This document shows, one piece after another, positions 1-64,000 of a DNA stretch of 64,000 nucleotides. Origin of the DNA: Ensifer adhaerens (GTDB taxonomy: Bacteria > Pseudomonadota > Alphaproteobacteria > Rhizobiales > Rhizobiaceae); assembly GCF_020035535.1 (NCBI RefSeq), contig NZ_CP083350.1:124001-188000 (forward strand), read 5' to 3'. How positions within the stretch are numbered: position 1 is the stretch's first letter; every line of letters begins with the position of its first letter. The position numbers were made by a program, and so were the translations under genes. The notes beneath the pieces are model-generated. The model searched no databases. It saw only the letters and a list, made by a program, of their open reading frames with translations, and was not told where the DNA came from.

Positions 1-2
1 GC

Positions 3-920
3 GTCGTATGGGCCGCATGGCTCTACTACGTCGATCAACTGACCCAGAGCGACATTGCCAAGATCCTCGGCATGTCGCGCGCAACCATCGTCAACTATCT
101 GCAGGAAGCGCGTGAGCGGGGGCTCGTTTCGATCCGCGTCAACACCGACATCGGCGGGCGCGTTGCAATTGCGCGAAAGCTCAAAGAGGCTTTCGGGCTT
201 GAAGGCGCGCTGGTCATTCCCGCAGGCGAGCCGAGCTCGCTGGTCACGAGGCTCGGCGAAGCAGGCGCGCGCCTGCTTGCGGATATGGTGAAGGAAGGCG
301 ACACGATCGGCGTGGCCTGGGGGCGAACCGTGCTTGCCGTCGCCGACCAGATTTCGCTGGCAGAGCCCCTCGGCGGTCTTACGGTGGTCCAGGTATCGGG
401 CAGCTCGATCGCCAATCCCGAGTTTTCGCCGGAATTCTGCACCTCGCTGATGTCGCAGCGGATCCATGCGCGGTGCGTCAACCTGCTTGCACCTGCGCTG
501 CTCTCGACGCCGGAACTCAAGCGCTGGCTGCTTGCGGAACCTGTGCTCGTCAAGCAATTCGAGCTCATCCATTCCACCAATATCCTGGTCTTCGGCGTCG
601 GCGACATCGGGCCTGACACGCTGATCCGTTCGGCGAATGTGGCAAGCCAGGAAGACTTCGATTCCTATCAGGCACACGGCGCTGTCGCAGTTCTGATCTG
701 CCGTTTCATCGATGAAGCGGGCCGTCAGGTAAACGGCGAACTCGACGACCGCATGGTCGGCATCGAACTCGATGAACTCGTACGCATCCCGAGCCGGCTT
801 TGCGTTGCCGGCGGCGCGAACAAAGTCGCCGCTATCCGCGCGACGATGAAAGGCGGCTACGCCACGCACCTCGTCACCGACACGGAAACCGCCGAGCTGC
901 TGCTGGCGGAGGGCGCTTGA
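3..920 (+). CDS. SorC/DeoR-family sugar-binding transcriptional regulator (5' end outside window)
   Basis: The reading frame is open from base 3 with no start in view, so the N-terminus is missing. The first visible residues form a helix-turn-helix (QLTQSDIAKILGMSRATIVN). The remaining ~270 residues match the SorC/CggR effector domain that binds phosphorylated sugars: a GDTIGVAWGRT stretch, then GVGDIG, then a C-terminal VAGGANKVAAIRA motif that is conserved in the family. It is convergent with the sugar ABC/PfkB operon at 954-6745, so control of that operon by a sugar phosphate made by the PfkB kinase is the natural inference. The family assignment is firm; the effector is unknown. Confidence 0.9.
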   Translation, partial: VVWAAWLYYVDQLTQSDIAKILGMSRATIVNYLQEARERGLVSIRVNTDIGGRVAIARKLKEAFGLEGALVIPAGEPSSLVTRLGEAGARLLADMVKEGDTIGVAWGRTVLAVADQISLAEPLGGLTVVQVSGSSIANPEFSPEFCTSLMSQRIHARCVNLLAPALLSTPELKRWLLAEPVLVKQFELIHSTNILVFGVGDIGPDTLIRSANVASQEDFDSYQAHGAVAVLICRFIDEAGRQVNGELDDRMVGIELDELVRIPSRLCVAGGANKVAAIRATMKGGYATHLVTDTETAELLLAEGA

Positions 921-943
921 GGCGCTCGCAACGGAGCGCCTCA
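918..943. terminator. Bidirectional stem-loop terminator between convergent genes
   Basis: A 10-bp inverted repeat (TGAGGCGCTC / GAGCGCCTCA) with a 6-nt loop overlaps the stop of the SorC regulator and lies 11 bp from the stop of the convergent kinase gene. There is no clear T-run. Confidence 0.6.
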
Positions 944-953
944 GGGATCGGCC

Positions 954-1901
954 TCAGTTCGCCTTGACGCGCGCCGTTCGCATGAATTCCAGCGTCGCCT
1001 CGAAGGAGGTGATGCCGGCATCGGACCCGAGACCCGTCGCCACCAGTGCCGCAGATGCCTGAGCGAACTTGAGCGAGGTTTCCGTGTCCATGCGGTGGTG
1101 CAGGCCCGCGATGAAGCCGGCATTGAAGGCGTCGCCGCAGCCGGTCGTATCAACGATATCAATCTCGAATGCCGGCAACTTCAGGCTCTTTCTCGCGGGG
1201 TCCATGAAGTAGACACCGTCGCCACCCAGCGTGAAGACGCAATGTTGAACGCCGAGATCGGCGAAGAACAGTGCTGCATCCTCGGCTGTCTTGCGCCCGG
1301 AAATCAACATGGCTTCCTCTACGGAGGGCATGAAATAGTCGATGTAGGGGAAGAGCGGACGGATGAGGGAAAGTGTCTTCTCGCTGGCGCCGAGAAGGTC
1401 GAAGGTGACGGTCTTTCCCTTGCGCTTTGCTTCTTCGAGAAGCACACGGCTCGGCTCGCCGTCGAGGCGATCGAGCAGGCCCGTCCCGCCGAGGTGAACG
1501 ATCGACGCCATCGTCACGCGATCGAGCGCGTCGGGCGCGATTTCGAAATGGCCCGATGCGCCGCGGACGTGAAGCGCCGGCCTTTCGCCGTTGCGGCGAA
1601 TATTAAGGATCGTCGCGGAGGTCGGAACACCCGGGAGCCGCTGCATTTCCGCCGTATCGACACCGAAGCGTTGAAGCGTCGAAATGACGAAATCGGCTTT
1701 TTCGTCGTCGCCGACAGCGCCGACGGCCAGGCAGTTGAGGCCGAGTTTCGCCAGGTCCACAACGGTGCCGCCGGCAGTACCGGCGACGGTCAGGCGGATT
1801 TCATCAATGAATTCGACATTGCCGCCCGCAGGAATGCGGTCGACGGGGCGACCAAGAATGTCGAGGATGTAAAGTCCGATTACCGATACATCGTGCGCCA
1901 T
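954..1901 (-). CDS. PfkB-family carbohydrate kinase
   Basis: A 315-residue cytoplasmic ribokinase/PfkB-fold sugar kinase that phosphorylates the sugar imported by the upstream ABC system. The N-terminal GG-containing segment (AGTAGGTVVDLAKLGL) is at about residues 37-52. The C-terminal PfkB signature DTTGCGDAF, with the catalytic Asp at about residue 257, is intact. Length is normal. It is the last gene of the five-gene minus-strand sugar operon, 81 bp after the permease. The substrate cannot be named from sequence; a pentose, ketose or nucleoside are all possible. Confidence 0.88.
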   Translation of the reverse strand: MAHDVSVIGLYILDILGRPVDRIPAGGNVEFIDEIRLTVAGTAGGTVVDLAKLGLNCLAVGAVGDDEKADFVISTLQRFGVDTAEMQRLPGVPTSATILNIRRNGERPALHVRGASGHFEIAPDALDRVTMASIVHLGGTGLLDRLDGEPSRVLLEEAKRKGKTVTFDLLGASEKTLSLIRPLFPYIDYFMPSVEEAMLISGRKTAEDAALFFADLGVQHCVFTLGGDGVYFMDPARKSLKLPAFEIDIVDTTGCGDAFNAGFIAGLHHRMDTETSLKFAQASAALVATGLGSDAGITSFEATLEFMRTARVKAN

Positions 1902-1982
1902 GCGTTCAAACCTTTCTCTTGAAACTTAGTAGTCGACCGACATCGGCCCCAGCCGCCTTACCAGCGACCGCAGGCCGGGCCG

Positions 1983-3020
1983 TCATGATTGTTTGCCGCG
2001 GATCGAGAAGATGGCGCCGGCCAGAATGATGAAGATACCGACAATGACGAGCTGCCAGGTGCTCGGAATGCCGACGAGAATGAGCACGTTGCTGACGAGT
2101 GTAATCAGGATCACACCCAGGAGCGTACCGACAACGCTGCCTGAACCGCCCGTGATCCGCGCCCCGCCGAGAACAACGGCAGCGATAATCTCGAGCTCGG
2201 CGCCAGCGAGGTCGAACGGGTTGGCGAGGCGATTGCTGGAGACGTGAATGATCCCGGCAATGCCCGCAAGAAGCCCGGCATAACCGAAGACGAAGATGTG
2301 AACCGTACGCAGATTGTAGCCGAGGCGCTGGGCGACATTGGCGTTGCCGCCGACGGCGTAGACCGCGCGGCCAATCAGGGTTCGTTCGAGGATCCACCAG
2401 GTGGCGACCGACGCCACTGCCAGCACAAGCACGAAAGCCGGAAGGGTCGAAGTGGAACCGTTGTCGCTATGATGCGTGACAAGGGAAAGCTTTCCGAACG
2501 CGTCCATTGCCACCGGAATGTTCATGAACAACGCTGTGCCGACAAAGGTGAGCAGGAAACTGCGGATCACATATTGCGTGCCGATCGTCACGATCAGCGA
2601 CGGTGCCTTCAGCGTATGAACCAGGATGCCGTTCAGTGCGCCAAAGCATGCGCCGCCGACAGCGCCGAGCGCCAGGATCGCCAGGATCGGCATGTCCGGC
2701 ACGACGTTCACGACCAGCATCGTGACGGCATACATGACGAAGGCGGCAATCGCCGTGAACGAGACATCGATGCCACCCGAAGCGAGGACGACGAGCACAC
2801 CGAGGGCGAAAAGACCGCGAACGACCGAAGCCCGCAAGATATCGAAGAGGTTCGAGGTCTGCCAGAAGTCCGTGTTTATCGCGCCAACCGTGAGCGCAAC
2901 CGCCACGATGAGGATCAACGTAAACACCGGCGGATGCCGCACGAGCCAAGCCCAGGCGCCGGCAATGCCCCCTGCACTGCCCGATCGGGGTTCAGCTGCG
3001 GAAAAGGTGGTTTCGGTCAT
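1983..3020 (-). CDS. Sugar ABC transporter permease (RbsC/AraH family) 1
   Basis: An inner-membrane permease of 345 residues with about 8-10 hydrophobic segments, of the BPD_transp_2 family used by ribose, xylose and AI-2 importers. Near the C-terminus it carries GGARITGGSGSVVGTLLGV, the typical loop that contacts the ATPase. Its ATG overlaps the ATPase stop (ATGA), indicating translational coupling. A second, diverged permease lies at 5759-6745, so the channel is probably a heterodimer, as in LsrC/LsrD and RhaP/RhaQ systems. Confidence 0.92.
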   Translation of the reverse strand: MTETTFSAAEPRSGSAGGIAGAWAWLVRHPPVFTLILIVAVALTVGAINTDFWQTSNLFDILRASVVRGLFALGVLVVLASGGIDVSFTAIAAFVMYAVTMLVVNVVPDMPILAILALGAVGGACFGALNGILVHTLKAPSLIVTIGTQYVIRSFLLTFVGTALFMNIPVAMDAFGKLSLVTHHSDNGSTSTLPAFVLVLAVASVATWWILERTLIGRAVYAVGGNANVAQRLGYNLRTVHIFVFGYAGLLAGIAGIIHVSSNRLANPFDLAGAELEIIAAVVLGGARITGGSGSVVGTLLGVILITLVSNVLILVGIPSTWQLVIVGIFIILAGAIFSIRGKQS

Positions 3021-4591
3021 TGCAGCCTCTTAATTGTATCGTCGGTGAGTGCGCGATAGAGGACATCTTCCGCCAAGCCTTCGGCGGTGAAGGTTTTGAC
3101 AACGCGGCCCTTGCGCATGACCATGATGCGGTCGCAGTTCTGCAGAAGTTCGGGCAGGTCGTCGCTGATGATGATGACGCCCATGCCCTCGCCTGCAAGT
3201 CGCTGAATGATGCGGTAGATCGTGTCCTTGGAGCCGACGTCGACACCGACGGTCGGGCCGTGAAGGATGAGAAGTTTCGGATTGATGGTCAGCCAGCGGC
3301 CGATGAGCACACGCTGCTGATTGCCGCCGGAAAGCGACTGGACCGGCTTGTCGACGCCAGCCGAAGCGACCTGAAGATCGCCGACCGTTTGTTCGGCAAG
3401 CGTGCGGCTGCGTCGACCGTCGAGGACCCCGAAGGCGTTTCGGAGCCGGTCGAGCACCGGCACCATGATATTGTCCCGGATCGATTGCGATAGAAACAAG
3501 CCTTCCGAGAGCCGGTCTTCAGGCACATAGCCAATGCCCGAGGCGATGGCGTCGGCGGGTCTTTGAAGGCAGATCTCTTTGCCCTCCAGGCGGACGCCGC
3601 CGCTTTCCGCTGGCGACACGCCAGCGAGCGCAAGGGCCAATTCGTTGCGCCCGGAATCGAGCAGGCCGGTAATACCGACGATCTCGCCCTTTCTCAGTGA
3701 AAACGATACGTCCTCGAAGTAGCCGGATCGCGCCAAGCCGTCGATGTCGAGCAGTTTTTCACCGAGCGTGACCGCGGCGCGCTGGCGCGCGTCGTCGAGT
3801 ACCTTGCCGGTCATCCAGAAGGCGAGATCTGCCTTCGAGTGGGTGTCGACATCACATTCGGCGACTTTCTGGCCGTCGCGCATGATGATCGCGCGCCCAC
3901 CGAGCGATTTGCATTCATCGAGCTTGTGGGTGACGAACAAGACCGCGACGCCCTTGGAGCGCAAACGGTCGACGACGGCGATGAGAGTGTCGACCTCGTG
4001 TTTGGTGAGGGCCGTGGTCGGCTCGTCCATGATGACGAGACGGGCGTCGGATGCGATGGCGCGGGCGATCGCGATCAGTTGACGCGTTGCCATTGGCAAC
4101 TCGTCCGTTCGCGTCGAAAGGAAGGCGCGGTTTGTCGGCAATCCCACCGCCGCAAGCGCGCGCTCGGCCGTCGCGCGCATCTTCGGTATGTCGAGCCGGC
4201 GCGCGAGCTTGCCCGAGGAAGCCACCAATTGCTGTGTCAGGCCGATATTCTCGGCAACTGAAAGGTTCGGGAGCAGCGAAAAGTCCTGATAGACCGTCTC
4301 GATACCGGCAGCGAGAGCCGCCACGGGCGTCAGATCGGCAACAGTCTCGCCATCGATCAACAGGTCGCCGGCGTCCGCAGCCTGAGCCCCGGAAATGATC
4401 TTGATAAGCGTGCTTTTCCCACAGCCGTTTTCGCCCATCAGGTGATAGATGTTGCCGGCTTCGATCGAAAAGCTCACGCCCTTGAGCGCGCGCACCCCGC
4501 CGAAGTGCTTCTCGACGTTGCGCACCTCCAGAAACGGAGGCAAGGACTGCTGCCGCGGGAGCGGTTCGCTAGCACTGGGCTGAGGCTGCAT
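3017..4591 (-). CDS. Sugar ABC transporter ATP-binding protein (tandem nucleotide-binding domains)
   Basis: A fused two-domain ATPase of the RbsA/MglA type, 524 residues. The first domain has Walker A GENGCGKST at about residues 53-61, a Q-loop and VIMDEPTTAL. The second domain has the usual degenerate Walker A (GLLDSGRNEL), an intact signature LSGGNQQR and LLILHGPTVGVD. An in-frame ATG exists 21 bp upstream (4612). I prefer the start at 4591 because AGGA lies 7 nt before it, and the upstream ATG has no ribosome binding site. It follows the binding-protein gene after a stem-loop and overlaps the downstream permease by 4 bp. Confidence 0.92.
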   Translation of the reverse strand: MQPQPSASEPLPRQQSLPPFLEVRNVEKHFGGVRALKGVSFSIEAGNIYHLMGENGCGKSTLIKIISGAQAADAGDLLIDGETVADLTPVAALAAGIETVYQDFSLLPNLSVAENIGLTQQLVASSGKLARRLDIPKMRATAERALAAVGLPTNRAFLSTRTDELPMATRQLIAIARAIASDARLVIMDEPTTALTKHEVDTLIAVVDRLRSKGVAVLFVTHKLDECKSLGGRAIIMRDGQKVAECDVDTHSKADLAFWMTGKVLDDARQRAAVTLGEKLLDIDGLARSGYFEDVSFSLRKGEIVGITGLLDSGRNELALALAGVSPAESGGVRLEGKEICLQRPADAIASGIGYVPEDRLSEGLFLSQSIRDNIMVPVLDRLRNAFGVLDGRRSRTLAEQTVGDLQVASAGVDKPVQSLSGGNQQRVLIGRWLTINPKLLILHGPTVGVDVGSKDTIYRIIQRLAGEGMGVIIISDDLPELLQNCDRIMVMRKGRVVKTFTAEGLAEDVLYRALTDDTIKRLQ

Positions 4592-4631
4592 GGATTTGTC
4601 CTGATGCTGCATGGATCGACGCGCTGAAGGA

Positions 4632-4659
4632 ACCCATCGCGCCGGAGCCGGCGCGATGG
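4632..4659 (-). repeat. Intra-operon stem-loop between binding protein and ATPase genes
   Basis: A 13-bp inverted repeat (CCCATCGCGCCGG / CCGGCGCGATGGG) with a 2-nt spacer, 20 bp after the binding-protein stop and without a T-run. Such hairpins often protect the binding-protein mRNA so that it is made in excess over the membrane components. That role here is inference. Confidence 0.6.
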
Positions 4660-4678
4660 GGTTGACCGGTTGAGCCGA

Positions 4679-5680
4679 TCAGAACGGATATTTGCCGTAG
4701 TTGGACTTGTCGACGTCGACCCAGGCCTCGCCGACGACGATGATGCCGTCGCCTGCACCCTTCTTGACCGCCACCTTTTCGTAGCCTGGAACGCCGAGGT
4801 CCATGCCGTCCTTGATCTCTTCACCCTTGATGACCATGTCCGCCACCTTGTTCATGACGTAGCCGGCGTCCTTCGGGTCCCAGAAGCTGATGCCATCAAC
4901 GGCGCCGGATTCGAGATAGGAAGCGGTGTCCTTCGGCAAGCCGATGCCGAACACGCAGGTCTTGTCCTGCAGGCCGGCCTCTTCGACCGCGCGCCCGATG
5001 CCGATGACGTCGATCGCCGACCCGCCCTGGAAGCCCTTGATGTCGGGGTACTTGCGCAGGATTTCGCGCGCCTTTTCGTAGGCGCGATTGGCGTCATTGA
5101 AGGACTCGTTCTTCTCCGAGACGAGTTCCATTTCCGGGTACTTCTTGGCGTTCTCTGCGCCGCCGTCTGCCCACTGGACGTGCGTCAGGCTGCCGAGCGA
5201 GCCGACGAAGGACGTCCACTTCCCGGACTTGCCCATGCATTCGGCGATCTTCTCGTTGAACCGCGCACCGAATGCCTTGTTTTCAAATGCTTCGATGTCG
5301 ACGAGGGTGTTCTTCATGCTGTCGGCTTCGTGAGTCACGACCTTGATGCCGCGTTGGGCTGCGCGCTTCAGCACGCCTTCGAGCGATGACGCGTCCATCG
5401 GCACGACGGCGATGGCGCTGACCTTCTTGGCAACCAGATCCTCGATCAGGCGCGCCTGCTGGGCAGCGTCGGCCTTGCCGGGGCCAATCTGGCTGGTGGC
5501 CACCGTATCGTTGTCGTTGCCGTAGGCGGTCACGCCTTCGTTCATGCGCGTGAACCAGTTCTCGCCGGTGACCTTGACCACCGTGACGATGGACGGCTTT
5601 TCATCGGCCGTCGCGATCGCCGCACCCCAGATGGTGCTGAGCGCCACGGTGCAGGCGGCAAGCTTACGAAAATCAGACAT
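4679..5680 (-). CDS. Periplasmic sugar-binding protein of ABC transporter
   Basis: A 333-residue type I periplasmic binding protein (Peripla_BP_4; RbsB/LsrB/RhaS-like). It has an N-terminal Sec signal peptide (FRKLAACTVALSTIWGAAIATA), a VVKVTGENWFTRM start of the mature domain, and the AIAVVPMDASSLEGVLKRA and VVTHEADS segments typical of the family. The start at 5680 is preferred over the ATG 12 bp upstream because GGAGGAAC sits directly before it. It lies between the permease 2 and ATPase genes of the same operon. The ligand is unknown. Confidence 0.92.
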   Translation of the reverse strand: MSDFRKLAACTVALSTIWGAAIATADEKPSIVTVVKVTGENWFTRMNEGVTAYGNDNDTVATSQIGPGKADAAQQARLIEDLVAKKVSAIAVVPMDASSLEGVLKRAAQRGIKVVTHEADSMKNTLVDIEAFENKAFGARFNEKIAECMGKSGKWTSFVGSLGSLTHVQWADGGAENAKKYPEMELVSEKNESFNDANRAYEKAREILRKYPDIKGFQGGSAIDVIGIGRAVEEAGLQDKTCVFGIGLPKDTASYLESGAVDGISFWDPKDAGYVMNKVADMVIKGEEIKDGMDLGVPGYEKVAVKKGAGDGIIVVGEAWVDVDKSNYGKYPF

Positions 5681-5758
5681 AGTTCCTCCCATTGTGCCTT
5701 CGAAGGAAAAGTGCCGCTGGCGTGCGAAGGCCCGCGCCGGCGTTGACGAGGAAGAGGG

Positions 5759-6745
5759 CTAGTTGCGGGCGACTCTCAACCAGGCTTTGAAATCGAAGCC
5801 TGAGATCGCAATGAAGATGAGCAGGAGAACACCCCAGGCGAGATCCCGGAAGAAATTGGAGATGTTCATGAAGTTGAAGAGGCTCGAAAGCATCTGTAGC
5901 GAAGTTGCCGAGAGTACCACGCAGACGACCCGTCCGTAGCCGCCCTCTGGGCGAACGCCTGCCATGACTGCAATGAGGATCGCGATGAGGACGTATGAGC
6001 TGCCGTAATCCCATTTCATGCTCGACGTGCGTGCGGCGATCACGATGCCGGCCAGCGACGCCAGCAAACCGCATACCGTATAGGTCACGAACAGAATTCG
6101 CTTCTCGGGAATACCTGCGTAGCGCGCCGCCTTGGCATTGTTGCCAAGCAGAAGCAGGCGTTGACCGAAGGGGGTGAAGCGCAACACCACTCCAATACCG
6201 AGCGCGACGAGAAGGAAGAGCGCGAAGCATTGCGGAACGCTGAGGATCGAGGCATTGCCGAAATCATCGAGCGGCTCGACGTAGCCGAGGCTGAGTGCCG
6301 AACCATTTGTGAGGACGACGGCGAGCCCAGTGAAGAGCAACTGGGTGCCGAGCGTCGCAATGATCGGCGTCAATCCGAGCCGCGCGATCAGCAAGCCGTT
6401 CAGCATGCCGCCGACAAGGCCGATCGCAAGTGCCGCGCCGACGAAGCTCCATGTGAAGAGGAGCGGCGCATCGTCGGCGGAAATGGCATCACGCAGGAAG
6501 AAGTAGGCTGCAACACCGGAAAGGTTCGCCAGAGCGATGCCGGAGAGGTCAATGCCACCATTGCCGGACATCATGGCGAGCATCACCCCGAGGGCGAGGA
6601 AGCCGAGCTCGGGAACCTGCGAGGCCATCGACTGGAAGTTATAGAGCTCGACGAAGCTGGCACCGACGAGCACCGCGCCGGCCACGACGGCGGCGACGTT
6701 GACAGTCGCCAGAAAGCCCAGCTGTCGGTCCACCTGAAAAGCCAA
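5759..6745 (-). CDS. Sugar ABC transporter permease (RbsC/AraH family) 2
   Basis: First gene of the sugar operon: 328 residues, multiple hydrophobic segments, BPD_transp_2 family (GNGGIDLSGIALANLSG, GLVGGMLNGLLIARLGLTP, GLLASLAGIVIAAR). A GGAGGA Shine-Dalgarno lies 6 nt before a TTG codon at 6745, so I start there. An upstream in-frame GTG at 6760 would place the SD inside the gene. It is diverged from the permease at 1983-3020, consistent with a heterodimeric channel. Confidence 0.88.
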   Translation of the reverse strand: MAFQVDRQLGFLATVNVAAVVAGAVLVGASFVELYNFQSMASQVPELGFLALGVMLAMMSGNGGIDLSGIALANLSGVAAYFFLRDAISADDAPLLFTWSFVGAALAIGLVGGMLNGLLIARLGLTPIIATLGTQLLFTGLAVVLTNGSALSLGYVEPLDDFGNASILSVPQCFALFLLVALGIGVVLRFTPFGQRLLLLGNNAKAARYAGIPEKRILFVTYTVCGLLASLAGIVIAARTSSMKWDYGSSYVLIAILIAVMAGVRPEGGYGRVVCVVLSATSLQMLSSLFNFMNISNFFRDLAWGVLLLIFIAISGFDFKAWLRVARN

Positions 6746-7471
6746 GATTATTCCTCCCACCCTGGTGTCTGCGTAGTTTGAAACCGCTCCCTAGGCCGTC
6801 GATTTCTGCTCCTGTCTCCCCTGAAGCAACCGGCTTAAGTGGCGTTCGCTACCCATATTTGACATTTGCCAGCGATAGGTGTGTTTTGTCAACAGCGTTC
6901 TTCACGTTCCCTGATCGCAGCATCAGACTTGGAGGAGAATGGCTGGTAACAGCCTCTTCCGGACCGCATGGCCTTATGGCTTAGCTGCGGTGTCGAACCG
7001 TTACACAGTCGGCGCCACCAGACATTTCAGGGCCTGCAAATCAAGCCGCATCAGCGAAGCTTAGAGACGCGAATTTCAAGCGAATGTCGCCGTGACAACT
7101 GAGACTCGTCGGCGCCAAGCCGGAACGTCGCTTGTTCGCACAGCATGGGATGATCTGTGAAAAGGGGATGCTATCAGGTCCGTCTGATCGTCGATCCGGC
7201 AGCAGCAAGGGGCGCACCCGATCTATGCGGCACACGCTTCGCGCCGCCTCTCCGGTACAGTGCGTTCGAAATCTCCATGGAAGCGGAGAAGCGCCGGGCG
7301 CGTCACGACGACAGGTTCACGTAAGAGGATTGATGCAGAAATCAATCCAGAAAATGAAATATGTCCAATTGGTTATACTGACTTGCTTACATTCTTAATC
7401 AGGCAAGGACGCCGGAAGAACCGATTGAACTGCCGCGCCCGTCCGGTGACCGGCGCGGCTTTGATTGCGCG
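6746..7471. promoter_or_regulatory. Gene-free stretch: promoter region of the sugar operon
   Basis: About 725 bp without a convincing gene on either strand; the short open frames have no coding character or ribosome sites. It must contain the minus-strand promoter of the sugar operon. A TTGACA (6859-6864) and TGTCAA (6887-6892) inverted pair is a possible operator for the SorC regulator. The right end holds a hairpin at 7432-7459. Confidence 0.45.
7432..7459 (-). terminator. Probable terminator after the aminotransferase gene
   Basis: An 8-bp inverted repeat (GCCGCGCC / GGCGCGGC) with a 12-nt loop begins 13 bp after the aminotransferase stop. The T-rich tail is weak. Confidence 0.5.
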
Positions 7472-8818
7472 CTACGATCCCGCCAGTTCCTTGAGACTGC
7501 GCTCGACGATATCGAACATCTCATCGACCTCTGTGCTGGTGATGATCATCGGCGGGCAGAAGGCAATAGCGTCGCCGATATTGCGGGAAATCAGGCCGTT
7601 CTTCTGCAACAGGGCTGCCGCCCTGGCGCCCATTGTCCCCGTCGGTGCGCCGTCAGCGGCCTCCAGTTCCAGGGCCCCGATCAGCCCGACTCCGCGCGCT
7701 TCGACTGCGAGGGGATGCCGCTCCAGTGCGTTGAGACGTTCGAGAAAATGTGGCGCTAGCCGGCGCACGTTTCCGACGAGATCGCGCTCCTCGATGATGG
7801 CCAAGTTCTCCAGAGAGACTGCGGCGGCGACGGGATGTCCACTTGCCGTATAGCCGTGGCCGAGCACGCCGATCCGGCCTGCCTCGCAAGCGATCGGTTC
7901 AAAGACGCGCTCGTTGATCATCAGCGCCGAGATCGGCTGGTAAGACGAGGAGAGTTGCTTGGAGACCGTCATGATATCGGGGCGCAGGCCATAGGTTTGC
8001 GAGCCGAACATGTTGCCGGTACGGCCAAACCCGCAGATCACCTCGTCGGCGATGAGCAGAATGTCGTAACGGTCCAGGACCTCCTGGATGGCGGCCCAAT
8101 AACCTTCCGGCGGAACGATGACGCCGCCGGCGCCCATCACCGGCTCGCCGATGAAGGCGGCGATCGTTTCCGGTCCCTCCTCGAGGATCATGGCCTCCAG
8201 CTCCTCGGCGCAGCAGCGCGAGAAGGCAAGTTCGTCCTGGCCCGGTTCCGCACCCGTTCGATAATGCGGGCATGTCGTGTGCAGGATGTTCGGGAACGGC
8301 AGATCGAACGAGCGATGATTGTTGGGCAGGCCCGTCAGACTGGCGCTCAGCGCCGTCACGCCGTGATAGCCCTTGATCCGCGAGATGATCTTCTTCTTCT
8401 CGGGCTTGCCGAGCGCGTTCGAGCGGTACCACACGAGCTTGATCGCGGTGTCGTTCGCCTCCGACCCGGAATTTGCGAAATAGACCTTCGACATCGGTAC
8501 GGGCGCCAGCGACACCAACTTCTCCGCCAGATCGGCAACCGGCCCGTGCGATTTCTGCGAGAACGTGTGGTAGTAGGGCAATTGGCTCAGTTGCTTGCGC
8601 GCAGCCTCGACGAGCCGTTTCTCGCCGAAGCCGACGGCGACGCTCCAGAGCCCCGCCATGCCCTCGATGTAGCGGTTGCCGCTGTTGTCGAAGACGTGGA
8701 TGCCCTCCCCGCGCTCGATCACCATCGGCCCTTCGCGTTCCAGGCGCCGGGGATTGGTGTAGGAATGGAGGTGATACGCCATGTCCCGCGCTTCGGTGGA
8801 ATTCGGCTGTGCGGTCAT
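7472..8818 (-). CDS. Class III PLP-dependent aminotransferase (omega-amino acid/polyamine-pyruvate type)
   Basis: A 448-residue fold-type I class III transaminase. It shows NSGSEANDTAIKLVWYRSNALG, YHGVTALSASLTG, IADEVICGFGRTG (the Asp that contacts the pyridine N) and the Schiff-base lysine at about residue 287 in TVSKQLSSSYQP. It transfers the amino group of an omega-amino acid or diamine to pyruvate or a keto acid. GGGAG precedes the ATG. It is the last gene of a minus-strand run hyuA-hyuB-GNAT-aminotransferase, which suits deamination of an amino acid released by HyuAB or the amidase. The exact amine donor is not predictable. Confidence 0.88.
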   Translation of the reverse strand: MTAQPNSTEARDMAYHLHSYTNPRRLEREGPMVIERGEGIHVFDNSGNRYIEGMAGLWSVAVGFGEKRLVEAARKQLSQLPYYHTFSQKSHGPVADLAEKLVSLAPVPMSKVYFANSGSEANDTAIKLVWYRSNALGKPEKKKIISRIKGYHGVTALSASLTGLPNNHRSFDLPFPNILHTTCPHYRTGAEPGQDELAFSRCCAEELEAMILEEGPETIAAFIGEPVMGAGGVIVPPEGYWAAIQEVLDRYDILLIADEVICGFGRTGNMFGSQTYGLRPDIMTVSKQLSSSYQPISALMINERVFEPIACEAGRIGVLGHGYTASGHPVAAAVSLENLAIIEERDLVGNVRRLAPHFLERLNALERHPLAVEARGVGLIGALELEAADGAPTGTMGARAAALLQKNGLISRNIGDAIAFCPPMIITSTEVDEMFDIVERSLKELAGS

Positions 8819-8839
8819 CGGCGTCTCCCTGCTGCGATT

Positions 8840-9283
8840 TCAAAGCCTGATATCATAGGTAATCCAATCGGTGCGTGACGCGACACGATCATAAAGCGTT
8901 CGTGCACGATAATTGTTGTCGCGTGTGATCCAGCGGACGACGTTCCAGCCGCGGTCCCGCCCGATCTCGGCAACGGCGCGGATCAGTGCGGGGGCTGCGC
9001 CGCTTCCACGCGCCTCGGGTACAACGAAGAGATCGTCGAGAAAGCCGCCGCGCGCCGCGAATAACGGCCGGATGTATTCGCGAAAATGTGTCAGGCCGAC
9101 CGGGCGGCCAGTGCCATCGAGCGCAAGCCGGCATTCAAGCCGGCCATCGCAGATCCAGCCCCAGACCCGATCACGCATTTCGTCGGTCTGCTCGACGCCG
9201 TAGTAGCTGGCAAACCCCGCGTGGAGCTCGTTCCACACTGACCTGTCGCCCTCAGCTACGGCGACGATCGTGATATCACCCAT
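8840..9283 (-). CDS. GNAT-family N-acetyltransferase
   Basis: A 147-residue GCN5-related acetyltransferase. The acetyl-CoA pyrophosphate-binding segment is LDDLFVVPEARGSGAAPALIRAV (about residues 80-102), followed by the C-terminal TRDNNYRARTLYDRVA typical of small amine-acetylating members. It sits 21 bp upstream of the aminotransferase and 54 bp after hyuB, in the same direction. An amine or amino acid intermediate is the likely substrate. The family call is clear; the substrate is open. Confidence 0.85.
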   Translation of the reverse strand: MGDITIVAVAEGDRSVWNELHAGFASYYGVEQTDEMRDRVWGWICDGRLECRLALDGTGRPVGLTHFREYIRPLFAARGGFLDDLFVVPEARGSGAAPALIRAVAEIGRDRGWNVVRWITRDNNYRARTLYDRVASRTDWITYDIRL

Positions 9284-9299
9284 TGTTACCCCCGACCCT

Positions 9300-9320
9300 G
9301 GGTGGGCGAACCGCCCACCC
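9300..9320 (-). repeat. Stem-loop between hyuB and the GNAT gene
   Basis: A perfect 9-bp stem (GGGTGGGCG / CGCCCACCC) with a 3-nt loop, 17 bp after the hyuB stop. There is no T-run, so it is an attenuator or mRNA-stabilising hairpin rather than a clear terminator. Confidence 0.55.
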
Positions 9321-9337
9321 GCCAGCCATTTTCGACA

Positions 9338-11293
9338 CTATTGCCAGGCAGCCGCCGAACGCTTGCGATACATCTCCCGGAACTGAGCGGTGGAGACCGG
9401 CAGCAGATCGCCGCTATCCCAGTCGAGTATGACCGCGTAGCGACGCACCGCGTCCAAGGCATCGATCTCGCCGGCCTTGAACCGCCTGGAGACATACTCC
9501 GGATCAGCCGCCAGCCAATCGTTGCGTTCGGCGCGGATCTCACGGCGCAAGGCGATGGTCGCATCCTTGTCGATCTCGTAGGCGCAGATTTCCGGATCGA
9601 TCGGCTGAATGACGACGCCGTAGTCCTTGGCCGCGCGTTCGACCGAGACATAGTCGTCGATGACATCCTCCAGGACCCGCTTCGGGTCGCGTTCCAGCGG
9701 GTCGCCAAAACCGCCGCCACCGGCGGTCGGACGGGAGAAGACGTCGCCTGTTTCGATCGCCACATCCGAGAAGGTCGCGCCGAGCCACTCCCTTTTCCCG
9801 TTCTCCGCGCGCGTCAGGGTCAGACCGTGGGGGATCGACGGCAGTCCGCCCTCGATACCCCAGACGATCGCCCTCTCGCGGTCGCAGATATAGGAAATGA
9901 CCGTGCTCTCCGCCTCGAGCATGCGCGAAGTCTTCAGCACGCCGGCACCCCCGCGCCACTTGCCTGGTCCGGCAGAATCCTTGAGCACCTCAAATTCGGT
10001 CGTCAGGATCGGATTTGCGCGCTCCTGCCCCTCCACCGGCTGCGCCATCAATCCAGTGCCGAAGCAGGCGGTCGTGACGTTGCAGCCGTCCTTGCCGTTG
10101 CGTCCGCCCCAACCGCCGGGCAGCCAGTCATAAAACATGAAGATCGGCTTTTCTTTCGCCCGGGCATCGCGGCCGCCGGTCAGGAGATATTCGAGGTTGA
10201 AGGCACAGGCGATCGCCCGCTCCGGAATGATCTTCGACCAGATCTCATAGATCGCATTCATGATCTTCTCGAAGGGCATCAGGAATCCGGTGACCGCTAC
10301 AGGCCATTTCGCATCGACGATGGAACCTTCCGGGGCGATGATCTCAAAGACGCGATAAAAGCCGCTGTTGAGCGGAAGGTCCGGGAAGAACGTCTTCATG
10401 CCGGCGGCAACCGCCGAGAAGGTAGCGCCGAAGGCCGAATTGTAGATGGACCCGATCGTCGGGTGGCTGCCGGTGAAATCGTAAATCGCCCGGTCGCCCT
10501 TGATCGTCAGCTTGACTTTGATCGGGATCATGCCCTCGCTGCCGGCCGGATCGCGGTCGATGAAGTCCTGCGTTTCCCAGGTCCCGTCGGGCAGCGATGC
10601 AATGCGCTGGCGCATGGCGCGTTCCACATAGTCCTGCACGGCACCAAGGCCCTGCTTCACGGTGCCTTCGCCGTATTTGCCGACCAGACGAAGGATTTCG
10701 CGTTCGCAGACCTGCGTCGCCTGAGCCTGGGCGTGAATGTCGCCGATGATCGAGGCCGGATCGCGCGTGTTCGAAGCGATGAGGTTGGCGACGTCCTTGC
10801 AGAACCGGCCGCGATCAAAGAGGCGGATAGGCGTGATGCGCATGCCTTCCTTGAACATTTCCTTCGCTGCCACGTCGAAGGAGCCCGGCACGCTGCCACC
10901 GAGGTCCGACCAGTGGCCGTTAGACTGGCTGAAGGCGATGATACGGCCGTCGACGAAAATTGGACGGATCAGACGCACGTCGTTGAAATGCGTGCCGCCG
11001 GCGTAAGGATCATTGATGGCATAGACGTCGCCCGGATGCATGTCGCCGTCGAAGGCGCGGATGACGTCCTTGCAGGTGAAATGCAACGTGCCGACATGCA
11101 CCGCGATATCCTGGTTTCCCTGTGCGGCCGAATTGCCCTCGGCATCGTGCAGCGCGCTGGAGAAGTCGCGGTTGTAGATGACGAAGGAATAGCAGGTTCT
11201 CAATATCTGCTCTGCCATCTGGTCAACGCTGGTGATGAAGGAATTCTTCAGCACCTCGAAGGTTACGGGGTCAAGGCTCTGCTGTTCAGACAT
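9338..11293 (-). CDS. hyuB: Hydantoinase B/oxoprolinase family protein (HyuB)
   Basis: A 651-residue HyuB-type subunit of ATP-dependent cyclic amide hydrolases (N-methylhydantoinase, caprolactamase, acetophenone carboxylase relatives). Family landmarks are DPVTFEVLKNSFITSVDQMAEQILRTCYSF at the start, GDVYAINDPYAGGTHFNDVRLIRPIF at about residues 83-108, and a C-terminal PTAGGGGFGDPLERDP. The frame is open further upstream, but the ATG at 11293, overlapping the hyuA stop by 8 bp, gives the family's usual N-terminus. It forms the hydrolase with HyuA. Confidence 0.93.
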   Translation of the reverse strand: MSEQQSLDPVTFEVLKNSFITSVDQMAEQILRTCYSFVIYNRDFSSALHDAEGNSAAQGNQDIAVHVGTLHFTCKDVIRAFDGDMHPGDVYAINDPYAGGTHFNDVRLIRPIFVDGRIIAFSQSNGHWSDLGGSVPGSFDVAAKEMFKEGMRITPIRLFDRGRFCKDVANLIASNTRDPASIIGDIHAQAQATQVCEREILRLVGKYGEGTVKQGLGAVQDYVERAMRQRIASLPDGTWETQDFIDRDPAGSEGMIPIKVKLTIKGDRAIYDFTGSHPTIGSIYNSAFGATFSAVAAGMKTFFPDLPLNSGFYRVFEIIAPEGSIVDAKWPVAVTGFLMPFEKIMNAIYEIWSKIIPERAIACAFNLEYLLTGGRDARAKEKPIFMFYDWLPGGWGGRNGKDGCNVTTACFGTGLMAQPVEGQERANPILTTEFEVLKDSAGPGKWRGGAGVLKTSRMLEAESTVISYICDRERAIVWGIEGGLPSIPHGLTLTRAENGKREWLGATFSDVAIETGDVFSRPTAGGGGFGDPLERDPKRVLEDVIDDYVSVERAAKDYGVVIQPIDPEICAYEIDKDATIALRREIRAERNDWLAADPEYVSRRFKAGEIDALDAVRRYAVILDWDSGDLLPVSTAQFREMYRKRSAAAWQ

Positions 11294-13325
11294 TCTTCTC
11301 ACCTTCGATACGGATGATGATGTTGAGGAACTGGTCGACTTCGGCGTGAGTGTCCGGAGGAATGACGACCGTGGAATCGAGCTGTTCGACAATGGCGGGC
11401 CCGGCGAGAACGAGCCCGGCCGGCAGGGTTTCGCGCTCGTAAACCGGCGTATCCAGACCACGTTCGCCATCGAACCAGACCGTGCGCCGCGTCTTCGGCT
11501 CGGGCACGATGCCCGTCGGCTCGTGGCGTGCGAGCGTCGCCTTCGGCACCACGCCGATCGCCTTCAGATTGATGCGGAAGAGGCTCACCGGCGTTTCGTC
11601 GCGGCGGAAGTTGTATTCGCGCTCGTGTTCGCGATGAAAGGCTTCGACGAGCGGCGCTATCTCCGTCATGCCCGACGGGGCGGAAACGGCGAGCGACCGC
11701 CATTGGCCGAGATACATCATGTCGATGCTGCGCTGGAGCACGACATCCTTTTCAGCGACGCCCTCATGGGCAAGCCGATCGAGCGCCTCCTTTTCGAGGC
11801 GGAGGAAGGCTGCCTCGATCGCCGCAGGATCCGCATCGGCCGCCGCCTTCAGGTAGCTCTCCGAGAAGTCGTGCTGCATGTCGACGAGCAGGCATCCGAG
11901 CGCCGAGGTCACACCGGGATTGGGCGGCACGATCACGGCGGGGATCGAAAGCTCGCGAGCAATCGCCGCCCCGTGAAGCGCGCCGGCGCCACCGAAAGCG
12001 ACGAGCGCAAAGTCGCGCGGATCATAGCCGCGGCTGATGGAGATTAGCCGCACGGCATCGGACATATTGGCGTTGGCGACACGGATGATCGCGTCCGCGG
12101 CTTCGTGCACACCGAGACCGAAGGGCTCGGCCACGCCCTCCTTGACAGCAACCTCTGCCAGCCCCGCATCAAGCGTGATCTTGCCGCCGGCCAGACTGGT
12201 GCCCAGGCGACCGAGGACGACATTGGCATCGGTGTTGGTCGGCTGTTTGTTGCCCTTGCCATAACAAGCCGGACCCGGGTTTGCGCCGGCCGATTGGGGG
12301 CCGTTGCGCAACGATCCCGCCTCATCCGTCCAGGCAAGCGATCCGCCGCCAGCACCAATCGTCAGCACCTCGATCGAAGAGAAGCGGATCGGGTAGCCGA
12401 ATTCGATGAACCAGTCTTTCGTCACCCGCGACTGGCCATCATAGGCAAGCGACACATCGGTCGACGTGCCACCCATGTCGAGACCGATCGAGTTCTTGAA
12501 GCCGCAGAGTTCGGCGATGTATTTGCTGGCAATCGCGCCGGCAGCGATACCGGATCCGGCGAGCCGGGCGGCGAAGTCCTCCACACTCTTCGGCGTCATC
12601 ACGCCACCGCCGGTATGCAGCAGCAGGAGGTCGCGCTGGTAGCCGTCCGCGGCAAGGCGCTTGCCGAGCCTGGAGGTATAGTCGACGACCACCGGGCTCA
12701 GTGCCGCATTGGCTACCGTGGTCGAAAAGCGCTCGTGCTCGAAGATCTCCGGCAGCACTTCCGACGAGGTCGAGACCGGCACGCCGGGCATGACCTCTAT
12801 CAGGATCTCCTTCATCCGCCGCTCGTTCTCGCCATTCATGAAGGCGTTCATGAAGCAGACCGCGACGGCGGCGACGTTGCGGCGCTTGAGGATACGGGCC
12901 ACCTCGCGGGCTTCCTCCTCGTCGAGCGGCGTCACGACCTCGCCCTGCGCATCGACGCGCTCCGAAACGACGAGCCTGTCGCGCCTGGGCACATAGGGTG
13001 GAACGACATCCTTGTAGGTATCCCAGAGGTCTTCCTTGTTGGCGCGCCGGATCTCGATGACGTCGCGGAAGCCTTTCGTTGAGACCATGGCCGTGCGTGG
13101 CAGCCGCCGCGTGATCAGGGCGTTCGTGGCAACGGTGGTGCCGTGCGAAAACAGCGCCACCTTCTTGAGATCAATGCCAGCCTTTTCCACACCCGACATG
13201 ATGCCATCGATGGGATCGACCGAGGATGAAGTCTTCTCTACCCGGATGAGACCCGTCGTCTCGTCCATGATGCAAATGTCGGTGAAGGTGCCGCCGACAT
13301 CGACCGCTACACGAAGGTTCTGCAA
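11286..13325 (-). CDS. hyuA: Hydantoinase A/oxoprolinase family protein (HyuA)
   Basis: A 679-residue HyuA subunit carrying the ATP-binding ASKHA fold. RVAVDVGGTFTDICIMDE is at the N-terminus, HGTTVATNALITRR at about residues 60-73, GLDMGGTSTDVSLAYDG in the middle, and FGGAGALHG before the C-terminal domain. The start is a TTG at 13325, preceded by AGGAGAC at 5 nt. A longer frame to 13478 has no ribosome site. With HyuB it should hydrolyse a cyclic amide/imide ring (hydantoin, oxoproline or lactam class) at the cost of ATP. Confidence 0.93.
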   Translation of the reverse strand: MQNLRVAVDVGGTFTDICIMDETTGLIRVEKTSSSVDPIDGIMSGVEKAGIDLKKVALFSHGTTVATNALITRRLPRTAMVSTKGFRDVIEIRRANKEDLWDTYKDVVPPYVPRRDRLVVSERVDAQGEVVTPLDEEEAREVARILKRRNVAAVAVCFMNAFMNGENERRMKEILIEVMPGVPVSTSSEVLPEIFEHERFSTTVANAALSPVVVDYTSRLGKRLAADGYQRDLLLLHTGGGVMTPKSVEDFAARLAGSGIAAGAIASKYIAELCGFKNSIGLDMGGTSTDVSLAYDGQSRVTKDWFIEFGYPIRFSSIEVLTIGAGGGSLAWTDEAGSLRNGPQSAGANPGPACYGKGNKQPTNTDANVVLGRLGTSLAGGKITLDAGLAEVAVKEGVAEPFGLGVHEAADAIIRVANANMSDAVRLISISRGYDPRDFALVAFGGAGALHGAAIARELSIPAVIVPPNPGVTSALGCLLVDMQHDFSESYLKAAADADPAAIEAAFLRLEKEALDRLAHEGVAEKDVVLQRSIDMMYLGQWRSLAVSAPSGMTEIAPLVEAFHREHEREYNFRRDETPVSLFRINLKAIGVVPKATLARHEPTGIVPEPKTRRTVWFDGERGLDTPVYERETLPAGLVLAGPAIVEQLDSTVVIPPDTHAEVDQFLNIIIRIEGEKNV

Positions 13326-13419
13326 GTTTCGTCTCCTGTCTCGAAAATAGAAATCGGGCAAGGCTTCGCCGTCGGCCGAAAGCGGCCGCGGCAAGCGCTG
13401 CAGTGTTGGTGGTCGTTGC

Positions 13420-13457
13420 GAGCGTTTCCGTTCAGGAAGAAGTTCTTGGAAACGCTC
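13420..13457. promoter_or_regulatory. 10-bp inverted repeat upstream of hyuA
   Basis: GAGCGTTTCC (13420-13429) and GGAAACGCTC (13448-13457) form a perfect inverted repeat with an 18-nt spacer, between the AraC-type regulator and hyuA. It could be a regulator binding site for the hyu operon or a transcript hairpin. It has no T-run. Confidence 0.4.
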
Positions 13458-13526
13458 TATCTCTTTGTTTTCACGCAATTCCAGGCGCGAGACCGCGGCG
13501 CACTTTGGCTGGATTTGCTGTCCTGA

Positions 13527-14498
13527 TCACCCTGTCGCGACGGTGCGCTCCATCAGGTATCGCTCGCGTGCCTCGGTCGGGCTGGGACCGAAATGCGCCT
13601 TGTAATGGCGGCTGAGTTGGGCGTGGTCGCCGAAGCCCAATGCATAGGCAATCTCTGAAACCAGCTTGCGGCAGGCGGGATCTCGAAGCATTTCGTCGCA
13701 ACGCAACAGCCGCTGCAGCCGGATCCAATGGCAGACGGAGGTCCCCTGCTGCTTCATGAGCTGGTGCAGATAGCGCACCGAGATACCGCATGCCTCGGCA
13801 ATCGTCTGTGGTCCAAGATCAGCCCTGGCGAGATTGGTCCGCACGAAGCCTTCGACACGGTGAAGGTGGCCGAGCTGAACCGATGTCGCATCGGACATCA
13901 GCATACGCTCGTCCGATGTCAGCGACATCGCCAGGATGTCGACGAGGTGCTTGCCGGTCATGTCGCGAGCCGATGCGTCCATTTCGACGAGCCGCGGCGC
14001 GATCAGGCGGATCATGTCGACGAAGAGGGCACCGGTGCCGCGGGTGGAATCGAAGCTCAGCGAGGCAATGCGCTCAGGCAGGCCCACGCGGGGGCGCAGC
14101 GCGACGATCGGCACTTTCAGCACCCAAAGGGTGTTCTTCGCACTATAGCTGAATTCATAGGGCAGATGGCTGCGCTCGACCAGGAAGGCGCCGGGTTTGC
14201 AGGTCACGGCCTTGCCGCTCTGCTCGAAACTGATCTCCGCCTTCTCCGGCACTGTGATCAGGTAGCTCTCCTCACGCTCATGCAGAAGATGCCGTTTTTG
14301 TCGGCGGTAAAGCAGACCGTCAGATTCCAGCCGCGACAGCGAGACGGCACCGAGATCCCAGACGTTAAGCTCGCCGGAGAACTCCTGCGCGTTCTGGAAA
14401 CGCAGGTCGAGCGGGAAATAGGTGCTCGACACGGCCTCGTCCCAATAGCGCTTGCGTTCGAACGCAGCGGTGCCTGCCGTGGAATAACTCACGTCCAT
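13527..14498 (-). CDS. AraC-family transcriptional regulator
   Basis: A 323-residue regulator. The N-terminal ~200 residues match the AraC-binding-like effector domain of the FeaR/NitR type. The C-terminal ~100 residues contain both AraC helix-turn-helix motifs (LGPQTIAEACGISVRYLHQ, then VSEIAYALGFGDHAQLSRHY), ending in FGPSPTEARERY. It lies directly upstream of hyuAB in the same direction and downstream of the amidase, so it probably activates one or both. The 296 bp upstream of its start hold no gene and should carry its promoter. Confidence 0.9.
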   Translation of the reverse strand: MDVSYSTAGTAAFERKRYWDEAVSSTYFPLDLRFQNAQEFSGELNVWDLGAVSLSRLESDGLLYRRQKRHLLHEREESYLITVPEKAEISFEQSGKAVTCKPGAFLVERSHLPYEFSYSAKNTLWVLKVPIVALRPRVGLPERIASLSFDSTRGTGALFVDMIRLIAPRLVEMDASARDMTGKHLVDILAMSLTSDERMLMSDATSVQLGHLHRVEGFVRTNLARADLGPQTIAEACGISVRYLHQLMKQQGTSVCHWIRLQRLLRCDEMLRDPACRKLVSEIAYALGFGDHAQLSRHYKAHFGPSPTEARERYLMERTVATG

Positions 14499-14794
14499 GC
14501 GAAGCTCCCATCAAGTCCAACGGCCCGTCGCGCGGCTGTTCCCTTTGTGCCAAGCGCTGCCGATCTCGATCATTCTCCGATCCCACCGGCCTTCGTTTCG
14601 CGACATCTTTCGTGTCTTGCGCCTGAGGCTTTCGCGGAGGATCTCCTGCAAAATGCTACAGCGACCTTTGCCCATCTCATAAGGCGCGTTGCGCTGTAGG
14701 GTCAGTTAACTACGGCTTCGGTGGCCCGGCTAGTCGCAAAGTGCGCTCGCTCTTGTCGGTGGGCGTAGTGCGAAAGCCCGCCAGTCCACCGATA

Positions 14795-16159
14795 TCAGCC
14801 CGCACGCACCACGTCTTCCGCAGCCAGCGCCACGGATAGAAGATGCGTATCGTGGTGCGGCAGAGCCGAGAGCAGAAGGCCAACCGGCATACCCGCTTCG
14901 CCGGTGCCGCAGGGCAGCGACACGCCACACCAATCGAGGAAATTGCCGATCAATGTGTTGCGCAGCGTCCTGGCGTTGGTCTCGACAAACAAGGCGTCAT
15001 CCGCTTCGAGCGGCGCCGTTGGGGGCGCAACGTGCGCAACCGTCGGATAGGCGATGATCTCGCTCGGGCCGACCGACGCCGAGACCTCGGCAATCAACCG
15101 GTCGCGGGCGTCAAGGATTGCGATATAGTCGGAGAGTGCGATCTTTTCCCCAAGCCGAGCCCGAGTAACGACGCGCCTGTCCATGGACGCGGCGTCGGAG
15201 CCTTCAAGCCTGGAGCGATGCAGGGCGAACGCCTCGGCAGTCACCAGGGGACCGTGCGCAGCCATGATCTCGAAGATGCGCGTGAAAGCCGGAAAAGCCT
15301 GACGCCTGACCCGTGCGCCCACCCGTTCGAGCCGCGACAGCACGTCTTCGAAGGCCGCGACCACTCCGTCTTCCGCACCATCGAACACGACATTGGTCGG
15401 CACGACGATCGAAAGTCCCTCAAGGCTGCCCCTGCGCATCTCCGATGCGGAAAGCCCGCGCATCGCGGCATCAACCCAGACGGCATCCTGTACCGTGCGG
15501 CAGAGAGGCCCAAGCGAATCGAGGCTTTTTGCCAGGGGAAAGACCCCGTGCATCGAATAGCGGCCGCGTGTCGCCTTGTAACCGACGATGCCGTTCAGCG
15601 CCGCCGGAATGCGGATGGATCCGCCGGTGTCGGTGCCGATCGAGACCGGCACGAGGCCCGCGGCAACCGCAACGCCCGAGCCCGAGGACGAGCCGCCGGG
15701 CACGCGCTCTACGTCTTCGGCGCGCGGATTGCGCGGCGTACCGTAATGCGGATTGAGCCCGAGACCGGAGAAAGCGAATTCGCTCATGTTGACCCGCCCG
15801 ACACTGACCATGCCGGCCTTGGCGAGAGCAGCGACGACGGCCGCATCCTCAGTGACCGCCGGATCATCCTTCAGCACGATCGAGCCGGCGGTGGTCGGCA
15901 GGCCCTTGATCGCGAAAAGATCCTTCCAGGCGACCGGGATACCGTCGAGAAGGCCGAGTGAACGGCCAGACCAAAGCCGCATGTGCGATGCCTCGGCCTC
16001 CCGCATCGCCCGCTCAGGCGTGACGATCGTGAAGATCGCCTGGTCCGCATGGTCCCGTATCCGCCCCAGCGTCCATTCGGTGAGCGCGCGCGGGTCAAGT
16101 GCGCAGGATTGCAGCAAGACGGAAAGCTGCGCAATCGAGCGTTCGCCAAAATCCTGCAT
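14795..16159 (-). CDS. Amidase (amidase-signature family)
   Basis: A 454-residue Ser-cisSer-Lys amidohydrolase. The catalytic Lys lies in PVAWKDLFAIKGLPTTAGS, the cis-Ser in GGSSSGSGVAVAAG, and the nucleophile Ser in GTDTGGSIRIPAALNG. It hydrolyses an amide to a carboxylate and ammonia. Its start at 16159 has AAGGAG at 7 nt; an upstream in-frame start at 16231 does not. It lies downstream of the COG0523 GTPase and binding-protein-like gene. Amidases beside P47K/COG0523 proteins recall nitrile hydratase operons, but no nitrile hydratase is present here. The half-amide product of the nearby imidase-like enzyme is a plausible substrate (inference). Confidence 0.9.
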   Translation of the reverse strand: MQDFGERSIAQLSVLLQSCALDPRALTEWTLGRIRDHADQAIFTIVTPERAMREAEASHMRLWSGRSLGLLDGIPVAWKDLFAIKGLPTTAGSIVLKDDPAVTEDAAVVAALAKAGMVSVGRVNMSEFAFSGLGLNPHYGTPRNPRAEDVERVPGGSSSGSGVAVAAGLVPVSIGTDTGGSIRIPAALNGIVGYKATRGRYSMHGVFPLAKSLDSLGPLCRTVQDAVWVDAAMRGLSASEMRRGSLEGLSIVVPTNVVFDGAEDGVVAAFEDVLSRLERVGARVRRQAFPAFTRIFEIMAAHGPLVTAEAFALHRSRLEGSDAASMDRRVVTRARLGEKIALSDYIAILDARDRLIAEVSASVGPSEIIAYPTVAHVAPPTAPLEADDALFVETNARTLRNTLIGNFLDWCGVSLPCGTGEAGMPVGLLLSALPHHDTHLLSVALAAEDVVRAG

Positions 16160-16276
16160 AGTCGGCTCCTTCCATAGCGCATTTCTCAATAGGCGCGAAG
16201 TTCCCATACGCCACGAAATACGTAAAAACAAAAAGATACAGTAACTTCTTGAAAATCCACTCGAGCCCGAAGCGCG

Positions 16277-17497
16277 TTATCGATCCACAAGCTGCATCCA
16301 GCGACGAACCAGATAATTGTGTTCGTCCATCGTCGTGTTCCAAACGGCAATGCAATTGGCGCGCTGCCAATAGGAGCCACCGCTGCGCACCGAGCCCGCC
16401 TTGATGCGGATCGTGCCATCCGGCCCCGGCAGGTCTTCCGCCGCCGGCAGCCCCCCATACCAATAGTCCCACTCCGCCGCCGACATGAATGCCCGCGAGC
16501 GCTCGGGTGTCGAGATGTAATAGCCTTGCCGCGCGACCACGGCTCCCGGCCATCCGGAAATCCACCAGTTGAGATACTCGTAGGCGACGTCGAGCATGCG
16601 GCCCGAGAGATGGCGCGCGAGGCATAGTCCCCCGTGCCAGGCGCGGTAGCCTTCGGCGGGTACTGCCTGCTCGACGGGCACACCCTGGCCATTGAGGATG
16701 TTGATGCCGGTCGACCACATGCTCTGGATGTCCGTTTCGCCGCGCAACATCAGGCGGGCCGCATCCTCCGCGGTGCGCCAGAAGGCGCGGAAGTAGCCAT
16801 CCTTCTTGCGCTCCTCGAGAAGCCCGATCAGACGATCGATCTCATCGACGCTCATGCTGCCGATGTTGTCGAAACTCATCAGGCCAGCAGCTTGAGCAGC
16901 GAGCGCTGCATCGAAGATGCCGATTGCCGGCTCGTCGACTAATGCAGCGCGGCCAGCCCAGCGCTCGTCCAGCAGTGCCGCCCAACTGTTCATAGCAACC
17001 GCGTTGGGCGCCACATCCGTGCGATAGGCGAAACTGTCGAAGTTATGGGTCGTCGGCAACATCGAGATCGACGTCGATGGCGCATCGCCCAATTCCAGAT
17101 TCGGCTGGACGAAGAGCTTCTTGACCGGGGCGTCACCCTGCCCCAGCCGCGCGTTGGGCCCTATATGTCCGGTCTTCGTCAGATCGTTGATCTCGTCCCA
17201 GAGCCCAATCCGTCCGATGCTGATCGGCTGGATCGCCCGCCAGTACCAGACGATATCGAGATTGTGAAAGCACTGGTCGTAGATGTCGTAGCTGTCCGGC
17301 TCCTGCGCCGCCTTGTGCTGGGTCGTCAGGAAATCGTTGTTGTCGAACACCACCTCGATGCCGAGGTCCTCTTCGGCGCGCAGCCGCAATTCCTCAAGCA
17401 GGGAAATCGCCGTACCGAGCACCCGGAGCTTCGGCCGCCCGGCCAGATGCAGGGCGGGCGTGGCGACGGTCGATTGATCAGGCTTGTGCTTGCTCAT
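16277..17497 (-). CDS. PotD-like binding-protein homologue lacking a signal peptide
   Basis: A 406-residue protein of the extracellular solute-binding protein family 1/PotD type. Its C-terminal half parallels the secreted binding protein at 21124-22356: GYRAWHGG versus GYRGWAIG, a QGYYIST versus QGYYSPST stretch, then YWYGG versus FWYEG. However, it starts MSKHKPDQSTVATPALHLAG, with no basic-hydrophobic leader. Its ATG overlaps the stop of the COG0523 GTPase (ATGA), so no hidden leader can be added in frame. It is therefore probably cytoplasmic. Its role is unknown: an intracellular ligand-binding partner of the GTPase, or a remnant paralogue. Confidence 0.82.
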   Translation of the reverse strand: MSKHKPDQSTVATPALHLAGRPKLRVLGTAISLLEELRLRAEEDLGIEVVFDNNDFLTTQHKAAQEPDSYDIYDQCFHNLDIVWYWRAIQPISIGRIGLWDEINDLTKTGHIGPNARLGQGDAPVKKLFVQPNLELGDAPSTSISMLPTTHNFDSFAYRTDVAPNAVAMNSWAALLDERWAGRAALVDEPAIGIFDAALAAQAAGLMSFDNIGSMSVDEIDRLIGLLEERKKDGYFRAFWRTAEDAARLMLRGETDIQSMWSTGINILNGQGVPVEQAVPAEGYRAWHGGLCLARHLSGRMLDVAYEYLNWWISGWPGAVVARQGYYISTPERSRAFMSAAEWDYWYGGLPAAEDLPGPDGTIRIKAGSVRSGGSYWQRANCIAVWNTTMDEHNYLVRRWMQLVDR

Positions 17498-18573
17498 AGG
17501 GACGAAAGGCGTTCCTGTAGTACCGGTTCCTCGGCCACACCCGGGGCGAATGCGGGCGACCGATCGAGCGAGAATGCTTCGAACGACCGTTTGAGCAGTC
17601 CAACATCGAGACCGTCAACGATAAAGACGATGCGCGAGCGTCGATCCTCATCCGGCCAGCGCTCCATGTGGACAGGCGTATGCACCAGATGCTGAACGCC
17701 GTGGATGGCGACAGGACGATCCTCCCCGGCAATATTGAGAATACCTTTGACCCGGAGAACCCGCTCCCCGTGGCGATTGAGGAGCATCGTCAGCCAGAGG
17801 CCGAAAGCGGTCCAATCCACCGCCCTTTCGACCGTCATCACGAATGAGGTCACGGCGGAGGCATGCGCCGTACCGTCAGCCGTGGTCAAAACCGTCGGCG
17901 CATCGCAATAGAACCCGCTCACCGATTGCAGGCTGCCCGCGCGTAGAGGCGGCCCTTCGTCGATGAGAGCGGCAAGGTCGAGGTCCGGTTCGCCAGCCAG
18001 CACCAGTGGCGCATCCGGATTGATGATCCGCAGCTTGTCTGACAGAGCCACGACAGTGCCGGCATCGGTCAGATCCGACTTGGTGACGACCAGGCGATCG
18101 GCGACCGCAGCCTGGCGGTTGGATTCGACATAGGTTTCGAGCTGCGTCAGGCAGTTGACGGCATCGGCCGTGGTAATGACGTTTCCCGGCCGGAAGTGAT
18201 GGCGCAATACCGGATCCGCCTTGATCGTTGACAGCACCGGAAACGGATCGGCGAGCCCAGTGCTTTCGACGACGATGCGCCGGAAGGGCGGCACGACCCC
18301 GCGCTCGCGCTTGGAATGCAGGTCTTTGATGGCGTCGGCGAGTTCGCCGCGGACGGTGCAGCAGAGGCAACCGGACTGCAGAAGCACCATGGTGTCGTCG
18401 ATACGCTCGACCAGATGGTGGTCGAGACCGACTTCGCCGAACTCGTTGATGAGCACCGCGGCGTCGCTGAGCGCCGGGTCGGCAAGCAGCCGCGACAGCA
18501 GCGTCGTCTTGCCCGATCCGAGGAAGCCGGTCAAAAGGTTGATGGGCGTGAGCAACGGTATCTCCTCGGCCAT
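17494..18573 (-). CDS. COG0523 (CobW/P47K-like) G3E-family GTPase, putative metal chaperone
   Basis: 359 residues. It has Walker A NLLTGFLGSGKTTL near the N-terminus, the metal-binding CxCC motif in GCLCCTVRGEL at about residues 60-70, VESTGLADP (Walker B region), a TKSDL base-recognition motif and a C-terminal CobW_C domain. The ATG at 18573 has GGAGG upstream and overlaps the stop of the small CxxC protein (TGATG). COG0523 proteins deliver Zn, Co or Fe to client enzymes. Metal-dependent clients nearby include the imidase-like enzyme at 18953-19834. Confidence 0.92.
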   Translation of the reverse strand: MAEEIPLLTPINLLTGFLGSGKTTLLSRLLADPALSDAAVLINEFGEVGLDHHLVERIDDTMVLLQSGCLCCTVRGELADAIKDLHSKRERGVVPPFRRIVVESTGLADPFPVLSTIKADPVLRHHFRPGNVITTADAVNCLTQLETYVESNRQAAVADRLVVTKSDLTDAGTVVALSDKLRIINPDAPLVLAGEPDLDLAALIDEGPPLRAGSLQSVSGFYCDAPTVLTTADGTAHASAVTSFVMTVERAVDWTAFGLWLTMLLNRHGERVLRVKGILNIAGEDRPVAIHGVQHLVHTPVHMERWPDEDRRSRIVFIVDGLDVGLLKRSFEAFSLDRSPAFAPGVAEEPVLQERLSSL

Positions 18574-18908
18574 CACATTTCCTCCGCCACGGCAATGAAG
18601 GCAGGATCGAGCGGATCGCAGACCCGGCCGCAGAGCCGTTCGGCCGCCGGCCACAAATGGCCGAGATCCTCGATGATCTCGCTCTTGCCGGTCCGCGTCG
18701 ACAGCACGAAGGATGCGCCTTGCCAATCGGCAAGTGTCAGGCCGAAGCGCGCAAGCATCGTGTTGGCGATGCGCACACGGTTCGCGCGTTCACGCCGGCG
18801 ATCTATCCGCTCGACATTGCGGGTGAAGACACCGGGTCGCGCCACGGCGTCCGCCCAATGTTCGTTGCCGCCGAGGATGCCGCAAAGGGAACACATGATG
18901 CTGTCCAT
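18573..18908 (-). CDS. Small conserved protein with N-terminal CxxC motif, partner of COG0523 GTPase
   Basis: A 111-residue protein starting MDSIMCSLCGILGGNEHWADA. The CxxC plus GGNEHW block resembles a metal-binding head. The rest is helical and basic (RRRERANRVRIANTML), then WQGASFVLSTRTGKSEIIEDLG and LWPAAERL. I recognise the sequence type as one found beside CobW-like GTPases in Rhizobiales, but know no established function. Translation is coupled to the GTPase (TGATG), which argues for joint action. A second in-frame ATG at 18896, just before CSLCG, is an alternative start. It lies just downstream of a strong terminator. Confidence 0.75.
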   Translation of the reverse strand: MDSIMCSLCGILGGNEHWADAVARPGVFTRNVERIDRRRERANRVRIANTMLARFGLTLADWQGASFVLSTRTGKSEIIEDLGHLWPAAERLCGRVCDPLDPAFIAVAEEM

Positions 18909-18921
18909 TCAAAAATGTCTA

Positions 18922-18945
18922 AAGGGGGCGGCAAACCGCCCCCTT
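18922..18945 (-). terminator. Rho-independent terminator after the imidase/deacetylase gene
   Basis: A 10-bp stem (AAGGGGGCGG / CCGCCCCCTT) with a 4-nt loop. Read on the minus strand it is followed by TTTAGACATTTTTG. It starts 8 bp after the stop at 18953 and separates the transporter operon from the GTPase operon. Confidence 0.8.
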
Positions 18946-18952
18946 GGGCTGG

Positions 18953-19834
18953 TTATTTCTTGCGCGGGAAGCGCTTGGCGAAATCGTCGGCGATCTCGTT
19001 CATCGTCACGAACTTCACGCCCGGATGCTTGATCATGTGGGCATAGAGCCGCTCGAGCATCATCAGAACCTGCGGGCGTCCGGCGACATCCGGGTGAATG
19101 GTAATCGGAAACACGGCATAGTCCATCTCGCGATAGACCCAGTCGAACTGGTCGCGCCAAATCTGCTCGATATCGTGCGGATTGACGAAGCCGTGGCTGT
19201 TCGGCGACTTCTTGATGAACATCATCGGCGGCAGATCATCGAGATACCAGGAGGCCGGGATTTCGATCAGATCGGTTTCCTTGCCGCGCGTGAGCGGCAC
19301 CATCCAGTCCGATGGTTTCTTCGAATAGTCGATCTTGGTCCACTTGTCGCCGACACGCACATAATAGGGCGTGAAGTCGTTGTGCATCAGCGAGTGGTCG
19401 TACTTGATGCCACGTTCAAGCAGCAGCTCGTTGGTAACGTTGGAGAACTCCCACCAGGGGGCGACATAGCCGGTCGGCCGCTTGCCCGACAGTTTGGTGA
19501 CGAGCTCGATGCACTTGTCGAGCACTTCGATTTCCTGCTCGCGGGTCATGGCGATCGGGTTTTCGTGGGTGTAGCCGTGAATACCGATCTCGTGTCCGGC
19601 ATCGGCGACCGCCTGCATCTGTTCCGGGAAGGTCTCGATCGAGTGCCCGGGGATGAACCAGGTGGTCTTGATGCCGAAACGTTCGAACAGCTTCAGCAAC
19701 CGCGGACTGCCGACCTCGCCGGCAAAAAGACCGCGCGAGATATCGTCCGGCGAATCCTCGCCCCCGTAGGATCCGAGCCAGCCGGCAACCGCATCGACGT
19801 CGATGCCGAAGCTGCAGAGGATTTCCTTGGCCAT
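18953..19834 (-). CDS. CE4-fold polysaccharide deacetylase-like hydrolase (imidase/HpPgdA type)
   Basis: 293 residues, no signal peptide, NodB/CE4 fold. The N-terminal metal motif is [19 protein letters not shown] instead of TFDDG, and the second is [12 protein letters not shown]. The sequence resembles the subgroup that includes H. pylori PgdA-type cytoplasmic deacetylases and, as I recall, the Zn-dependent imidase of Pseudomonas putida, also about 293 residues. Given the adjoining hyuAB, amidase and importer, hydrolysis of a cyclic imide or ureide is more likely than cell-wall deacetylation. AAGGAG precedes the ATG. It is the last gene of the transporter operon. Confidence 0.82.
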
Positions 19835-19867
19835 GGTATGTCTCCTTCGTGTTTTTCGTTCAAAAAG

Positions 19868-20974
19868 TCAGGCTGGGATGACGGTTGCTTCGCCCGGCTG
19901 CCAGCTCAGAAGAATGTCGGCACCGACGGGGAAGGCGTCGGGCTGGTACTTGTCGACATGGGCCTCCAGCGAGACGGTGCGTCCGTCCGGAAGTGCCGCC
20001 GTCAGATGCGAAACATGACCGACGACGTCGAAGCGCCGCACGTTGGCGGCGACGACGTTGCCACCGTAGTTCGCGGCGATACGGTCGCGGTCTACACGTG
20101 CAGCTGCGTGAACTTCGATCGCCTCCGCCGGAATGACGACGTTGACGCGTGATCGGCCGGCGAAGGCGCCATTGACGCGCCCGGACAATTGGCCAACGGC
20201 AGTCGACACCAGAGCCCGCTCGCCGGAGGCACCATCCACCTCGCCATCGAAGATGGTGTTGTTGCCGATGAACTGGGCGACGAAGGCCGTATTCGGCCGT
20301 GTATAAAGCTGATGCGGCGGGCTGATCTGCTCGACCCGACCCTGGTTCATGACGACGATCCGATCCGACAGGGCAAGCGCTTCGGATTGGGCATGCGTGA
20401 CAAAGATGAAGGTCACGCCGAGCGTCTTCTGCAGCAGCTTGAGCTCGTTCTGGATCGCCTTGCGCAAATTGGCGTCGAGCGCGCCGAGCGGTTCGTCGAG
20501 CAGCAGAATGTCGGGCTCGACCACCAGGCCGCGCGCCAGAGCGATGCGTTGCCGCTGGCCGCCGGAGAGCCGGTCGGGCTTCTTATCGGCAATGTCTTCC
20601 AGGCCAAGTGTCGCCAGGATGCGGTCGACCTTCGCGTCGCGCTCCGCCTTGGCCATGCCTTTCACCTCCAGACCGTAGCCGACGTTGCGGCGCACCGTCA
20701 TGTGCGGAAAAAGCGCGTAGCTCTGGAAGATCATCGAGGTCGGCCGATGCTCGGGCCGCACGTCGTTCATCCGCTTGCCCTTGATCAGCATGTCGCCGGA
20801 GGAGATCGCCTCGAAACCAGCGATCATCCTGAGCGTCGTCGTCTTGCCGCAGCCGGAGGGGCCGAGGAACGCGATGAACTCGCCCTTGGCGACGGACAGG
20901 TTGAAGTCGATCACGGCAGGCGTGCCGTTGTCATAGACCTTGCCGACATTGTTGAGTTCGAGGTCGAAGATCAT
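19868..20974 (-). CDS. PotA-like ABC transporter ATP-binding protein (second of two in operon)
   Basis: A 368-residue ATPase of the spermidine/putrescine/Fe type. It has Walker A GPSGCGKTT at about residues 38-46, signature LSGGQRQR, Walker B ILLLDEPLGALD and a C-terminal TOBE_2 domain. The ATG at 20974 with GGAGAG 6 nt before it fits the family N-terminus; the frame upstream to 21148 has no ribosome site. It follows the binding protein after a palindrome and precedes the imidase-like gene. The operon already encodes another PotA-like ATPase (25841-26917). Confidence 0.92.
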   Translation of the reverse strand: MIFDLELNNVGKVYDNGTPAVIDFNLSVAKGEFIAFLGPSGCGKTTTLRMIAGFEAISSGDMLIKGKRMNDVRPEHRPTSMIFQSYALFPHMTVRRNVGYGLEVKGMAKAERDAKVDRILATLGLEDIADKKPDRLSGGQRQRIALARGLVVEPDILLLDEPLGALDANLRKAIQNELKLLQKTLGVTFIFVTHAQSEALALSDRIVVMNQGRVEQISPPHQLYTRPNTAFVAQFIGNNTIFDGEVDGASGERALVSTAVGQLSGRVNGAFAGRSRVNVVIPAEAIEVHAAARVDRDRIAANYGGNVVAANVRRFDVVGHVSHLTAALPDGRTVSLEAHVDKYQPDAFPVGADILLSWQPGEATVIPA

Positions 20975-21093
20975 CGTGGCTCTCCGGAGCTTGTCTGAAA
21001 TCGCGGCTATCCGGCGCATGGCCCCGGCCATCCCGACCGTTCGTATGTGAGACGACCGGGTGGTCGCTCGGAGCCATGCACCATGTCTCAAAA

Positions 21094-21115
21094 GCCGGGC
21101 GGCGCGCCGCCCGGC
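21094..21115 (-). terminator. Stem-loop after the binding-protein gene
   Basis: A perfect 22-bp GC-only palindrome followed on the minus strand by TTTTG, 8 bp after the binding-protein stop. It is probably a partial terminator that sets expression of the binding protein above that of the downstream ATPase. Confidence 0.65.
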
Positions 21116-21123
21116 GTGTTCGA

Positions 21124-22356
21124 TCAGGCGTTCAGGAACTCGTCCCACTTCTGGATCAGGTGATCGTATTCATCCGGCCACTGGTGCCAGTAGGCGACGT
21201 TCTTGGCGCGCTCCTCGAGCGAGCCGCCGTCACGCAGGTCGCCTTCCTTGATGCCGCGCTCCGCAGCACCGACCCAGGGCTTGCCCTCGTACCAGAAGGC
21301 GTATTTTTCCGGCGCCATGACGTTCTTGATGTTGGTCGAGGGCGAATAGTAGCCCTGTTCCGAAACGGTGATGCCCGGTTCGCCCGAGAGCCAATAGTCG
21401 GCATAGGCGATGACGGCTTCCTTGTTCGTCGTGCCGGCGATCATCGCAGGTCCGATCGCCCAGCCGCGATAGCCTTCCTTCGGCACGGCGTAGCGGCAGG
21501 GCTTGCCCTGCGCCTTGACGGCCATGACGGCCGGCTGCCAGGCGTCGCAGACCACCATTTCGCCCGATGCCATCAGGTTGACGAGTTCGCCGAAATCACC
21601 CCAGAGCGCACGGAACTGACCGTCCTTCTTCTTGGAGATCAGGAAGGCGGCGGCCTCGTCGATTTCAGCCGCGGTCGGGTTGCCCGGGTTCTTGACGTCG
21701 GAAAGGCCAAGCGAGTTCATCGCCATGATCGCCTGACCGATCGCGATCAGCGGATCGGTGTTGATGCCGGACTTGCCCTTCCACTTCGGATCGAAGATCG
21801 CCGCCCAGCTATTGGCCTCCTCGGCCGAAAGAACGTCCGGATTGTAGCCGATGGAGTCGTAGTTATAGACGGCCGGCACCATGTTGAGCGAGGCCTGGCT
21901 ATCGTCGGTCCAGATCTGCCCGACGATCTGCGCGGCGCGATCCCACTTGTCGCTGGGGGTGGTGAAGGTATCGCGAATATTCGCCCAGTTCTTCAGGGCC
22001 GAGGCCGGGATCGGCTCGACATTGTTGGTCATGACGATCGAGGGCAGGCGTTCGGCGATGATCTCCCAGCAGTCATAGTCCTTGGAGCCGGAGAGGATTT
22101 TCGTCTGTGCGTCCGGGAAGGTCGCCGCCGTTCCCGAGGTCCCGCCGACGCCGGCAGCCGCCTTGAACTGCTCGAGGATGCGCTCCTGCACGGTCACCGA
22201 GAGACCGATGGTGCGAAGCTGCTGGCTAGCGAGGTCGCTTGCCTGTGCGAAGGCTGCGCGCGAGGAGAGGAACGGTGTTCCGCCTCCTATCGCGAGCGCC
22301 ATCATCCCGGCGGAGCGTTTGAGGAGCGAGCGGCGATTGATTTCCATACTAGGCAT
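21124..22356 (-). CDS. PotD-like periplasmic binding protein, Tat-type signal
   Basis: 410 residues, extracellular solute-binding protein family 1. The leader MPSMEINRRSLLKRSAGMMA carries a twin-arginine-like NRRSLLK motif, a hydrophobic core and an AFAQA cleavage site near residue 40, so Tat export of a folded protein is likely. The start at 22356 has GGAGAAG at about 6 nt. It lies in the operon with PotB/PotC-like permeases and two ATPases. The ligand is unknown; polyamine-type systems also carry amides, imides and opine-like compounds. Confidence 0.9.
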   Translation of the reverse strand: MPSMEINRRSLLKRSAGMMALAIGGGTPFLSSRAAFAQASDLASQQLRTIGLSVTVQERILEQFKAAAGVGGTSGTAATFPDAQTKILSGSKDYDCWEIIAERLPSIVMTNNVEPIPASALKNWANIRDTFTTPSDKWDRAAQIVGQIWTDDSQASLNMVPAVYNYDSIGYNPDVLSAEEANSWAAIFDPKWKGKSGINTDPLIAIGQAIMAMNSLGLSDVKNPGNPTAAEIDEAAAFLISKKKDGQFRALWGDFGELVNLMASGEMVVCDAWQPAVMAVKAQGKPCRYAVPKEGYRGWAIGPAMIAGTTNKEAVIAYADYWLSGEPGITVSEQGYYSPSTNIKNVMAPEKYAFWYEGKPWVGAAERGIKEGDLRDGGSLEERAKNVAYWHQWPDEYDHLIQKWDEFLNA

Positions 22357-22477
22357 TGTCTCTTCTCCAGTTTTCGTTGTTCCCCGGAGACCGTTCATCG
22401 GCCCCCATTCATCATTCGCCGCCACCGCGGCACTCAGTCCGGCGGCCTAAGCGCCCGCCGCACAATTCCAAGACCGA

Positions 22478-23251
22478 TCAGTAGCGCCCGACCAGGAGCC
22501 CGCCGTCGACAACCAGAACCTGACCGGTCATGTAGCGAGCACTGTCGGACGCCAGGAACGCGATGACCTCGGCGATATCTTCAGGGGTGCCGAGGCGCTT
22601 CATCGGGATGAACTCCGCCGCGGCTTCCGCGCCGGCGGGACCGAGCGAATTCTCTTCGGAGAGCAGCTGCGCCGTGCGGATGTAGCCGGGCGCCACGCCA
22701 TTGACGCGCACACCGTCAGCCGCGAGCTCGACCGCCAGTCCGCGGACGAGGCCAACGACGCCGGACTTGGCAGCGGAGTAATGGACATGCTCCTCCCAGC
22801 CATAGGCAACGCCCATGATCGACGAGAGCGCGACGATGCTGCCCTTGCCGCGGCGACGCATGCCGCCAGCCGCGGCGCGCGCCAGCCGGAAGATGCCCTT
22901 CAAGTCGATGTCGAAGGTGAGATCCCACTTGTCGTCGGTCAACTGGCCAAGCGGCGTGCGATGGGCAATCCCGGCATTGGCGACGATAACGTCGATATGG
23001 CCGTGGCGGCTTTCGACGTCGGCCACCAGTGCATCCGTCGCAGACGTCGAGCGCACATCGTAATAGGCGAACTCGGCCGAGCCGCCGGCAGCACGGATCG
23101 CCTCGACAGTGGCCGCACCCTCACGCTCTAAAATATCGGTTACGACCACATGGTCGCCCGCGGCTGCGAAGGACTTGGCGGTCGCCTGGCCGATGCCGAT
23201 GCCGGCACCGGTGACGATGACAATGCGGGAAGTCTTGGGAGGATTTGTCAT
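22478..23251 (-). CDS. SDR-family oxidoreductase 1
   Basis: A 257-residue classical short-chain dehydrogenase. It has the coenzyme motif VTGAGIGIGQA near the N-terminus, NAGIAH at about residue 93, a catalytic Ser-Tyr-Lys set (SSIMG...YSAAKSG) and C-terminal MTGQVLVVDGG. It uses NAD(P) to oxidise or reduce an alcohol/carbonyl. Two in-frame ATGs (23257, 23251) share one AGGAAAG site; I chose 23251 for spacing. It follows a second SDR by 14 bp inside the ABC operon, so it probably acts on the imported compound. Confidence 0.9.
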   Translation of the reverse strand: MTNPPKTSRIVIVTGAGIGIGQATAKSFAAAGDHVVVTDILEREGAATVEAIRAAGGSAEFAYYDVRSTSATDALVADVESRHGHIDVIVANAGIAHRTPLGQLTDDKWDLTFDIDLKGIFRLARAAAGGMRRRGKGSIVALSSIMGVAYGWEEHVHYSAAKSGVVGLVRGLAVELAADGVRVNGVAPGYIRTAQLLSEENSLGPAGAEAAAEFIPMKRLGTPEDIAEVIAFLASDSARYMTGQVLVVDGGLLVGRY

Positions 23252-23265
23252 TTCCATCTTTCCTG

Positions 23266-24012
23266 TCAAAGCATCACATCGCCGGAGTTCGGCCCAAGCG
23301 TCTGGCCAACGAAGAGGCTGGCCGCCGGCGATGCCAGAAAGGACACCGTGGCTGCGACCTCCTCCGGCTCGCCGAAGCGGCCGAGCGGCAATTGCTGTTT
23401 CTTGGCTGCGCGCCAGTCGTCCGAGAGTTCCATGACGAGCGGTGTATTGATCGGCCCGGGCGCGACGGCATTGACGCGAACGCCGCGGCTCGACACCTCG
23501 CGGGCCAGCGCCTTGGTCATGCCGATGATCGCGGCCTTGGCGCCGGAATAGTGGACGAGTTCGACGCCACCGATCTGACCGAGCTGCGAGGCGATATTGA
23601 CGATCACGCCCTCGCCGCGCTCAAGCATCGGGCGCAGCACCGCCCGGGTCATCAGGAACGTTCCGCGCACGTGAACCGCGAACATGCGGTCGAAGTCGCC
23701 GACCTCGAGGTTCTCGAACAGCGCCTGATGGGCGATACCGGCATTGTTGACGAGCAGAGTCGTCGTGCCATGAGCGCGCTCGCCGGCCTCCACGATTCCG
23801 CGAACATCGGCCTCATTGGAAACATCACCGGCCGCCGCGGTCGCCCTGCCGCCTGCCGCGATGATCTCCGCGGCGACGGCCTGGCTGCGCTCGGCAGAGA
23901 GATCGTTGACCAGCACGGCATATCCGTCAGTTGCGAGCCTCAAGGCGATGGCACGACCGATGCCGGAGCCGGCGCCGGTGATGATCGCGGCTGGCGAAGA
24001 AGCGTCTGCCAT
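23266..24012 (-). CDS. SDR-family oxidoreductase 2
   Basis: A 248-residue classical SDR. It has ITGAGSGIGRAIALRL, NNAGIAHQ, the catalytic NIASQLG...YSGAKAA set and a C-terminal VGQTLGPNSGDVML, unusual for lacking the common VDGG tail. The ATG overlaps the permease stop (TAATG). It is only moderately similar to the neighbouring SDR, so the pair more likely catalyses successive or alternative steps than being a fresh duplicate. Confidence 0.9.
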   Translation of the reverse strand: MADASSPAAIITGAGSGIGRAIALRLATDGYAVLVNDLSAERSQAVAAEIIAAGGRATAAAGDVSNEADVRGIVEAGERAHGTTTLLVNNAGIAHQALFENLEVGDFDRMFAVHVRGTFLMTRAVLRPMLERGEGVIVNIASQLGQIGGVELVHYSGAKAAIIGMTKALAREVSSRGVRVNAVAPGPINTPLVMELSDDWRAAKKQQLPLGRFGEPEEVAATVSFLASPAASLFVGQTLGPNSGDVML

Positions 24013-24857
24013 TACGCCTCCTCCTGGATCGCAACGCGCTTGGCGCGGCGCACCGACAGCGTCATCAAGGCCCCATAGGTGCCGAGCAGCGCGAAAGAGA
24101 AGAGCGTCGTCAGCACGCCGAAGGCGAAGACGTTCGGATGCACCTCGACCGAGAAGGTGCCGTAGATCGCAAGCGGCAGCGTCAGATCACGGCCCGAGGC
24201 AAAGAGCGTGCGTGAGAACTCGTCATAGGAGAGCGTGAAAGCAAAGAGCATCGCCGAGAGCACACCGGGGAAGATCAGCGGGAACGTAACCTTGCGGAAG
24301 GTGCGCGCCGGGGTAACCCCGAGCGACCAGGACGCCTCTTCCATGCTGGGGTCGAAGCGGTTGAAGATCGCAAGCATCACCAGGAAGGCGAAGGGGAACG
24401 TGTAGACCACATGCAGCACGAAGGCGGTGCCCCACCAGTGGCGGTCAATGCCGAGCGTATTGGCAACGAGCGCCATGCCGAGACCGACGAGCACGCCGGG
24501 CACCATCATGCCGAGGACGATGAGATAGAAGACCACGCCCGAACCGCGGAACTTGCGGCGAAAGGCCTGCGCTGCGGTGACACCCAGAACGGTCGAGACG
24601 ATCATGGTCATTACTGCGAGGCCGAGCGAACGCACCAGCGCCTGTTCGATCGGCAGCGGTGCAATACGCGACGGCGGCGTCAGGCCGAAGAGATGCTGGT
24701 ACCAATAGGTCGACCACTCGATGATCGGGAACTGCGGCCCACCTTCCGGTCCGGTCTGGAACGAAAGGATCGCGAGCACAGCAAGCGGTCCGTAGAGGAA
24801 GACCAGGAAGAGCGCGGTATAGGCGCCGAGGCCGAGTTTCATGCCGCTGGCGTTCAT
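24012..24857 (-). CDS. PotC-like ABC transporter permease
   Basis: A 281-residue inner-membrane permease (BPD_transp_1) with about six hydrophobic segments. The EAA loop region is EEASWSLGVTPARTFRKVTFPLIFPGVL (around residues 170-197). The start at 24857 has an AGGAAGG site. An open frame extends upstream but overlaps the preceding permease and is not coding. It pairs with the PotB-like gene 2 bp upstream. Confidence 0.92.
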   Translation of the reverse strand: MNASGMKLGLGAYTALFLVFLYGPLAVLAILSFQTGPEGGPQFPIIEWSTYWYQHLFGLTPPSRIAPLPIEQALVRSLGLAVMTMIVSTVLGVTAAQAFRRKFRGSGVVFYLIVLGMMVPGVLVGLGMALVANTLGIDRHWWGTAFVLHVVYTFPFAFLVMLAIFNRFDPSMEEASWSLGVTPARTFRKVTFPLIFPGVLSAMLFAFTLSYDEFSRTLFASGRDLTLPLAIYGTFSVEVHPNVFAFGVLTTLFSFALLGTYGALMTLSVRRAKRVAIQEEA

Positions 24858-24859
24858 GA

Positions 24860-25759
24860 TCAGAGTTCCTTCCTGAGGTCGACGACCCTGAGCAGAGCGG
24901 CGATGACGGCGCCCATCAGGATGGTGAGGACGACGCCGGCGACCGCAGCAAATGCCCATTTCAACGAGCCGACCTGGGTGACGATGATGTTTCCGAGCAG
25001 GTTGACCTTGCGGCCGGAGAGCGCTGCGGAGGTGGCGAACTCACCAAGCACCATGACCGAGACGAAGATCGCACCGACGACGACGCCCGGCATGGAGAGC
25101 GGCAGGATGATCGTGCGGAAGATCCGCCAGAAGCCGGCCCCTAGATCCTGCGCCGCCTCGATGACGGAGTGATCGATACGGCCAAGCATGAAGGCGATCG
25201 GCCCGACCATGAAGACGCAGTAGATCTGCGTCATGCCGATGATCACCGAGAGTTCCGAGAACAGGAGGACCTCGATCGGCGCATCGGTGATGCCGAGGTT
25301 CATCAGGATCATGTTGATCGCCCCTTCCTTGCCGAGCATGGGGCGCCAGGCGAGAACGCGGATAAGGAACGAGGTCCAGAAGGGAATGACGCAAAGGACG
25401 AGCAGAACCGTCTGTAGCGCCTTGTTCTTGACGAACAGCCCGACGTAGAGCGCCGCCGGGTAGCCGACGAGAACGGTGGCGACGAGCACGATCAGCCAGA
25501 TGCGTACCGTCGTCCACAGCGCGCCGAGATAGGTATCGCTGGTGAAAAAGGTGACCCAGCTTTTCAGCGTCAGCGTCGGCTCGATCTTGAAGGTGGTCTG
25601 CGTCCAGAAGGACACATAGACCATCATCAGCATCGGCAGGACGAGGAACAGGACCATCCAGAGAACGCCAGGGGCGAGCAGCCATAGCGCCTTCCCGGTG
25701 GGCTTCCTCTCAGTGACGGTTTCCGCTTCCGTCTGTTCCGCAACGGCCATCATGCTCAT
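24860..25759 (-). CDS. PotB-like ABC transporter permease
   Basis: A 299-residue permease. The N-terminal ~25 residues are cytoplasmic, followed by six predicted membrane segments; the EAA loop is IEAAQDLGAGFWRIFRTIILPLSMPGVV. It forms the heterodimeric channel with the following PotC-like protein. It is the second gene of the operon, 81 bp after the first ATPase. Confidence 0.92.
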   Translation of the reverse strand: MSMMAVAEQTEAETVTERKPTGKALWLLAPGVLWMVLFLVLPMLMMVYVSFWTQTTFKIEPTLTLKSWVTFFTSDTYLGALWTTVRIWLIVLVATVLVGYPAALYVGLFVKNKALQTVLLVLCVIPFWTSFLIRVLAWRPMLGKEGAINMILMNLGITDAPIEVLLFSELSVIIGMTQIYCVFMVGPIAFMLGRIDHSVIEAAQDLGAGFWRIFRTIILPLSMPGVVVGAIFVSVMVLGEFATSAALSGRKVNLLGNIIVTQVGSLKWAFAAVAGVVLTILMGAVIAALLRVVDLRKEL

Positions 25760-25807
25760 CTCTCAATCTCCGGGGACCAGCGCAGCACCGAGGCACAGGC
25801 TCTGGCC

Positions 25808-25852
25808 GTTTCAGTTGCGCGCGTTTCAGGCGTAGACGTTTCAAGCGTAGAC
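25808..25852. repeat. Three tandem 15-bp units at the 3' end of the ATPase gene
   Basis: GTTTCAGGCGTAGAC (25823-25837) and GTTTCAAGCGTAGAC (25838-25852) are adjacent near-identical copies, preceded by the degenerate GTTTCAGTTGCGCGC (25808-25822). The right copy contains the gene's last codons and stop (VYA-stop on the minus strand). The middle copy repeats VYA-stop in frame, a slippage duplication of the gene end. Confidence 0.7.
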
Positions 25853-26917
25853 AAGGGCGTCCTCCCGCTTCCAGACGAGCGCGTAGCGACCCTGATCCTC
25901 ATAGGCTTCAGGGGCGGCATGGCTGAGATGGGTCTCCACTTCGAAGACCCGCCCGTCATCCAGGGTGAAGAAGGAATTGACCGCAGCGCCGGAATATTCG
26001 CTGGCAACGAAGTTGCCTTCGACGCGGACCTCATCGTCACCTGTCGCCGCTTCGCGCGGGCGCACGGCAACGCGGTCGTAGCGGATCGCATAGGCCGGTT
26101 GCGTCGCGCGGGTTGCCGCGCGGCCGCCCAGCGAGAAGCGCCCGGCACTGCCGACAAAGGCGCCGCCCTCAAGACGCCCGGGAAAGAGGTTGTAGCAATT
26201 GAGGAAGCGAGCGACCGCCGGTGACGCCGGACGGTTGTAGATTGTATCGGAATCGGCCGATTGCGCGATCCGGCCGCGATCGAGCACCAGCACCGTGTCG
26301 CCCATTGCCAAGGCCTCGGTCTCACTTCCCGTCACGTGCAGGAAGGTCACGCCGCAGCGTTCGCGGATGGCGCGGAGTTCGGTGCGCATCCGGGCGCGCA
26401 GATTGGCGTCGAGCGCGCCGAGCGGCTCGTCGAGCAGGACCATACGCGGTTCGGTGACGAGCGTGCGCGCCAGTGCGACGCGCTGCCGTTGACCACCGGA
26501 AATCTGTGTGACGGCGCGGCCTTCGAGGCCGGTCAGGCCGACGAGAGCGATGATGTCCTTCACCCGAGCATCGATCACCCTGCGGTCCGTCACCGCTTCG
26601 ACCTCCCGGTTTTCCAGGCCGAAGGCGATGTTCTGGGCGACGGAGAGATGTGGGAAGAGTGCGAAGTTCTGGAACACGAAGCCGATGCCGCGCTGATGCG
26701 GTGCTACGGTGTCGATGCGCTTGCCGTCAAACACGATGCTGCCGCCGTCCGGATCTTCGAAACCGGCGATGACGCGCAGAAGCGTCGTCTTGCCGGAGCC
26801 ACTCGGCCCTAGGAGCGAGATATAGGCGTCGCCCGGCAGCGCGAGGTCGATACCATCGAGCGCACGCATCTCGCCAAAAGCCTTGGTGACGTTCTTGAGC
26901 TGTAGGACTGTCGACAT
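25841..26917 (-). CDS. PotA-like ABC transporter ATP-binding protein (first of two in operon)
   Basis: A 358-residue ATPase. It has Walker A GPSGSGKTT at about residues 37-45, an ABC signature with Ile (ISGGQRQR), Walker B MVLLDEPLGALD and a TOBE-type C-terminal domain. The ATG at 26917 with AGGAAAA before it is chosen; the frame is open to 27013 without a ribosome site. It is the first gene of the importer operon, opposite the divergent GntR gene. Confidence 0.92.
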   Translation of the reverse strand: MSTVLQLKNVTKAFGEMRALDGIDLALPGDAYISLLGPSGSGKTTLLRVIAGFEDPDGGSIVFDGKRIDTVAPHQRGIGFVFQNFALFPHLSVAQNIAFGLENREVEAVTDRRVIDARVKDIIALVGLTGLEGRAVTQISGGQRQRVALARTLVTEPRMVLLDEPLGALDANLRARMRTELRAIRERCGVTFLHVTGSETEALAMGDTVLVLDRGRIAQSADSDTIYNRPASPAVARFLNCYNLFPGRLEGGAFVGSAGRFSLGGRAATRATQPAYAIRYDRVAVRPREAATGDDEVRVEGNFVASEYSGAAVNSFFTLDDGRVFEVETHLSHAAPEAYEDQGRYALVWKREDALVYA

Positions 26918-27472
26918 CGTTTTCCTGCCCGTTATCGCCGACCGGCTACCAGCCAACGCTTCGCCCTCGCCGGCGCCGATCAGGCATCCGAACGCACATG
27001 CGATAGCGATCACGCATGGGTCACATGCGCGGCTGAGATCACGGTCCTCTGCGATTTAAAAAATAAGTTCCACCTGCACGCTTCTTCTGAGCGCTTGCAT
27101 GTCACGAACCATGACATGAATGATTTTTGTATGCAATAGACTTTTATTCGGTTTTTGTCGGATGCAGATGCGTGGCAATATTGCGCCTTAACCCAAGAAG
27201 GCGACACTTCCGTTCATCGCCACGCAGCGGTCATCAAGTCATCCGCGAAACACTGTGGAATTGCGCATTTCATCGAGCGCAACCGCCACAACTCCTCAAC
27301 TTGACTGCAGCCTGTGCCGCCTTCGCAAGGCTCCGCGCTCCTGCAGAGGCGAAACGCCTTTCCATGACAACACAATGGACAACCGCGCAGAAAAATGCAC
27401 ATGTGTATTCAATATGCATTTATTTTGCGCTGTCACGGTCACCGGCAAGTGGCGTAAAGAAAGGAGACGACT
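26918..27472. promoter_or_regulatory. Divergent promoter region with repeated TGTAT(G/T)CAATA sites
   Basis: 555 bp between the importer operon and the GntR gene hold no gene and are AT-richer than the flanks. The motif TGTATGCAATA at 27128-27138 recurs as TGTATTCAATA at 27404-27414. The first sits in TTGTATGCAA, one base from the perfect palindrome TTGTATACAA, the style of FCD-type GntR operators. Binding of the divergent GntR protein is inference. Confidence 0.5.
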
Positions 27473-28513
27473 TTGCCAGCCAAACGGAAGATGCCAGACC
27501 GCATGAGCGAGCCACGCCTCGGCCAGAATCCGCAGCGCCGATACGAAATTGCCGAGGATGTGCTGCGAACGAACATTGCCGAAGGCACGCTGCCGCCCGG
27601 CCTCGTCCTTCTCGAAGGGCCGATCGCCGATATCCTGCAGATCTCGCGCGCGCCGGTGCAGCGCGCCTTGCTGCAGCTCGAAAGCGACGGGCTCGTGCAC
27701 CGCTTCAAAGGGCGCGGCTATCTCGTCGGTCCACCCGGCCGGGCAATCGAACCGAACCGAACCGACATCAAGACACTCGGCCTCATCGTTCCGCAACATG
27801 CCGACGAGGCCCTGCAAAGCCGTTCGTCCTGGGAGCGCATTTACGACGAGATCGAGAACGATGTGGCCGGCTGCGTGATCTTCGGCCAGTACCGCATCAT
27901 CGAAAACGAGCTTGCCAACCATTTCAACGTCAGCCGGACGGTTGTGCGCGACGTTCTGACCCGTCTGCGCGAGCGTGGGCTCGTGCGCAAGAACCAGAGC
28001 TCGCACTGGATCGCCGGGCCTCTGACGGCCCAGACGGTAAAGGATCATTTCATGTTGCGCCGGCTGCTGGAGCCGCAGGCACTGGCGCTTGGCGCGCCGC
28101 ATATCGACCGAGGCCGGCTGACAGCGCTTTTCAACCGGCTCGTCGACTTCGGCCAGACGCAGGACGAGGACGGCTGGCTGGGCCTCGAAGACATTCTGGT
28201 GGAGTTCACCGAGGCCTGCGTGCTTGCGATGCCGAACGAACGCCTGCGCGAACTGATCCGCAACAACCTCTTGCCGGTGACGGCCACGGAGAGACTGCTT
28301 CGGCATTTGGGGCTGCCGGGCGACCCGGCAGTCATCGCGGAACTGAAACTTATTGTCGAGCTGATGACGCGCGGCGCCAATGCGGCGGCGGCGTCGATGC
28401 TTGAAAGCCATATCGACGCGTCGCTGAACCGGACGATCGCACAAATGAAGATCGTGGCGATCATTCCCGGCCCCAGCGTCACCGCTGCCTACCTGACACG
28501 GGTCGTCGAATAG
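27473..28513 (+). CDS. GntR-family regulator with two winged-helix domains and an FCD domain
   Basis: 346 residues. The first winged helix-turn-helix is at about residues 24-80 (IADILQISRAPVQRALLQLESDGLVHR). The second is at about 124-175 (LANHFNVSRTVVRDVLTRLRERGLVRK). A C-terminal all-helical FCD effector domain follows (HFMLRRLLEPQALALGA onward, ending in LESHIDASLNRTI). Ordinary FCD regulators have one winged helix and ~230 residues. Translation starts at a TTG with GGAG 6 nt upstream. It is divergent from the 7472-26917 gene run and probably controls it. Confidence 0.88.
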   Translation: MPAKRKMPDRMSEPRLGQNPQRRYEIAEDVLRTNIAEGTLPPGLVLLEGPIADILQISRAPVQRALLQLESDGLVHRFKGRGYLVGPPGRAIEPNRTDIKTLGLIVPQHADEALQSRSSWERIYDEIENDVAGCVIFGQYRIIENELANHFNVSRTVVRDVLTRLRERGLVRKNQSSHWIAGPLTAQTVKDHFMLRRLLEPQALALGAPHIDRGRLTALFNRLVDFGQTQDEDGWLGLEDILVEFTEACVLAMPNERLRELIRNNLLPVTATERLLRHLGLPGDPAVIAELKLIVELMTRGANAAAASMLESHIDASLNRTIAQMKIVAIIPGPSVTAAYLTRVVE

Positions 28514-28689
28514 CGGGTGCAACGATGCGAGACGCGCGCCGCGAACTGCTGCGGACGACGACGATCGCAAAGTCAGGTCCGCCCTCCTCATCATTCGCCC
28601 CTCGTCACTAAAGCGCCTAGTCGCCGGCTGCAATCGAACTGTTCATGTTGAGGGCCAACGGCCGCTTGGGCGGCCGATCGCCGATAGTG

Positions 28690-29670
28690 TCACGCCTTTC
28701 CGGCAATCGCCGCCCGCAAGGCTTCGAGCCGCCTGCCTTCTTCGGCGCGAGCCGCCAATGCTTCCTCCATCGTCACCTCGACGAAGCGGGTCGGCGTATG
28801 CGGCTGCAACTGACCGATGAGGTCCATGTCCGCCGAGATCACAGTCCCCACCATGAAGTAACCGCCGCCCGATACGGCGTCGCGATGCAGGATGATCGGC
28901 TCCGTGCCGCCCGGCACCTGGATCGAGCCGTAGGGGTAGCAACTGTCGACGATGTTCGAAGGATCGGAGCCGGCGCCGAATGGTTGGTCGCGATCGACGA
29001 AGCTGAGCTTGCGGCCACCGCGGAAGCGATAGCCCATGCGGTCGGCTTCCGGCGCCACTTTCCACTCGTCGGCAAAGAAGCTCTGCTTTGCCTCATCCGT
29101 CAGGCGATCCCAGTAGAGCCCGGGCAGCACGCGCAGCGCAGCAGGTGCCGCGGGCCTGCGGCGCAGGCTTTCGTCAACCGCCAGTCCTTCGCGGCCGGCG
29201 CTCGCTTGCCCAACCGGCAGCACGTCGCCGGCTGCGAGCGCGCGTCCCTTGTATCCACCGAGCGCGCCGATCGGATAGGTCGAGCGGCTGCCAAGGGCTT
29301 CCGGCACGTCGATGCCGCCGGAAACGGCGATATAGATGCGCGCGCCGGATTTCAGAAAGTCGAAGCTCAGAGTCTGGCCGGCCTTCACCCGAAAAGCGGT
29401 CCATCCCGGCTGAAGGACATCATCGACCTTGACCGGCATGTCGGCGCCGGTGACGGCAACGAGCGCATCCTCGGTGAACTCAAGCTTCGGCCCCAGAAAA
29501 ACCGCTTCCAGGCCGGCAGCGCCCTCGTCGTTGCCGACGAGCAGGTTGGCAGCGCGTATCGCGTAGCGATCCATTGCACCCCCGATCGGGATGCCGAGAT
29601 GGAAGTAGCCGGGGCGGCCGAGGTCCTGGATGGTGGTCGCCAGACCATGATGCAGCACATTAATGGCCAT
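28690..29670 (-). CDS. pxpC: 5-oxoprolinase subunit C / KipA, biotin-dependent carboxyltransferase-domain protein
   Basis: 326 residues. It starts MAINVLHHGLATTIQDLGRPGYFHLGIP, the family hallmark, followed by GGAMDRYAIRAANLLVGND. The PxpC/KipA fold is homologous to the second half of the carboxyltransferase-like domain of urea carboxylase. It works with PxpB. It overlaps pxpB by 11 bp and ends the operon pxpA-accB-accC-pxpB-pxpC. Confidence 0.93.
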   Translation of the reverse strand: MAINVLHHGLATTIQDLGRPGYFHLGIPIGGAMDRYAIRAANLLVGNDEGAAGLEAVFLGPKLEFTEDALVAVTGADMPVKVDDVLQPGWTAFRVKAGQTLSFDFLKSGARIYIAVSGGIDVPEALGSRSTYPIGALGGYKGRALAAGDVLPVGQASAGREGLAVDESLRRRPAAPAALRVLPGLYWDRLTDEAKQSFFADEWKVAPEADRMGYRFRGGRKLSFVDRDQPFGAGSDPSNIVDSCYPYGSIQVPGGTEPIILHRDAVSGGGYFMVGTVISADMDLIGQLQPHTPTRFVEVTMEEALAARAEEGRRLEALRAAIAGKA

Positions 29671-30535
29671 TGAGGACACCCTCCAGCTTGGTGTTGTATC
29701 CGGTGATGTCCTTCTGGAACTCGCGCAGGTCGAAGCTGACGTCGCGGATCGGTGGCGCGAAGCGCCCCTTGTCGACGTCCTCGACCGCCTGATCATAGGC
29801 GTCGCGGTCGATCGGCTTGAACTTGACGATGTCGCCAGGGCGGAAGAACACCATGAAATCGCGCAAATAGCTGGTCGTCTGCGTCGGATCGAAGATCGGC
29901 ATCGGCGTGATGCCGAACATCTGGTAGCCGCCGGCGCCCCGCACCGAGTAGATGCAGCCGAAACAGCCGCCGTGGCCGACCGTCAGCTTTGGCGTATCGG
30001 TCCGCGGCCTGAGATACTTCGGCACCTCGATCTGCCGCTGCCGCTCGACCATCTGATACATGAAGGGCAGGCCCGCAACGAAACCGACCATTGAGACGAA
30101 CCAGGGCGAGCCTGAGTGGGCGGCTACGAAGTCGGTCACAGCGTCGTAGCCATTGATGCGCGCCGCATAGTCGAGGTCTGTACCGCCGGGGTCCTGGTGC
30201 CGTTCACGGAAGCGCATCAGCGTGTCGTGCGTCCAGGGGTCGTTGTAGAAAACCGGGATCTCGACGATGCGCGTGCGGATGACCGGCTCAGCCCGCTCCG
30301 CCGCCCCTTCGATCGCGCGGACTTCCTTCAGAACGTCATCCGGCTTGATGACATCAGGGTCGAACTTGATCTGGAAAGAAGCGTTCGCCGGGCAGATTTC
30401 CGTGACGCCGCGGATGCGGCTCTCCCGCACGCCCTTCGCCATGGAAAGGCTCTTGAAGAAGGCCTCGAGCGACATCTCGTCGCTGCATTCGACGAACAGA
30501 TGCTCGTCGCCTCCAAACGTATAACGTGTCGGCAT
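29660..30535 (-). CDS. pxpB: 5-oxoprolinase subunit B / KipI-like (allophanate hydrolase subunit 1 family)
   Basis: 291 residues of the PxpB/KipI family: RYTFGGDEHLFVEC at the start, the conserved GGCFGCIYSVRGAGGYQMFGITPMPIFDP at about residues 200-230, and FRPGDIVKFKPIDRDAYDQ. It is longer than Bacillus PxpB (~240 residues) by a mid-protein segment (FYNDPWTHDTLMRFRERHQDPGG) that is typical of the urea-carboxylase-like version. It is coupled to accC by a TGATG overlap and to pxpC by overlap, implying one complex. Confidence 0.9.
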   Translation of the reverse strand: MPTRYTFGGDEHLFVECSDEMSLEAFFKSLSMAKGVRESRIRGVTEICPANASFQIKFDPDVIKPDDVLKEVRAIEGAAERAEPVIRTRIVEIPVFYNDPWTHDTLMRFRERHQDPGGTDLDYAARINGYDAVTDFVAAHSGSPWFVSMVGFVAGLPFMYQMVERQRQIEVPKYLRPRTDTPKLTVGHGGCFGCIYSVRGAGGYQMFGITPMPIFDPTQTTSYLRDFMVFFRPGDIVKFKPIDRDAYDQAVEDVDKGRFAPPIRDVSFDLREFQKDITGYNTKLEGVLNGH

Positions 30536-31920
30536 CACGCGACCTCCGCGGTGCGGCCGCCCAGGGCGGCAAATTCGGTTTCCAGCCAAGTTTCGAGAAA
30601 GCGGGTGTGGAACGCACCGGCCGCGACTTGCGCGTCAGCGGCCAGCGCCTGATGCAGGGCGATCGTCGTCGGCACCCCTTCGATCTTCAAATCGGCAAGC
30701 GCTCGCGAAAGTCTGGCGAGACACGCTGACCTGTCCTCGCCCCAGACGATCAACTTGCCAAGGAGGGAGTCGTAGAAGGGCGGTATCGTGTAGCCCTCGT
30801 AGAGCATCGTATCGAAACGAACGCCCTCGCCTTCAGGCACGCTCAAACGGGAAATCTTGCCGGGCGCCGGCATGAAGCCGCGCGCCGGGTCCTCGGCATT
30901 GATCCGGCACTCGATCGCGTGGCCGCGCACGGCGATGTCCGATTGGCACACGGAGAGCGGCGCGCCGCCGGAGACACGGAACATCTCCTGCACGAGGTCG
31001 ATGCCGGTGATCATCTCGGTGACGGGATGTTCGACCTGAATGCGGGTGTTGACCTCGATAAAGTAGAAGTCTCGCGTCTCGTCGTCATAGAGGTATTCGA
31101 CGGTGCCGGCGCCGCGATAGCCGACGGCCCGGGCGAGCGCCACGGCGCTGTCGCAGAGCTTCTGTCGCACATCTGCAGGCAGGAGGAACGAAGGCGCCTC
31201 TTCCCAAACCTTCTGGCGGCGGCGCTGCAGCGAGCACTCGCGCTCAAAGCAATGCACGAAGTTCTCGCCATCACCGAGGATCTGCACCTCGACGTGACGC
31301 GCGCGGGTGATGACTTTCTCGAGGTAGAGGCCGCCGTCGCCGAAAGAGGCGAGCGCCTCAGCCGACGCCTGGGGGAACTGCTTGTCGAGCTCCGCCAGAT
31401 CGTTGACGATGCGGATGCCTCGCCCTCCACCGCCCGCGGCCGCCTTGATCATGACCGGAAAGCCGGTCTCAGCCGTTACCGCATGCGCCTCTTCCACGCT
31501 CGAAATCCGGCCGTTGCTGCCGGGCACCGTCGGCACACCTGCCTTCTCGGCGACGACACGGGCCTGCACCTTGTCGCCGAGCAGCCGGATGGCGTCACCC
31601 GAAGGGCCGATGAAGATTATGCCGGCTGCAACCACCGCATCGGCGAAATCGCCGTTCTCCGACAGGAAGCCGTAGCCCGGATGCACGGCATCGACGCCTG
31701 CACGCTTCGCCGCGGCGATGACCGCCTCGATATTGAGGTAGGATTTCTTCGGCGCCGGCGGGCCGATTTCGATGGCCTCGTCGGCGAGCTTCACCGCGAG
31801 CATGTCGGCATCCGCAGCGCTGTAGACCTGGACCGTGCGGATGCCTAGCGCCTTTGCCGCCTGGATGATACGCACGGCGATCTCGCCGCGATTGGCAATC
31901 AGGACCGAGCGGATCGTCAT
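30535..31920 (-). CDS. accC: Biotin carboxylase (AccC-like)
   Basis: 461 residues with all biotin carboxylase parts. These are the N-terminal LIANRGEIAVRIIQAAKALGI, HPGYGFLSENGDFA, the ATP-grasp glycine loop KAAAGGGGRGIRIV, and FIEVNTRIQVEHPVTEMITGIDLVQE. It carboxylates the biotin on the carrier protein, using ATP and bicarbonate. A second-copy, pathway-specific AccC is indicated by its place between accB-like and pxpBC genes rather than beside an acetyl-CoA carboxyltransferase. It overlaps accB by 4 bp (ATGA). Confidence 0.93.
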   Translation of the reverse strand: MTIRSVLIANRGEIAVRIIQAAKALGIRTVQVYSAADADMLAVKLADEAIEIGPPAPKKSYLNIEAVIAAAKRAGVDAVHPGYGFLSENGDFADAVVAAGIIFIGPSGDAIRLLGDKVQARVVAEKAGVPTVPGSNGRISSVEEAHAVTAETGFPVMIKAAAGGGGRGIRIVNDLAELDKQFPQASAEALASFGDGGLYLEKVITRARHVEVQILGDGENFVHCFERECSLQRRRQKVWEEAPSFLLPADVRQKLCDSAVALARAVGYRGAGTVEYLYDDETRDFYFIEVNTRIQVEHPVTEMITGIDLVQEMFRVSGGAPLSVCQSDIAVRGHAIECRINAEDPARGFMPAPGKISRLSVPEGEGVRFDTMLYEGYTIPPFYDSLLGKLIVWGEDRSACLARLSRALADLKIEGVPTTIALHQALAADAQVAAGAFHTRFLETWLETEFAALGGRTAEVA

Positions 31921-32159
31921 TGTTCCACCTCGGCGATCACCTGGCCGGCCATAACAGGTTCTTCATTGTCTACGAGGAAACGGATGCTTCCGCCGGTGAC
32001 GCCCGCCTGAACCTCCTGGAAGGTCTTCATCACTTCGATCAGGCCGATCGCCTCATTCGAGGCCACCGCATCGCCGTCCGATTTGAACGGTGGGACATCC
32101 GGAGCAGACGACCGATAGAAGGTTCCTGGAAGGGGCGATCGGATTTCGTGCTTGCTCAT
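31917..32159 (-). CDS. accB: Biotin carboxyl carrier protein, short single-domain form
   Basis: 80 residues comprising only a biotinyl domain. The biotin-accepting Lys lies in IEVMKTFQEV at about residues 42-51; standard carriers have AMKM, so the flanking residues differ. AccB of fatty acid synthesis is about 150-160 residues and has an N-terminal extension that is absent here. The ATG at 32159 has GGAGG at 5 nt. It is coupled to accC by ATGA. Confidence 0.9.
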   Translation of the reverse strand: MSKHEIRSPLPGTFYRSSAPDVPPFKSDGDAVASNEAIGLIEVMKTFQEVQAGVTGGSIRFLVDNEEPVMAGQVIAEVEQ

Positions 32160-32188
32160 GGTTGCCTCCGCTTTGTCATTTGGTCTTG

Positions 32189-32217
32189 ATGCTTTTGGTC
32201 GGACCGACAAAAAGCAT
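32189..32217 (-). repeat. Stem-loop between pxpA and the carrier gene
   Basis: ATGCTTTT and AAAAGCAT arms plus inner TCGG/CCGA pairing make an imperfect 12-bp hairpin, 56 bp after the pxpA stop. It is possibly an attenuator inside the operon. Confidence 0.5.
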
Positions 32218-32273
32218 GATTAATTCTAATAACTTAGAGTTAGATGCGGGCGTTAATCCGCCCACATTTTTCC

Positions 32274-33056
32274 TCATCCCGCTCTAAGCTGTGAAACAGG
32301 AGCGATGCGAATACCCTCTGCCGCAAGCGCTTCCCGCATGAGGCGCACGATATCCAGTGCGCCGAGTGTATCGGAATGGAAACAGATGGATTCGAACGCG
32401 ATGTCGATGTCGCTACCGGTCACGGTTCGCACGCGCCCTTCCTTGCAGGCGCGCACCACCTTTCGCGCGATCGCGGCCGGGTCGGGACGCCCGGCGTCAC
32501 GGGTAAAGACAATCGAACCACTGTCGTCGTAGTCGCGATCAGCATAGAACTCGCGAATGACCGGCTGCCCGACTTCACGCGCGGCGATGTCCGTCTCCGA
32601 ACCGGCCATGCAGAAGACGAAGGCGGTCGGTGCCACCGTGCGCATATATTGCAGGAAGATCTGCGAGAGTTCACGGTTGACTGCCATCTCCATGTAAAGC
32701 GCGCCGTGGGGCTTCACATGCTGCAGACTCGTGCCGTGCCGTCTTGCAAATTCGCGAATGGCGCCCACCTGGTAGACGATATCGTTGACCAGTTCGCGTG
32801 CGGTGCCCGCGATCTTGCGGCGACCGAAACCCTGCAAGTCACGGTAGCCCGGATGCGCCCCGATTCCGACGCCATGCTCGGCGGCGAGCCGCACGGTCTC
32901 GTCCATCAGGTTGGGGTCGCCGGCATGGAAGCCCGCGGCAATGTTGGCGGAGCTGATCAGCGCCATGAGCGTCGCATCGTCGGTGTCGCCGATATGCCAG
33001 CGACCGAAGGCCTCTCCCATGTCACAGTTGATGTCGACGACGTCGAGCAAAGTCAT
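32274..33056 (-). CDS. pxpA: LamB/YcsF-family protein, 5-oxoprolinase subunit A
   Basis: 260 residues. It has the N-terminal signature [42 protein letters not shown] and VKPHGALY; these His/Asp residues form the family active site. With PxpB and PxpC it makes the widespread prokaryotic ATP-dependent 5-oxoprolinase that opens pyroglutamate to glutamate. Here it is first in an operon that also encodes biotin carboxylase and a carrier, so the substrate may be a different cyclic or urea-type amide. Confidence 0.93.
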
Positions 33057-33322
33057 TCCCTTCGATCAGGGCCGCCTCGAAAGCCGGCCAAACCTTCAAT
33101 GAAGGAAACGCTAGGAGCATTTAGTGCATTTGAAAAATTCTATTATTATATGCCGAATATCTGTTTTTCAGAATTCGCAGTTGCAATATCACCCATGAGA
33201 AAGTACCGCTAAAACCATAGTTTACGTAGGTCTGCCTGCAACGCGGTTAGATATCTGCACAAGGAGCGAGCAGGCTTTCTGAATTTCAGACCTGCATTAT
33301 CGAAAAATAAGAAGAGAAGTCG

Positions 33323-35151
<1,829 letters not shown>

Positions 35152-35155
35152 TCAC

Positions 35156-35172
35156 CATAATATTTGGTTATG
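35156..35172. promoter_or_regulatory. LysR-type operator in the divergent promoter
   Basis: CATAA (35156-35160) and TTATG (35168-35172) form a dyad with a 7-nt AT-rich centre. It fits a T-N11-A LysR box in the 44 bp between regulator and transporter. Confidence 0.5.
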
Positions 35173-35192
35173 CTCTAGGCCTCATTACGAAT

Positions 35193-36005
35193 TTGACGGT
35201 ATTGAAGCAAGCTGTCAAACCCACTGAAAACAAACCGTGGCGCCAGGCAGAACCGGCGCCGCACCAAGGGAACAAACTGGTGGGTGCTTTGAGCGCGTAT
35301 CTCGATCTGATGGGGTTCGCCGAGGGAGCCTGGGGCATGGATATGCTCAGGGCGACGGGCGTTACGCTTTGCGTTGCCCTCAGCGGCTTTGCCGCCGGGG
35401 CGGTCTTTGGATGTCTCTCCGCGGCGGCGTCGTTCTCGTCGCTGCGCGCTCTGAGGATATTGGCCGACGGTTACACTACCATCCTGCGCGGCATTCCCGA
35501 CCTGCTCGTCATCTACCTCTTCTATTTCGGCAGCAGCGCGGTTTTAAGCCAACTCGGCGCGCTGTTCGGTTCCGAGGGCTTCATCAGCGCCCCCGTCTTC
35601 CTGACCGGAGCTCTGGCGATCGGCGTTGTTTCAGGCGCCTATCAGGCCGAGGTCTATCGCGGTGCGGTGCTCGCGCTCTCCAAGGGCGAAATTGAGGCGG
35701 CAAGGGCCTACGGCATGCCGAACCACCTTCTGTTTCGCCGCATCATCCTCCCCCAGGCGACGCGGTTCGCAATCCCAGGTGTCGGCAATGTCTGGCAACT
35801 GGTGCTGAAGGAATCCGCGCTCATCTCGGTGGTGGGGCTGATCGAACTGATGCGACAGGCCCAGATCGGCGCGGGCTCGACCCGCAAACCCTTCACCTTC
35901 TTCCTGACGGCTGCGGTGCTTTACCTGCTGATCAGCTTCATGTCCGGCGTCCTGTTCCGGATTGCAGAGAAGCGCGCCATGCGCGGGATCAGGCGGGCAC
36001 TATGA
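35193..36005 (+). CDS. Polar amino acid/opine ABC transporter permease (HisQ/OccQ-like)
   Basis: 270 residues, BPD_transp_1 permease of the His/Glu/Opine class. The EAA loop is [33 protein letters not shown]. The frame opens at a TTG (35193) without a clear ribosome site. The GTG at 35280, with AAGGGA upstream, gives a protein closer to the family length and may be the true start. It is first of the operon QMPT-oxidase-RidA and overlaps the next gene by ATGA. Confidence 0.88.
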
Positions 36006-36717
36006 TCGATCTTCCCTTCATCTACGACGCCTTCGTGCAGCTTTGCAGCGGCATCCCGCTGACGCTGCAACTGATGACGGTGTCCGTCGCCTCCGGCGCC
36101 GTTCTGGCAATTGTTCTCGCAGCGATGAGACTGTCGTCCTGGCCACCGCTCGACCTCCTGGCGCGGATCTACATCTTCATCTTTCGCGGCACGCCGCTTC
36201 TGGTGCAGCTCTATCTCATCTACTACGGCCTCAGCCAGTTTCCCGAACTGCGCAAGACCTTCCTATGGCCGTTCCTGCGGGAGGCCTATTGGTGCGCAGC
36301 GCTCGCGCTCGCGCTCAACACAGCAGCCTACAGTGCCGAAATCATCCGCGGCGGCGTGCTGTCAGTGCCTGCGGGACAGATCGAAGCCGCGCGTGCCTAT
36401 GGGATGAGTGGCTTTACTCTCATTCGCCGCATCATCGCGCCACAGGCGCTGCGGCAGATGCTGCCTGGCTACTCCAACGAAGTGATCTTGATGGTGAAAT
36501 CGACGGCGCTGGCCTCGACCGTAACCATGATGGAAGTCACAGGGCTGGCGGCAAAACTCATCTCGGCGACCTACCGCCCCGTGGAGATCTTCATCGCCGC
36601 CGGCGCGATCTATCTGCTGCTCAATTTCATCGTCAGCCGGCTGTTCAAGCTGTTCGAATACCGGCTTTCGGCCGCGCAGCGCCAACCCCTCTACCGACGT
36701 GCCGCAGGAGAAAACGC

Positions 36718-36721
<4 letters not shown>
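36002..36721 (+). CDS. Polar amino acid/opine ABC transporter permease (HisM/OccM-like)
   Basis: 239 residues, five to six hydrophobic segments, EAA loop [33 protein letters not shown]. It forms the channel with the preceding permease. It overlaps both neighbours by ATGA-type junctions. Confidence 0.92.
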
Positions 36722-38362
<1,641 letters not shown>

Positions 38363-38375
38363 GCCTCGACAAACC

Positions 38376-38400
38376 GGCCCGTCCGAGTTTCGGGCGGGCC
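38376..38400 (+). repeat. Intra-operon stem-loop after the binding-protein gene
   Basis: GGCCCG / CGGGCC arms with additional inner CCGA/TCGG pairing form a compact hairpin 13 bp after the stop. There is no T-run, so it is probably a stabiliser or partial terminator. Confidence 0.6.
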
Positions 38401-38427
38401 ACGCCACCGGCATACGGACCGAAAAGC

Positions 38428-39543
38428 ATGCGCAGACTACCGGATCAGGACATCGTCATCATTGGAGCAGGCCTTGTGGGCGCCGCCCTCGCCTGGGGCC
38501 TTGCGCGCGCGGGTGAGCGGCCGCTGCTTCTGGACGGGGATGATCTGTCGCTGCGCGCATCTCGCGCCAACTTTGCGCTGATCTGGGTTCAGGGAAAGGG
38601 GCTCGGCGCTCCCCATTATGCACGCTGGACAATGCGCTCGACCCGCCTTTGGCCGGAATTCGCGGCCGCATTAAAAGAGACTTCCGGTGTCGATGTTGCC
38701 CTGAAGCAAAAAGGGGGCTTCACCTTTGCGCTGAGCGAATCCGAGCTGGAACGGACGCATGAAGACGTCGTGACGGTTGCGCGCGAACTTGGCGATGATG
38801 CCACCGAACATACCCTGCTCGACCACGCAGAGACGGCGAAACTGGTGCCGGCGATCGGGCGGAATGTCGTCGGCTCCGTCTATTCTCCAATGGATGGCGA
38901 CGTGAACTCGCTCCGCCTGCTCCGGGCGCTTCATACCGGCATGATAAATCTAGGCGCTGCTTACGAGCCGCATTGTGAGATCGACGAGATCACCCCCCGA
39001 TCGGGCGGGTTCCAATTGAAGGGTTCCTGGGGCGAGGTTTTCGCCAAACGCATCGTCCTGACGGCTGGCGTCGGCAACAGCCGGCTTGCCGCGATGGTCG
39101 GTATTCACGCGCCCTCCGTGCGCAGCAAGGGGCAGATCCTCGTCACAGAAAAATGCCGTCCATTTTTCCCCTACACCTCGGCCACGCTCAGGCAAGCCGA
39201 CGAAGGCGGCGTGATGATCGGCGACAGCCAGGAAACCCACACCGACTCGATTGCCACCAACCAGGACATCAGCGCGGTTCTGGCCGATCGCGCCATCCGG
39301 ACATTTCCCTGCCTGAGTGGCGTCAACGTCCTTCGCTCCTGGGCCGGATTCCGCGTCAAGACGCCCGACGGTTTTCCCATTTACGAGCAGTCGACCGCCC
39401 ATCCCGGTGCCTATGTGGCGATGTGCCATTCCGGCGTGACGCTTGCCGCAATCCATGCGCTCGTCGTCGCCGGTGAGATCGCCACCCAGCAGGCCGTACT
39501 TGCCGGCAACACATTCCCCGGCCGGAGATTTCATGTTTCGTAG
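38428..39543 (+). CDS. FAD-dependent oxidoreductase, beta subunit of opine oxidase-like complex (OoxB/NoxB/HcnC type)
   Basis: 371 residues of the DAO fold. It has an N-terminal FAD motif VIIGAGLVGAALAWGLARAGE, and C-terminal SWAGFRVKTPDGFPIYE with CHSGVTLAAIHA. It oxidises a secondary amine or amino acid to an imine. The two following genes encode the Fe-S and FAD/NAD subunits of the same complex, as in opine oxidases and glycine-derived cyanide synthase. The ATG at 38428 gives the FAD motif at the usual position. It overlaps the next gene by 11 bp. Confidence 0.9.
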   Translation: MRRLPDQDIVIIGAGLVGAALAWGLARAGERPLLLDGDDLSLRASRANFALIWVQGKGLGAPHYARWTMRSTRLWPEFAAALKETSGVDVALKQKGGFTFALSESELERTHEDVVTVARELGDDATEHTLLDHAETAKLVPAIGRNVVGSVYSPMDGDVNSLRLLRALHTGMINLGAAYEPHCEIDEITPRSGGFQLKGSWGEVFAKRIVLTAGVGNSRLAAMVGIHAPSVRSKGQILVTEKCRPFFPYTSATLRQADEGGVMIGDSQETHTDSIATNQDISAVLADRAIRTFPCLSGVNVLRSWAGFRVKTPDGFPIYEQSTAHPGAYVAMCHSGVTLAAIHALVVAGEIATQQAVLAGNTFPGRRFHVS

Positions 39544-39832
39544 AATTGATAAAGCAGCGGAAACGGTCGTCGTCACGTTCGACGGTATCCCGATGCGCGT
39601 CGACACCGAGCAGACGGTAGCCGCAGCACTCCTTAGCCAAGGTATCAGCACGTTGCGCAGGAGCGTCGTCGGCGATCGCCCACGTGCGCCCTATTGCCTG
39701 ATGGGTGTCTGCTTCGAATGCCTGGTCACCATCGACGGCATTCAAAACCGGCAGGCTTGCATGACCGTCGTGCGTGACGGGATGGCGATCTCATCGCAAA
39801 GCGGTGCCCGCTCTCTGGACGAAGGGTGCTGA
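39533..39832 (+). CDS. Small [2Fe-2S] subunit of opine oxidase-like complex (HcnA/OoxC type)
   Basis: 99 residues with a plant-type ferredoxin fold: PYCLMGVCFECLVTIDG gives a C-x4-C-x2-C cluster pattern, with the fourth Cys in RQACMTVV. It relays electrons between the two flavoprotein subunits. The ATG with GGAG at 6 nt lies inside the end of the previous gene; the longer upstream frame is not coding. Confidence 0.9.
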   Translation: MFRRIDKAAETVVVTFDGIPMRVDTEQTVAAALLSQGISTLRRSVVGDRPRAPYCLMGVCFECLVTIDGIQNRQACMTVVRDGMAISSQSGARSLDEGC

Positions 39833-39834
39833 CG

Positions 39835-41313
39835 ATGGCGCTCCGGAAAATCGACGATCTTCATCTTCTCGACCGCGAATACGATCTCGCGGTCATCGGT
39901 GCAGGGCCGGCGGGGATGGCCGCGGCGGCAGAAGCGGCCGCCGCTGGCGCGCGAACGATCCTCCTTGATGAAAACCCCGCCCCCGGCGGCCAGATCTACC
40001 GGTCGATCGAAAGGAATTCGCCAACAAGGCGCGCCTTCCTCGGCAAGGACTACTGGAAGGGAAAGGGCGTCTTTAAGGCGTTTCTTCAGTGCGACGCCGC
40101 CTACCTGCCCCAAGCACTTGTCTGGAGTGTCGAGCAAGGCGAGACCGATGGAAAGACATCTGTCGAACTGCGCGTTTCGGCCGGTGGCAAGAGCAGCATC
40201 GTTCATGCGCGACGGGTCGTGTTCGCCACCGGCGCGATGGAGCGGCCGATGCCCGTAAGGGGGTGGACGATTCCGGGCGTGATGACGATCGGGGCGGCCC
40301 AGATCGCACTCAAATCTTCAGGGCTGGTGCCCGACGGCCGCGTTGTTTTGGCAGGCAGCGGCCCCCTGCTTTATCTCTTTGCCGGCCAATTGTTGCAGGC
40401 AGGTGGCAACCTCGTCGCAGTACTCGACACCACGCCGCGTTCGAACTGGACGAAGGCGCTGCCTTTCCTGCCCCCATTTCTGGTTTCGCCCTATCTGCTG
40501 AAAGGCCTGGCGCTGTTGGCGAAGGTCCGGCGCTCGGTGCCGGTTTTCACCCGCGTCGGGACGATCGAGGTCATCGGTCAGGACCGGGCCACCGCAATCC
40601 GCTTCCAGGCGAAGGGCCGGACGGAGGAAATCGACATCGACAGCGTCTTCCTGCATCAGGGAGTCGTCCCGAACAACAGCCTGGCCAACGCGACCGGATG
40701 TCTTCTTGCCTGGAATGACCGTCAGAAGTGTTTTCAGCCAGACCTTGGTACACGCGGTCGATCCTCACTGCCGTCGATCTACGTCGCCGGTGACGGCGGC
40801 GGCATAGGCGGCGCGCTTGTCGCGGAGGTCGGCGGGCGGATAGCGGCGCTGGCCGCCTGTCTCGATCTCTTTCCGGAGAAGACGCGCCAGATCGGACCGC
40901 TCCTGGCGAAGCACGAAAAGCGGCGCAGGGTCTTGTCGCGCGGGCGCACCTTCATCGACACGCTCTATCAGCCCGCTGTGGCGTTTCGCGCACCGACCGA
41001 TCGGGAGACGATCGCATGCCGCTGCGAAGAAGTGACGGTAGGTGCCATCCGGGATGCCGCCGCGCGCAACGTGGTCGGCCCCAACCAGCTCAAGACGATG
41101 CTGCGCTGTGGCATGGGGCCGTGCCAGGGGCGCATGTGCACGGCGACCATCACCGAAATTCTGGCTGACGTGCAACAGCGGTCCCCCGCCGATATCGGCA
41201 CCTACAGGCTTCGCACACCGATAAAGCCCGTCCCCTTGCGCGAATTCGCCTCGCTCCCCCTCACGCCGGATGCCGTTCAGGCCGTTACCGGCGACCACTC
41301 CGACAGAAGCTAA
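39835..41313 (+). CDS. NAD(P)/FAD-binding alpha subunit of opine oxidase-like complex (OoxA/NoxA/HcnB type)
   Basis: 492 residues. It has a pyridine nucleotide-disulphide oxidoreductase fold with FAD motif LAVIGAGPAGMAAAAEAAA, a second dinucleotide site VVLAGSGPLLYLFAGQLL, and a C-terminal Bfd-like [2Fe-2S] domain CRCEEVTVGAIRDAA...LKTMLRCGMGPCQGRMC. It is three bases after the Fe-S gene stop. A GTG nine bases upstream is an alternative start. It completes the three-subunit dehydrogenase; the opine-like substrate is inferred from the adjoining transporter. Confidence 0.9.
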   Translation: MALRKIDDLHLLDREYDLAVIGAGPAGMAAAAEAAAAGARTILLDENPAPGGQIYRSIERNSPTRRAFLGKDYWKGKGVFKAFLQCDAAYLPQALVWSVEQGETDGKTSVELRVSAGGKSSIVHARRVVFATGAMERPMPVRGWTIPGVMTIGAAQIALKSSGLVPDGRVVLAGSGPLLYLFAGQLLQAGGNLVAVLDTTPRSNWTKALPFLPPFLVSPYLLKGLALLAKVRRSVPVFTRVGTIEVIGQDRATAIRFQAKGRTEEIDIDSVFLHQGVVPNNSLANATGCLLAWNDRQKCFQPDLGTRGRSSLPSIYVAGDGGGIGGALVAEVGGRIAALAACLDLFPEKTRQIGPLLAKHEKRRRVLSRGRTFIDTLYQPAVAFRAPTDRETIACRCEEVTVGAIRDAAARNVVGPNQLKTMLRCGMGPCQGRMCTATITEILADVQQRSPADIGTYRLRTPIKPVPLREFASLPLTPDAVQAVTGDHSDRS

Positions 41314-41335
41314 CCCCTCAACAAAGGAAACAAAA

Positions 41336-41680
41336 ATGGCAGAACGTCATCTCCGCACGCCCATCATGCACCGCGTCGTTGAACACAACGGCATCGTCTA
41401 TGTCGGCGGCACGACCTGTGACGACGAGAGCCTCGACATGGCTGGCCAGACCCGCGAAATCCTGGCGAAGATCGATCGTTATCTGGGGGAAGCTGGCACC
41501 GACAAGACGAAGCTCCTGACGGCCACGATCTTCGTGACCGACCTGGGCAAGAAGCCGGAGATGGATGCCGTTTGGAAGGCCTGGGTTGGCCCGGAAGAGC
41601 TGCCGACCCGCGCGACCGTGGGCGTTGCCGATCTCGGTGGTGACACGCTGATCGAAGTGGTCGTCTCGGCCTACAAGTAG
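41336..41680 (+). CDS. RidA/YjgF-family enamine/imine deaminase 1
   Basis: 114 residues, Rid family. The residues equivalent to the substrate-binding Arg and Glu of E. coli RidA are present (Arg92 in TRATVGVADL and Glu107 in LIEVVVSAYK). It hydrolyses reactive imines of the kind made by the flavin oxidase upstream. AAAGGAAA precedes the ATG. It is the last gene of the operon before a strong hairpin and has a paralogue at 45601. Confidence 0.92.
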   Translation: MAERHLRTPIMHRVVEHNGIVYVGGTTCDDESLDMAGQTREILAKIDRYLGEAGTDKTKLLTATIFVTDLGKKPEMDAVWKAWVGPEELPTRATVGVADLGGDTLIEVVVSAYK

Positions 41681-41692
41681 CCGTCGCTGGCC

Positions 41693-41726
41693 GGATCATG
41701 CGAGACGACCGTGTCTCGCATGATCC
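41693..41726. terminator. Bidirectional terminator hairpin
   Basis: A perfect 14-bp stem (left arm GGATCATGCGAGAC, right arm its complement) with a 6-nt loop, between the convergent RidA gene and the LysR gene. Confidence 0.75.
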
Positions 41727-41735
41727 CGCGCGCCG

Positions 41736-42653
41736 TCATTCAGGCACGCTCGACCGGGGCTGAAGCTTGTCGAACGGAGCGAACGCCTGTCGCAGAAAAT
41801 CTATGAGCTTGCTGGCCGCGAGCGATCGTGGATGGTTCCTCGGTGTAAGCAGCCACAGATCGACCGTCGTTTCCGGAACGATACTCCGCCGCACCAGAAC
41901 GTCGCTGCCAAAATCGAGCCCGACGAACGAAGGCACAATGGAGACGCCGACGCCATTGGCAACGAAACAACAGGCAGTTTCCGAGAGCGGAACCTCGATT
42001 CGGTTTCTCTTCTGTACGCCCTTGATCTGGAAGGCACGGTCAATCGTCATCAACGAGCAGTCGTCGCGCGCCAGGGAGACGAAAGGATCGCCGCCGAGAT
42101 CTTCCAGATCGATGACGGATTTGTCCGCCAGCGGATGGCGCCCGGGAAGCACGCAGACCATCTCGAAGCGCATCAGGCGCTCGGCATCGACGTTGGGATG
42201 CTCGAACGGCAGCACGCTGAGGCCGATATCCACCTGTTGGGCCGCGACGAGATCGATGATGCGCGGCGACGGCAGGCTTCGCATCGTGAAGTGAATATCG
42301 GGCTGTTCGGCAAGCAGGGGCGAAAGCGCCTGTGCGAGAAAACGCGTGGTCAACGCCGGCGGGGCGACAAGCGTGATCTCCCCCCATTCCTGATTGCGGA
42401 CAGCATCGGCCAGCCTTGCCACGCGTGCGGTCCCCGAGAACATCTTGGCGACCTCGACCGCGAGCATACGGCCTTCGAGCGTTGGCGTGAGCCGGCCACC
42501 GGCTCGAACGAAAAGCTGAAAGCCGCAGGCATCGGAAAAGCTGCGCAGTAGCTTGCTGACCGCCGGCTGAGAGATCCGCATGCGCTCAGCGGCCAGCGTG
42601 ACGGACCCGGTCTCGACGGTGTTGTGGAACGCCTCCAACTGGCGGATGTTCAT
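41736..42653 (-). CDS. LysR-family transcriptional regulator of the second oxidase module
   Basis: 305 residues. The HTH is IRQLEAFHNTVETGSVTLAAERMRISQPAVSKLL, then a LysR effector domain. The start at 42653 gives the family N-terminus; the frame is open further upstream without a ribosome site. It is divergent from the binding-protein gene at 42806 over a 152-bp AT-rich spacer with a TTAT/ATAA dyad, which resembles the site at 35156-35172. Confidence 0.9.
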   Translation of the reverse strand: MNIRQLEAFHNTVETGSVTLAAERMRISQPAVSKLLRSFSDACGFQLFVRAGGRLTPTLEGRMLAVEVAKMFSGTARVARLADAVRNQEWGEITLVAPPALTTRFLAQALSPLLAEQPDIHFTMRSLPSPRIIDLVAAQQVDIGLSVLPFEHPNVDAERLMRFEMVCVLPGRHPLADKSVIDLEDLGGDPFVSLARDDCSLMTIDRAFQIKGVQKRNRIEVPLSETACCFVANGVGVSIVPSFVGLDFGSDVLVRRSIVPETTVDLWLLTPRNHPRSLAASKLIDFLRQAFAPFDKLQPRSSVPE

Positions 42654-42805
42654 GGGTATGCCTCTGCTTGGAATCGAGCAACATGAGTTTCGGTTATAAT
42701 GAGCGGATAATTTGATATTTGACAATCATACCCTGTCTCGCTTCTCTCACACCAACCAAACACGACAGATCCGGGCGTTCGATCTGCGTCAAAAAGGGAA
42801 CGAGC

Positions 42806-44410
42806 ATGAGAACAGCGTTGGGAACGGCCCTACTGACTTTGGCGCTTTCAACATCGGCGTATGCCGGCGTCTTGTCGGTATGCGTGGAGGGATCGCCGGA
42901 AATCTTCAATCCGCAGCTGAGCAGCAGCGGAACGACGTCGAACGTGCTGGCCAACATCTACGACAATCTGGTGTCCGTGAAGGCAAACAGCTCGGACATC
43001 GAACCGGCACTGGCTGAAAGCTGGACGATCTCGGAGGATGGCCGGACCTACACTTTCAAGCTGCGCAAGGGCGTGAAGTGGCAGTCCAACGATCAGTTTA
43101 CCCCGACGCGGGACTTCAACGCCGATGACGTAGTGTTCACCTTCGACCGGATGCTGAAGTCGGATCATCCCTATGCGAAGATCAGCAAAGGCACCTACAT
43201 CACCTTCAACACCAAGCTTGCCGATAGCCTGAAAGCGGTCTCCAAAATCGACGACTACACCGTTGCCTTTACCCTGAAGGAACCGCTCGCTCCGTTCATC
43301 GGCATCATGGCGCATCAGTCTCTCGCCATCACATCGGCCGAGTACGCCGACGTCCTGATGAAGGCGAGCAAGCCTGAGACCTTCGACATGGTCCCGATCG
43401 GGACTGGTCCCTTCGCGTTGCAGGCCTATCAACAGGATGCCGTGGTCCGGCTCGTGCCGTTCAAGGAAACCTGGGGTGTGGCCATCGGTGACAAGAGCCG
43501 CACGCCCATGGTCGACGCCCTGGTAATGGCGATCAGCGCCGATGCCCCGGTGCGGCTGCAACGTGCATTGGCCGGCGAGTGCCAGATTGCGCTTTACCCC
43601 AACCTTGCCGACCGCGGCCAGATCGAGGACAGCGACACGCTCGAACTGATGCAGACGCCGGTGGCATCGACCGGGTTCATCGACTTCAATTTCCGCGACG
43701 AGAAGTTCAGGGACAAGCGGGTCAGAGCCGCACTGGCCGAGGCCATCAACGTCCCGGCACTCGTCGACACCGTCTATAACGGCATGGGCATCGCCACCGG
43801 CGCGCTCATCCCTCCGGTTCTCTGGGGGCACGACAGCGAGCTGAAGCCGCACCCCTATGACCCAGAAAAGGCAAAGGCGCTTCTCAAGGAAGCCGGATAT
43901 CCGGACGGCTTTTCGACCCAGATCTGGGCGATCCCTGTCTATCGTCCCTACATGCCGAACGGTCGCCGCGCCGCCGAGATGATCCAGGCCGACTGGGCCA
44001 AGATCGGCGTCAAGGCCGAGGTCGTTACCTTCGAGTGGGGCGAGTACATTCAGCGCGCCAGGGCGGGAGAGGCCCCGGTCGCCATGTTCGGCGGCATCTA
44101 TGATTTTCCGGACCCGAGCCAGATCCCGAACAACTACTTCATCTGCGATTCCGACGGCAAGCCAAGCCCCTCCAACGTAGGCGCCTGGTGCGACAGCGAA
44201 TTCATCAGCCTGATGAACGAAGCCGGGCGTATTGCGGACAAGGAGAAGCGCATCGAGCTCTACAAGAAGGCGCAGTCACGCTTCCACGAGGAAGCGCCTG
44301 CGGTCATCCTCGGTGGAGCCGATACACTGACGGCCGTCAGCAAGACCGTGCACGGCTTCCAGCCCGCCATTTTCGGTACGAGCCGCTTTTCGGGCGTGAC
44401 CGTCGACTAG
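42806..44410 (+). CDS. Family 5 extracellular solute-binding protein (DppA/OppA-like), no linked permease
   Basis: 534 residues. A Sec signal peptide ends near SAYA (residue 20), followed by SBP_bac_5 motifs: LVSVKANSSDIEPALAESWTISEDGRTYTFKLRKGVKW and PDPSQIPNNYF. AGGGAA precedes the ATG. Family members bind peptides, opines, nickel-chelates or amides. The module contains no permease or ATPase genes, so it must use components encoded elsewhere or act as a sensor. Confidence 0.92.
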   Translation: MRTALGTALLTLALSTSAYAGVLSVCVEGSPEIFNPQLSSSGTTSNVLANIYDNLVSVKANSSDIEPALAESWTISEDGRTYTFKLRKGVKWQSNDQFTPTRDFNADDVVFTFDRMLKSDHPYAKISKGTYITFNTKLADSLKAVSKIDDYTVAFTLKEPLAPFIGIMAHQSLAITSAEYADVLMKASKPETFDMVPIGTGPFALQAYQQDAVVRLVPFKETWGVAIGDKSRTPMVDALVMAISADAPVRLQRALAGECQIALYPNLADRGQIEDSDTLELMQTPVASTGFIDFNFRDEKFRDKRVRAALAEAINVPALVDTVYNGMGIATGALIPPVLWGHDSELKPHPYDPEKAKALLKEAGYPDGFSTQIWAIPVYRPYMPNGRRAAEMIQADWAKIGVKAEVVTFEWGEYIQRARAGEAPVAMFGGIYDFPDPSQIPNNYFICDSDGKPSPSNVGAWCDSEFISLMNEAGRIADKEKRIELYKKAQSRFHEEAPAVILGGADTLTAVSKTVHGFQPAIFGTSRFSGVTVD

Positions 44411-44453
44411 GCTCGCCACACCGGGCAAGCCATGCATTCGCATTGGAGCAAAT

Positions 44454-45554
44454 ATGAAAGTCCTGATCATTGGTGCCGGCATTCTTGGCGCCAGCACCGC
44501 CTATCACCTCGCGAAAAAGGGCGTCGACGTGGAAGTCGTCGACGCCCAGCACGAGGGAAAGGCAACCCTCGCCGGCGCCGGCATCGTCTGCCCATGGGCG
44601 ACGAAGCTAGAAGACGGCGATTTCTATGACATGTACGCCGCCGGCGCAGCCTATTATGCCTCCCTGGTCGAGGGCCTTAAGTCGTTTGGCGAGACCGATC
44701 TCGGCTATGGCAAGGTCGGTGCGCTCGTCGTGGCCGAGGACAGGCAGGAGTTCGAGGCGGCCGCCGAGCGCGTGGCGCAGCGCGTTGCCAATGTGCCTGA
44801 AGCGGGCACGGTCGAATATCTGAGTCCGGCTGCGGCGCGCTTGAAGTTCCCGCCGCTGCGCGAAGGGATGGAAGCGATCTTCATCCCCGGAGCCGCGCGC
44901 GTCGATGCGCGCTTGCTCGCAGCCGCAATGCTGCGCGCCGCAAGCTCTCTCGGCGCAAAGGTCAGACAGGATCGCGTTTCGTTGGCCTTGAAGGATGGAC
45001 GCCCCGTCTGCACGGCCAGCGATGGAACAGCACTTCAAGCGGACGAAGTCGTCGTTACGGCCGGCGCATGGGCATCGCAGATTCTCGACCCGCTGGGCCT
45101 TCAGCATCCGGTCGCACCCCAGAAGGGCCAGATCATCCATCTTCGCCTGCCGGGCGTCCAGACATCGAACTGGCCCGTTCTCCTGCCAATGGGCAGCCAT
45201 TACCTGCTGGCGTTCGATGATTCCCGCGTCGTGATCGGCGCGACGCGCGAGGACAATTCCGGTTTCGACTATCGCGTGACCGCGGGTGGCGAAGCCGAGG
45301 TCCTGAACGCCGGACTGACGATCGCTCCGGGGCTTGCGACAGCGACACACATAGAAACACGCATCGGCTTTCGCCCGGCGTCGAGCAACATGAAGCCCAT
45401 TCTGGGCCGGGTTCCCGGTATCTCGGGCTTGACGGTCGGCAACGGCCTCGGCGCAGCCGGCCTCACCATCGGCCCCTTCGCCGGAAAGCAACTCTCCGAG
45501 TTGCTGACGGACGCTCCTCTCGACGTCGATCTCACGCGCTACGCCCCGGCGTAA
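44454..45554 (+). CDS. FAD-dependent amino acid oxidase/dehydrogenase (DadA/DAO family)
   Basis: 366 residues. It has an N-terminal FAD motif VLIIGAGILGASTAYHLAKKG, GAGIVCPW in the flavin-contact loop, a central substrate domain, and C-terminal ETRIGFRPASSNMKPILGRVPG with GNGLGAAGLTIGP. It oxidises a D-amino acid or N-substituted amino acid to an imino acid. Unlike the 38428 enzyme it has no Fe-S partner genes. It is followed by a RidA gene, which fits imine clearance. Confidence 0.9.
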   Translation: MKVLIIGAGILGASTAYHLAKKGVDVEVVDAQHEGKATLAGAGIVCPWATKLEDGDFYDMYAAGAAYYASLVEGLKSFGETDLGYGKVGALVVAEDRQEFEAAAERVAQRVANVPEAGTVEYLSPAAARLKFPPLREGMEAIFIPGAARVDARLLAAAMLRAASSLGAKVRQDRVSLALKDGRPVCTASDGTALQADEVVVTAGAWASQILDPLGLQHPVAPQKGQIIHLRLPGVQTSNWPVLLPMGSHYLLAFDDSRVVIGATREDNSGFDYRVTAGGEAEVLNAGLTIAPGLATATHIETRIGFRPASSNMKPILGRVPGISGLTVGNGLGAAGLTIGPFAGKQLSELLTDAPLDVDLTRYAPA

Positions 45555-45600
45555 ATCGCCGGTCGGCTTTGAACTCACCATCAATGGAAAAGGAACAATC

Positions 45601-45951
45601 ATGGTAACGCGTTACCGGAAAAATCGCATCATGCATGCAGCCGTGGAACACAATGGCCTTATCTTTGTCGGAGGCCACGCAGCCAGCGACATTTCCGTCG
45701 GCATGAAGGAACAGACGCAGCAGGTCTGCGAAAAGTTGGACGGCGTGCTGGCCGAATGCGGCTCGGACAAGACCCAGCTCGTATCTGCCCGGATCTACAT
45801 CAGCGACATGTCGAAGAAGGAAGAGATGAACGAAGCCTGGCTCGAATGGCTCGACGGCGACGACCTGCCCTCGCGCGCGACCATCGGCGTCGCCGATCTT
45901 GGCGATCCCAAGAGGCTTATCGAAGTCGTGGTCGTCGCGGCCAAGAACTAA
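45601..45951 (+). CDS. RidA/YjgF-family enamine/imine deaminase 2
   Basis: 116 residues. The key Arg93 (SRATIGVADL) and Glu109 (LIEVVVVAAKN) are kept, and it is clearly related to the RidA at 41336. It ends the LysR / binding protein / oxidase / RidA module before two hairpins with a T-run. Confidence 0.92.
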   Translation: MVTRYRKNRIMHAAVEHNGLIFVGGHAASDISVGMKEQTQQVCEKLDGVLAECGSDKTQLVSARIYISDMSKKEEMNEAWLEWLDGDDLPSRATIGVADLGDPKRLIEVVVVAAKN

Positions 45952-46008
45952 CGCGAGCTTTGGCAGGTCAGGCCTGCCTCTTTCGCTGCCATCTCTGCTA
46001 ACGGACTT

Positions 46009-46046
46009 GCAGCGCGCCGAGTGTCTGGCGCGCTGCTTTTCTTTTG
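46009..46046 (+). terminator. Rho-independent terminator after the second RidA gene
   Basis: A 10-bp stem GCAGCGCGCC / GGCGCGCTGC with an 8-nt loop, followed by CTTTTCTTTTG. A smaller hairpin (GGCAGG / CCTGCC, 45962-45978) precedes it. Confidence 0.85.
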
Positions 46047-46079
46047 CCGCACATGAGCGGAACCCGTGTGCCCGACGTG

Positions 46080-46703
46080 TCAGCAGCCAATTGAGCGCGC
46101 CCATCCGGCAGCGCGTCGCGCCGCCTCGGTCAGCATGGGTTTGGGGGCCTTGTACCACTCGTTCTCAGGAAGCCTGCGCTTGTCGCGAACATGGTCGATT
46201 GCGGCGTCCAGGGTTAGGAACTCTTGCGGCAGCGTGAGATGGAGAAACAACGACACGACAGCAACGGAGCGAGAGCGTCCGCCGCGGCAATTGATCAGCA
46301 CTCCCCCGCGCTCCCGTCTGGGGTAGGACGGCTTCTCCGGCAGGACCTGCTCGAGCGCGGCCCGCAAGATGTAGTGCGCCGCAAGCATCTGCGTGTCCGG
46401 GTTTCCATCGCCGTCGATCAGCCCCACCTTGTAGTAGCGGATCTCGCCTGGGCCATGGACACTGTTTCGGTGATCCGAGACGAGCTGCGGCTCTCGGACG
46501 AAATTGAAATCCAGATTGACCGCGCAATTGACGACGGTCGTGATGCCGTTGCGACGCAGGAGATCGAGATCACTCGCGCCTTCCTTGCCCGAGATGAAGA
46601 TGTCGGCGTCATAGGTCGGATGCCTGGCATAGATGAGGCTGAGCCTTGGCAGCTCGCTGCTCGCCTTGTTGGCGGCCATCGTTTCGGTTGGTTCAATTTG
46701 CAT
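46080..46703 (-). CDS. Dual-specificity/tyrosine phosphatase-like protein 1
   Basis: 207 residues. The CX5R phosphatase loop is NCRGGRSRS, with Asn in place of the usual preceding His, and YYKVGLIDGDGNPD forms a possible general-acid region. It begins SLIYARHPTYDADIFISGKEGASDLDLLRRNGITTVVNC, the typical DSP start in which an index-like loop precedes the catalytic loop. The ATG at 46703 has GAGGAAA before it. It is 17 bp after the IMPase-like gene and ends the ABC operon. A frameshifted paralogue is at 61314-61932, again next to an IMPase-like gene. Confidence 0.82.
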   Translation of the reverse strand: MQIEPTETMAANKASSELPRLSLIYARHPTYDADIFISGKEGASDLDLLRRNGITTVVNCAVNLDFNFVREPQLVSDHRNSVHGPGEIRYYKVGLIDGDGNPDTQMLAAHYILRAALEQVLPEKPSYPRRERGGVLINCRGGRSRSVAVVSLFLHLTLPQEFLTLDAAIDHVRDKRRLPENEWYKAPKPMLTEAARRAAGWARSIGC

Positions 46704-46720
46704 GCTTTCCTCGTCTCCGC

Positions 46721-47614
46721 TCATGGCGCTGGAGCTTTGGCCGTACGGCCATCTGAAATGGCCTGCGCGACGCGGTTCAGGGTCGGATAATCGGCACCGG
46801 CGCCATAAGCCACATAACCGGGGCACAGATAATCGGCAGAACCGACCGGCACTTTGCCGAGCGGTAGGGGGCGGTAGCGCCCGCCGGCATTTCTGAGGAT
46901 CAACGTCGCAGCGGCGACATCCCACGCATTGACGCCGAAGCCGGCCGCCGCGTCGACAAAGCCGGCCGCCACATGCGCGATGCTGAGGGCTGCGCTGCCG
47001 GGCCGGCGCAATGTCGAGAAGGTCTCGACCAGGTCGCCAAAGCGACGAAGGGCGACATCCTGTCCATCGAGGCGAAAGTCTCTCGAAACGGGATAGCCTG
47101 TGATCAGGGTCGCGCGGCTCTCGTCGCTCACTGCCTTGGAAGTGATGACGTCTCCATTCAGATAGGAGCGCTCGAGGTCACCCGAGAAAAGTAGGTCGGC
47201 GACCGGGTCGTAGACGACCCCTGCCACGACCACCCCCTCTTCGACTGCGGCGATCGACACGCACCAGAAGGCGAGCCCCCGAGCGAAATTCGCCGTTCCA
47301 TCGATCGGGTCGACATACCACTGGATTTCGCCTGTGCCGACCTGACCGCCCTCTTCGCCGAGCATGGCCGAGTTCGGCTCGTTCGCGAAAATGTGGTCCC
47401 GGATCAGTGCCTCGGCGTTTTTGTCGTGAATCGTCACGATGTCGTGCAGGTCGCGCTTGTAGTCGACCGCCATTTCCGAGCGAAATGCCGCAAGGAGTGG
47501 TGCCCCCACGGCCCGGGCCGCGCCCTCGGCTATCTGCATCAGGTGGCGTGATCGGGCAAGTTTGCCCGCTTCATCGGCGCGACTGGGGCTTGCCGCCGGA
47601 TAAGCGTTGTTCAT
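46721..47614 (-). CDS. Inositol monophosphatase-family phosphatase 1
   Basis: 297 residues of the IMPase/SuhB/CysQ superfamily with the metal sites GEEGG, DPIDGTANFARG and WDVAAATLILRNAGG. It removes phosphate from inositol phosphate, a sugar phosphate or a similar ester using Mg2+. It follows the three binding-protein genes in the same direction, with a hairpin between, and precedes the phosphatase at 46080. A paralogue is at 61983-62822. Confidence 0.9.
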   Translation of the reverse strand: MNNAYPAASPSRADEAGKLARSRHLMQIAEGAARAVGAPLLAAFRSEMAVDYKRDLHDIVTIHDKNAEALIRDHIFANEPNSAMLGEEGGQVGTGEIQWYVDPIDGTANFARGLAFWCVSIAAVEEGVVVAGVVYDPVADLLFSGDLERSYLNGDVITSKAVSDESRATLITGYPVSRDFRLDGQDVALRRFGDLVETFSTLRRPGSAALSIAHVAAGFVDAAAGFGVNAWDVAAATLILRNAGGRYRPLPLGKVPVGSADYLCPGYVAYGAGADYPTLNRVAQAISDGRTAKAPAP

Positions 47615-47639
47615 GCTTTCTTTCCGTTCATGCGGGTGC

Positions 47640-47676
47640 GGCCGGCGCGACCTGTCCTCGTCATGTCGCGCCGGCC
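47640..47676 (-). repeat. Intra-operon stem-loop before the IMPase-like gene
   Basis: A 12-bp stem GGCCGGCGCGAC / GTCGCGCCGGCC with a 13-nt loop, 8 bp after the binding-protein stop and without a T-run. Confidence 0.6.
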
Positions 47677-47684
47677 TCGAGTTT

Positions 47685-48812
47685 CTATTTGCTGTAGTTC
47701 ACACGCCAGAAGTCCTGCCATTCCTCGCGCCGGTCGAAGTCTTCAAGACCCGTTGCGGCATCGTAGGGGAACAGGCGGTCCGCCACTTCCATAATCCCCG
47801 ACGGTTCGTCCGCCGGCATCTTGATGTCGGTGTTGGTCGGCAGCTTGCCGTCCTTCATCTGCGGCGCAATGCCCTCTTCCGTCAGAACGTAGTGAATGAA
47901 GAGCTTCGCGGCATTCGGGCTTGCGCTCTTCGACGCAACGAGGCCCAGCTTGGTGTAGGTCCAGCCGACCCAGGGCTGAAGCTCCGTGCACAGTCCAAGC
48001 TTGTAGCCCTTGCCCTCGTTGTCGCGGAACTTGGCCGAGCTCAAAAGGCCGAAGAACGGCTCCTTCTGGCCGGCCGCACCGACAGCCTCGGCGACCGGAT
48101 CGTCACCGTCGGTAACCAGCGGCCCGTTTAGTGCGAGCGCCTTGATCCAGGCTGCGGCCGCACTCTTCTCTCCGGTTTCGATATCCTTGCCGAAGTGGCT
48201 CTTGTAGGCGTCGGCCACCGCCTTGTCGGCGTGCTTCTCCATCTGGTTGAACCAGTCGGTATAGGTGCTCTTGGTCAGGGGATCGACGAGAGCGATCTTG
48301 CCTTTCCACTTCGCCTCCGTCAGCTCCCAGATGTTGCTCACCGGGCATTTGTCGTAGGCCTCGGTGTTGTAGGCCCAGACATTGGCATTGGTCGAAATCG
48401 CCAGAGGGTTCTGGAAGGCTGCCGGTATCTTGTCCTTCATGTCCCCAGGCAGATAGCTCTCGACGAAGCCTTGCGGCAGAAGCTGGGCGAGCGCTGCCGG
48501 CGCATCGGTAATCAACGCCACATCACCCTGGACATTGCCGGCCTGCGCCTCCCGGATGATCATTTCCAGCTGGCTGTTGGCCGAGACTTTCACGCCCGTT
48601 GCCTTGACCCCGTATTTCGCGGTGAAGGCTTCGGCCATCTCGACGATCTTGCCGGTGCTGTCATAGACGTTGATAGGCTTTTCCTTCTTGGCGGCCTCGA
48701 TCAAGGCGTCGAGATCGAACGCCTCTTCGGCACGCGCTTCAACCGCGACAGCGGTCGCAAGGGCAGCCAACGCCGCCCCCATTGCCAGTAATTTGCTGTT
48801 GCCTCTTTTCAT
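47685..48812 (-). CDS. Afu/Fbp-type periplasmic binding protein, paralogue 1
   Basis: 375 residues. It has a Sec leader ending VEARA near residue 28, then FDLDALIEAAKKEKPINVYDSTGKIVEMAEAF, the SBP_bac_6/ferric-binding fold. The strong GGAGGGG site supports the start at 48812. The three consecutive paralogues share segments such as CPVSNIW, DWFNQM, PNAAKLF and EGIAPQ. The class includes iron binders and, in AfuA, sugar-phosphate binders. The adjoining phosphatases favour the latter; no Tyr-rich iron site is evident, but this is inference. Confidence 0.9.
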   Translation of the reverse strand: MKRGNSKLLAMGAALAALATAVAVEARAEEAFDLDALIEAAKKEKPINVYDSTGKIVEMAEAFTAKYGVKATGVKVSANSQLEMIIREAQAGNVQGDVALITDAPAALAQLLPQGFVESYLPGDMKDKIPAAFQNPLAISTNANVWAYNTEAYDKCPVSNIWELTEAKWKGKIALVDPLTKSTYTDWFNQMEKHADKAVADAYKSHFGKDIETGEKSAAAAWIKALALNGPLVTDGDDPVAEAVGAAGQKEPFFGLLSSAKFRDNEGKGYKLGLCTELQPWVGWTYTKLGLVASKSASPNAAKLFIHYVLTEEGIAPQMKDGKLPTNTDIKMPADEPSGIMEVADRLFPYDAATGLEDFDRREEWQDFWRVNYSK

Positions 48813-48852
48813 GGTTTCCCCTCCCAAGGAGACCGTTTCAGGGTTCACGAGG

Positions 48853-49995
48853 TTACTTCCGGTAGTTGATCCGCCAGAGGTCCTGCCAGGTTTCCCGCTT
48901 GTCGAGATCATCGCCGGCCGTCGCAGCATCGAAGACCATCAGTTCGTCGAGGTGCTTGGAAACGCCGGAGGCTTCGTCAGCCGGCAAGGCGATCGTCCTG
49001 TTGCCGGAGATCTTTCCGTCGACGGTCTGCGGCGCGATCCCCTCGGCCGTCATCAGATACCGAACGAAAAGCTTTGCAGCGTTCGGGCTCTTCGTCTGAG
49101 CGGCAATCAGGCCGAAGCCGGGATAGAGGAAGCCTGTGAACGGCTCCATGCCGGCGCAAATGCCGAGTTTCAGCCCCTTGGTGGCATTTTCCCGGTACTT
49201 TGCGGTCGAGGTGATCGCAAAGAACGGCTCGGCCTGGCCGGGCGCGCCGGCGGCCTCGGCGACAGTCGACGAATCCGAAAGCAGCGGGCCGTTTGCGGCA
49301 AATGCCTTGACCCAGGCGGCCGTGGCACTCTCACCTTGTGTATCGAGTGCCTTGCCGTACTGCGCCTCATAGGCCCGCGCGACGTCCTTGTCGCGATGAT
49401 TGGCGATCTGATTGAACCAATCCGCATAGAGCGGTTTGTCGAACAGATCGAGCATCGCGACCTTCCCCTTCCACTCCGGCTCCGTCAGTTGCCAGATGTT
49501 GGTGACGGGGCACTTCTCGTACTTCTCCGTATTGTAGGTCCACACATGCGGATCGGAGACGACCACCAAGGGATTGCGCAGCGGTTCGGGAATGTCGCCC
49601 GCAAGATCGGGCGGCGTCCAACTGGTGGCAATGCCTTCAGGAAGCATCTGCCCGACTGCGGAAGCGACATCCATGGCTAGGCTGACATCGCCGACGACGT
49701 TGCCTGCCTGATGCTCGCGGATCATGAGTTCGACCTGCGTCGCCTCATTCACCTTCTTGCCGTTTGCCTGGAGCCCGTATTTTTCGCTGAAGGCCTGGAC
49801 GGTGTCGACAATCTTGCCGGTCACCGCATAGACCGTGATCGGCGGCTCTTTCTTCGCCGCCTCGATCGTCGCATCAAGGTCGAAGCGCTGCTCGCCATGG
49901 GCTACGGAAGCCAACGAAACAGAGGCGGCGATAGCCCAGGCGGAGACGGACGCGACCGTCCAAAGCCGACGCGTCCTCATGATCTGATTGCTCAT
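48853..49995 (-). CDS. Afu/Fbp-type periplasmic binding protein, paralogue 2
   Basis: 380 residues. The leader ends near ASVAHG, then FDLDATIEAAKKEPPITVYAVTGKIVDTVQAF. It is the most diverged of the three: VYAVTGK instead of VYDSTGK, and NRTIALPADEASGVSKHLDEL near the C-terminus. Its start at 49995 has GAGGGTAA upstream. A different ligand preference from copies 1 and 3 is plausible. Confidence 0.9.
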   Translation of the reverse strand: MSNQIMRTRRLWTVASVSAWAIAASVSLASVAHGEQRFDLDATIEAAKKEPPITVYAVTGKIVDTVQAFSEKYGLQANGKKVNEATQVELMIREHQAGNVVGDVSLAMDVASAVGQMLPEGIATSWTPPDLAGDIPEPLRNPLVVVSDPHVWTYNTEKYEKCPVTNIWQLTEPEWKGKVAMLDLFDKPLYADWFNQIANHRDKDVARAYEAQYGKALDTQGESATAAWVKAFAANGPLLSDSSTVAEAAGAPGQAEPFFAITSTAKYRENATKGLKLGICAGMEPFTGFLYPGFGLIAAQTKSPNAAKLFVRYLMTAEGIAPQTVDGKISGNRTIALPADEASGVSKHLDELMVFDAATAGDDLDKRETWQDLWRINYRK

Positions 49996-50017
49996 AAAGT
50001 TACCCTCAGAGTTCGCT

Positions 50018-51154
50018 TCACTTCTGGTAGCTGAGCCGCCAGAGGTCCTGCCAGGTCTCACGCGCGTCCCAATCGTCGAGGCTCGTTGCCATCTGATAGG
50101 GCATGACCTGATCGATAACTGCGCCGATGCCTGACGGCTCGTCGGCAGGCAGCGAAACATCCTGGTTCGTCGACATCTTCCCGTCCTCGGCCTGCGGCGC
50201 GATGCCTTCGGCCGTCATCACATAATGGATGAAGAGCTTCGAGGCGTTGGGGCTGTTGGTACCCTTGGTGATCAGCCCGACACCCGGATACATCCAGCCG
50301 AGCCACGGTTTCAGGTCCTTGCAAAGGCCGAGCTTCATACCCTTGTCGGCATTGTCACGGAACTTCGCCGAGCTCATCAGGCCCATGAACGGCTGCGATT
50401 GCCCCGGTGCGCCGACCGCGTCGGCGGCTGCCGCATCGGCATCGGTCAGGAGCGGCGCGTTGGCGGCAAGCGCCTTCACCCAGGCGGCCGTCGCGCTGCC
50501 GTCGTCGGTTTCGAGCTCCTTGCCATAAAGCTCCTTGTAAGCCGCAGCCACCTTGTCGTCGCCGTGCTTGGCCATCTGGTTGAACCAGTCGACATAGGAC
50601 GCCTTGCCGAGCGGGTCCTGCATCGCGACCTTGCCCTTCCATTCTGGTCCCGTCAGTTGCCAGATGTTGCTGACCGGGCACTTGTCGAAGAGTTCGGTAT
50701 TATAGGCCCAGACGTTGGCACTGGTGACCACTGTCAGCGGATCCTGGTACTCCGCGGGAATCTTGGATGCGAGATCCGGCGGCAGCCAGCTTTCGGCAAA
50801 GCCCTGCGGAATGAGCTGGGCCATCGCGGCCGGCGCATCGCTGATGATCGACACGTCGCCCTGGATATTGTTCGCCCGGGCCTCGCGAATGATCATCTCG
50901 AGCTGGGCGGTCGCCTTGACCTTCGACCCTTCGGCGGCCACGCCATACTTCTCCGCGAAGGCCTTGGCCATTTCGACGATCTTGCCGGTGCTGTCATAGA
51001 CCGTGATCGGCGCTTCTTTCCGTGCCGCCTCAATGAGGGCGTTCAGGTCGAAGGGCTCCTCCGCCAGCGCCGGCCCGCTGATCGCCACGATCGTCGTCGC
51101 CAGCAAGGCGCGCCGAAATGCACGTTGCATCCTGTCAGTTTTCCGAAATTGCAT
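50018..51154 (-). CDS. Afu/Fbp-type periplasmic binding protein, paralogue 3
   Basis: 378 residues. The leader ends SGPALA near residue 31, then FDLNALIEAARKEAPITVYDSTGKIVEMAKAF, closest to copy 1. GGAGGAA lies before the ATG. It is the first binding protein of the operon, 46 bp after the ATPase gene and 22 bp before copy 2. Copies 1 and 3 are probably the most recent duplication. Confidence 0.9.
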   Translation of the reverse strand: MQFRKTDRMQRAFRRALLATTIVAISGPALAEEPFDLNALIEAARKEAPITVYDSTGKIVEMAKAFAEKYGVAAEGSKVKATAQLEMIIREARANNIQGDVSIISDAPAAMAQLIPQGFAESWLPPDLASKIPAEYQDPLTVVTSANVWAYNTELFDKCPVSNIWQLTGPEWKGKVAMQDPLGKASYVDWFNQMAKHGDDKVAAAYKELYGKELETDDGSATAAWVKALAANAPLLTDADAAAADAVGAPGQSQPFMGLMSSAKFRDNADKGMKLGLCKDLKPWLGWMYPGVGLITKGTNSPNASKLFIHYVMTAEGIAPQAEDGKMSTNQDVSLPADEPSGIGAVIDQVMPYQMATSLDDWDARETWQDLWRLSYQK

Positions 51155-51200
51155 TGTCTGTTCCTCCCTCAGATTCTGTTTCGGTATGGCGTCTGGCGCC

Positions 51201-52334
51201 CTAGTTCAGTGTGCTCTTGCGCAGCAACGCATCGGCTTCGCTGACGCGTTGACCGTTCATGTCGAAGACGTGCAGCGCCTCGGGCGGCGCGAAATAGGAA
51301 ACCCTCGCACCGGTCTCGACGCGCGGCAGGGCATTCGTGGTCAGGAAAAGCGTATCGTTGTCGTTCCTGAGCTCGAGGATCCAGCTGCCGCCGGTCGGCA
51401 GAACGCCCGTCACCGTCATTTCACCGGTGAAGCTGCCCGCAGGCACATCCTTTGGCTCCATTGCATACCCGATCGCCTCGGGCCGGATGCCGACCGAGCC
51501 TATGCCGCGCAGCGACGGATAGCGCTCGCCAAGATAGGCTTCGGCCGCACGCGACATCTCCGAGTCTGCAGGCGAGCCGAAGGTAAGGATGTTGATCGGC
51601 GGGCTGCCGACGAATTCCGCAACGAAGCGATTGGCGGGACGATCGTAAATATCGTTCGGCGTGCCCATCTGCTGCAGGGTGCCCTCGTTCATGACGGCAA
51701 TGGTCGTCGCCAGAGTCATCGCTTCCCACTGGTCATGGGTGACGAAGACGATCGTCGTCTTGAACTCCTTGTGGATGCGCTTGAGCTCGGCCCGCATTTC
51801 GAGCCGCAGCCGCGCGTCGAGGTTCGAAAGCGGCTCGTCGAGCAACAGAACTCCCGGATTGACCGCAAGCATGCGGGCAAGCGCCACACGCTGCTGCTGG
51901 CCGCCGGAGAGCTGCGAGGGGTAGCGGTCGCGATACTTGGCGATGTCGAGCGCCTGCATGACCTTCTCCACCCGCTGCTCGCGCTCTTCCTTCGGCAGTT
52001 TGCGCAGACGCAGGCCGAAATCGGTGTTGCGCTCGATCGTCAGGTGCGGCCAGAGCGCGTAGCTCTGGAAGACGAGGCCCATCTCACGCTTTTCCGGCGG
52101 AATGAACACCCCTGCCCGGACCGAGTCGACCACCCTTTCGCCGATGCGGATTTCGCCATCGGAGAGGTTTTCGAGACCGGCGATCATGCGCAGCGTCGTG
52201 GTCTTGCCGCAGCCGGAGGGTCCGAGAAGGCACATGAACTCACCATCGCGGATTTCGAGATCGAGGTTCGAAACGGCATTGGCGGAATTGACGCCATAGT
52301 TCTTCTGCGCGCCGCTGAGATTGATGGTGGGCAT
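51201..52334 (-). CDS. Afu/Fbp-type ABC transporter ATP-binding protein
   Basis: 377 residues. It has Walker A GPSGCGKTT at about residues 38-46, signature LSGGQQQR, Walker B VLLLDEPLSNLD and a C-terminal TOBE domain. Its ATG overlaps the permease stop (TGATG). It energises the large fused permease for the three binding proteins encoded downstream. Confidence 0.93.
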   Translation of the reverse strand: MPTINLSGAQKNYGVNSANAVSNLDLEIRDGEFMCLLGPSGCGKTTTLRMIAGLENLSDGEIRIGERVVDSVRAGVFIPPEKREMGLVFQSYALWPHLTIERNTDFGLRLRKLPKEEREQRVEKVMQALDIAKYRDRYPSQLSGGQQQRVALARMLAVNPGVLLLDEPLSNLDARLRLEMRAELKRIHKEFKTTIVFVTHDQWEAMTLATTIAVMNEGTLQQMGTPNDIYDRPANRFVAEFVGSPPINILTFGSPADSEMSRAAEAYLGERYPSLRGIGSVGIRPEAIGYAMEPKDVPAGSFTGEMTVTGVLPTGGSWILELRNDNDTLFLTTNALPRVETGARVSYFAPPEALHVFDMNGQRVSEADALLRKSTLN

Positions 52335-54184
52335 CAGCTTCCGAGTCCTTCTGCGAGATTGGTCTTGGTCAGCTTCTGGGCTGCCAGTGTTCCGAGATAG
52401 GCGATGGCGGCGATGATCAGCACGACCGCATTTGCCGCCTGGGTGTAGTGGTAGTCGACGAGCCGCAGGGAGTAGGTCGTCAGGACGTCGGTGCTCGGCA
52501 CGGCGAGGATGACGAACAGGCTCAATCCCTTGATGCCCGAGATGAACGGCAACAGCACACCGGTGACCAGCGACCCTTTCTGGATCGGGATCACGATCAG
52601 CATCATGCGGCGGAACCAGCCGGCGCCGGCGATCTGGGCCGCCTCTTCCGGATCTTTGCCGAGCTGTGTCATGGCGGAGATGCCGGCGCGCGAGGCATAG
52701 GGCATCTGGTCGGCAATCAGCGCCAGGATGAGGATGGTGACCGTACCGTAGAGGGCGGGCATCGGTCCGCGTGGCACCGCAAAGAGCGACAGATACGCTG
52801 CAGCAAAAGCGATCCCGGGCACCAGATACGGCAGGAAGGTAACCTGCCTCAGGTAGACCGACAGCGCCTTTACCGGCGTGCGGATCACGACATAGCCGAC
52901 GAGCAATCCGAGGATACCCGAGGTCAGCGATGCAAGGCCGACGATCATCAGCGTGTTCTTCGCGGCCGCCCACAGATCCGGGCTCAGCAACACACCTGTT
53001 TGCAGCGCCACGGTATGGAGATCGCGGCCAATCCAGTAATCCAGCGTGAAGTTGTCGAGCGTGAACTGTGCCGGCAGCTTCATGATCGTCGACAGGAACA
53101 GGGTCAGAAGCGGCAGCCCGACGCTTAGCAGGAAGATGAGCGCTGCGAAGCCGGTCGCCGGCAGGCGATACTTGCCGAGCCGGCTTTGGCGGTTCATCGA
53201 ACCCTTGGAGCCGACGGTGACGAAGCGGCGCGCTTCACGAACAAGCCGGGCATCGATCATCAGGGTGATGATGCCGATCAGCATGATCGAGGCTGCGACG
53301 ACACCGGCGACGCCCGTCTGGCGGGATGCGATGCTGCGGAAGAGTGACGTGGAGAGCACCTCGAACTTGACGGGCAGCCCAAGCACATAGGGCACGCCGA
53401 ACTCACCGAGGCACTTTGCGAAAATCAGCACCATCGAGGACAGCAATGCCGGGCGCATCAGCGGCAGGATGATCTGCATCGCCACCTGGTAGCGCTTCGC
53501 GCCAAGAATGCGGGCAGAGTCTTCAAGCTGGGAATCAAAGCGGCGAAGGGCCGAGCCGAACAGCAGGATGACGAAGGGCGTGTAGTGCAGCGCCAGGATG
53601 ACGACGATCGGAAAGCGCCCATAGGCAACCCAGTCCGGAGGCGTCAGGCCCATCGCCTCGAACCAGCCCGGCTGGCCGCCGACCGTCCGGTTCTTGAAGA
53701 GCGTGGTCCAGGCGAGCGCGAACGTCCAGGCCGGCAGCATGTATGGTACGATGAGTGCGGTTGCGAACCAACGCCGCCCGAACATGTCGGTCCGGCTGAT
53801 CAACCATGCGAGCACCGTTCCGATCACCAGCGACAGGCTGATAGCTCCGACGGCGACAGATAAAGTGTTAAGAAGCGGCCGCCAGAACAGGTCGACAGAA
53901 ACAGGCGAAAGGAACGCCCGGTCGAGATAGTAGAGCGTCAGGTCGCCGAAATCCTTGCCGAGCCGCCGCTCGTGCCCGAACTGGACGCGGACGGAATCGA
54001 GCACGATCGAAATGATCGGCACGACGATCAGATAGGTGAACAGCAGCGCCGTCAGAATGCCGACCAATGTTGTCGGCTCGCGGGAAGCGACCTTCGCTCG
54101 ATACCGCCAGCGCTGCCATGCTGTCGGCGCCGTCGCGTCGTCTGGCACTGTCGACGCCTTGGCTGTTTCACTCAATAAGGCCAT
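52334..54184 (-). CDS. Fused two-domain ABC transporter permease (AfuB/FbpB type)
   Basis: 616 residues with two BPD_transp_1 domains of about six membrane segments each. The first EAA-like loop is LEDSARILGAKRYQVAMQIILPLMRPAL, the second EEAAQIAGAGWFRRMMLIVIPIQKGSL. One polypeptide thus forms the whole channel. The start at 54184 has AAGGGGA at 6 nt; the longer upstream frame is not coding. It is the first gene of the operon and is divergent from the LacI gene. Confidence 0.92.
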   Translation of the reverse strand: MALLSETAKASTVPDDATAPTAWQRWRYRAKVASREPTTLVGILTALLFTYLIVVPIISIVLDSVRVQFGHERRLGKDFGDLTLYYLDRAFLSPVSVDLFWRPLLNTLSVAVGAISLSLVIGTVLAWLISRTDMFGRRWFATALIVPYMLPAWTFALAWTTLFKNRTVGGQPGWFEAMGLTPPDWVAYGRFPIVVILALHYTPFVILLFGSALRRFDSQLEDSARILGAKRYQVAMQIILPLMRPALLSSMVLIFAKCLGEFGVPYVLGLPVKFEVLSTSLFRSIASRQTGVAGVVAASIMLIGIITLMIDARLVREARRFVTVGSKGSMNRQSRLGKYRLPATGFAALIFLLSVGLPLLTLFLSTIMKLPAQFTLDNFTLDYWIGRDLHTVALQTGVLLSPDLWAAAKNTLMIVGLASLTSGILGLLVGYVVIRTPVKALSVYLRQVTFLPYLVPGIAFAAAYLSLFAVPRGPMPALYGTVTILILALIADQMPYASRAGISAMTQLGKDPEEAAQIAGAGWFRRMMLIVIPIQKGSLVTGVLLPFISGIKGLSLFVILAVPSTDVLTTYSLRLVDYHYTQAANAVVLIIAAIAYLGTLAAQKLTKTNLAEGLGS

Positions 54185-54764
54185 GCTCTTCCCCTTGGAA
54201 CTCGACATGCGCAACCTGCTGCGGCGATCGAAGCCGGGCCGCGCTCCAGTAGTGCTGATGGGGAAATAGATGCCGGGCCGCACTTGATGCCGCCGCATTG
54301 AAAGCCGCGAACGACGCGAGCCGTCCCGCCTTCCTGGCTGCTCTCCTCCCCACTCGCGGACAGGCCGGATGCCCTGCCAAAACGACGACGCCAACTCCTC
54401 AAAGGCGCAACCATTATCGCGAACACAAACGGAACAAATATTCCAGCATTTCTCCGTCAGTGGAATGTATGATCCAATGACAGGGGCGCCTTGTCAATTA
54501 AAAAATTGCACACGTGCGCATTGATGTAGTTCGTTGTTTTTATTGATATTTTTATGGAGAATGTATATTATTTTTCGAACACGTGAGCAATCGGCATCAG
54601 AAGGCGCTTTCTGGCACCACGATTGGCGGTCGTTTTGCCGGTGAGGGAAACGTGCGGGCGGAGGCTGCGGAGCACCGACTGTGGCCGCTGGTCCGCACTT
54701 TTTCGTTGGAATGGGGCAGGTTTTATGGCCCTGATGGGAACGTTCTGATTCAGTGGGGGAATGC
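54185..54764. promoter_or_regulatory. Divergent control region of the Afu-type operon and LacI gene, with two ACACGTG sites
   Basis: 580 bp without a convincing gene, AT-rich around 54480-54600. TGCACACGTGCGCA (54507-54520) is symmetric except for one base pair. A second copy, ACACGTGAGCA, occurs at 54579-54589, so the shared ACACGTG cores are 69 bp apart. A CG-centred palindrome is the usual form of LacI-family operators. Related palindromes stand before the IMPase operon at 62836-62867. Confidence 0.55.
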
Positions 54765-55754
54765 ATGGCAAGAGGGTTCGTAACCGCCGAGGAAGTCGCA
54801 AAGCGCGCGGGCGTTTCGCGCTCGGCGGTATCGCGAACCTTCACGCCCGGCGCCAGCGTTTCCCAGGCGGTCCGCCGCAAGGTGTTGAAGGCTGCAAGAG
54901 AACTCGGGTACCGTGTCAACCGGCTCGCGCAGGGCTTGAACAACGACCGATCGAACCTGATCGGTGTCGTCGGGGCCAATCTCAGTTCACCCTTCATATC
55001 CAAACAGCTCGATCTTCTGAGCATCGGCCTGTTGCGCCAGGGACTGCAATGCCTGCTGCTCAATGCAGCGGATGCCCGCAAGGATATTGCTCCGCTGATC
55101 GAGCTTCTCTTCGAATTCCGCGCGCAGGCCATCGTGGTTCTTTCCGGCGAACCGCCGGAATCAATCGTCGACCAGTGCATCGCCAACGGTGTCAGGCTGA
55201 TCCTCATCAACCAGAAACTCGACCGGACCGATACGAGCATGGTGTTGAGTGACGATTCCCGAGGCGCCGATCTCGCGGCACTGCGCCTGATCGAGGCCCA
55301 ATGCAAGAAGGTTGCGGTTGTTTCGAGCGGCAGCCAGACGCCAGCGCAGGTTCGCCGGGCAACGGCGTTCAAGCAGAAGATGGCGGCGGCCGGCATCGAC
55401 GTCGTTGCCTGGTCCGGCGGCCCGACAAGCTATGAAAGCGGTTATCAGGCGGGTTGCGAGGTCCTGAAAGACCAGGCCATCGATGGAGCCTTCTGCGTCA
55501 CCGATCTGCTGGCACTCGGTTTTCTCGACGCGGCACGCACCGAAATGCATCGCCGGATCCCGGCCGACCTTTCCGTCGTCGGCTTCGACGATATTCCGCA
55601 GGCAAGCTGGAAGAGCTACGAGCTCACCACCGTTGCCCAATCCTTTACCGCCCTGACCGATCACGTGTTGGCCGCGCTTGAATCCGACGATGCGGAAACC
55701 CGCCTCCAGGTCGTTCCGGTCGCGATGGTCGAGCGCAAGACGGCAAGACGCTAA
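54765..55754 (+). CDS. LacI-family transcriptional regulator
   Basis: 329 residues. The LacI HTH is FVTAEEVAKRAGVSRSAVSRTFTPGASVS (about residues 4-32), with hinge RVNRLAQGL, then a periplasmic-binding-protein-like effector domain ending DLSVVGFDDIPQA...LTTVAQ. The ATG at 54765 has GGGGGA before it; a GTG 12 bp upstream is possible. It is divergent from the Afu-type ABC operon, whose repression with induction by the imported sugar (phosphate) is expected. Confidence 0.92.
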   Translation: MARGFVTAEEVAKRAGVSRSAVSRTFTPGASVSQAVRRKVLKAARELGYRVNRLAQGLNNDRSNLIGVVGANLSSPFISKQLDLLSIGLLRQGLQCLLLNAADARKDIAPLIELLFEFRAQAIVVLSGEPPESIVDQCIANGVRLILINQKLDRTDTSMVLSDDSRGADLAALRLIEAQCKKVAVVSSGSQTPAQVRRATAFKQKMAAAGIDVVAWSGGPTSYESGYQAGCEVLKDQAIDGAFCVTDLLALGFLDAARTEMHRRIPADLSVVGFDDIPQASWKSYELTTVAQSFTALTDHVLAALESDDAETRLQVVPVAMVERKTARR

Positions 55755-55763
55755 ACCGCAGTC

Positions 55764-56235
55764 TCAGGAAGCCGCCTGCCGGATACGACTCTCGATCAAC
55801 AGTCCGCTCTGATCGAGGATCGGGTGGGCAACAGAAGCGATATGCGCATTGATGCGCTTCAGATCACGCAGCATGTCGAGATGAAGCGAACTGGTCTCGA
55901 TGCTGTCGGCGCGTCCGTCACGCAACCGCTGCAGATGTTGTTCGGCCGATTGCCGCTCCAGCCGGCGGACGTCCTCTTTCGCCTCGACAAGGCGCCGCGC
56001 CATGGTGTTGTCGCGCGTGGCAAACACCGCCTGCGCCATGCGCAGATTGTCGATCGTGATCGCGAAAAGCCGCGGGAGTTCTTCGTGGCCATCGCGGGAA
56101 AAGGTCAGGCCCCGGGTGATCTTCTTTGCAAGTTCGGCCAGCAGACCCTTTTCGATGATGTCTCCGATGTGTTCGAGGTTAATGGCACAGTCGGCGATAT
56201 CGGTCGCTCGATGCAAAAGACCGCCTGCTGTCAGG
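55764..56235 (-). pseudogene. C-terminal PhoU-like fragment of a Na/Pi cotransporter (NptA type)
   Basis: About 155 codons starting near LHRATDIADCAINLEHIGDIIEKGLLAELAKKI, with no ATG or ribosome site. The frame runs on upstream without homology until a TAG at 56298. The helical PhoU-like segment is the tail domain of NptA/YjbB-type phosphate carriers, whose membrane part lies at 58310-59302 on the same strand. Roughly 70-80 residues of the usual linker are missing. I read this as the downstream remnant of one gene split by the Fic island. Confidence 0.75.
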
Positions 56236-56301
56236 AATGAGCCTCTACAAAGCCATTCAGAAACGATGGGTGGGGGTCGTCGGGTTGGAAACCTCGTCTA
56301 C

Positions 56302-56631
56302 CTAGCGCTTAGGCGTTCGCCCTTCAAATCGTCGATTGTATTTGGTTACAAGCTCTGGCGCTGCTTCGTAGACACGTAGTTTCAGCTCGCTTTTTTGATT
56401 TTCGGTCAACGTTCCGGGGCTATAGGTAGAGAGGTCTTCGATAACCGCCGTTCGCGAATATCCGTATTCCCCCATGGCTTCAGCGATAACGCGGTCCTCG
56501 ACGGCACGCCAATCAACTTCCATGCCATCGGATGTCGCCAGTTCTTCGGTGGCGATCCTTCCAAGAAGGTATCTTGTCTCCGTCGACTGAAGGAGCATGG
56601 GAACGTAATCAATCCGCCTCCACCTCAACAT
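56302..56631 (-). CDS. Hypothetical protein downstream of Fic
   Basis: Up to 109 residues, acidic in the middle (LATSDGMEVDWRAVEDRVIAEAMGEYGYS) and basic at the end (RRFEGRTPKR). It has no recognised domain; the residues around VIAEAMGEYGYSRTAVIEDL could form helices. The start is unclear: ATG 56631 overlaps the fic 3' end by 23 bp, ATG 56598 follows it by 10 bp, and neither has a good ribosome site. The position suggests co-transfer with fic. A regulatory partner is possible but not shown. Confidence 0.5.
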   Translation of the reverse strand: MLRWRRIDYVPMLLQSTETRYLLGRIATEELATSDGMEVDWRAVEDRVIAEAMGEYGYSRTAVIEDLSTYSPGTLTENQKSELKLRVYEAAPELVTKYNRRFEGRTPKR

Positions 56632-57814
56632 CCGCGAAGAGATTTGGGAAAAGTCGGTCTCGGTAGTCTAGCGGAAAAGCGATGCGCACAGGTGTTTTGG
56701 GCGAAGCAGACTTCAAGAACCCAACATCAAGCAACTCTTTGAGGGTATTGCGCGCAGTGCGTTCCGAGGTCCTCGTGACCAGGCTGATGTCGCCACGATC
56801 CATTGTTCCGTGCTTCAGGACAGCGGAAATCACATCAGAAGCCCTCTTGTCGTCTATCAGAGCCCCAACCAGCTTCCGATAACGTCCTTCAAGTGTGTCA
56901 AAGGCGAAAACGGCGTTCGAGAACTTGATTTGGTCGAGCGCGACCGAAAGAAACCATTCGCAATAGTCCTGAAGCGCTTTCGTCGACAGGTTGCCACGGC
57001 CGTCTCTGTCGCTCATCCTTTGCTGGTCGGCGTGGTCCATCATGCTCTTGTATTCGGTTTTGTCTTTCAGGCCCCGGGCAAGTCCGCGAGAGATTGACCA
57101 CAGGCCCTTTCCGCCTACCCCTGCGTTTTGGGCCATCGCGTGAGACATCAACCTGCTGACACGACCATTTCCGTCCGTGAAAGGATGGATGAAGTTCAGG
57201 CGGTGGTGAGCAGCTGCAATCGCGATAATCCTATTCGTGGCTCCAGTCTCTGCCGCCCTATAGCGCTTAGCAAAGTGCTCCATGAATGCGATGACGTACT
57301 GAGATGAAGGTGGCTGGTGTCGCCCAACTGCCACGTCATCCACGCTTTTAGAACGGAATACGCCTGGTACAATCTCGGCCTTCGTCCCGTCAGGCCGCTC
57401 GACGAAACGGAACTCCGCTGGCATCTCTTCGTAGAAACGGCGATGGACCCAGGAAATGAACTCTGCTGATGTAGGTGGCGGCAACGCACCGCGATGGTTC
57501 AGGCGATCAATTTCTCTTTGAACGATGACGTGAGCTTTGGCTTCTAACGCCAATGGCCTTGTCGCCTCTTCAAGCTCAGCACCAGCCAGTGCACGCTCGA
57601 TGTCCTTGGGCCGCGTGTTGTGCCCCTCGATCAAGTTCGAGTAATAGCAATTTATCACGCGGACGAGGTCTGACAATTCGAAGGCAGCGTCGTTGTGCAA
57701 GCCCCGCCCCAAGTCAGACGCCGCCGCATGAATCTCGACAACGAGATCAGAAAGGACGGACGGGATGATATCTTCGAAAAAAGCGGGTTCAATGCGGGTC
57801 GGGACTTCTTCCAT
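56609..57814 (-). CDS. Fic-family AMP-transferase with N-terminal inhibitory motif and C-terminal winged helix
   Basis: 401 residues. The Fic_N region contains the inhibitory helix motif SNLIEG (S/TxxxEG), which marks self-inhibited class II Fic proteins. The catalytic HPFTDGNGRVSRLM motif is intact at about residues 215-228, with His and both Gly-Asn-Gly-Arg elements. The C-terminal ~60 residues (DRGDISLVTRTSERTARNTLKELLDVGFLKSAS) form a winged helix, so DNA binding and autoregulation are likely. It transfers AMP from ATP to a target hydroxyl. It lies on an AT-richer island inside a phosphate-transporter gene. Confidence 0.9.
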   Translation of the reverse strand: MEEVPTRIEPAFFEDIIPSVLSDLVVEIHAAASDLGRGLHNDAAFELSDLVRVINCYYSNLIEGHNTRPKDIERALAGAELEEATRPLALEAKAHVIVQREIDRLNHRGALPPPTSAEFISWVHRRFYEEMPAEFRFVERPDGTKAEIVPGVFRSKSVDDVAVGRHQPPSSQYVIAFMEHFAKRYRAAETGATNRIIAIAAAHHRLNFIHPFTDGNGRVSRLMSHAMAQNAGVGGKGLWSISRGLARGLKDKTEYKSMMDHADQQRMSDRDGRGNLSTKALQDYCEWFLSVALDQIKFSNAVFAFDTLEGRYRKLVGALIDDKRASDVISAVLKHGTMDRGDISLVTRTSERTARNTLKELLDVGFLKSASPKTPVRIAFPLDYRDRLFPNLFADVEVEAD

Positions 57815-58201
57815 CTTTTGCCGATCTTGCGTTTCTTGAAAACTGATAATAATTAGTATCTTAGCGTGAACAAATCAAGAAACTTGCCGATGTTGGTTGC
57901 CGATCTTTCATGGAAATCAAACAAGTTCTAAATTGCCGATATCATTATCGTATATTTTGTATTTAAATCAATTTGATACGGCCAATACGTTCACATTTTT
58001 GCCGATGTTGGTTGCCGATCGTCGGCGTCCGAAAATTGATGCGAGCATTCTCGTTGGGTAGAGCTTCAACATTCCAGTCGTGCGGCTCAGACGTGCCCCT
58101 CTCCAACCGCCACGGCGCGAAGAAGTGAGCTCCGGCGACAGCAGCGATGTAACTAGTGAAATCAGAGACGTTTTGATGAATCCTTCTGCCTGCCTCCCAA
58201 A
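57815..58201. repeat. AT-rich fic promoter region with six TTGCCGAT repeats
   Basis: 387 bp without a gene. TTGCCGAT occurs at 57818, 57884, 57897, 57933, 57999 and 58012. The pairs 57884-57905 and 57999-58020 are identical 22-bp units, each holding two copies 13 bp apart. The first copy overlaps the ribosome-binding region of fic. This looks like an operator array, probably for the winged helix of Fic itself. Confidence 0.7.
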
Positions 58202-59302
58202 TCAGGCATGGCCGGTTCGCATCAAGGAAAGCATGGTTGCGCTTCCGCTTGGTCGTGAATTTGATTCCGGATTAAAAGAAGTTCTTCCGCTCGAATGGGA
58301 AGCGCGAAACATGTCGCCGACGCCGAGGACCTCCCGGCTGGCTCCGGCAAGGGCCGCAACCGGCGTCTGCAGATCGCCCTGCTCCAGAAACGACGGGCCA
58401 TCCTCGGCTTTCGCCGCGTCCGGCAGCAGCCGCGCCGTCAGACGAGAAAGCAGCCGGGCGAAGGGAGCAGCCAAGGCCGCCAGCACGAGATTGAAGCCAA
58501 GATGCGCGTCGACCGGCAGCTTGTCATGCGACAGCGGCAATAGTTTGAGCAAATGGCCGGAGTAGCCATCCAACGGCAGTGCCAGGAGGCAACCAACTGC
58601 CCGGACGATCAGATTTCCAAGCGCGACACGTCGGGCGCTGGGCGCCGCATGGAGCGTTGCAAGAACCGGCGGCACGGCCCCACCGAGATTTGCGCCAAGA
58701 ACGAGCACGATAAGCAGCCCGGTCGAAAGCTGGCCGGATGCGGCAAGGACGGCAAGGGCTGCGGAGATGACCAACGCAACCGGCCAGGCATTGTCGAGGA
58801 GCGCGAGGAAGGCAGAAAGCGCCACAGACGTTCGAAGCGGTTCGGTGGCAGCGCCGATCAGGTGCAACGACAGCAACATCAGCCCAACACCGACGAGCGC
58901 GGCACCTGCCCCCTTGCGGGCATTCGAGCTTCCGCGCCCGACGACGACACCGCAAAGCAGCAAAAGCGGCGAAAGCCATCCCAGGCCCAATGCGACGATC
59001 CAGGCGGTCATCGCCGGTCCGACATTGGCGCCAAGCAGTACCACTTGCGCCATGCGCGGCAGGATGAGGTCACGCTCGACGAATGACGCCACCATCAGGG
59101 CAGTCGCGGTCGAACTCTGCAGCGCAACGGTCGCGACGAGGCCGGAGAAGAAGGAGCGAAAGCCGTCGCGCGTTCCGGCCGCAAGGCCAGCCTTCAGCCG
59201 AGCGCCGAAGGCGCGCTGCATGCCCTCGCGCACCTGGCCGAGACCGAAGAGGAGAAGGGCCACAGCGCCGAAGAGATTGATGCTGACGTTCGCCGAATCC
59301 AC
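58202..59302 (-). pseudogene. N-terminal membrane part of a Na/Pi cotransporter (NptA type), truncated
   Basis: The GTG start at 59302 with GGGGAGGGAG upstream is followed by about 330 residues of true family sequence: VNLFGAVALLLFGLGQVREGM, the QSSTATALMV motif of Na/Pi carriers, GANVGPAMTAW and GANLGGAVPPV. Homology runs to REVLGVGDMF near 58310. Beyond that the frame reads unrelated residues to a stop at 58202. The PhoU-like tail is at 55764-56235, past the Fic island. Most of the channel remains, so residual transport cannot be excluded. Na/Pi carriers of this class can export phosphate. Confidence 0.82.
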
Positions 59303-59324
59303 GGCTCCCTCCCCTTGAGCAGCC

Positions 59325-59618
59325 TTACTGCCGGCCCCGCAGCAATTCCGCCCGGAACAACTGCTGAAAGGCAGCGTAGCTTTCGAAGCCAAGATCGTTG
59401 ACGAGGCGCATCACCGTCGTCGTCGAGACGCCGCTGCGCTCGGCCACCTCGCGCGCGCTCGCGAAGGCAACGTCATAGGGATGGCCAAGGACGAACTTCG
59501 CCACCTCCAGCCGCCCGCCCTTCAACCGCCGTACACCGAGGCGACAGGACTCCCGCAGTTCGACAAAAGTCGCCGGAGGTGCGATCGAGGCGGTAGTGAC
59601 GGACAGTTGATGGACCAT
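59325..59618 (-). CDS. RpiR-type HTH-only protein
   Basis: 97 residues equal to the N-terminal HTH_6 domain of RpiR regulators (REVAERSGVSTTTVMRLVNDLGFESYAAFQQLFRAEL), ending in RGRQ. The sugar-phosphate-binding SIS domain of RpiR proteins (normally ~280 residues in total) is absent. No SIS remnant follows, since the transporter starts 23 bp later. It starts 2 bp after the metallophosphoesterase stop, so it belongs to the same operon. Confidence 0.8.
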   Translation of the reverse strand: MVHQLSVTTASIAPPATFVELRESCRLGVRRLKGGRLEVAKFVLGHPYDVAFASAREVAERSGVSTTTVMRLVNDLGFESYAAFQQLFRAELLRGRQ

Positions 59619-59620
59619 GT

Positions 59621-61321
59621 TTAGGCCGCCTCCACGTTGGAGGGCGTGCTCTCGATGTGGACACGAAGACTGCCGGTTTCGGCACGATCAAGAAAGGCGT
59701 CGAACGCACCGAAGAAGATCGAGAGGAAAGTGTCAGTCGAGCCGTCCCAACCACCTTCCGCAGCACTACCGAACCGTGCAGCGAGCGCTCGATAGAGCCT
59801 GAGGTGTGGCGCGGAGATCTTGTCGAGCGCGAGCACGGAGGCCTGGCGCAGACAATACCAATCGGTGATCAGCTCAAGCATTTCCAGGCGAACCAAGTCA
59901 GTGGCGTCCTCGGGCGGGCATGCCGCGATCACACTCTCGATCGCGCCCGGCCCGCCGAGGCGTTTGCAGACATCCTCGACAGTGAGCCCGGAGATCGCTT
60001 CGACGGCTTCCTTCGGCCACTCCTTGGGAAAGTAGCGATGCTGAACCAGGGCGCGTTTATGCGCTTTCAGGAACGATCCGTAGTCGGAGACGTCAAAGGC
60101 GCTATCAGCCTCTTCCGTGAGATGGGCCATTTCGCGCCGATAGCCACAGGAGATGCGCGGATCGACGGCGCTGGAGGACAGCTCGACGGTTTCGACCAGC
60201 AGGCCAGGGGCGGATGGCTCGACGATCTTGAAGGCTGGCGGAAAGGCCACCAGGGACGGCACGGCGATATTGGTGAGCACACCGTCGCCGGATCCTCGGT
60301 GCGTGACGCCCTCGACATGCAGATGCCCGCTGAAGTGCAGCGTCATCCCTGCGTCGATCAGAGCCTGCGCGACTTCCTTGCGCGGCGTCCTGCGAGCAAT
60401 GTTCGTCTCACCGAAAAGCACGCCTTCGGCACCCGTTGCCCCATCAAAGGGATCGAGAACCGGATAGTGCGAGAAGGCAAGAAGCGTCTTTCCGAGCCTG
60501 CGGGCGCGTGCCGAGACGTCGGCGATCCAATCGATGATGAACGGCTTCAGCTTCAAGAGCGCATTCCAGCCGGCCCCGGTACTATCGACGAAAGCCGCCT
60601 CATCGCCTTCTGGGAACATGCCGTCGCGCGGCTCGAACACGTTGGCGTCGATCATCATCAGCCAGAGACCGGGCTCCGGCTCGACCAGATAGGTAGCGTC
60701 CATCAGCGCGTAGCGGTTTCGGCCATCTGGGGACGAAACGTCGTAGAGACGGTCTTCGACCTTGTCCGAGGCGCCGAACGGGGTCTCCCAATGGATATCG
60801 TCGGACCTTCGGAAGTATCCGAATGCGGCCATCGGCGCGAGGCCCGTCGGATACCCCTCGCAATACATGGACGGCGTCGCGTAAGTGCCGGGGCAGGCCA
60901 TTTCCTCATCGCTGGTGACGAGGACCCTCGCATCATTCACATCGAGAAACTGCTTGGTGTGATGGCGGCCCCTGGGGCCGAAAATGTCGTGGTTGCCGGG
61001 GAGTGCGTAGAAGCGCGTATCATTCTCGCGTTCATGCCGCTCCAGAATGGTGCGCAGGCGCTCTGCGGTTTGCCGCTGGCCGTCATCCGTATAGTCGCCC
61101 AGCAAGACGACGTGACGGATTCCGCGCCGGGCAACCTCCGACAATGCCTCGTCCAGCGCCCTCGCACTCTCGTTGAATACGCGGGTCGACTCGCGCGTAT
61201 CGGCCCAGCTTCTGATGGCCAACGCCTTCCCATCGACCTCGATGGCTGGAAACGCGAAGTCGGTCTCAAGATCATGAAAGTGGGCGTCAGCGATCACGGC
61301 GATCCGCGGCAAGTCAGCCAT
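59621..61321 (-). CDS. Calcineurin-like metallophosphoesterase
   Basis: 566 residues. The N-terminal ~330 residues carry the dimetal motifs in order: DAHFHD, LLGDYTDDG, LPGNHD, FSHYPV and SGHLHVEG. A C-terminal ~230-residue helical domain is unassigned. There is no signal peptide, so it acts in the cytoplasm. The start at 61321 is 9 nt after GGAGG and overlaps the preceding phosphatase gene by 8 bp. It likely cleaves a phosphodiester or monoester related to the substrates of the IMPase/DSP pair in the same operon. Confidence 0.88.
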   Translation of the reverse strand: MADLPRIAVIADAHFHDLETDFAFPAIEVDGKALAIRSWADTRESTRVFNESARALDEALSEVARRGIRHVVLLGDYTDDGQRQTAERLRTILERHERENDTRFYALPGNHDIFGPRGRHHTKQFLDVNDARVLVTSDEEMACPGTYATPSMYCEGYPTGLAPMAAFGYFRRSDDIHWETPFGASDKVEDRLYDVSSPDGRNRYALMDATYLVEPEPGLWLMMIDANVFEPRDGMFPEGDEAAFVDSTGAGWNALLKLKPFIIDWIADVSARARRLGKTLLAFSHYPVLDPFDGATGAEGVLFGETNIARRTPRKEVAQALIDAGMTLHFSGHLHVEGVTHRGSGDGVLTNIAVPSLVAFPPAFKIVEPSAPGLLVETVELSSSAVDPRISCGYRREMAHLTEEADSAFDVSDYGSFLKAHKRALVQHRYFPKEWPKEAVEAISGLTVEDVCKRLGGPGAIESVIAACPPEDATDLVRLEMLELITDWYCLRQASVLALDKISAPHLRLYRALAARFGSAAEGGWDGSTDTFLSIFFGAFDAFLDRAETGSLRVHIESTPSNVEAA

Positions 61322-61932
61322 TGGCATTCGCCTCCGCGCGGGACGCTTCAACGAGATCGATCCAGGTGGAGGCGCGCCGCGCCGCCTCGTACAGCATCGG
61401 CTTCGGTGTTTCGAACCATTCGTCCGGCCGCAGCTCGCGATGCTCGCGGATATGGGCGACCGCGGCGTCTAGGGTCGGAAACAGGTGCGGCTGTTGCTTG
61501 TGCAGGAAAAGCGCCACCAGCGACACGGAGCGACTGCGCCCGCCGCGGCAGTTCACCAGAATGTTGCCGCCGTCGACGAAGGGGTAGGTCGGGCGTTTAG
61601 GCATCGTTTGACGCAGGGCTCCGTCGAGAATGTAGTAGGCACCAAGCATCATCGTGTCCGGGCTGCCGTCGCCATCGATCATGCCGAGCTTGTAGTAGCG
61701 TATGTCGGCGTAGCCACTTGCGCAGAGGTCGTCATTGACCGCGACCCTCCTCACGCACGAGATTGATATCGAGGTTGACCGCACAGTTGACGACGATGGT
61801 GATCCCGTGACGCTTGAGCAGTTCCATGTCGCGCGCGCCGTCGCTGCCGCCGATATAGAGATCCGCTCTACGGGGGCCAAGTTCCGTGGCGATCAGGCTG
61901 ATTGCGGGTCGCGCGTAAACCGGTGCGTCCAT
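61314..61932 (-). pseudogene. Dual-specificity phosphatase-like gene 2, frameshifted
   Basis: A paralogue of 46080-46703. The first ~62 codons from ATG 61932 (AGAAGGAAA site) read MDAPVYARPAISLIATELG...HGITIVVNCAVNLDINLVREE, then hit TGA. The rest (NDDLCASGYADIRYYKLGMIDGDG onward, including the CX5R loop NCRGGRSRS) is in the next frame. Removing one G from the GGG at 61745-61747 (CCC on the plus strand) joins the two halves in line with the intact paralogue. It is a real mutation, a sequencing error or a frameshift site; the sequence alone cannot decide. Confidence 0.85.
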
Positions 61933-61982
61933 TGTAGTTTCCTTCTGTTGTCGTCGAACGAGGCGCTCCGCCGATCGTTGGT

Positions 61983-62822
61983 TCACGCCGGCTGAAGCGC
62001 AGCGGTCCGTTCGTGGGCAAGGATCGGAATGCCGGAGGCTTCGCTGACACCGTCGGCGATGGCCGGCGTCGATGCAAGCACCGGTCCTCCGTCCCGCAGA
62101 CTGCCGATCTCCAGGAACGGGCACACGACGCCGCCGGCCTCGGCAACGAGCAGGAGCCCGGCGAGGCAGTCCCAGGAATTCATGTGCAGCTCCACATAGG
62201 CATCGGAGCGCCCATCAGCGACATAGGCAAGCGCCAGTGCTCCGGACGCCCCGCGCCGGACATTGGCGCCCTTGGCGAGCATCAACCGCATGGTTTGTAG
62301 ATAGGTCTCGTCCGGCACCCGGCGTGACCAGCCCATTTCGACGGAGGCTGCATCGAAGGTGACCGTCGACGAGATGCTTATGGGCTTGCCGTTCAAAGTC
62401 GCCCCAGCGCCTCGTCGACAAAAGTAGAGCTCGTCCTGGGCCGGATTGTAGATCGCGCCGATCTCTGCACTGCCCCCTTCGACATAGGTGATCGAAATGC
62501 AGAAATGCGGAATTCCGCGCGCGAAATTGGCGGTGCCGTCCACCGGGTCGACGACCCACACGCGGTCGCCGATCGAGCCGCCGCCCTCCTCGCCCAGAAA
62601 CGCATCTCCAGGAAAGTGCGTGGTGATAGCCTGACGGATATGGGCCTCGGATGCGGCATCGGTTTCCGTGAGGAAATCCTGTGGCCCCTTCAGCGAGAAG
62701 CCGCGCTCGGAACTCTCCTTGAAGCCGCTCAGCACCAATGCGCCGGCAGAGCGAATGACGTCCCGACATAACGACGCCCGTCCTGCGAGGTCATTCGAAT
62801 AGCGCGGATTGTGATCGTTCAT
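61983..62822 (-). CDS. Inositol monophosphatase-family phosphatase 2
   Basis: 279 residues with intact IMPase sites: TETDAASE, GEEGGGS, DPVDGTANFARG and a C-terminal WDCLAGLLLVAEAGG. It is related to 46721-47614. The start at 62822 follows GGAG at 8 nt. It is first in the operon IMPase-DSP-metallophosphoesterase-RpiR-NptA and sits just after a perfect inverted repeat. Confidence 0.9.
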   Translation of the reverse strand: MNDHNPRYSNDLAGRASLCRDVIRSAGALVLSGFKESSERGFSLKGPQDFLTETDAASEAHIRQAITTHFPGDAFLGEEGGGSIGDRVWVVDPVDGTANFARGIPHFCISITYVEGGSAEIGAIYNPAQDELYFCRRGAGATLNGKPISISSTVTFDAASVEMGWSRRVPDETYLQTMRLMLAKGANVRRGASGALALAYVADGRSDAYVELHMNSWDCLAGLLLVAEAGGVVCPFLEIGSLRDGGPVLASTPAIADGVSEASGIPILAHERTAALQPA

Positions 62823-62835
62823 CGGGAGACTCCGT

Positions 62836-62867
62836 TGCACACGCGTGCACATTTGCACGCGTGTGCA
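62836..62867. promoter_or_regulatory. Perfect 14-bp inverted repeat, probable operator of the IMPase 2 operon
   Basis: TGCACACGCGTGCA and its exact complement are separated by CATT. Each arm also contains the palindrome CACGCGTG. It lies 13 bp before the IMPase 2 start in an 84-bp gap. The TGCACACG half matches the ACACGTG sites beside the LacI gene (54507-54520). Confidence 0.65.
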
Positions 62868-62906
62868 CCTCACGCAAGCGGAATCTGCGCCTGCGTCTCG
62901 TCGTCT

Positions 62907-63383
62907 CTATTGTCGCATTGAACGCTTCGTGCCGGTCCGCGTAGCGAGCACATTACGGATCGCAAAGCTCGAGTGGATCCGCGAGACACCAGGAAGAGCG
63001 GAGAGGATTTCCTTATGAATGCGCTCGAACTCGCCGGCATTGGCGACTTCGACGCGCAAGAGATAGTCCGACCCGCCGGTCATCAGGAAACATTCCTTTA
63101 TTTCCGGGTGCCTGCGTATCGCGGCCTCGAAACGGTCGAGGTAGTCCTCCGTCTGGCGATCGAGCGTGATGTTGATGATCACGGCAATGGAAGCTTCGAC
63201 GTTCGACGTGTCCACGAGAGCGGTATAGCCGCGGATAACGCCGGCCTGTTCCATCAGTTTTATGCGCCGAAGACAGGCCGATGGGGAGAGGCCGACTTCT
63301 GCGGCGAGACTCGCATTGCTTCGTCGGGCATCCAGCCGAAGCAGGCGAAGAATATTGCGGTCTATCGCATCAAGCGCGGACAT
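62907..63383 (-). CDS. Lrp/AsnC-family transcriptional regulator
   Basis: 158 residues. The N-terminal HTH is NASLAAEVGLSPSACLRRIKLMEQAGVI, then an AsnC/RAM ligand-binding domain (DYLDRFEAAIRRHPEIKECFLMTGGSDYLLRVEV). It is divergent from alanine racemase across 125 bp, as DadR is from dadX in rhizobia, so activation of D/L-alanine catabolism is likely. Confidence 0.92.
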   Translation of the reverse strand: MSALDAIDRNILRLLRLDARRSNASLAAEVGLSPSACLRRIKLMEQAGVIRGYTALVDTSNVEASIAVIINITLDRQTEDYLDRFEAAIRRHPEIKECFLMTGGSDYLLRVEVANAGEFERIHKEILSALPGVSRIHSSFAIRNVLATRTGTKRSMRQ

Positions 63384-63508
63384 GGCAGATCATTCCAATT
63401 CATCTTTGTTTCTTTCAATGATCATGATTTCACGCAACGATCAATCATTCTTTCCTCGGAAATTTCACGATCGTTTCACTAGTCTCGCGCCAATACGGGG
63501 AGGCTGGA

Positions 63509-64000
63509 ATGGACGGGACAATACAGGCGAAAAGGCAACACGCGGCGACCGCCACAGGCGGCGCATCGGGCTACCTGACCATCGACCTTGCGGCCATTGC
63601 TCGCAACTATGAAAAGCTGGCGGCGGAAGTCGCGCCGGCGCGTGCCGCAGCAGTCGTCAAGGCGGACGCCTACGGGCTCGGCGCCGTCAGGGTCGCGGCC
63701 AGGCTATACGAACACGGCTGCCGCCACTTCTTCGTCGCCCACTTCGTCGAGGCCCTGCGCCTCCAGCCAACTCTCGCCGCCGATGCCATTATCTATGTGT
63801 TGAACGGCCTTCAACCCGGCAATGAAACGGCCTGCGCCGAGCGCGGCATCGTGCCGATCATCAATTCACTGGAGCAGTTGCAGCGCTGGAGCCACACGGC
63901 GAGGACGCTCGGCCGCAAGCTGCCGGCGGCGCTGCAGTTCGATACCGGCATGTCGCGTCTCGGCATTCCACCGGCGGAACGCGCTGCCGTTGCCAGCCTG
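63509..64000 (+). CDS. alr: Alanine racemase (3' end outside window)
   Basis: The first 164 residues are visible. After a short lead, GYLTIDLAAIARNYEKL precedes VVKADAYGLGA, the PLP-lysine motif of alanine racemase (Lys at about residue 50). LQFDTGMSRLG follows. GGGGAGG precedes the ATG. With the divergent Lrp regulator it is more likely a catabolic DadX-type enzyme feeding D-alanine dehydrogenase than the cell-wall Alr. Confidence 0.92.
   Translation, partial: MDGTIQAKRQHAATATGGASGYLTIDLAAIARNYEKLAAEVAPARAAAVVKADAYGLGAVRVAARLYEHGCRHFFVAHFVEALRLQPTLAADAIIYVLNGLQPGNETACAERGIVPIINSLEQLQRWSHTARTLGRKLPAALQFDTGMSRLGIPPAERAAVASL

Follow-up and report, generated by a model that had tools for sequence, protein, structure and literature searches.

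A putative LacI-controlled system for the use of inositol phosphates in Ensifer adhaerens

Two linked operons of Ensifer adhaerens probably encode a LacI-controlled system that uses inositol phosphates as a carbon source. They lie within the window (the whole stretch of 64,000 nucleotides that was analysed), for which a first-pass annotation had proposed that the cell imports a sugar phosphate, an inositol phosphate or a phosphodiester and removes the phosphate internally. Uptake and intracellular dephosphorylation of an organophosphate are well supported by comparison with related loci, and the evidence favours inositol phosphates among the three kinds of ligand.

Results

The transport operon was found as first described, with a fused permease, an ATPase, three binding proteins, an IMPase and a CX5R phosphatase co-directional on the minus strand. 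The two-domain ABC permease PERM (52334..54394; start codon uncertain) matches Pfam BPD_transp_1 over two stretches, and is 84-97% identical across the loci L009-L044 where it was detected. Beside it lie the ABC ATPase (51201..52334; Pfam ABC_tran; start MPTINLSGAQ, from the translation) and the SBP_bac_11 proteins SBP1 (50018..51154), SBP2 (48853..49995; inferred start MSNQIMRT) and SBP3 (47685..48812; inferred start MKRGNSKL), which share 50-65% pairwise identity; by eye, the N-terminus of SBP1 resembles a signal peptide. As in AfuABC, one operon contains the binding-protein genes together with those for the fused permease and the ATPase. IMP1 (46721..47614; PF00459, E 4.5e-48) carries the motifs DPIDGT and WDVAAA, with no signal peptide seen by eye. 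DSP1 (46080..46703; inferred start MQIEPTE) is a CX5R phosphatase of the dual-specificity type (DSPc, E 3.2e-6, below cut-off); the CX5R phosphatases score under the Pfam cut-offs and give a profile match to VHR (E 4e-8), and all but one position of the loop NCRGGRSRS is invariant among 21 aligned sequences.

The second operon, also on the minus strand, contains the IMPase, CX5R phosphatase, metallophosphoesterase, RpiR-type HTH and Na/Pi carrier genes that had been listed for it, although the carrier gene is split and the CX5R gene is frameshifted. IMP2 (61983..62822; PF00459, E 1.6e-55) is assigned the start MNDHNP because the putative operators described below fall within the longer open reading frame. 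With PF00459 scores of 164.5 and 188.9 bits against a cut-off of 27, IMP1 and IMP2 both belong to the IMPase family, and both carry the DP[IV]DGT motif, the WDxA motif being found in IMP1 only. DSP2 (61314..61932; inferred start MDAPVYA) matches in two frames, being spread over the reading frames 61732-62124 and 61314-61880, and is a single open reading frame in S. chiapasense, Ensifer sp. PDNC004 and two S. meliloti strains. The initial description of these genes as a paralogous IMPase/CX5R pair is not exact: identity between IMP1 and IMP2 is 33%, and DSP2 branches with Roseibium (94/91), next with Alloyangia (96/88), and apart from DSP1, in a tree for which the program warns of long branches in other parts. 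The second gene set therefore looks like a separate lineage.

The metallophosphoesterase MPE (59621..61321; PF00149, E 3.8e-10; inferred start MADLPRI) has metal-site motifs that are invariant or nearly so among 24 aligned sequences. It is followed by a 97-residue RpiR-type protein (59325..59618) that consists of the HTH without a SIS domain (HTH_6, E 2.9e-6; 27.6 bits, just short of the Pfam cut-off of 28.3) and whose relatives carry MurR/RpiR annotation. Misreading of the HTH of a Fic protein was considered for this gene and ruled out by its separate 97-residue frame. The Na/Pi carrier NptA is present as a membrane part (58202..59392; Na_Pi_cotrans PF02690, E 1.8e-31) and a PhoU part (55764..56216; PF01895, E 1.6e-12), between which lies an insert (56212..58309, boundaries being BLAST ends only) with a Fic-family gene at 56609-57814 (PF02661). 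This insert of about 2.1 kb stands against about 165 bp of carrier gene in Sinorhizobium chiapasense, to which it does not align. An uninterrupted protein with Na_Pi_cotrans and PhoU domains is not present in the window and is encoded by a single open reading frame in four relatives; the genome holds four further Na/Pi-family genes.

Judged from comparative data, the gene linkage is old. A search of related genomes, which the first-pass annotation had suggested, found permease, ATPase, binding protein, IMPase and LacI together with the CX5R phosphatase in 71 of 77 loci, the loci having been found via the phosphatase and the completeness thresholds being our own choice; the two operons also have a palindrome in common, so that the lack of co-occurrence which the annotation had named as a refutation was not observed. 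Six loci are incomplete (L025, L067, L070, L077, L079 and L082), and in L070, L079 and L082 the transporter is more divergent. In a draw of 150 genomes from the order, which includes the E. adhaerens genome itself, a strong DSP match occurs in three (this genome, G056 and G080), each with a binding protein within 3 kb. Counting against the proposal, a DSP match is missing from seven of the ten genomes in this draw whose binding-protein match reaches 1e-60, and two weak DSP matches lack a binding protein at that level. IMPase and DSP are fused into a single protein in Klebsiella and Erwinia, and a near match to the Klebsiella stretch is absent from the E. coli genomes searched. The cluster is also found in S. 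meliloti 1021, a laboratory strain amenable to gene deletion, where SMb20155-8 is presumably, going by the gene numbering, the orthologous ABC operon. PMC4414408 describes SMb20155-8 as an ABC operon that is strongly upregulated.

The binding proteins are distant relatives of AfuA (hhalign probability 97.9; SBP1 profile against AfuA, E 5e-9), and the SBP1 profile gives no match to P5PA at 0.01. Sugar binding by AfuA requires H205, D206 and E229 (PMC4546632). These three residues are absent from SBP1-3, in which A263, K264 and W/F284 are aligned with them by hhalign and a second alignment; over the aligned binding proteins, H205 is replaced by A, D206 by K and E229 mostly by W, F or I. On the other hand, Lys58, Lys78, Lys184, Lys264 and Arg266 (SBP1 numbering) are conserved in all but one of 35 binding proteins, and likewise in the four examined in Klebsiella, Vibrio, Erwinia and Thioclava, whereas the corresponding positions of two AfuA sequences are occupied by E/V, R, S, D and V. 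This conserved Lys/Arg set fits a polyanionic ligand. The Afu-type label originally given to the importer expresses no more than a resemblance, the three sugar-determining residues being missing.

The altered residues bear on a broader reading, in which the system takes up and strips phosphates of hexoses and pentoses and sugar bisphosphates generally, with inositol phosphate as no more than one of its ligands. We consider this unlikely, even though the distant relationship to AfuA would be in keeping with it. Moreover, 16 of the 77 loci contain an AfuA homologue in the vicinity of the cluster, one of these matching the AfuA structure 4r72 with E 6.6e-95, and the hexose-phosphate (MHD) motif is present in nine of the 11 that were aligned, which would suit hexose phosphates equally well. 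The E. adhaerens genome also pairs Afu-like importers with IMPases at three other places, and the presence of three binding proteins suggests several ligands. Against these observations stand the replacement of the AfuA sugar-binding residues and the neighbouring genes of related clusters, which comprise phytases from two superfamilies together with iol genes and would be unexpected for hexose phosphates.

Phytases of three kinds adjoin related clusters. On four Klebsiella plasmids a PhyK-like histidine phosphatase (best PDB match 2wnh, E 8e-82) and a KdgM porin lie beside the cluster; in Vibrio a MINPP-like histidine phosphatase (6rxd, E 5e-70; 7zgf, E 9e-66) and a porin do so; and in two Devosia the palindrome separates PERM from a divergently transcribed beta-propeller phytase gene. 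In Devosia limi the palindrome also lies 15 bp away from the reading frame of a beta-propeller phytase on a separate contig, while no palindrome was found near the Peteryoungia phytase (L117), likewise on a separate contig. PhyK-like and MINPP-like enzymes are two branches of one superfamily, so that the independent phytase evidence amounts to two superfamilies in four lineages. No phytase was found within 12 kb of the Erwinia cluster. A search with PF00328 and PF02333 found no phytase of these two families in the E. adhaerens genome, and found one in only five of 43 genomes (this one and those of 42 of the 77 loci, picked by us for spread), beside the cluster in only two of these five.

Inositol-catabolic genes are adjacent to, or within about 5 kb of, four clusters (L046, L079, L080 and L081). 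Inositol 2-dehydrogenase genes, all called above the equivalog cut-off, come directly after NptA and in its orientation in L046, are transcribed divergently from IMP2 across the palindrome in L079, and lie about 5 kb from the cluster in L080. Genes for inositol kinase/aldolase are present in L079 and about 4 kb from the cluster in L081. In E. adhaerens iolG is on a different replicon from the cluster; it occurs in 41 of the 43 genomes as against four of 14 named control genomes.

As first annotated, a LacI-family gene (54753..55754, plus strand; LacI and Peripla_BP_3 domains) lies between the operons, divergent from PERM, and LacI is found in 75 of the 77 loci. The palindrome TGCRCNNNNGYGCA is present upstream of both operons, as one putative operator in the LacI/PERM intergenic region (54507..54520, TGCACACGTGCGCA) and two upstream of IMP2 (62836..62849, TGCACACGCGTGCA, and 62854..62867, TGCACGCGTGTGCA). 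Three matches in the window are not a significant number, since 1.11 are expected and 10 of 100 shuffles reach three. Over the 77 loci, from which the motif was itself derived, there are 106 matches, 93 of them in a zone up to 450 bp upstream of PERM, LacI, IMP2 or NptA that makes up 5.5% of the bases, as compared with six matches, one in the zone, for the reversed pattern. The palindrome also precedes PERM in loci outside its derivation (L101, L102 and L103-L109), and the exact form is missing before PERM, LacI, IMP2, NptA or DSP in 31 of the 77. Because the same palindrome stands before both operons and before the same genes in relatives, the operons likely form one LacI regulon, to whose palindromes LacI would bind. 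Control by PhoB was considered separately and rejected: Pho-box-like sites with at most three mismatches number three in the window, where 3.2 are expected, and none falls within 46-63 kb.

Regulation also bears on whether the organophosphate might serve as a phosphorus source and supply no carbon, a reading that we regard as quite improbable. Every enzyme of the cluster would free Pi, and phytases frequently belong to phosphorus-starvation genes, as such scavenging would lead one to expect. The upstream element, however, is a LacI-type palindrome instead of a Pho box, and an inositol dehydrogenase gene adjoins the cluster in L046. The cluster also includes a Na/Pi carrier of the kind of YjbB, which is described as a Pi exporter (PMC11389368).

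That the transporter imports ferric iron or 2-aminoethylphosphonate (AEP), with unrelated phosphatases nearby, is very improbable: public records do label the permease 'iron ABC transporter permease' and its top NCBIfam match is PhnU2, but this match is far under the cut-off (140 of 593 bits), PhnT2 likewise reaches 326 of 457.7 bits, neither permease nor ATPase reaches the curated thresholds for the AEP models or for the ferric ATPase model among the matches listed (for the ATPase, the best 25 of 187 families), and phosphatases and transporter stay linked in both Alpha- and Gammaproteobacteria. Ferric binding proteins of the FbpA type hold Fe3+ with tandem tyrosines; YY occurs near residue 213 in five of 35 binding proteins, ahead of the aligned cleft segment as placed from sequence.

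Discussion

We favour the use of inositol phosphates as carbon source, in a scheme whose ligand, enzyme order, direction of Pi flow, binding of LacI to the palindrome and effector are inferred. Phytate would be partly dephosphorylated outside the cytoplasm, a step for which some relatives have a phytase of their own and E. adhaerens probably depends on other organisms. SBP1-3 would capture the resulting lower inositol phosphates for import by the ABC transporter, and the CX5R phosphatase, IMPases and metallophosphoesterase would strip the phosphates in the cytoplasm, the freed myo-inositol entering the iol pathway. Excess Pi would leave through the Na/Pi carrier where its gene is intact; the venting of Pi that was first proposed fits the relatives, but is barred through the E. 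adhaerens copy as assembled because that gene is split. LacI would repress from the TGCRC-N4-GYGCA palindromes before both operons and be released by an inositol-derived signal. More tentatively, soil Alphaproteobacteria, and by plasmid some Gammaproteobacteria, may possess a cytoplasmic phytate pathway in which multiply phosphorylated inositols are imported, several phosphates are stripped inside, inositol is burnt and Pi is released. Import would be the task of a dedicated ABC transporter served by as many as three binding proteins, and the phosphates would be removed by a CX5R phosphatase together with two IMPases, a metallophosphoesterase and, in some cases, a HAD enzyme.

Phytate and lower inositol phosphates make up a large part of the organic phosphorus in soil and seeds, and the bacterial handling of phytate known so far is extracellular or periplasmic. 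To our knowledge, a dedicated importer of lower inositol phosphates has yet to be described, and searches of the open PMC literature listed no title or abstract opening that describes this gene set, although supplementary regulon tables may include the LacI. If our proposal is correct, genes that currently bear the names 'iron ABC transporter' and 'protein phosphatase' would constitute a testable route from phytate to carbon in root-associated bacteria, which would gain carbon from phytate and leave free phosphate to others.

Several known systems resemble parts of this cluster. UgpBAECQ combines ABC import of an organophosphate with cytoplasmic hydrolysis, but it serves phosphorus scavenging under PhoB and is not known to include a LacI, IMPase or CX5R phosphatase. 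UgpBAECQ is described as a PhoB-dependent operon of Gly-3P metabolism (PMC11389368). The agrocinopine (Acc) system of Agrobacterium, a relative, likewise joins ABC uptake of an organophosphate to intracellular hydrolysis (PMC4526662, PMC7356202); its substrate, however, is a phosphodiester opine and its enzyme the phosphodiesterase AccF. The pyridoxal-5-phosphate importer P5PA is an AfuA relative for a phosphorylated ring, but it serves vitamin uptake and, according to PMC8427247, is 54% identical to AfuA, whereas SBP1 is weakly AfuA-like (E 5e-9). The AfuABC hexose/heptose-phosphate importer of Actinobacillus and Citrobacter is alike in being an ABC importer once called ferric, with a binding protein of the same superfamily and a phosphorylated ring as ligand. 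It differs in that H205, D206 and E229 are missing from SBP1-3, which carry the additional conserved Lys/Arg residues, that phosphatases and LacI lie within the cluster, and that the ligand is probably an inositol phosphate. Finally, the PhyK, MINPP and beta-propeller phytases, which work outside the cytoplasm, have relatives beside related clusters, and the cluster described here would process their products.

Gene Organization and a Shared Palindrome

The window lies on C2, a 3.2 Mb contig of a three-contig, 8.1 Mb genome, and contains two minus-strand operons. The first, running from 54394 to 46080, encodes a fused two-domain ABC permease (PERM), an ATPase (ATP), three binding proteins (SBP1-3), an IMPase-family phosphatase (IMP1), and a CX5R phosphatase (DSP1) with closest named relatives in Sinorhizobium/Ensifer (86% identity to S. 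chiapasense). A family 5 (peptide-type) binding protein gene and a DAO-type oxidoreductase gene (42719-45554, plus strand) adjoin this operon. The second, from 62822 down to 55764, encodes IMP2, DSP2, a metallophosphoesterase (MPE), an RpiR-type HTH protein, and a Na/Pi carrier (NptA), with an Lrp-type gene (62907-63383) beyond its IMP2 end. A LacI-family gene (54753-55754) is divergent from the PERM operon.

Palindromes upstream of LacI yielded the pattern TGCRCNNNNGYGCA. The 77 loci found with the DSP profile contain 106 such sites. Of these, 93 stand within 450 bp ahead of PERM, LacI, IMP2, or NptA, where 5.5% of bases are located; for the reversed pattern the corresponding figures are six sites and one. 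Loci L101-L109, outside the motif derivation, also have the palindrome ahead of PERM. The exact palindrome was not found ahead of PERM, LacI, IMP2, NptA, or DSP in 31 of the 77 loci, 27 of them within L010-L044, where the fetched stretch mostly stops short of IMP2. Across the Ensifer genome 61 sites are seen, compared to 39 for the reversed pattern. Of three in the window, one lies between LacI and PERM and two ahead of IMP2; their weight is in their places, the number by itself not being significant (10 of 100 shuffles reach three). Both operons likely form one regulon, judging from these sites. No Pho-box-like sites were found near the two operons, and this absence, together with the sugar-type repressor, favors use of the organophosphate as carbon.

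Conservation of the Gene Set

When GTDB species genomes were scanned with the DSP profile, 121 pattern matches were obtained and 77 loci confirmed, almost all from Alphaproteobacteria (Rhizobiaceae, Phyllobacteriaceae, Devosiaceae, and Rhodobacterales). The Afu-type neighborhood that the first-pass annotation proposed to look for in relatives is conserved: in 71 of 77 loci, at identity thresholds of our own choosing, DSP is accompanied by PERM, ATP, at least one binding protein, an IMPase, and LacI. MPE is present in at least 45 and the carrier in at least 50 of the 77, with flanks limited to 10 kb. Many Devosia, Aminobacter, Shinella, and Paracoccus loci form a single run, PERM-ATP-SBPs-IMP1-IMP2-DSP-MPE, with LacI and at times NptA behind it. 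Among 150 genomes drawn from the order, the Ensifer genome included, five have a DSP match, strong in three (Ensifer, G056, and G080) and weak in two (G116 and G149). A binding protein lies within 3 kb of DSP in each strong genome, and no binding-protein match at 1e-60 was found in the weak ones. Such matches occur in 10 of the 150, seven of which, including G084 with its strong binding-protein match (3.6e-121), gave no DSP match. MPE is present in the Ensifer genome and G056, and the G080 copy is minimal, only PERM-ATP-SBP, LacI, and DSP being found within 18 kb. On the basis of this draw the system is accessory, with a patchy distribution, and its binding proteins have relatives outside it as well.

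An extra HAD-family hydrolase gene, possibly encoding a further phosphatase, adjoins the IMPase genes, around 7.3-8.2 kb, in 13 loci (L048, L050, L054, L055, L056, L058, L059, L063, L069, L072, L083, L084, and L085). L079 (4742-13830), L082, and L070 keep the cluster's IMPase, DSP, MPE, and carrier beside another ABC transporter, whose permease is 36-40% identical; two transporter types have thus been joined to the enzyme set. Genes for PdxA-like, four-carbon acid sugar kinase, iron alcohol dehydrogenase, and FadR proteins adjoin the S. meliloti Ak57 cluster (L090, 2870-6876).

The window's carrier gene is interrupted relative to that of S. chiapasense, the alignment ending at 56211 and restarting at 58310, with about 2.1 kb where S. 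chiapasense has about 165 bp. The extra stretch includes a Fic-family gene with a third-position GC of 0.62, compared to 0.70-0.75 in the carrier pieces, LacI, and MPE. This insert (56212-58309) also has a 22-nt direct repeat ahead of the Fic-family gene (57884-57905 and 57999-58020) and a second short ORF after it (56302-56631). DSP2 is spread over two frames in the window; carrier and DSP2 are each one ORF in S. chiapasense, Ensifer sp. PDNC004, and two S. meliloti strains. S. meliloti Ak57 has MPE in two frames (L090, 8566-10426), and S. meliloti 1021 has it as a single ORF. The Ensifer genome has four further Na/Pi-family genes.

Binding Proteins

SBP1-3 align with AfuA by profile comparison (probability 97.9) and have A263, K264, and W284 at AfuA positions H205, D206, and E229, which are described as essential for sugar binding (PMC4546632). 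Of 35 binding proteins, 34 retain Lys-58, Lys-78, Lys-184, Lys-264, and Arg-266, and so do the four examined from Klebsiella, Vibrio, Erwinia, and Thioclava, whereas two compared AfuA sequences have a basic residue only at position 78. A cleft lined by these five residues would suit a polyanion.

An AfuA homologue is near the cluster in 16 of the 77 loci, and nine of 11 aligned homologues have an MHD motif (L033 and L035 being without it). The Ensifer genome has Afu-like importers next to an IMPase at three further sites (C2 2422000-2436000, 284000-296000, and 370000-382000), their binding proteins being 60%, 34%, and 28% identical to the one locus homologue that was compared with the PDB. The combination of an importer with a cytoplasmic IMPase may therefore be a general module. 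The first has the order AfuA-AfuA-AfuB-ATPase-IMPase, with MHD in both binding proteins; at C2 392000-405000 a Na/Pi carrier gene lies about 4-5 kb from an Afu-like binding protein gene.

Phytase and Inositol Genes near Related Clusters

Four Klebsiella plasmids, the fourth found by tblastn, carry near-identical copies, counting as one or two events, of a KdgM-family porin and a histidine-type phosphatase followed by PERM-ATP-SBP-[IMPase-DSP]-LacI, IMPase and DSP being one protein. The closest PDB entry to this phosphatase is 2wnh, the 3-phytase PhyK (E 8e-82); AppA of E. coli (about 1e-41) and glucose-1-phosphatase (about 1e-38) match less well. In Vibrio sp. HDW18, a porin and histidine-type phosphatase are divergent from PERM-ATP-SBP-IMP-DSP-LacI, and the best PDB matches of the phosphatase are 6rxd (histidine acid phosphatase) and 7zgf (multiple inositol-polyphosphate phosphatase). 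No phytase was found within 12 kb of the cluster in Erwinia sp. E602. Searches of 43 genomes (Ensifer and 42 from the 77 loci) located PF02333 phytases in four and PF00328 in one, outside the fetched locus. In two Devosia loci (L046 and L047) the PF02333 phytase is divergent from PERM with a palindrome in between; that of D. limi is on another contig with a palindrome 15 bp outside an ORF of unsettled start codon, and that of Peteryoungia, also on another contig, has no palindrome near.

Inositol 2-dehydrogenase genes (TIGR04380, cut-off 355 bits) are found in L046 (432.6 bits), where the ORF opens directly behind the stop of NptA, the match itself starting about 80 bp on; in L079 (432.9 bits), transcribed divergently from IMP2, with a single palindrome in the intergenic interval, and adjoined by inositol kinase/aldolase (691.6 bits, cut-off 600); and in L080 (416 bits), about 5 kb from MPE. 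L081 has kinase/aldolase (723.7 bits) about 4 kb from MPE, and iolG is about 6 kb from the phytase on the L047 contig. Somewhere in the genome, iolG is present in 41 of the 43 compared to 4 of 14 named controls, these controls being the background of the comparison.

Proposed Function and Relation to Known Systems

The substrate class is quite probably inositol phosphates. Lower inositol phosphates would be caught in the periplasm by the binding proteins and imported, and DSP, the IMPases, and MPE, on which no signal peptides were seen by eye, would strip phosphate in the cytoplasm; entry of multiply phosphorylated forms is a more tentative proposal. Freed inositol would pass to the iol pathway and Pi would leave through the Na/Pi carrier. 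The first-pass annotation's idea of Pi venting fits the presence of a carrier of the same kind as YjbB, which has been described to export Pi (PMC11389368); with the window's gene interrupted, the Pi step in this strain would need another carrier. In the tree DSP2 branches with Roseibium and Alloyangia, and identity to the Roseibium proteins is 61% for the window's carrier and 48% for its MPE, perhaps implying that two versions of the system came under one LacI.

As judged from sequence, the cluster would be a variation on an established type of route, organophosphate uptake by an ABC importer followed by intracellular stripping. It fails the published residue test for AfuABC, yet is predicted to work like AfuABC.
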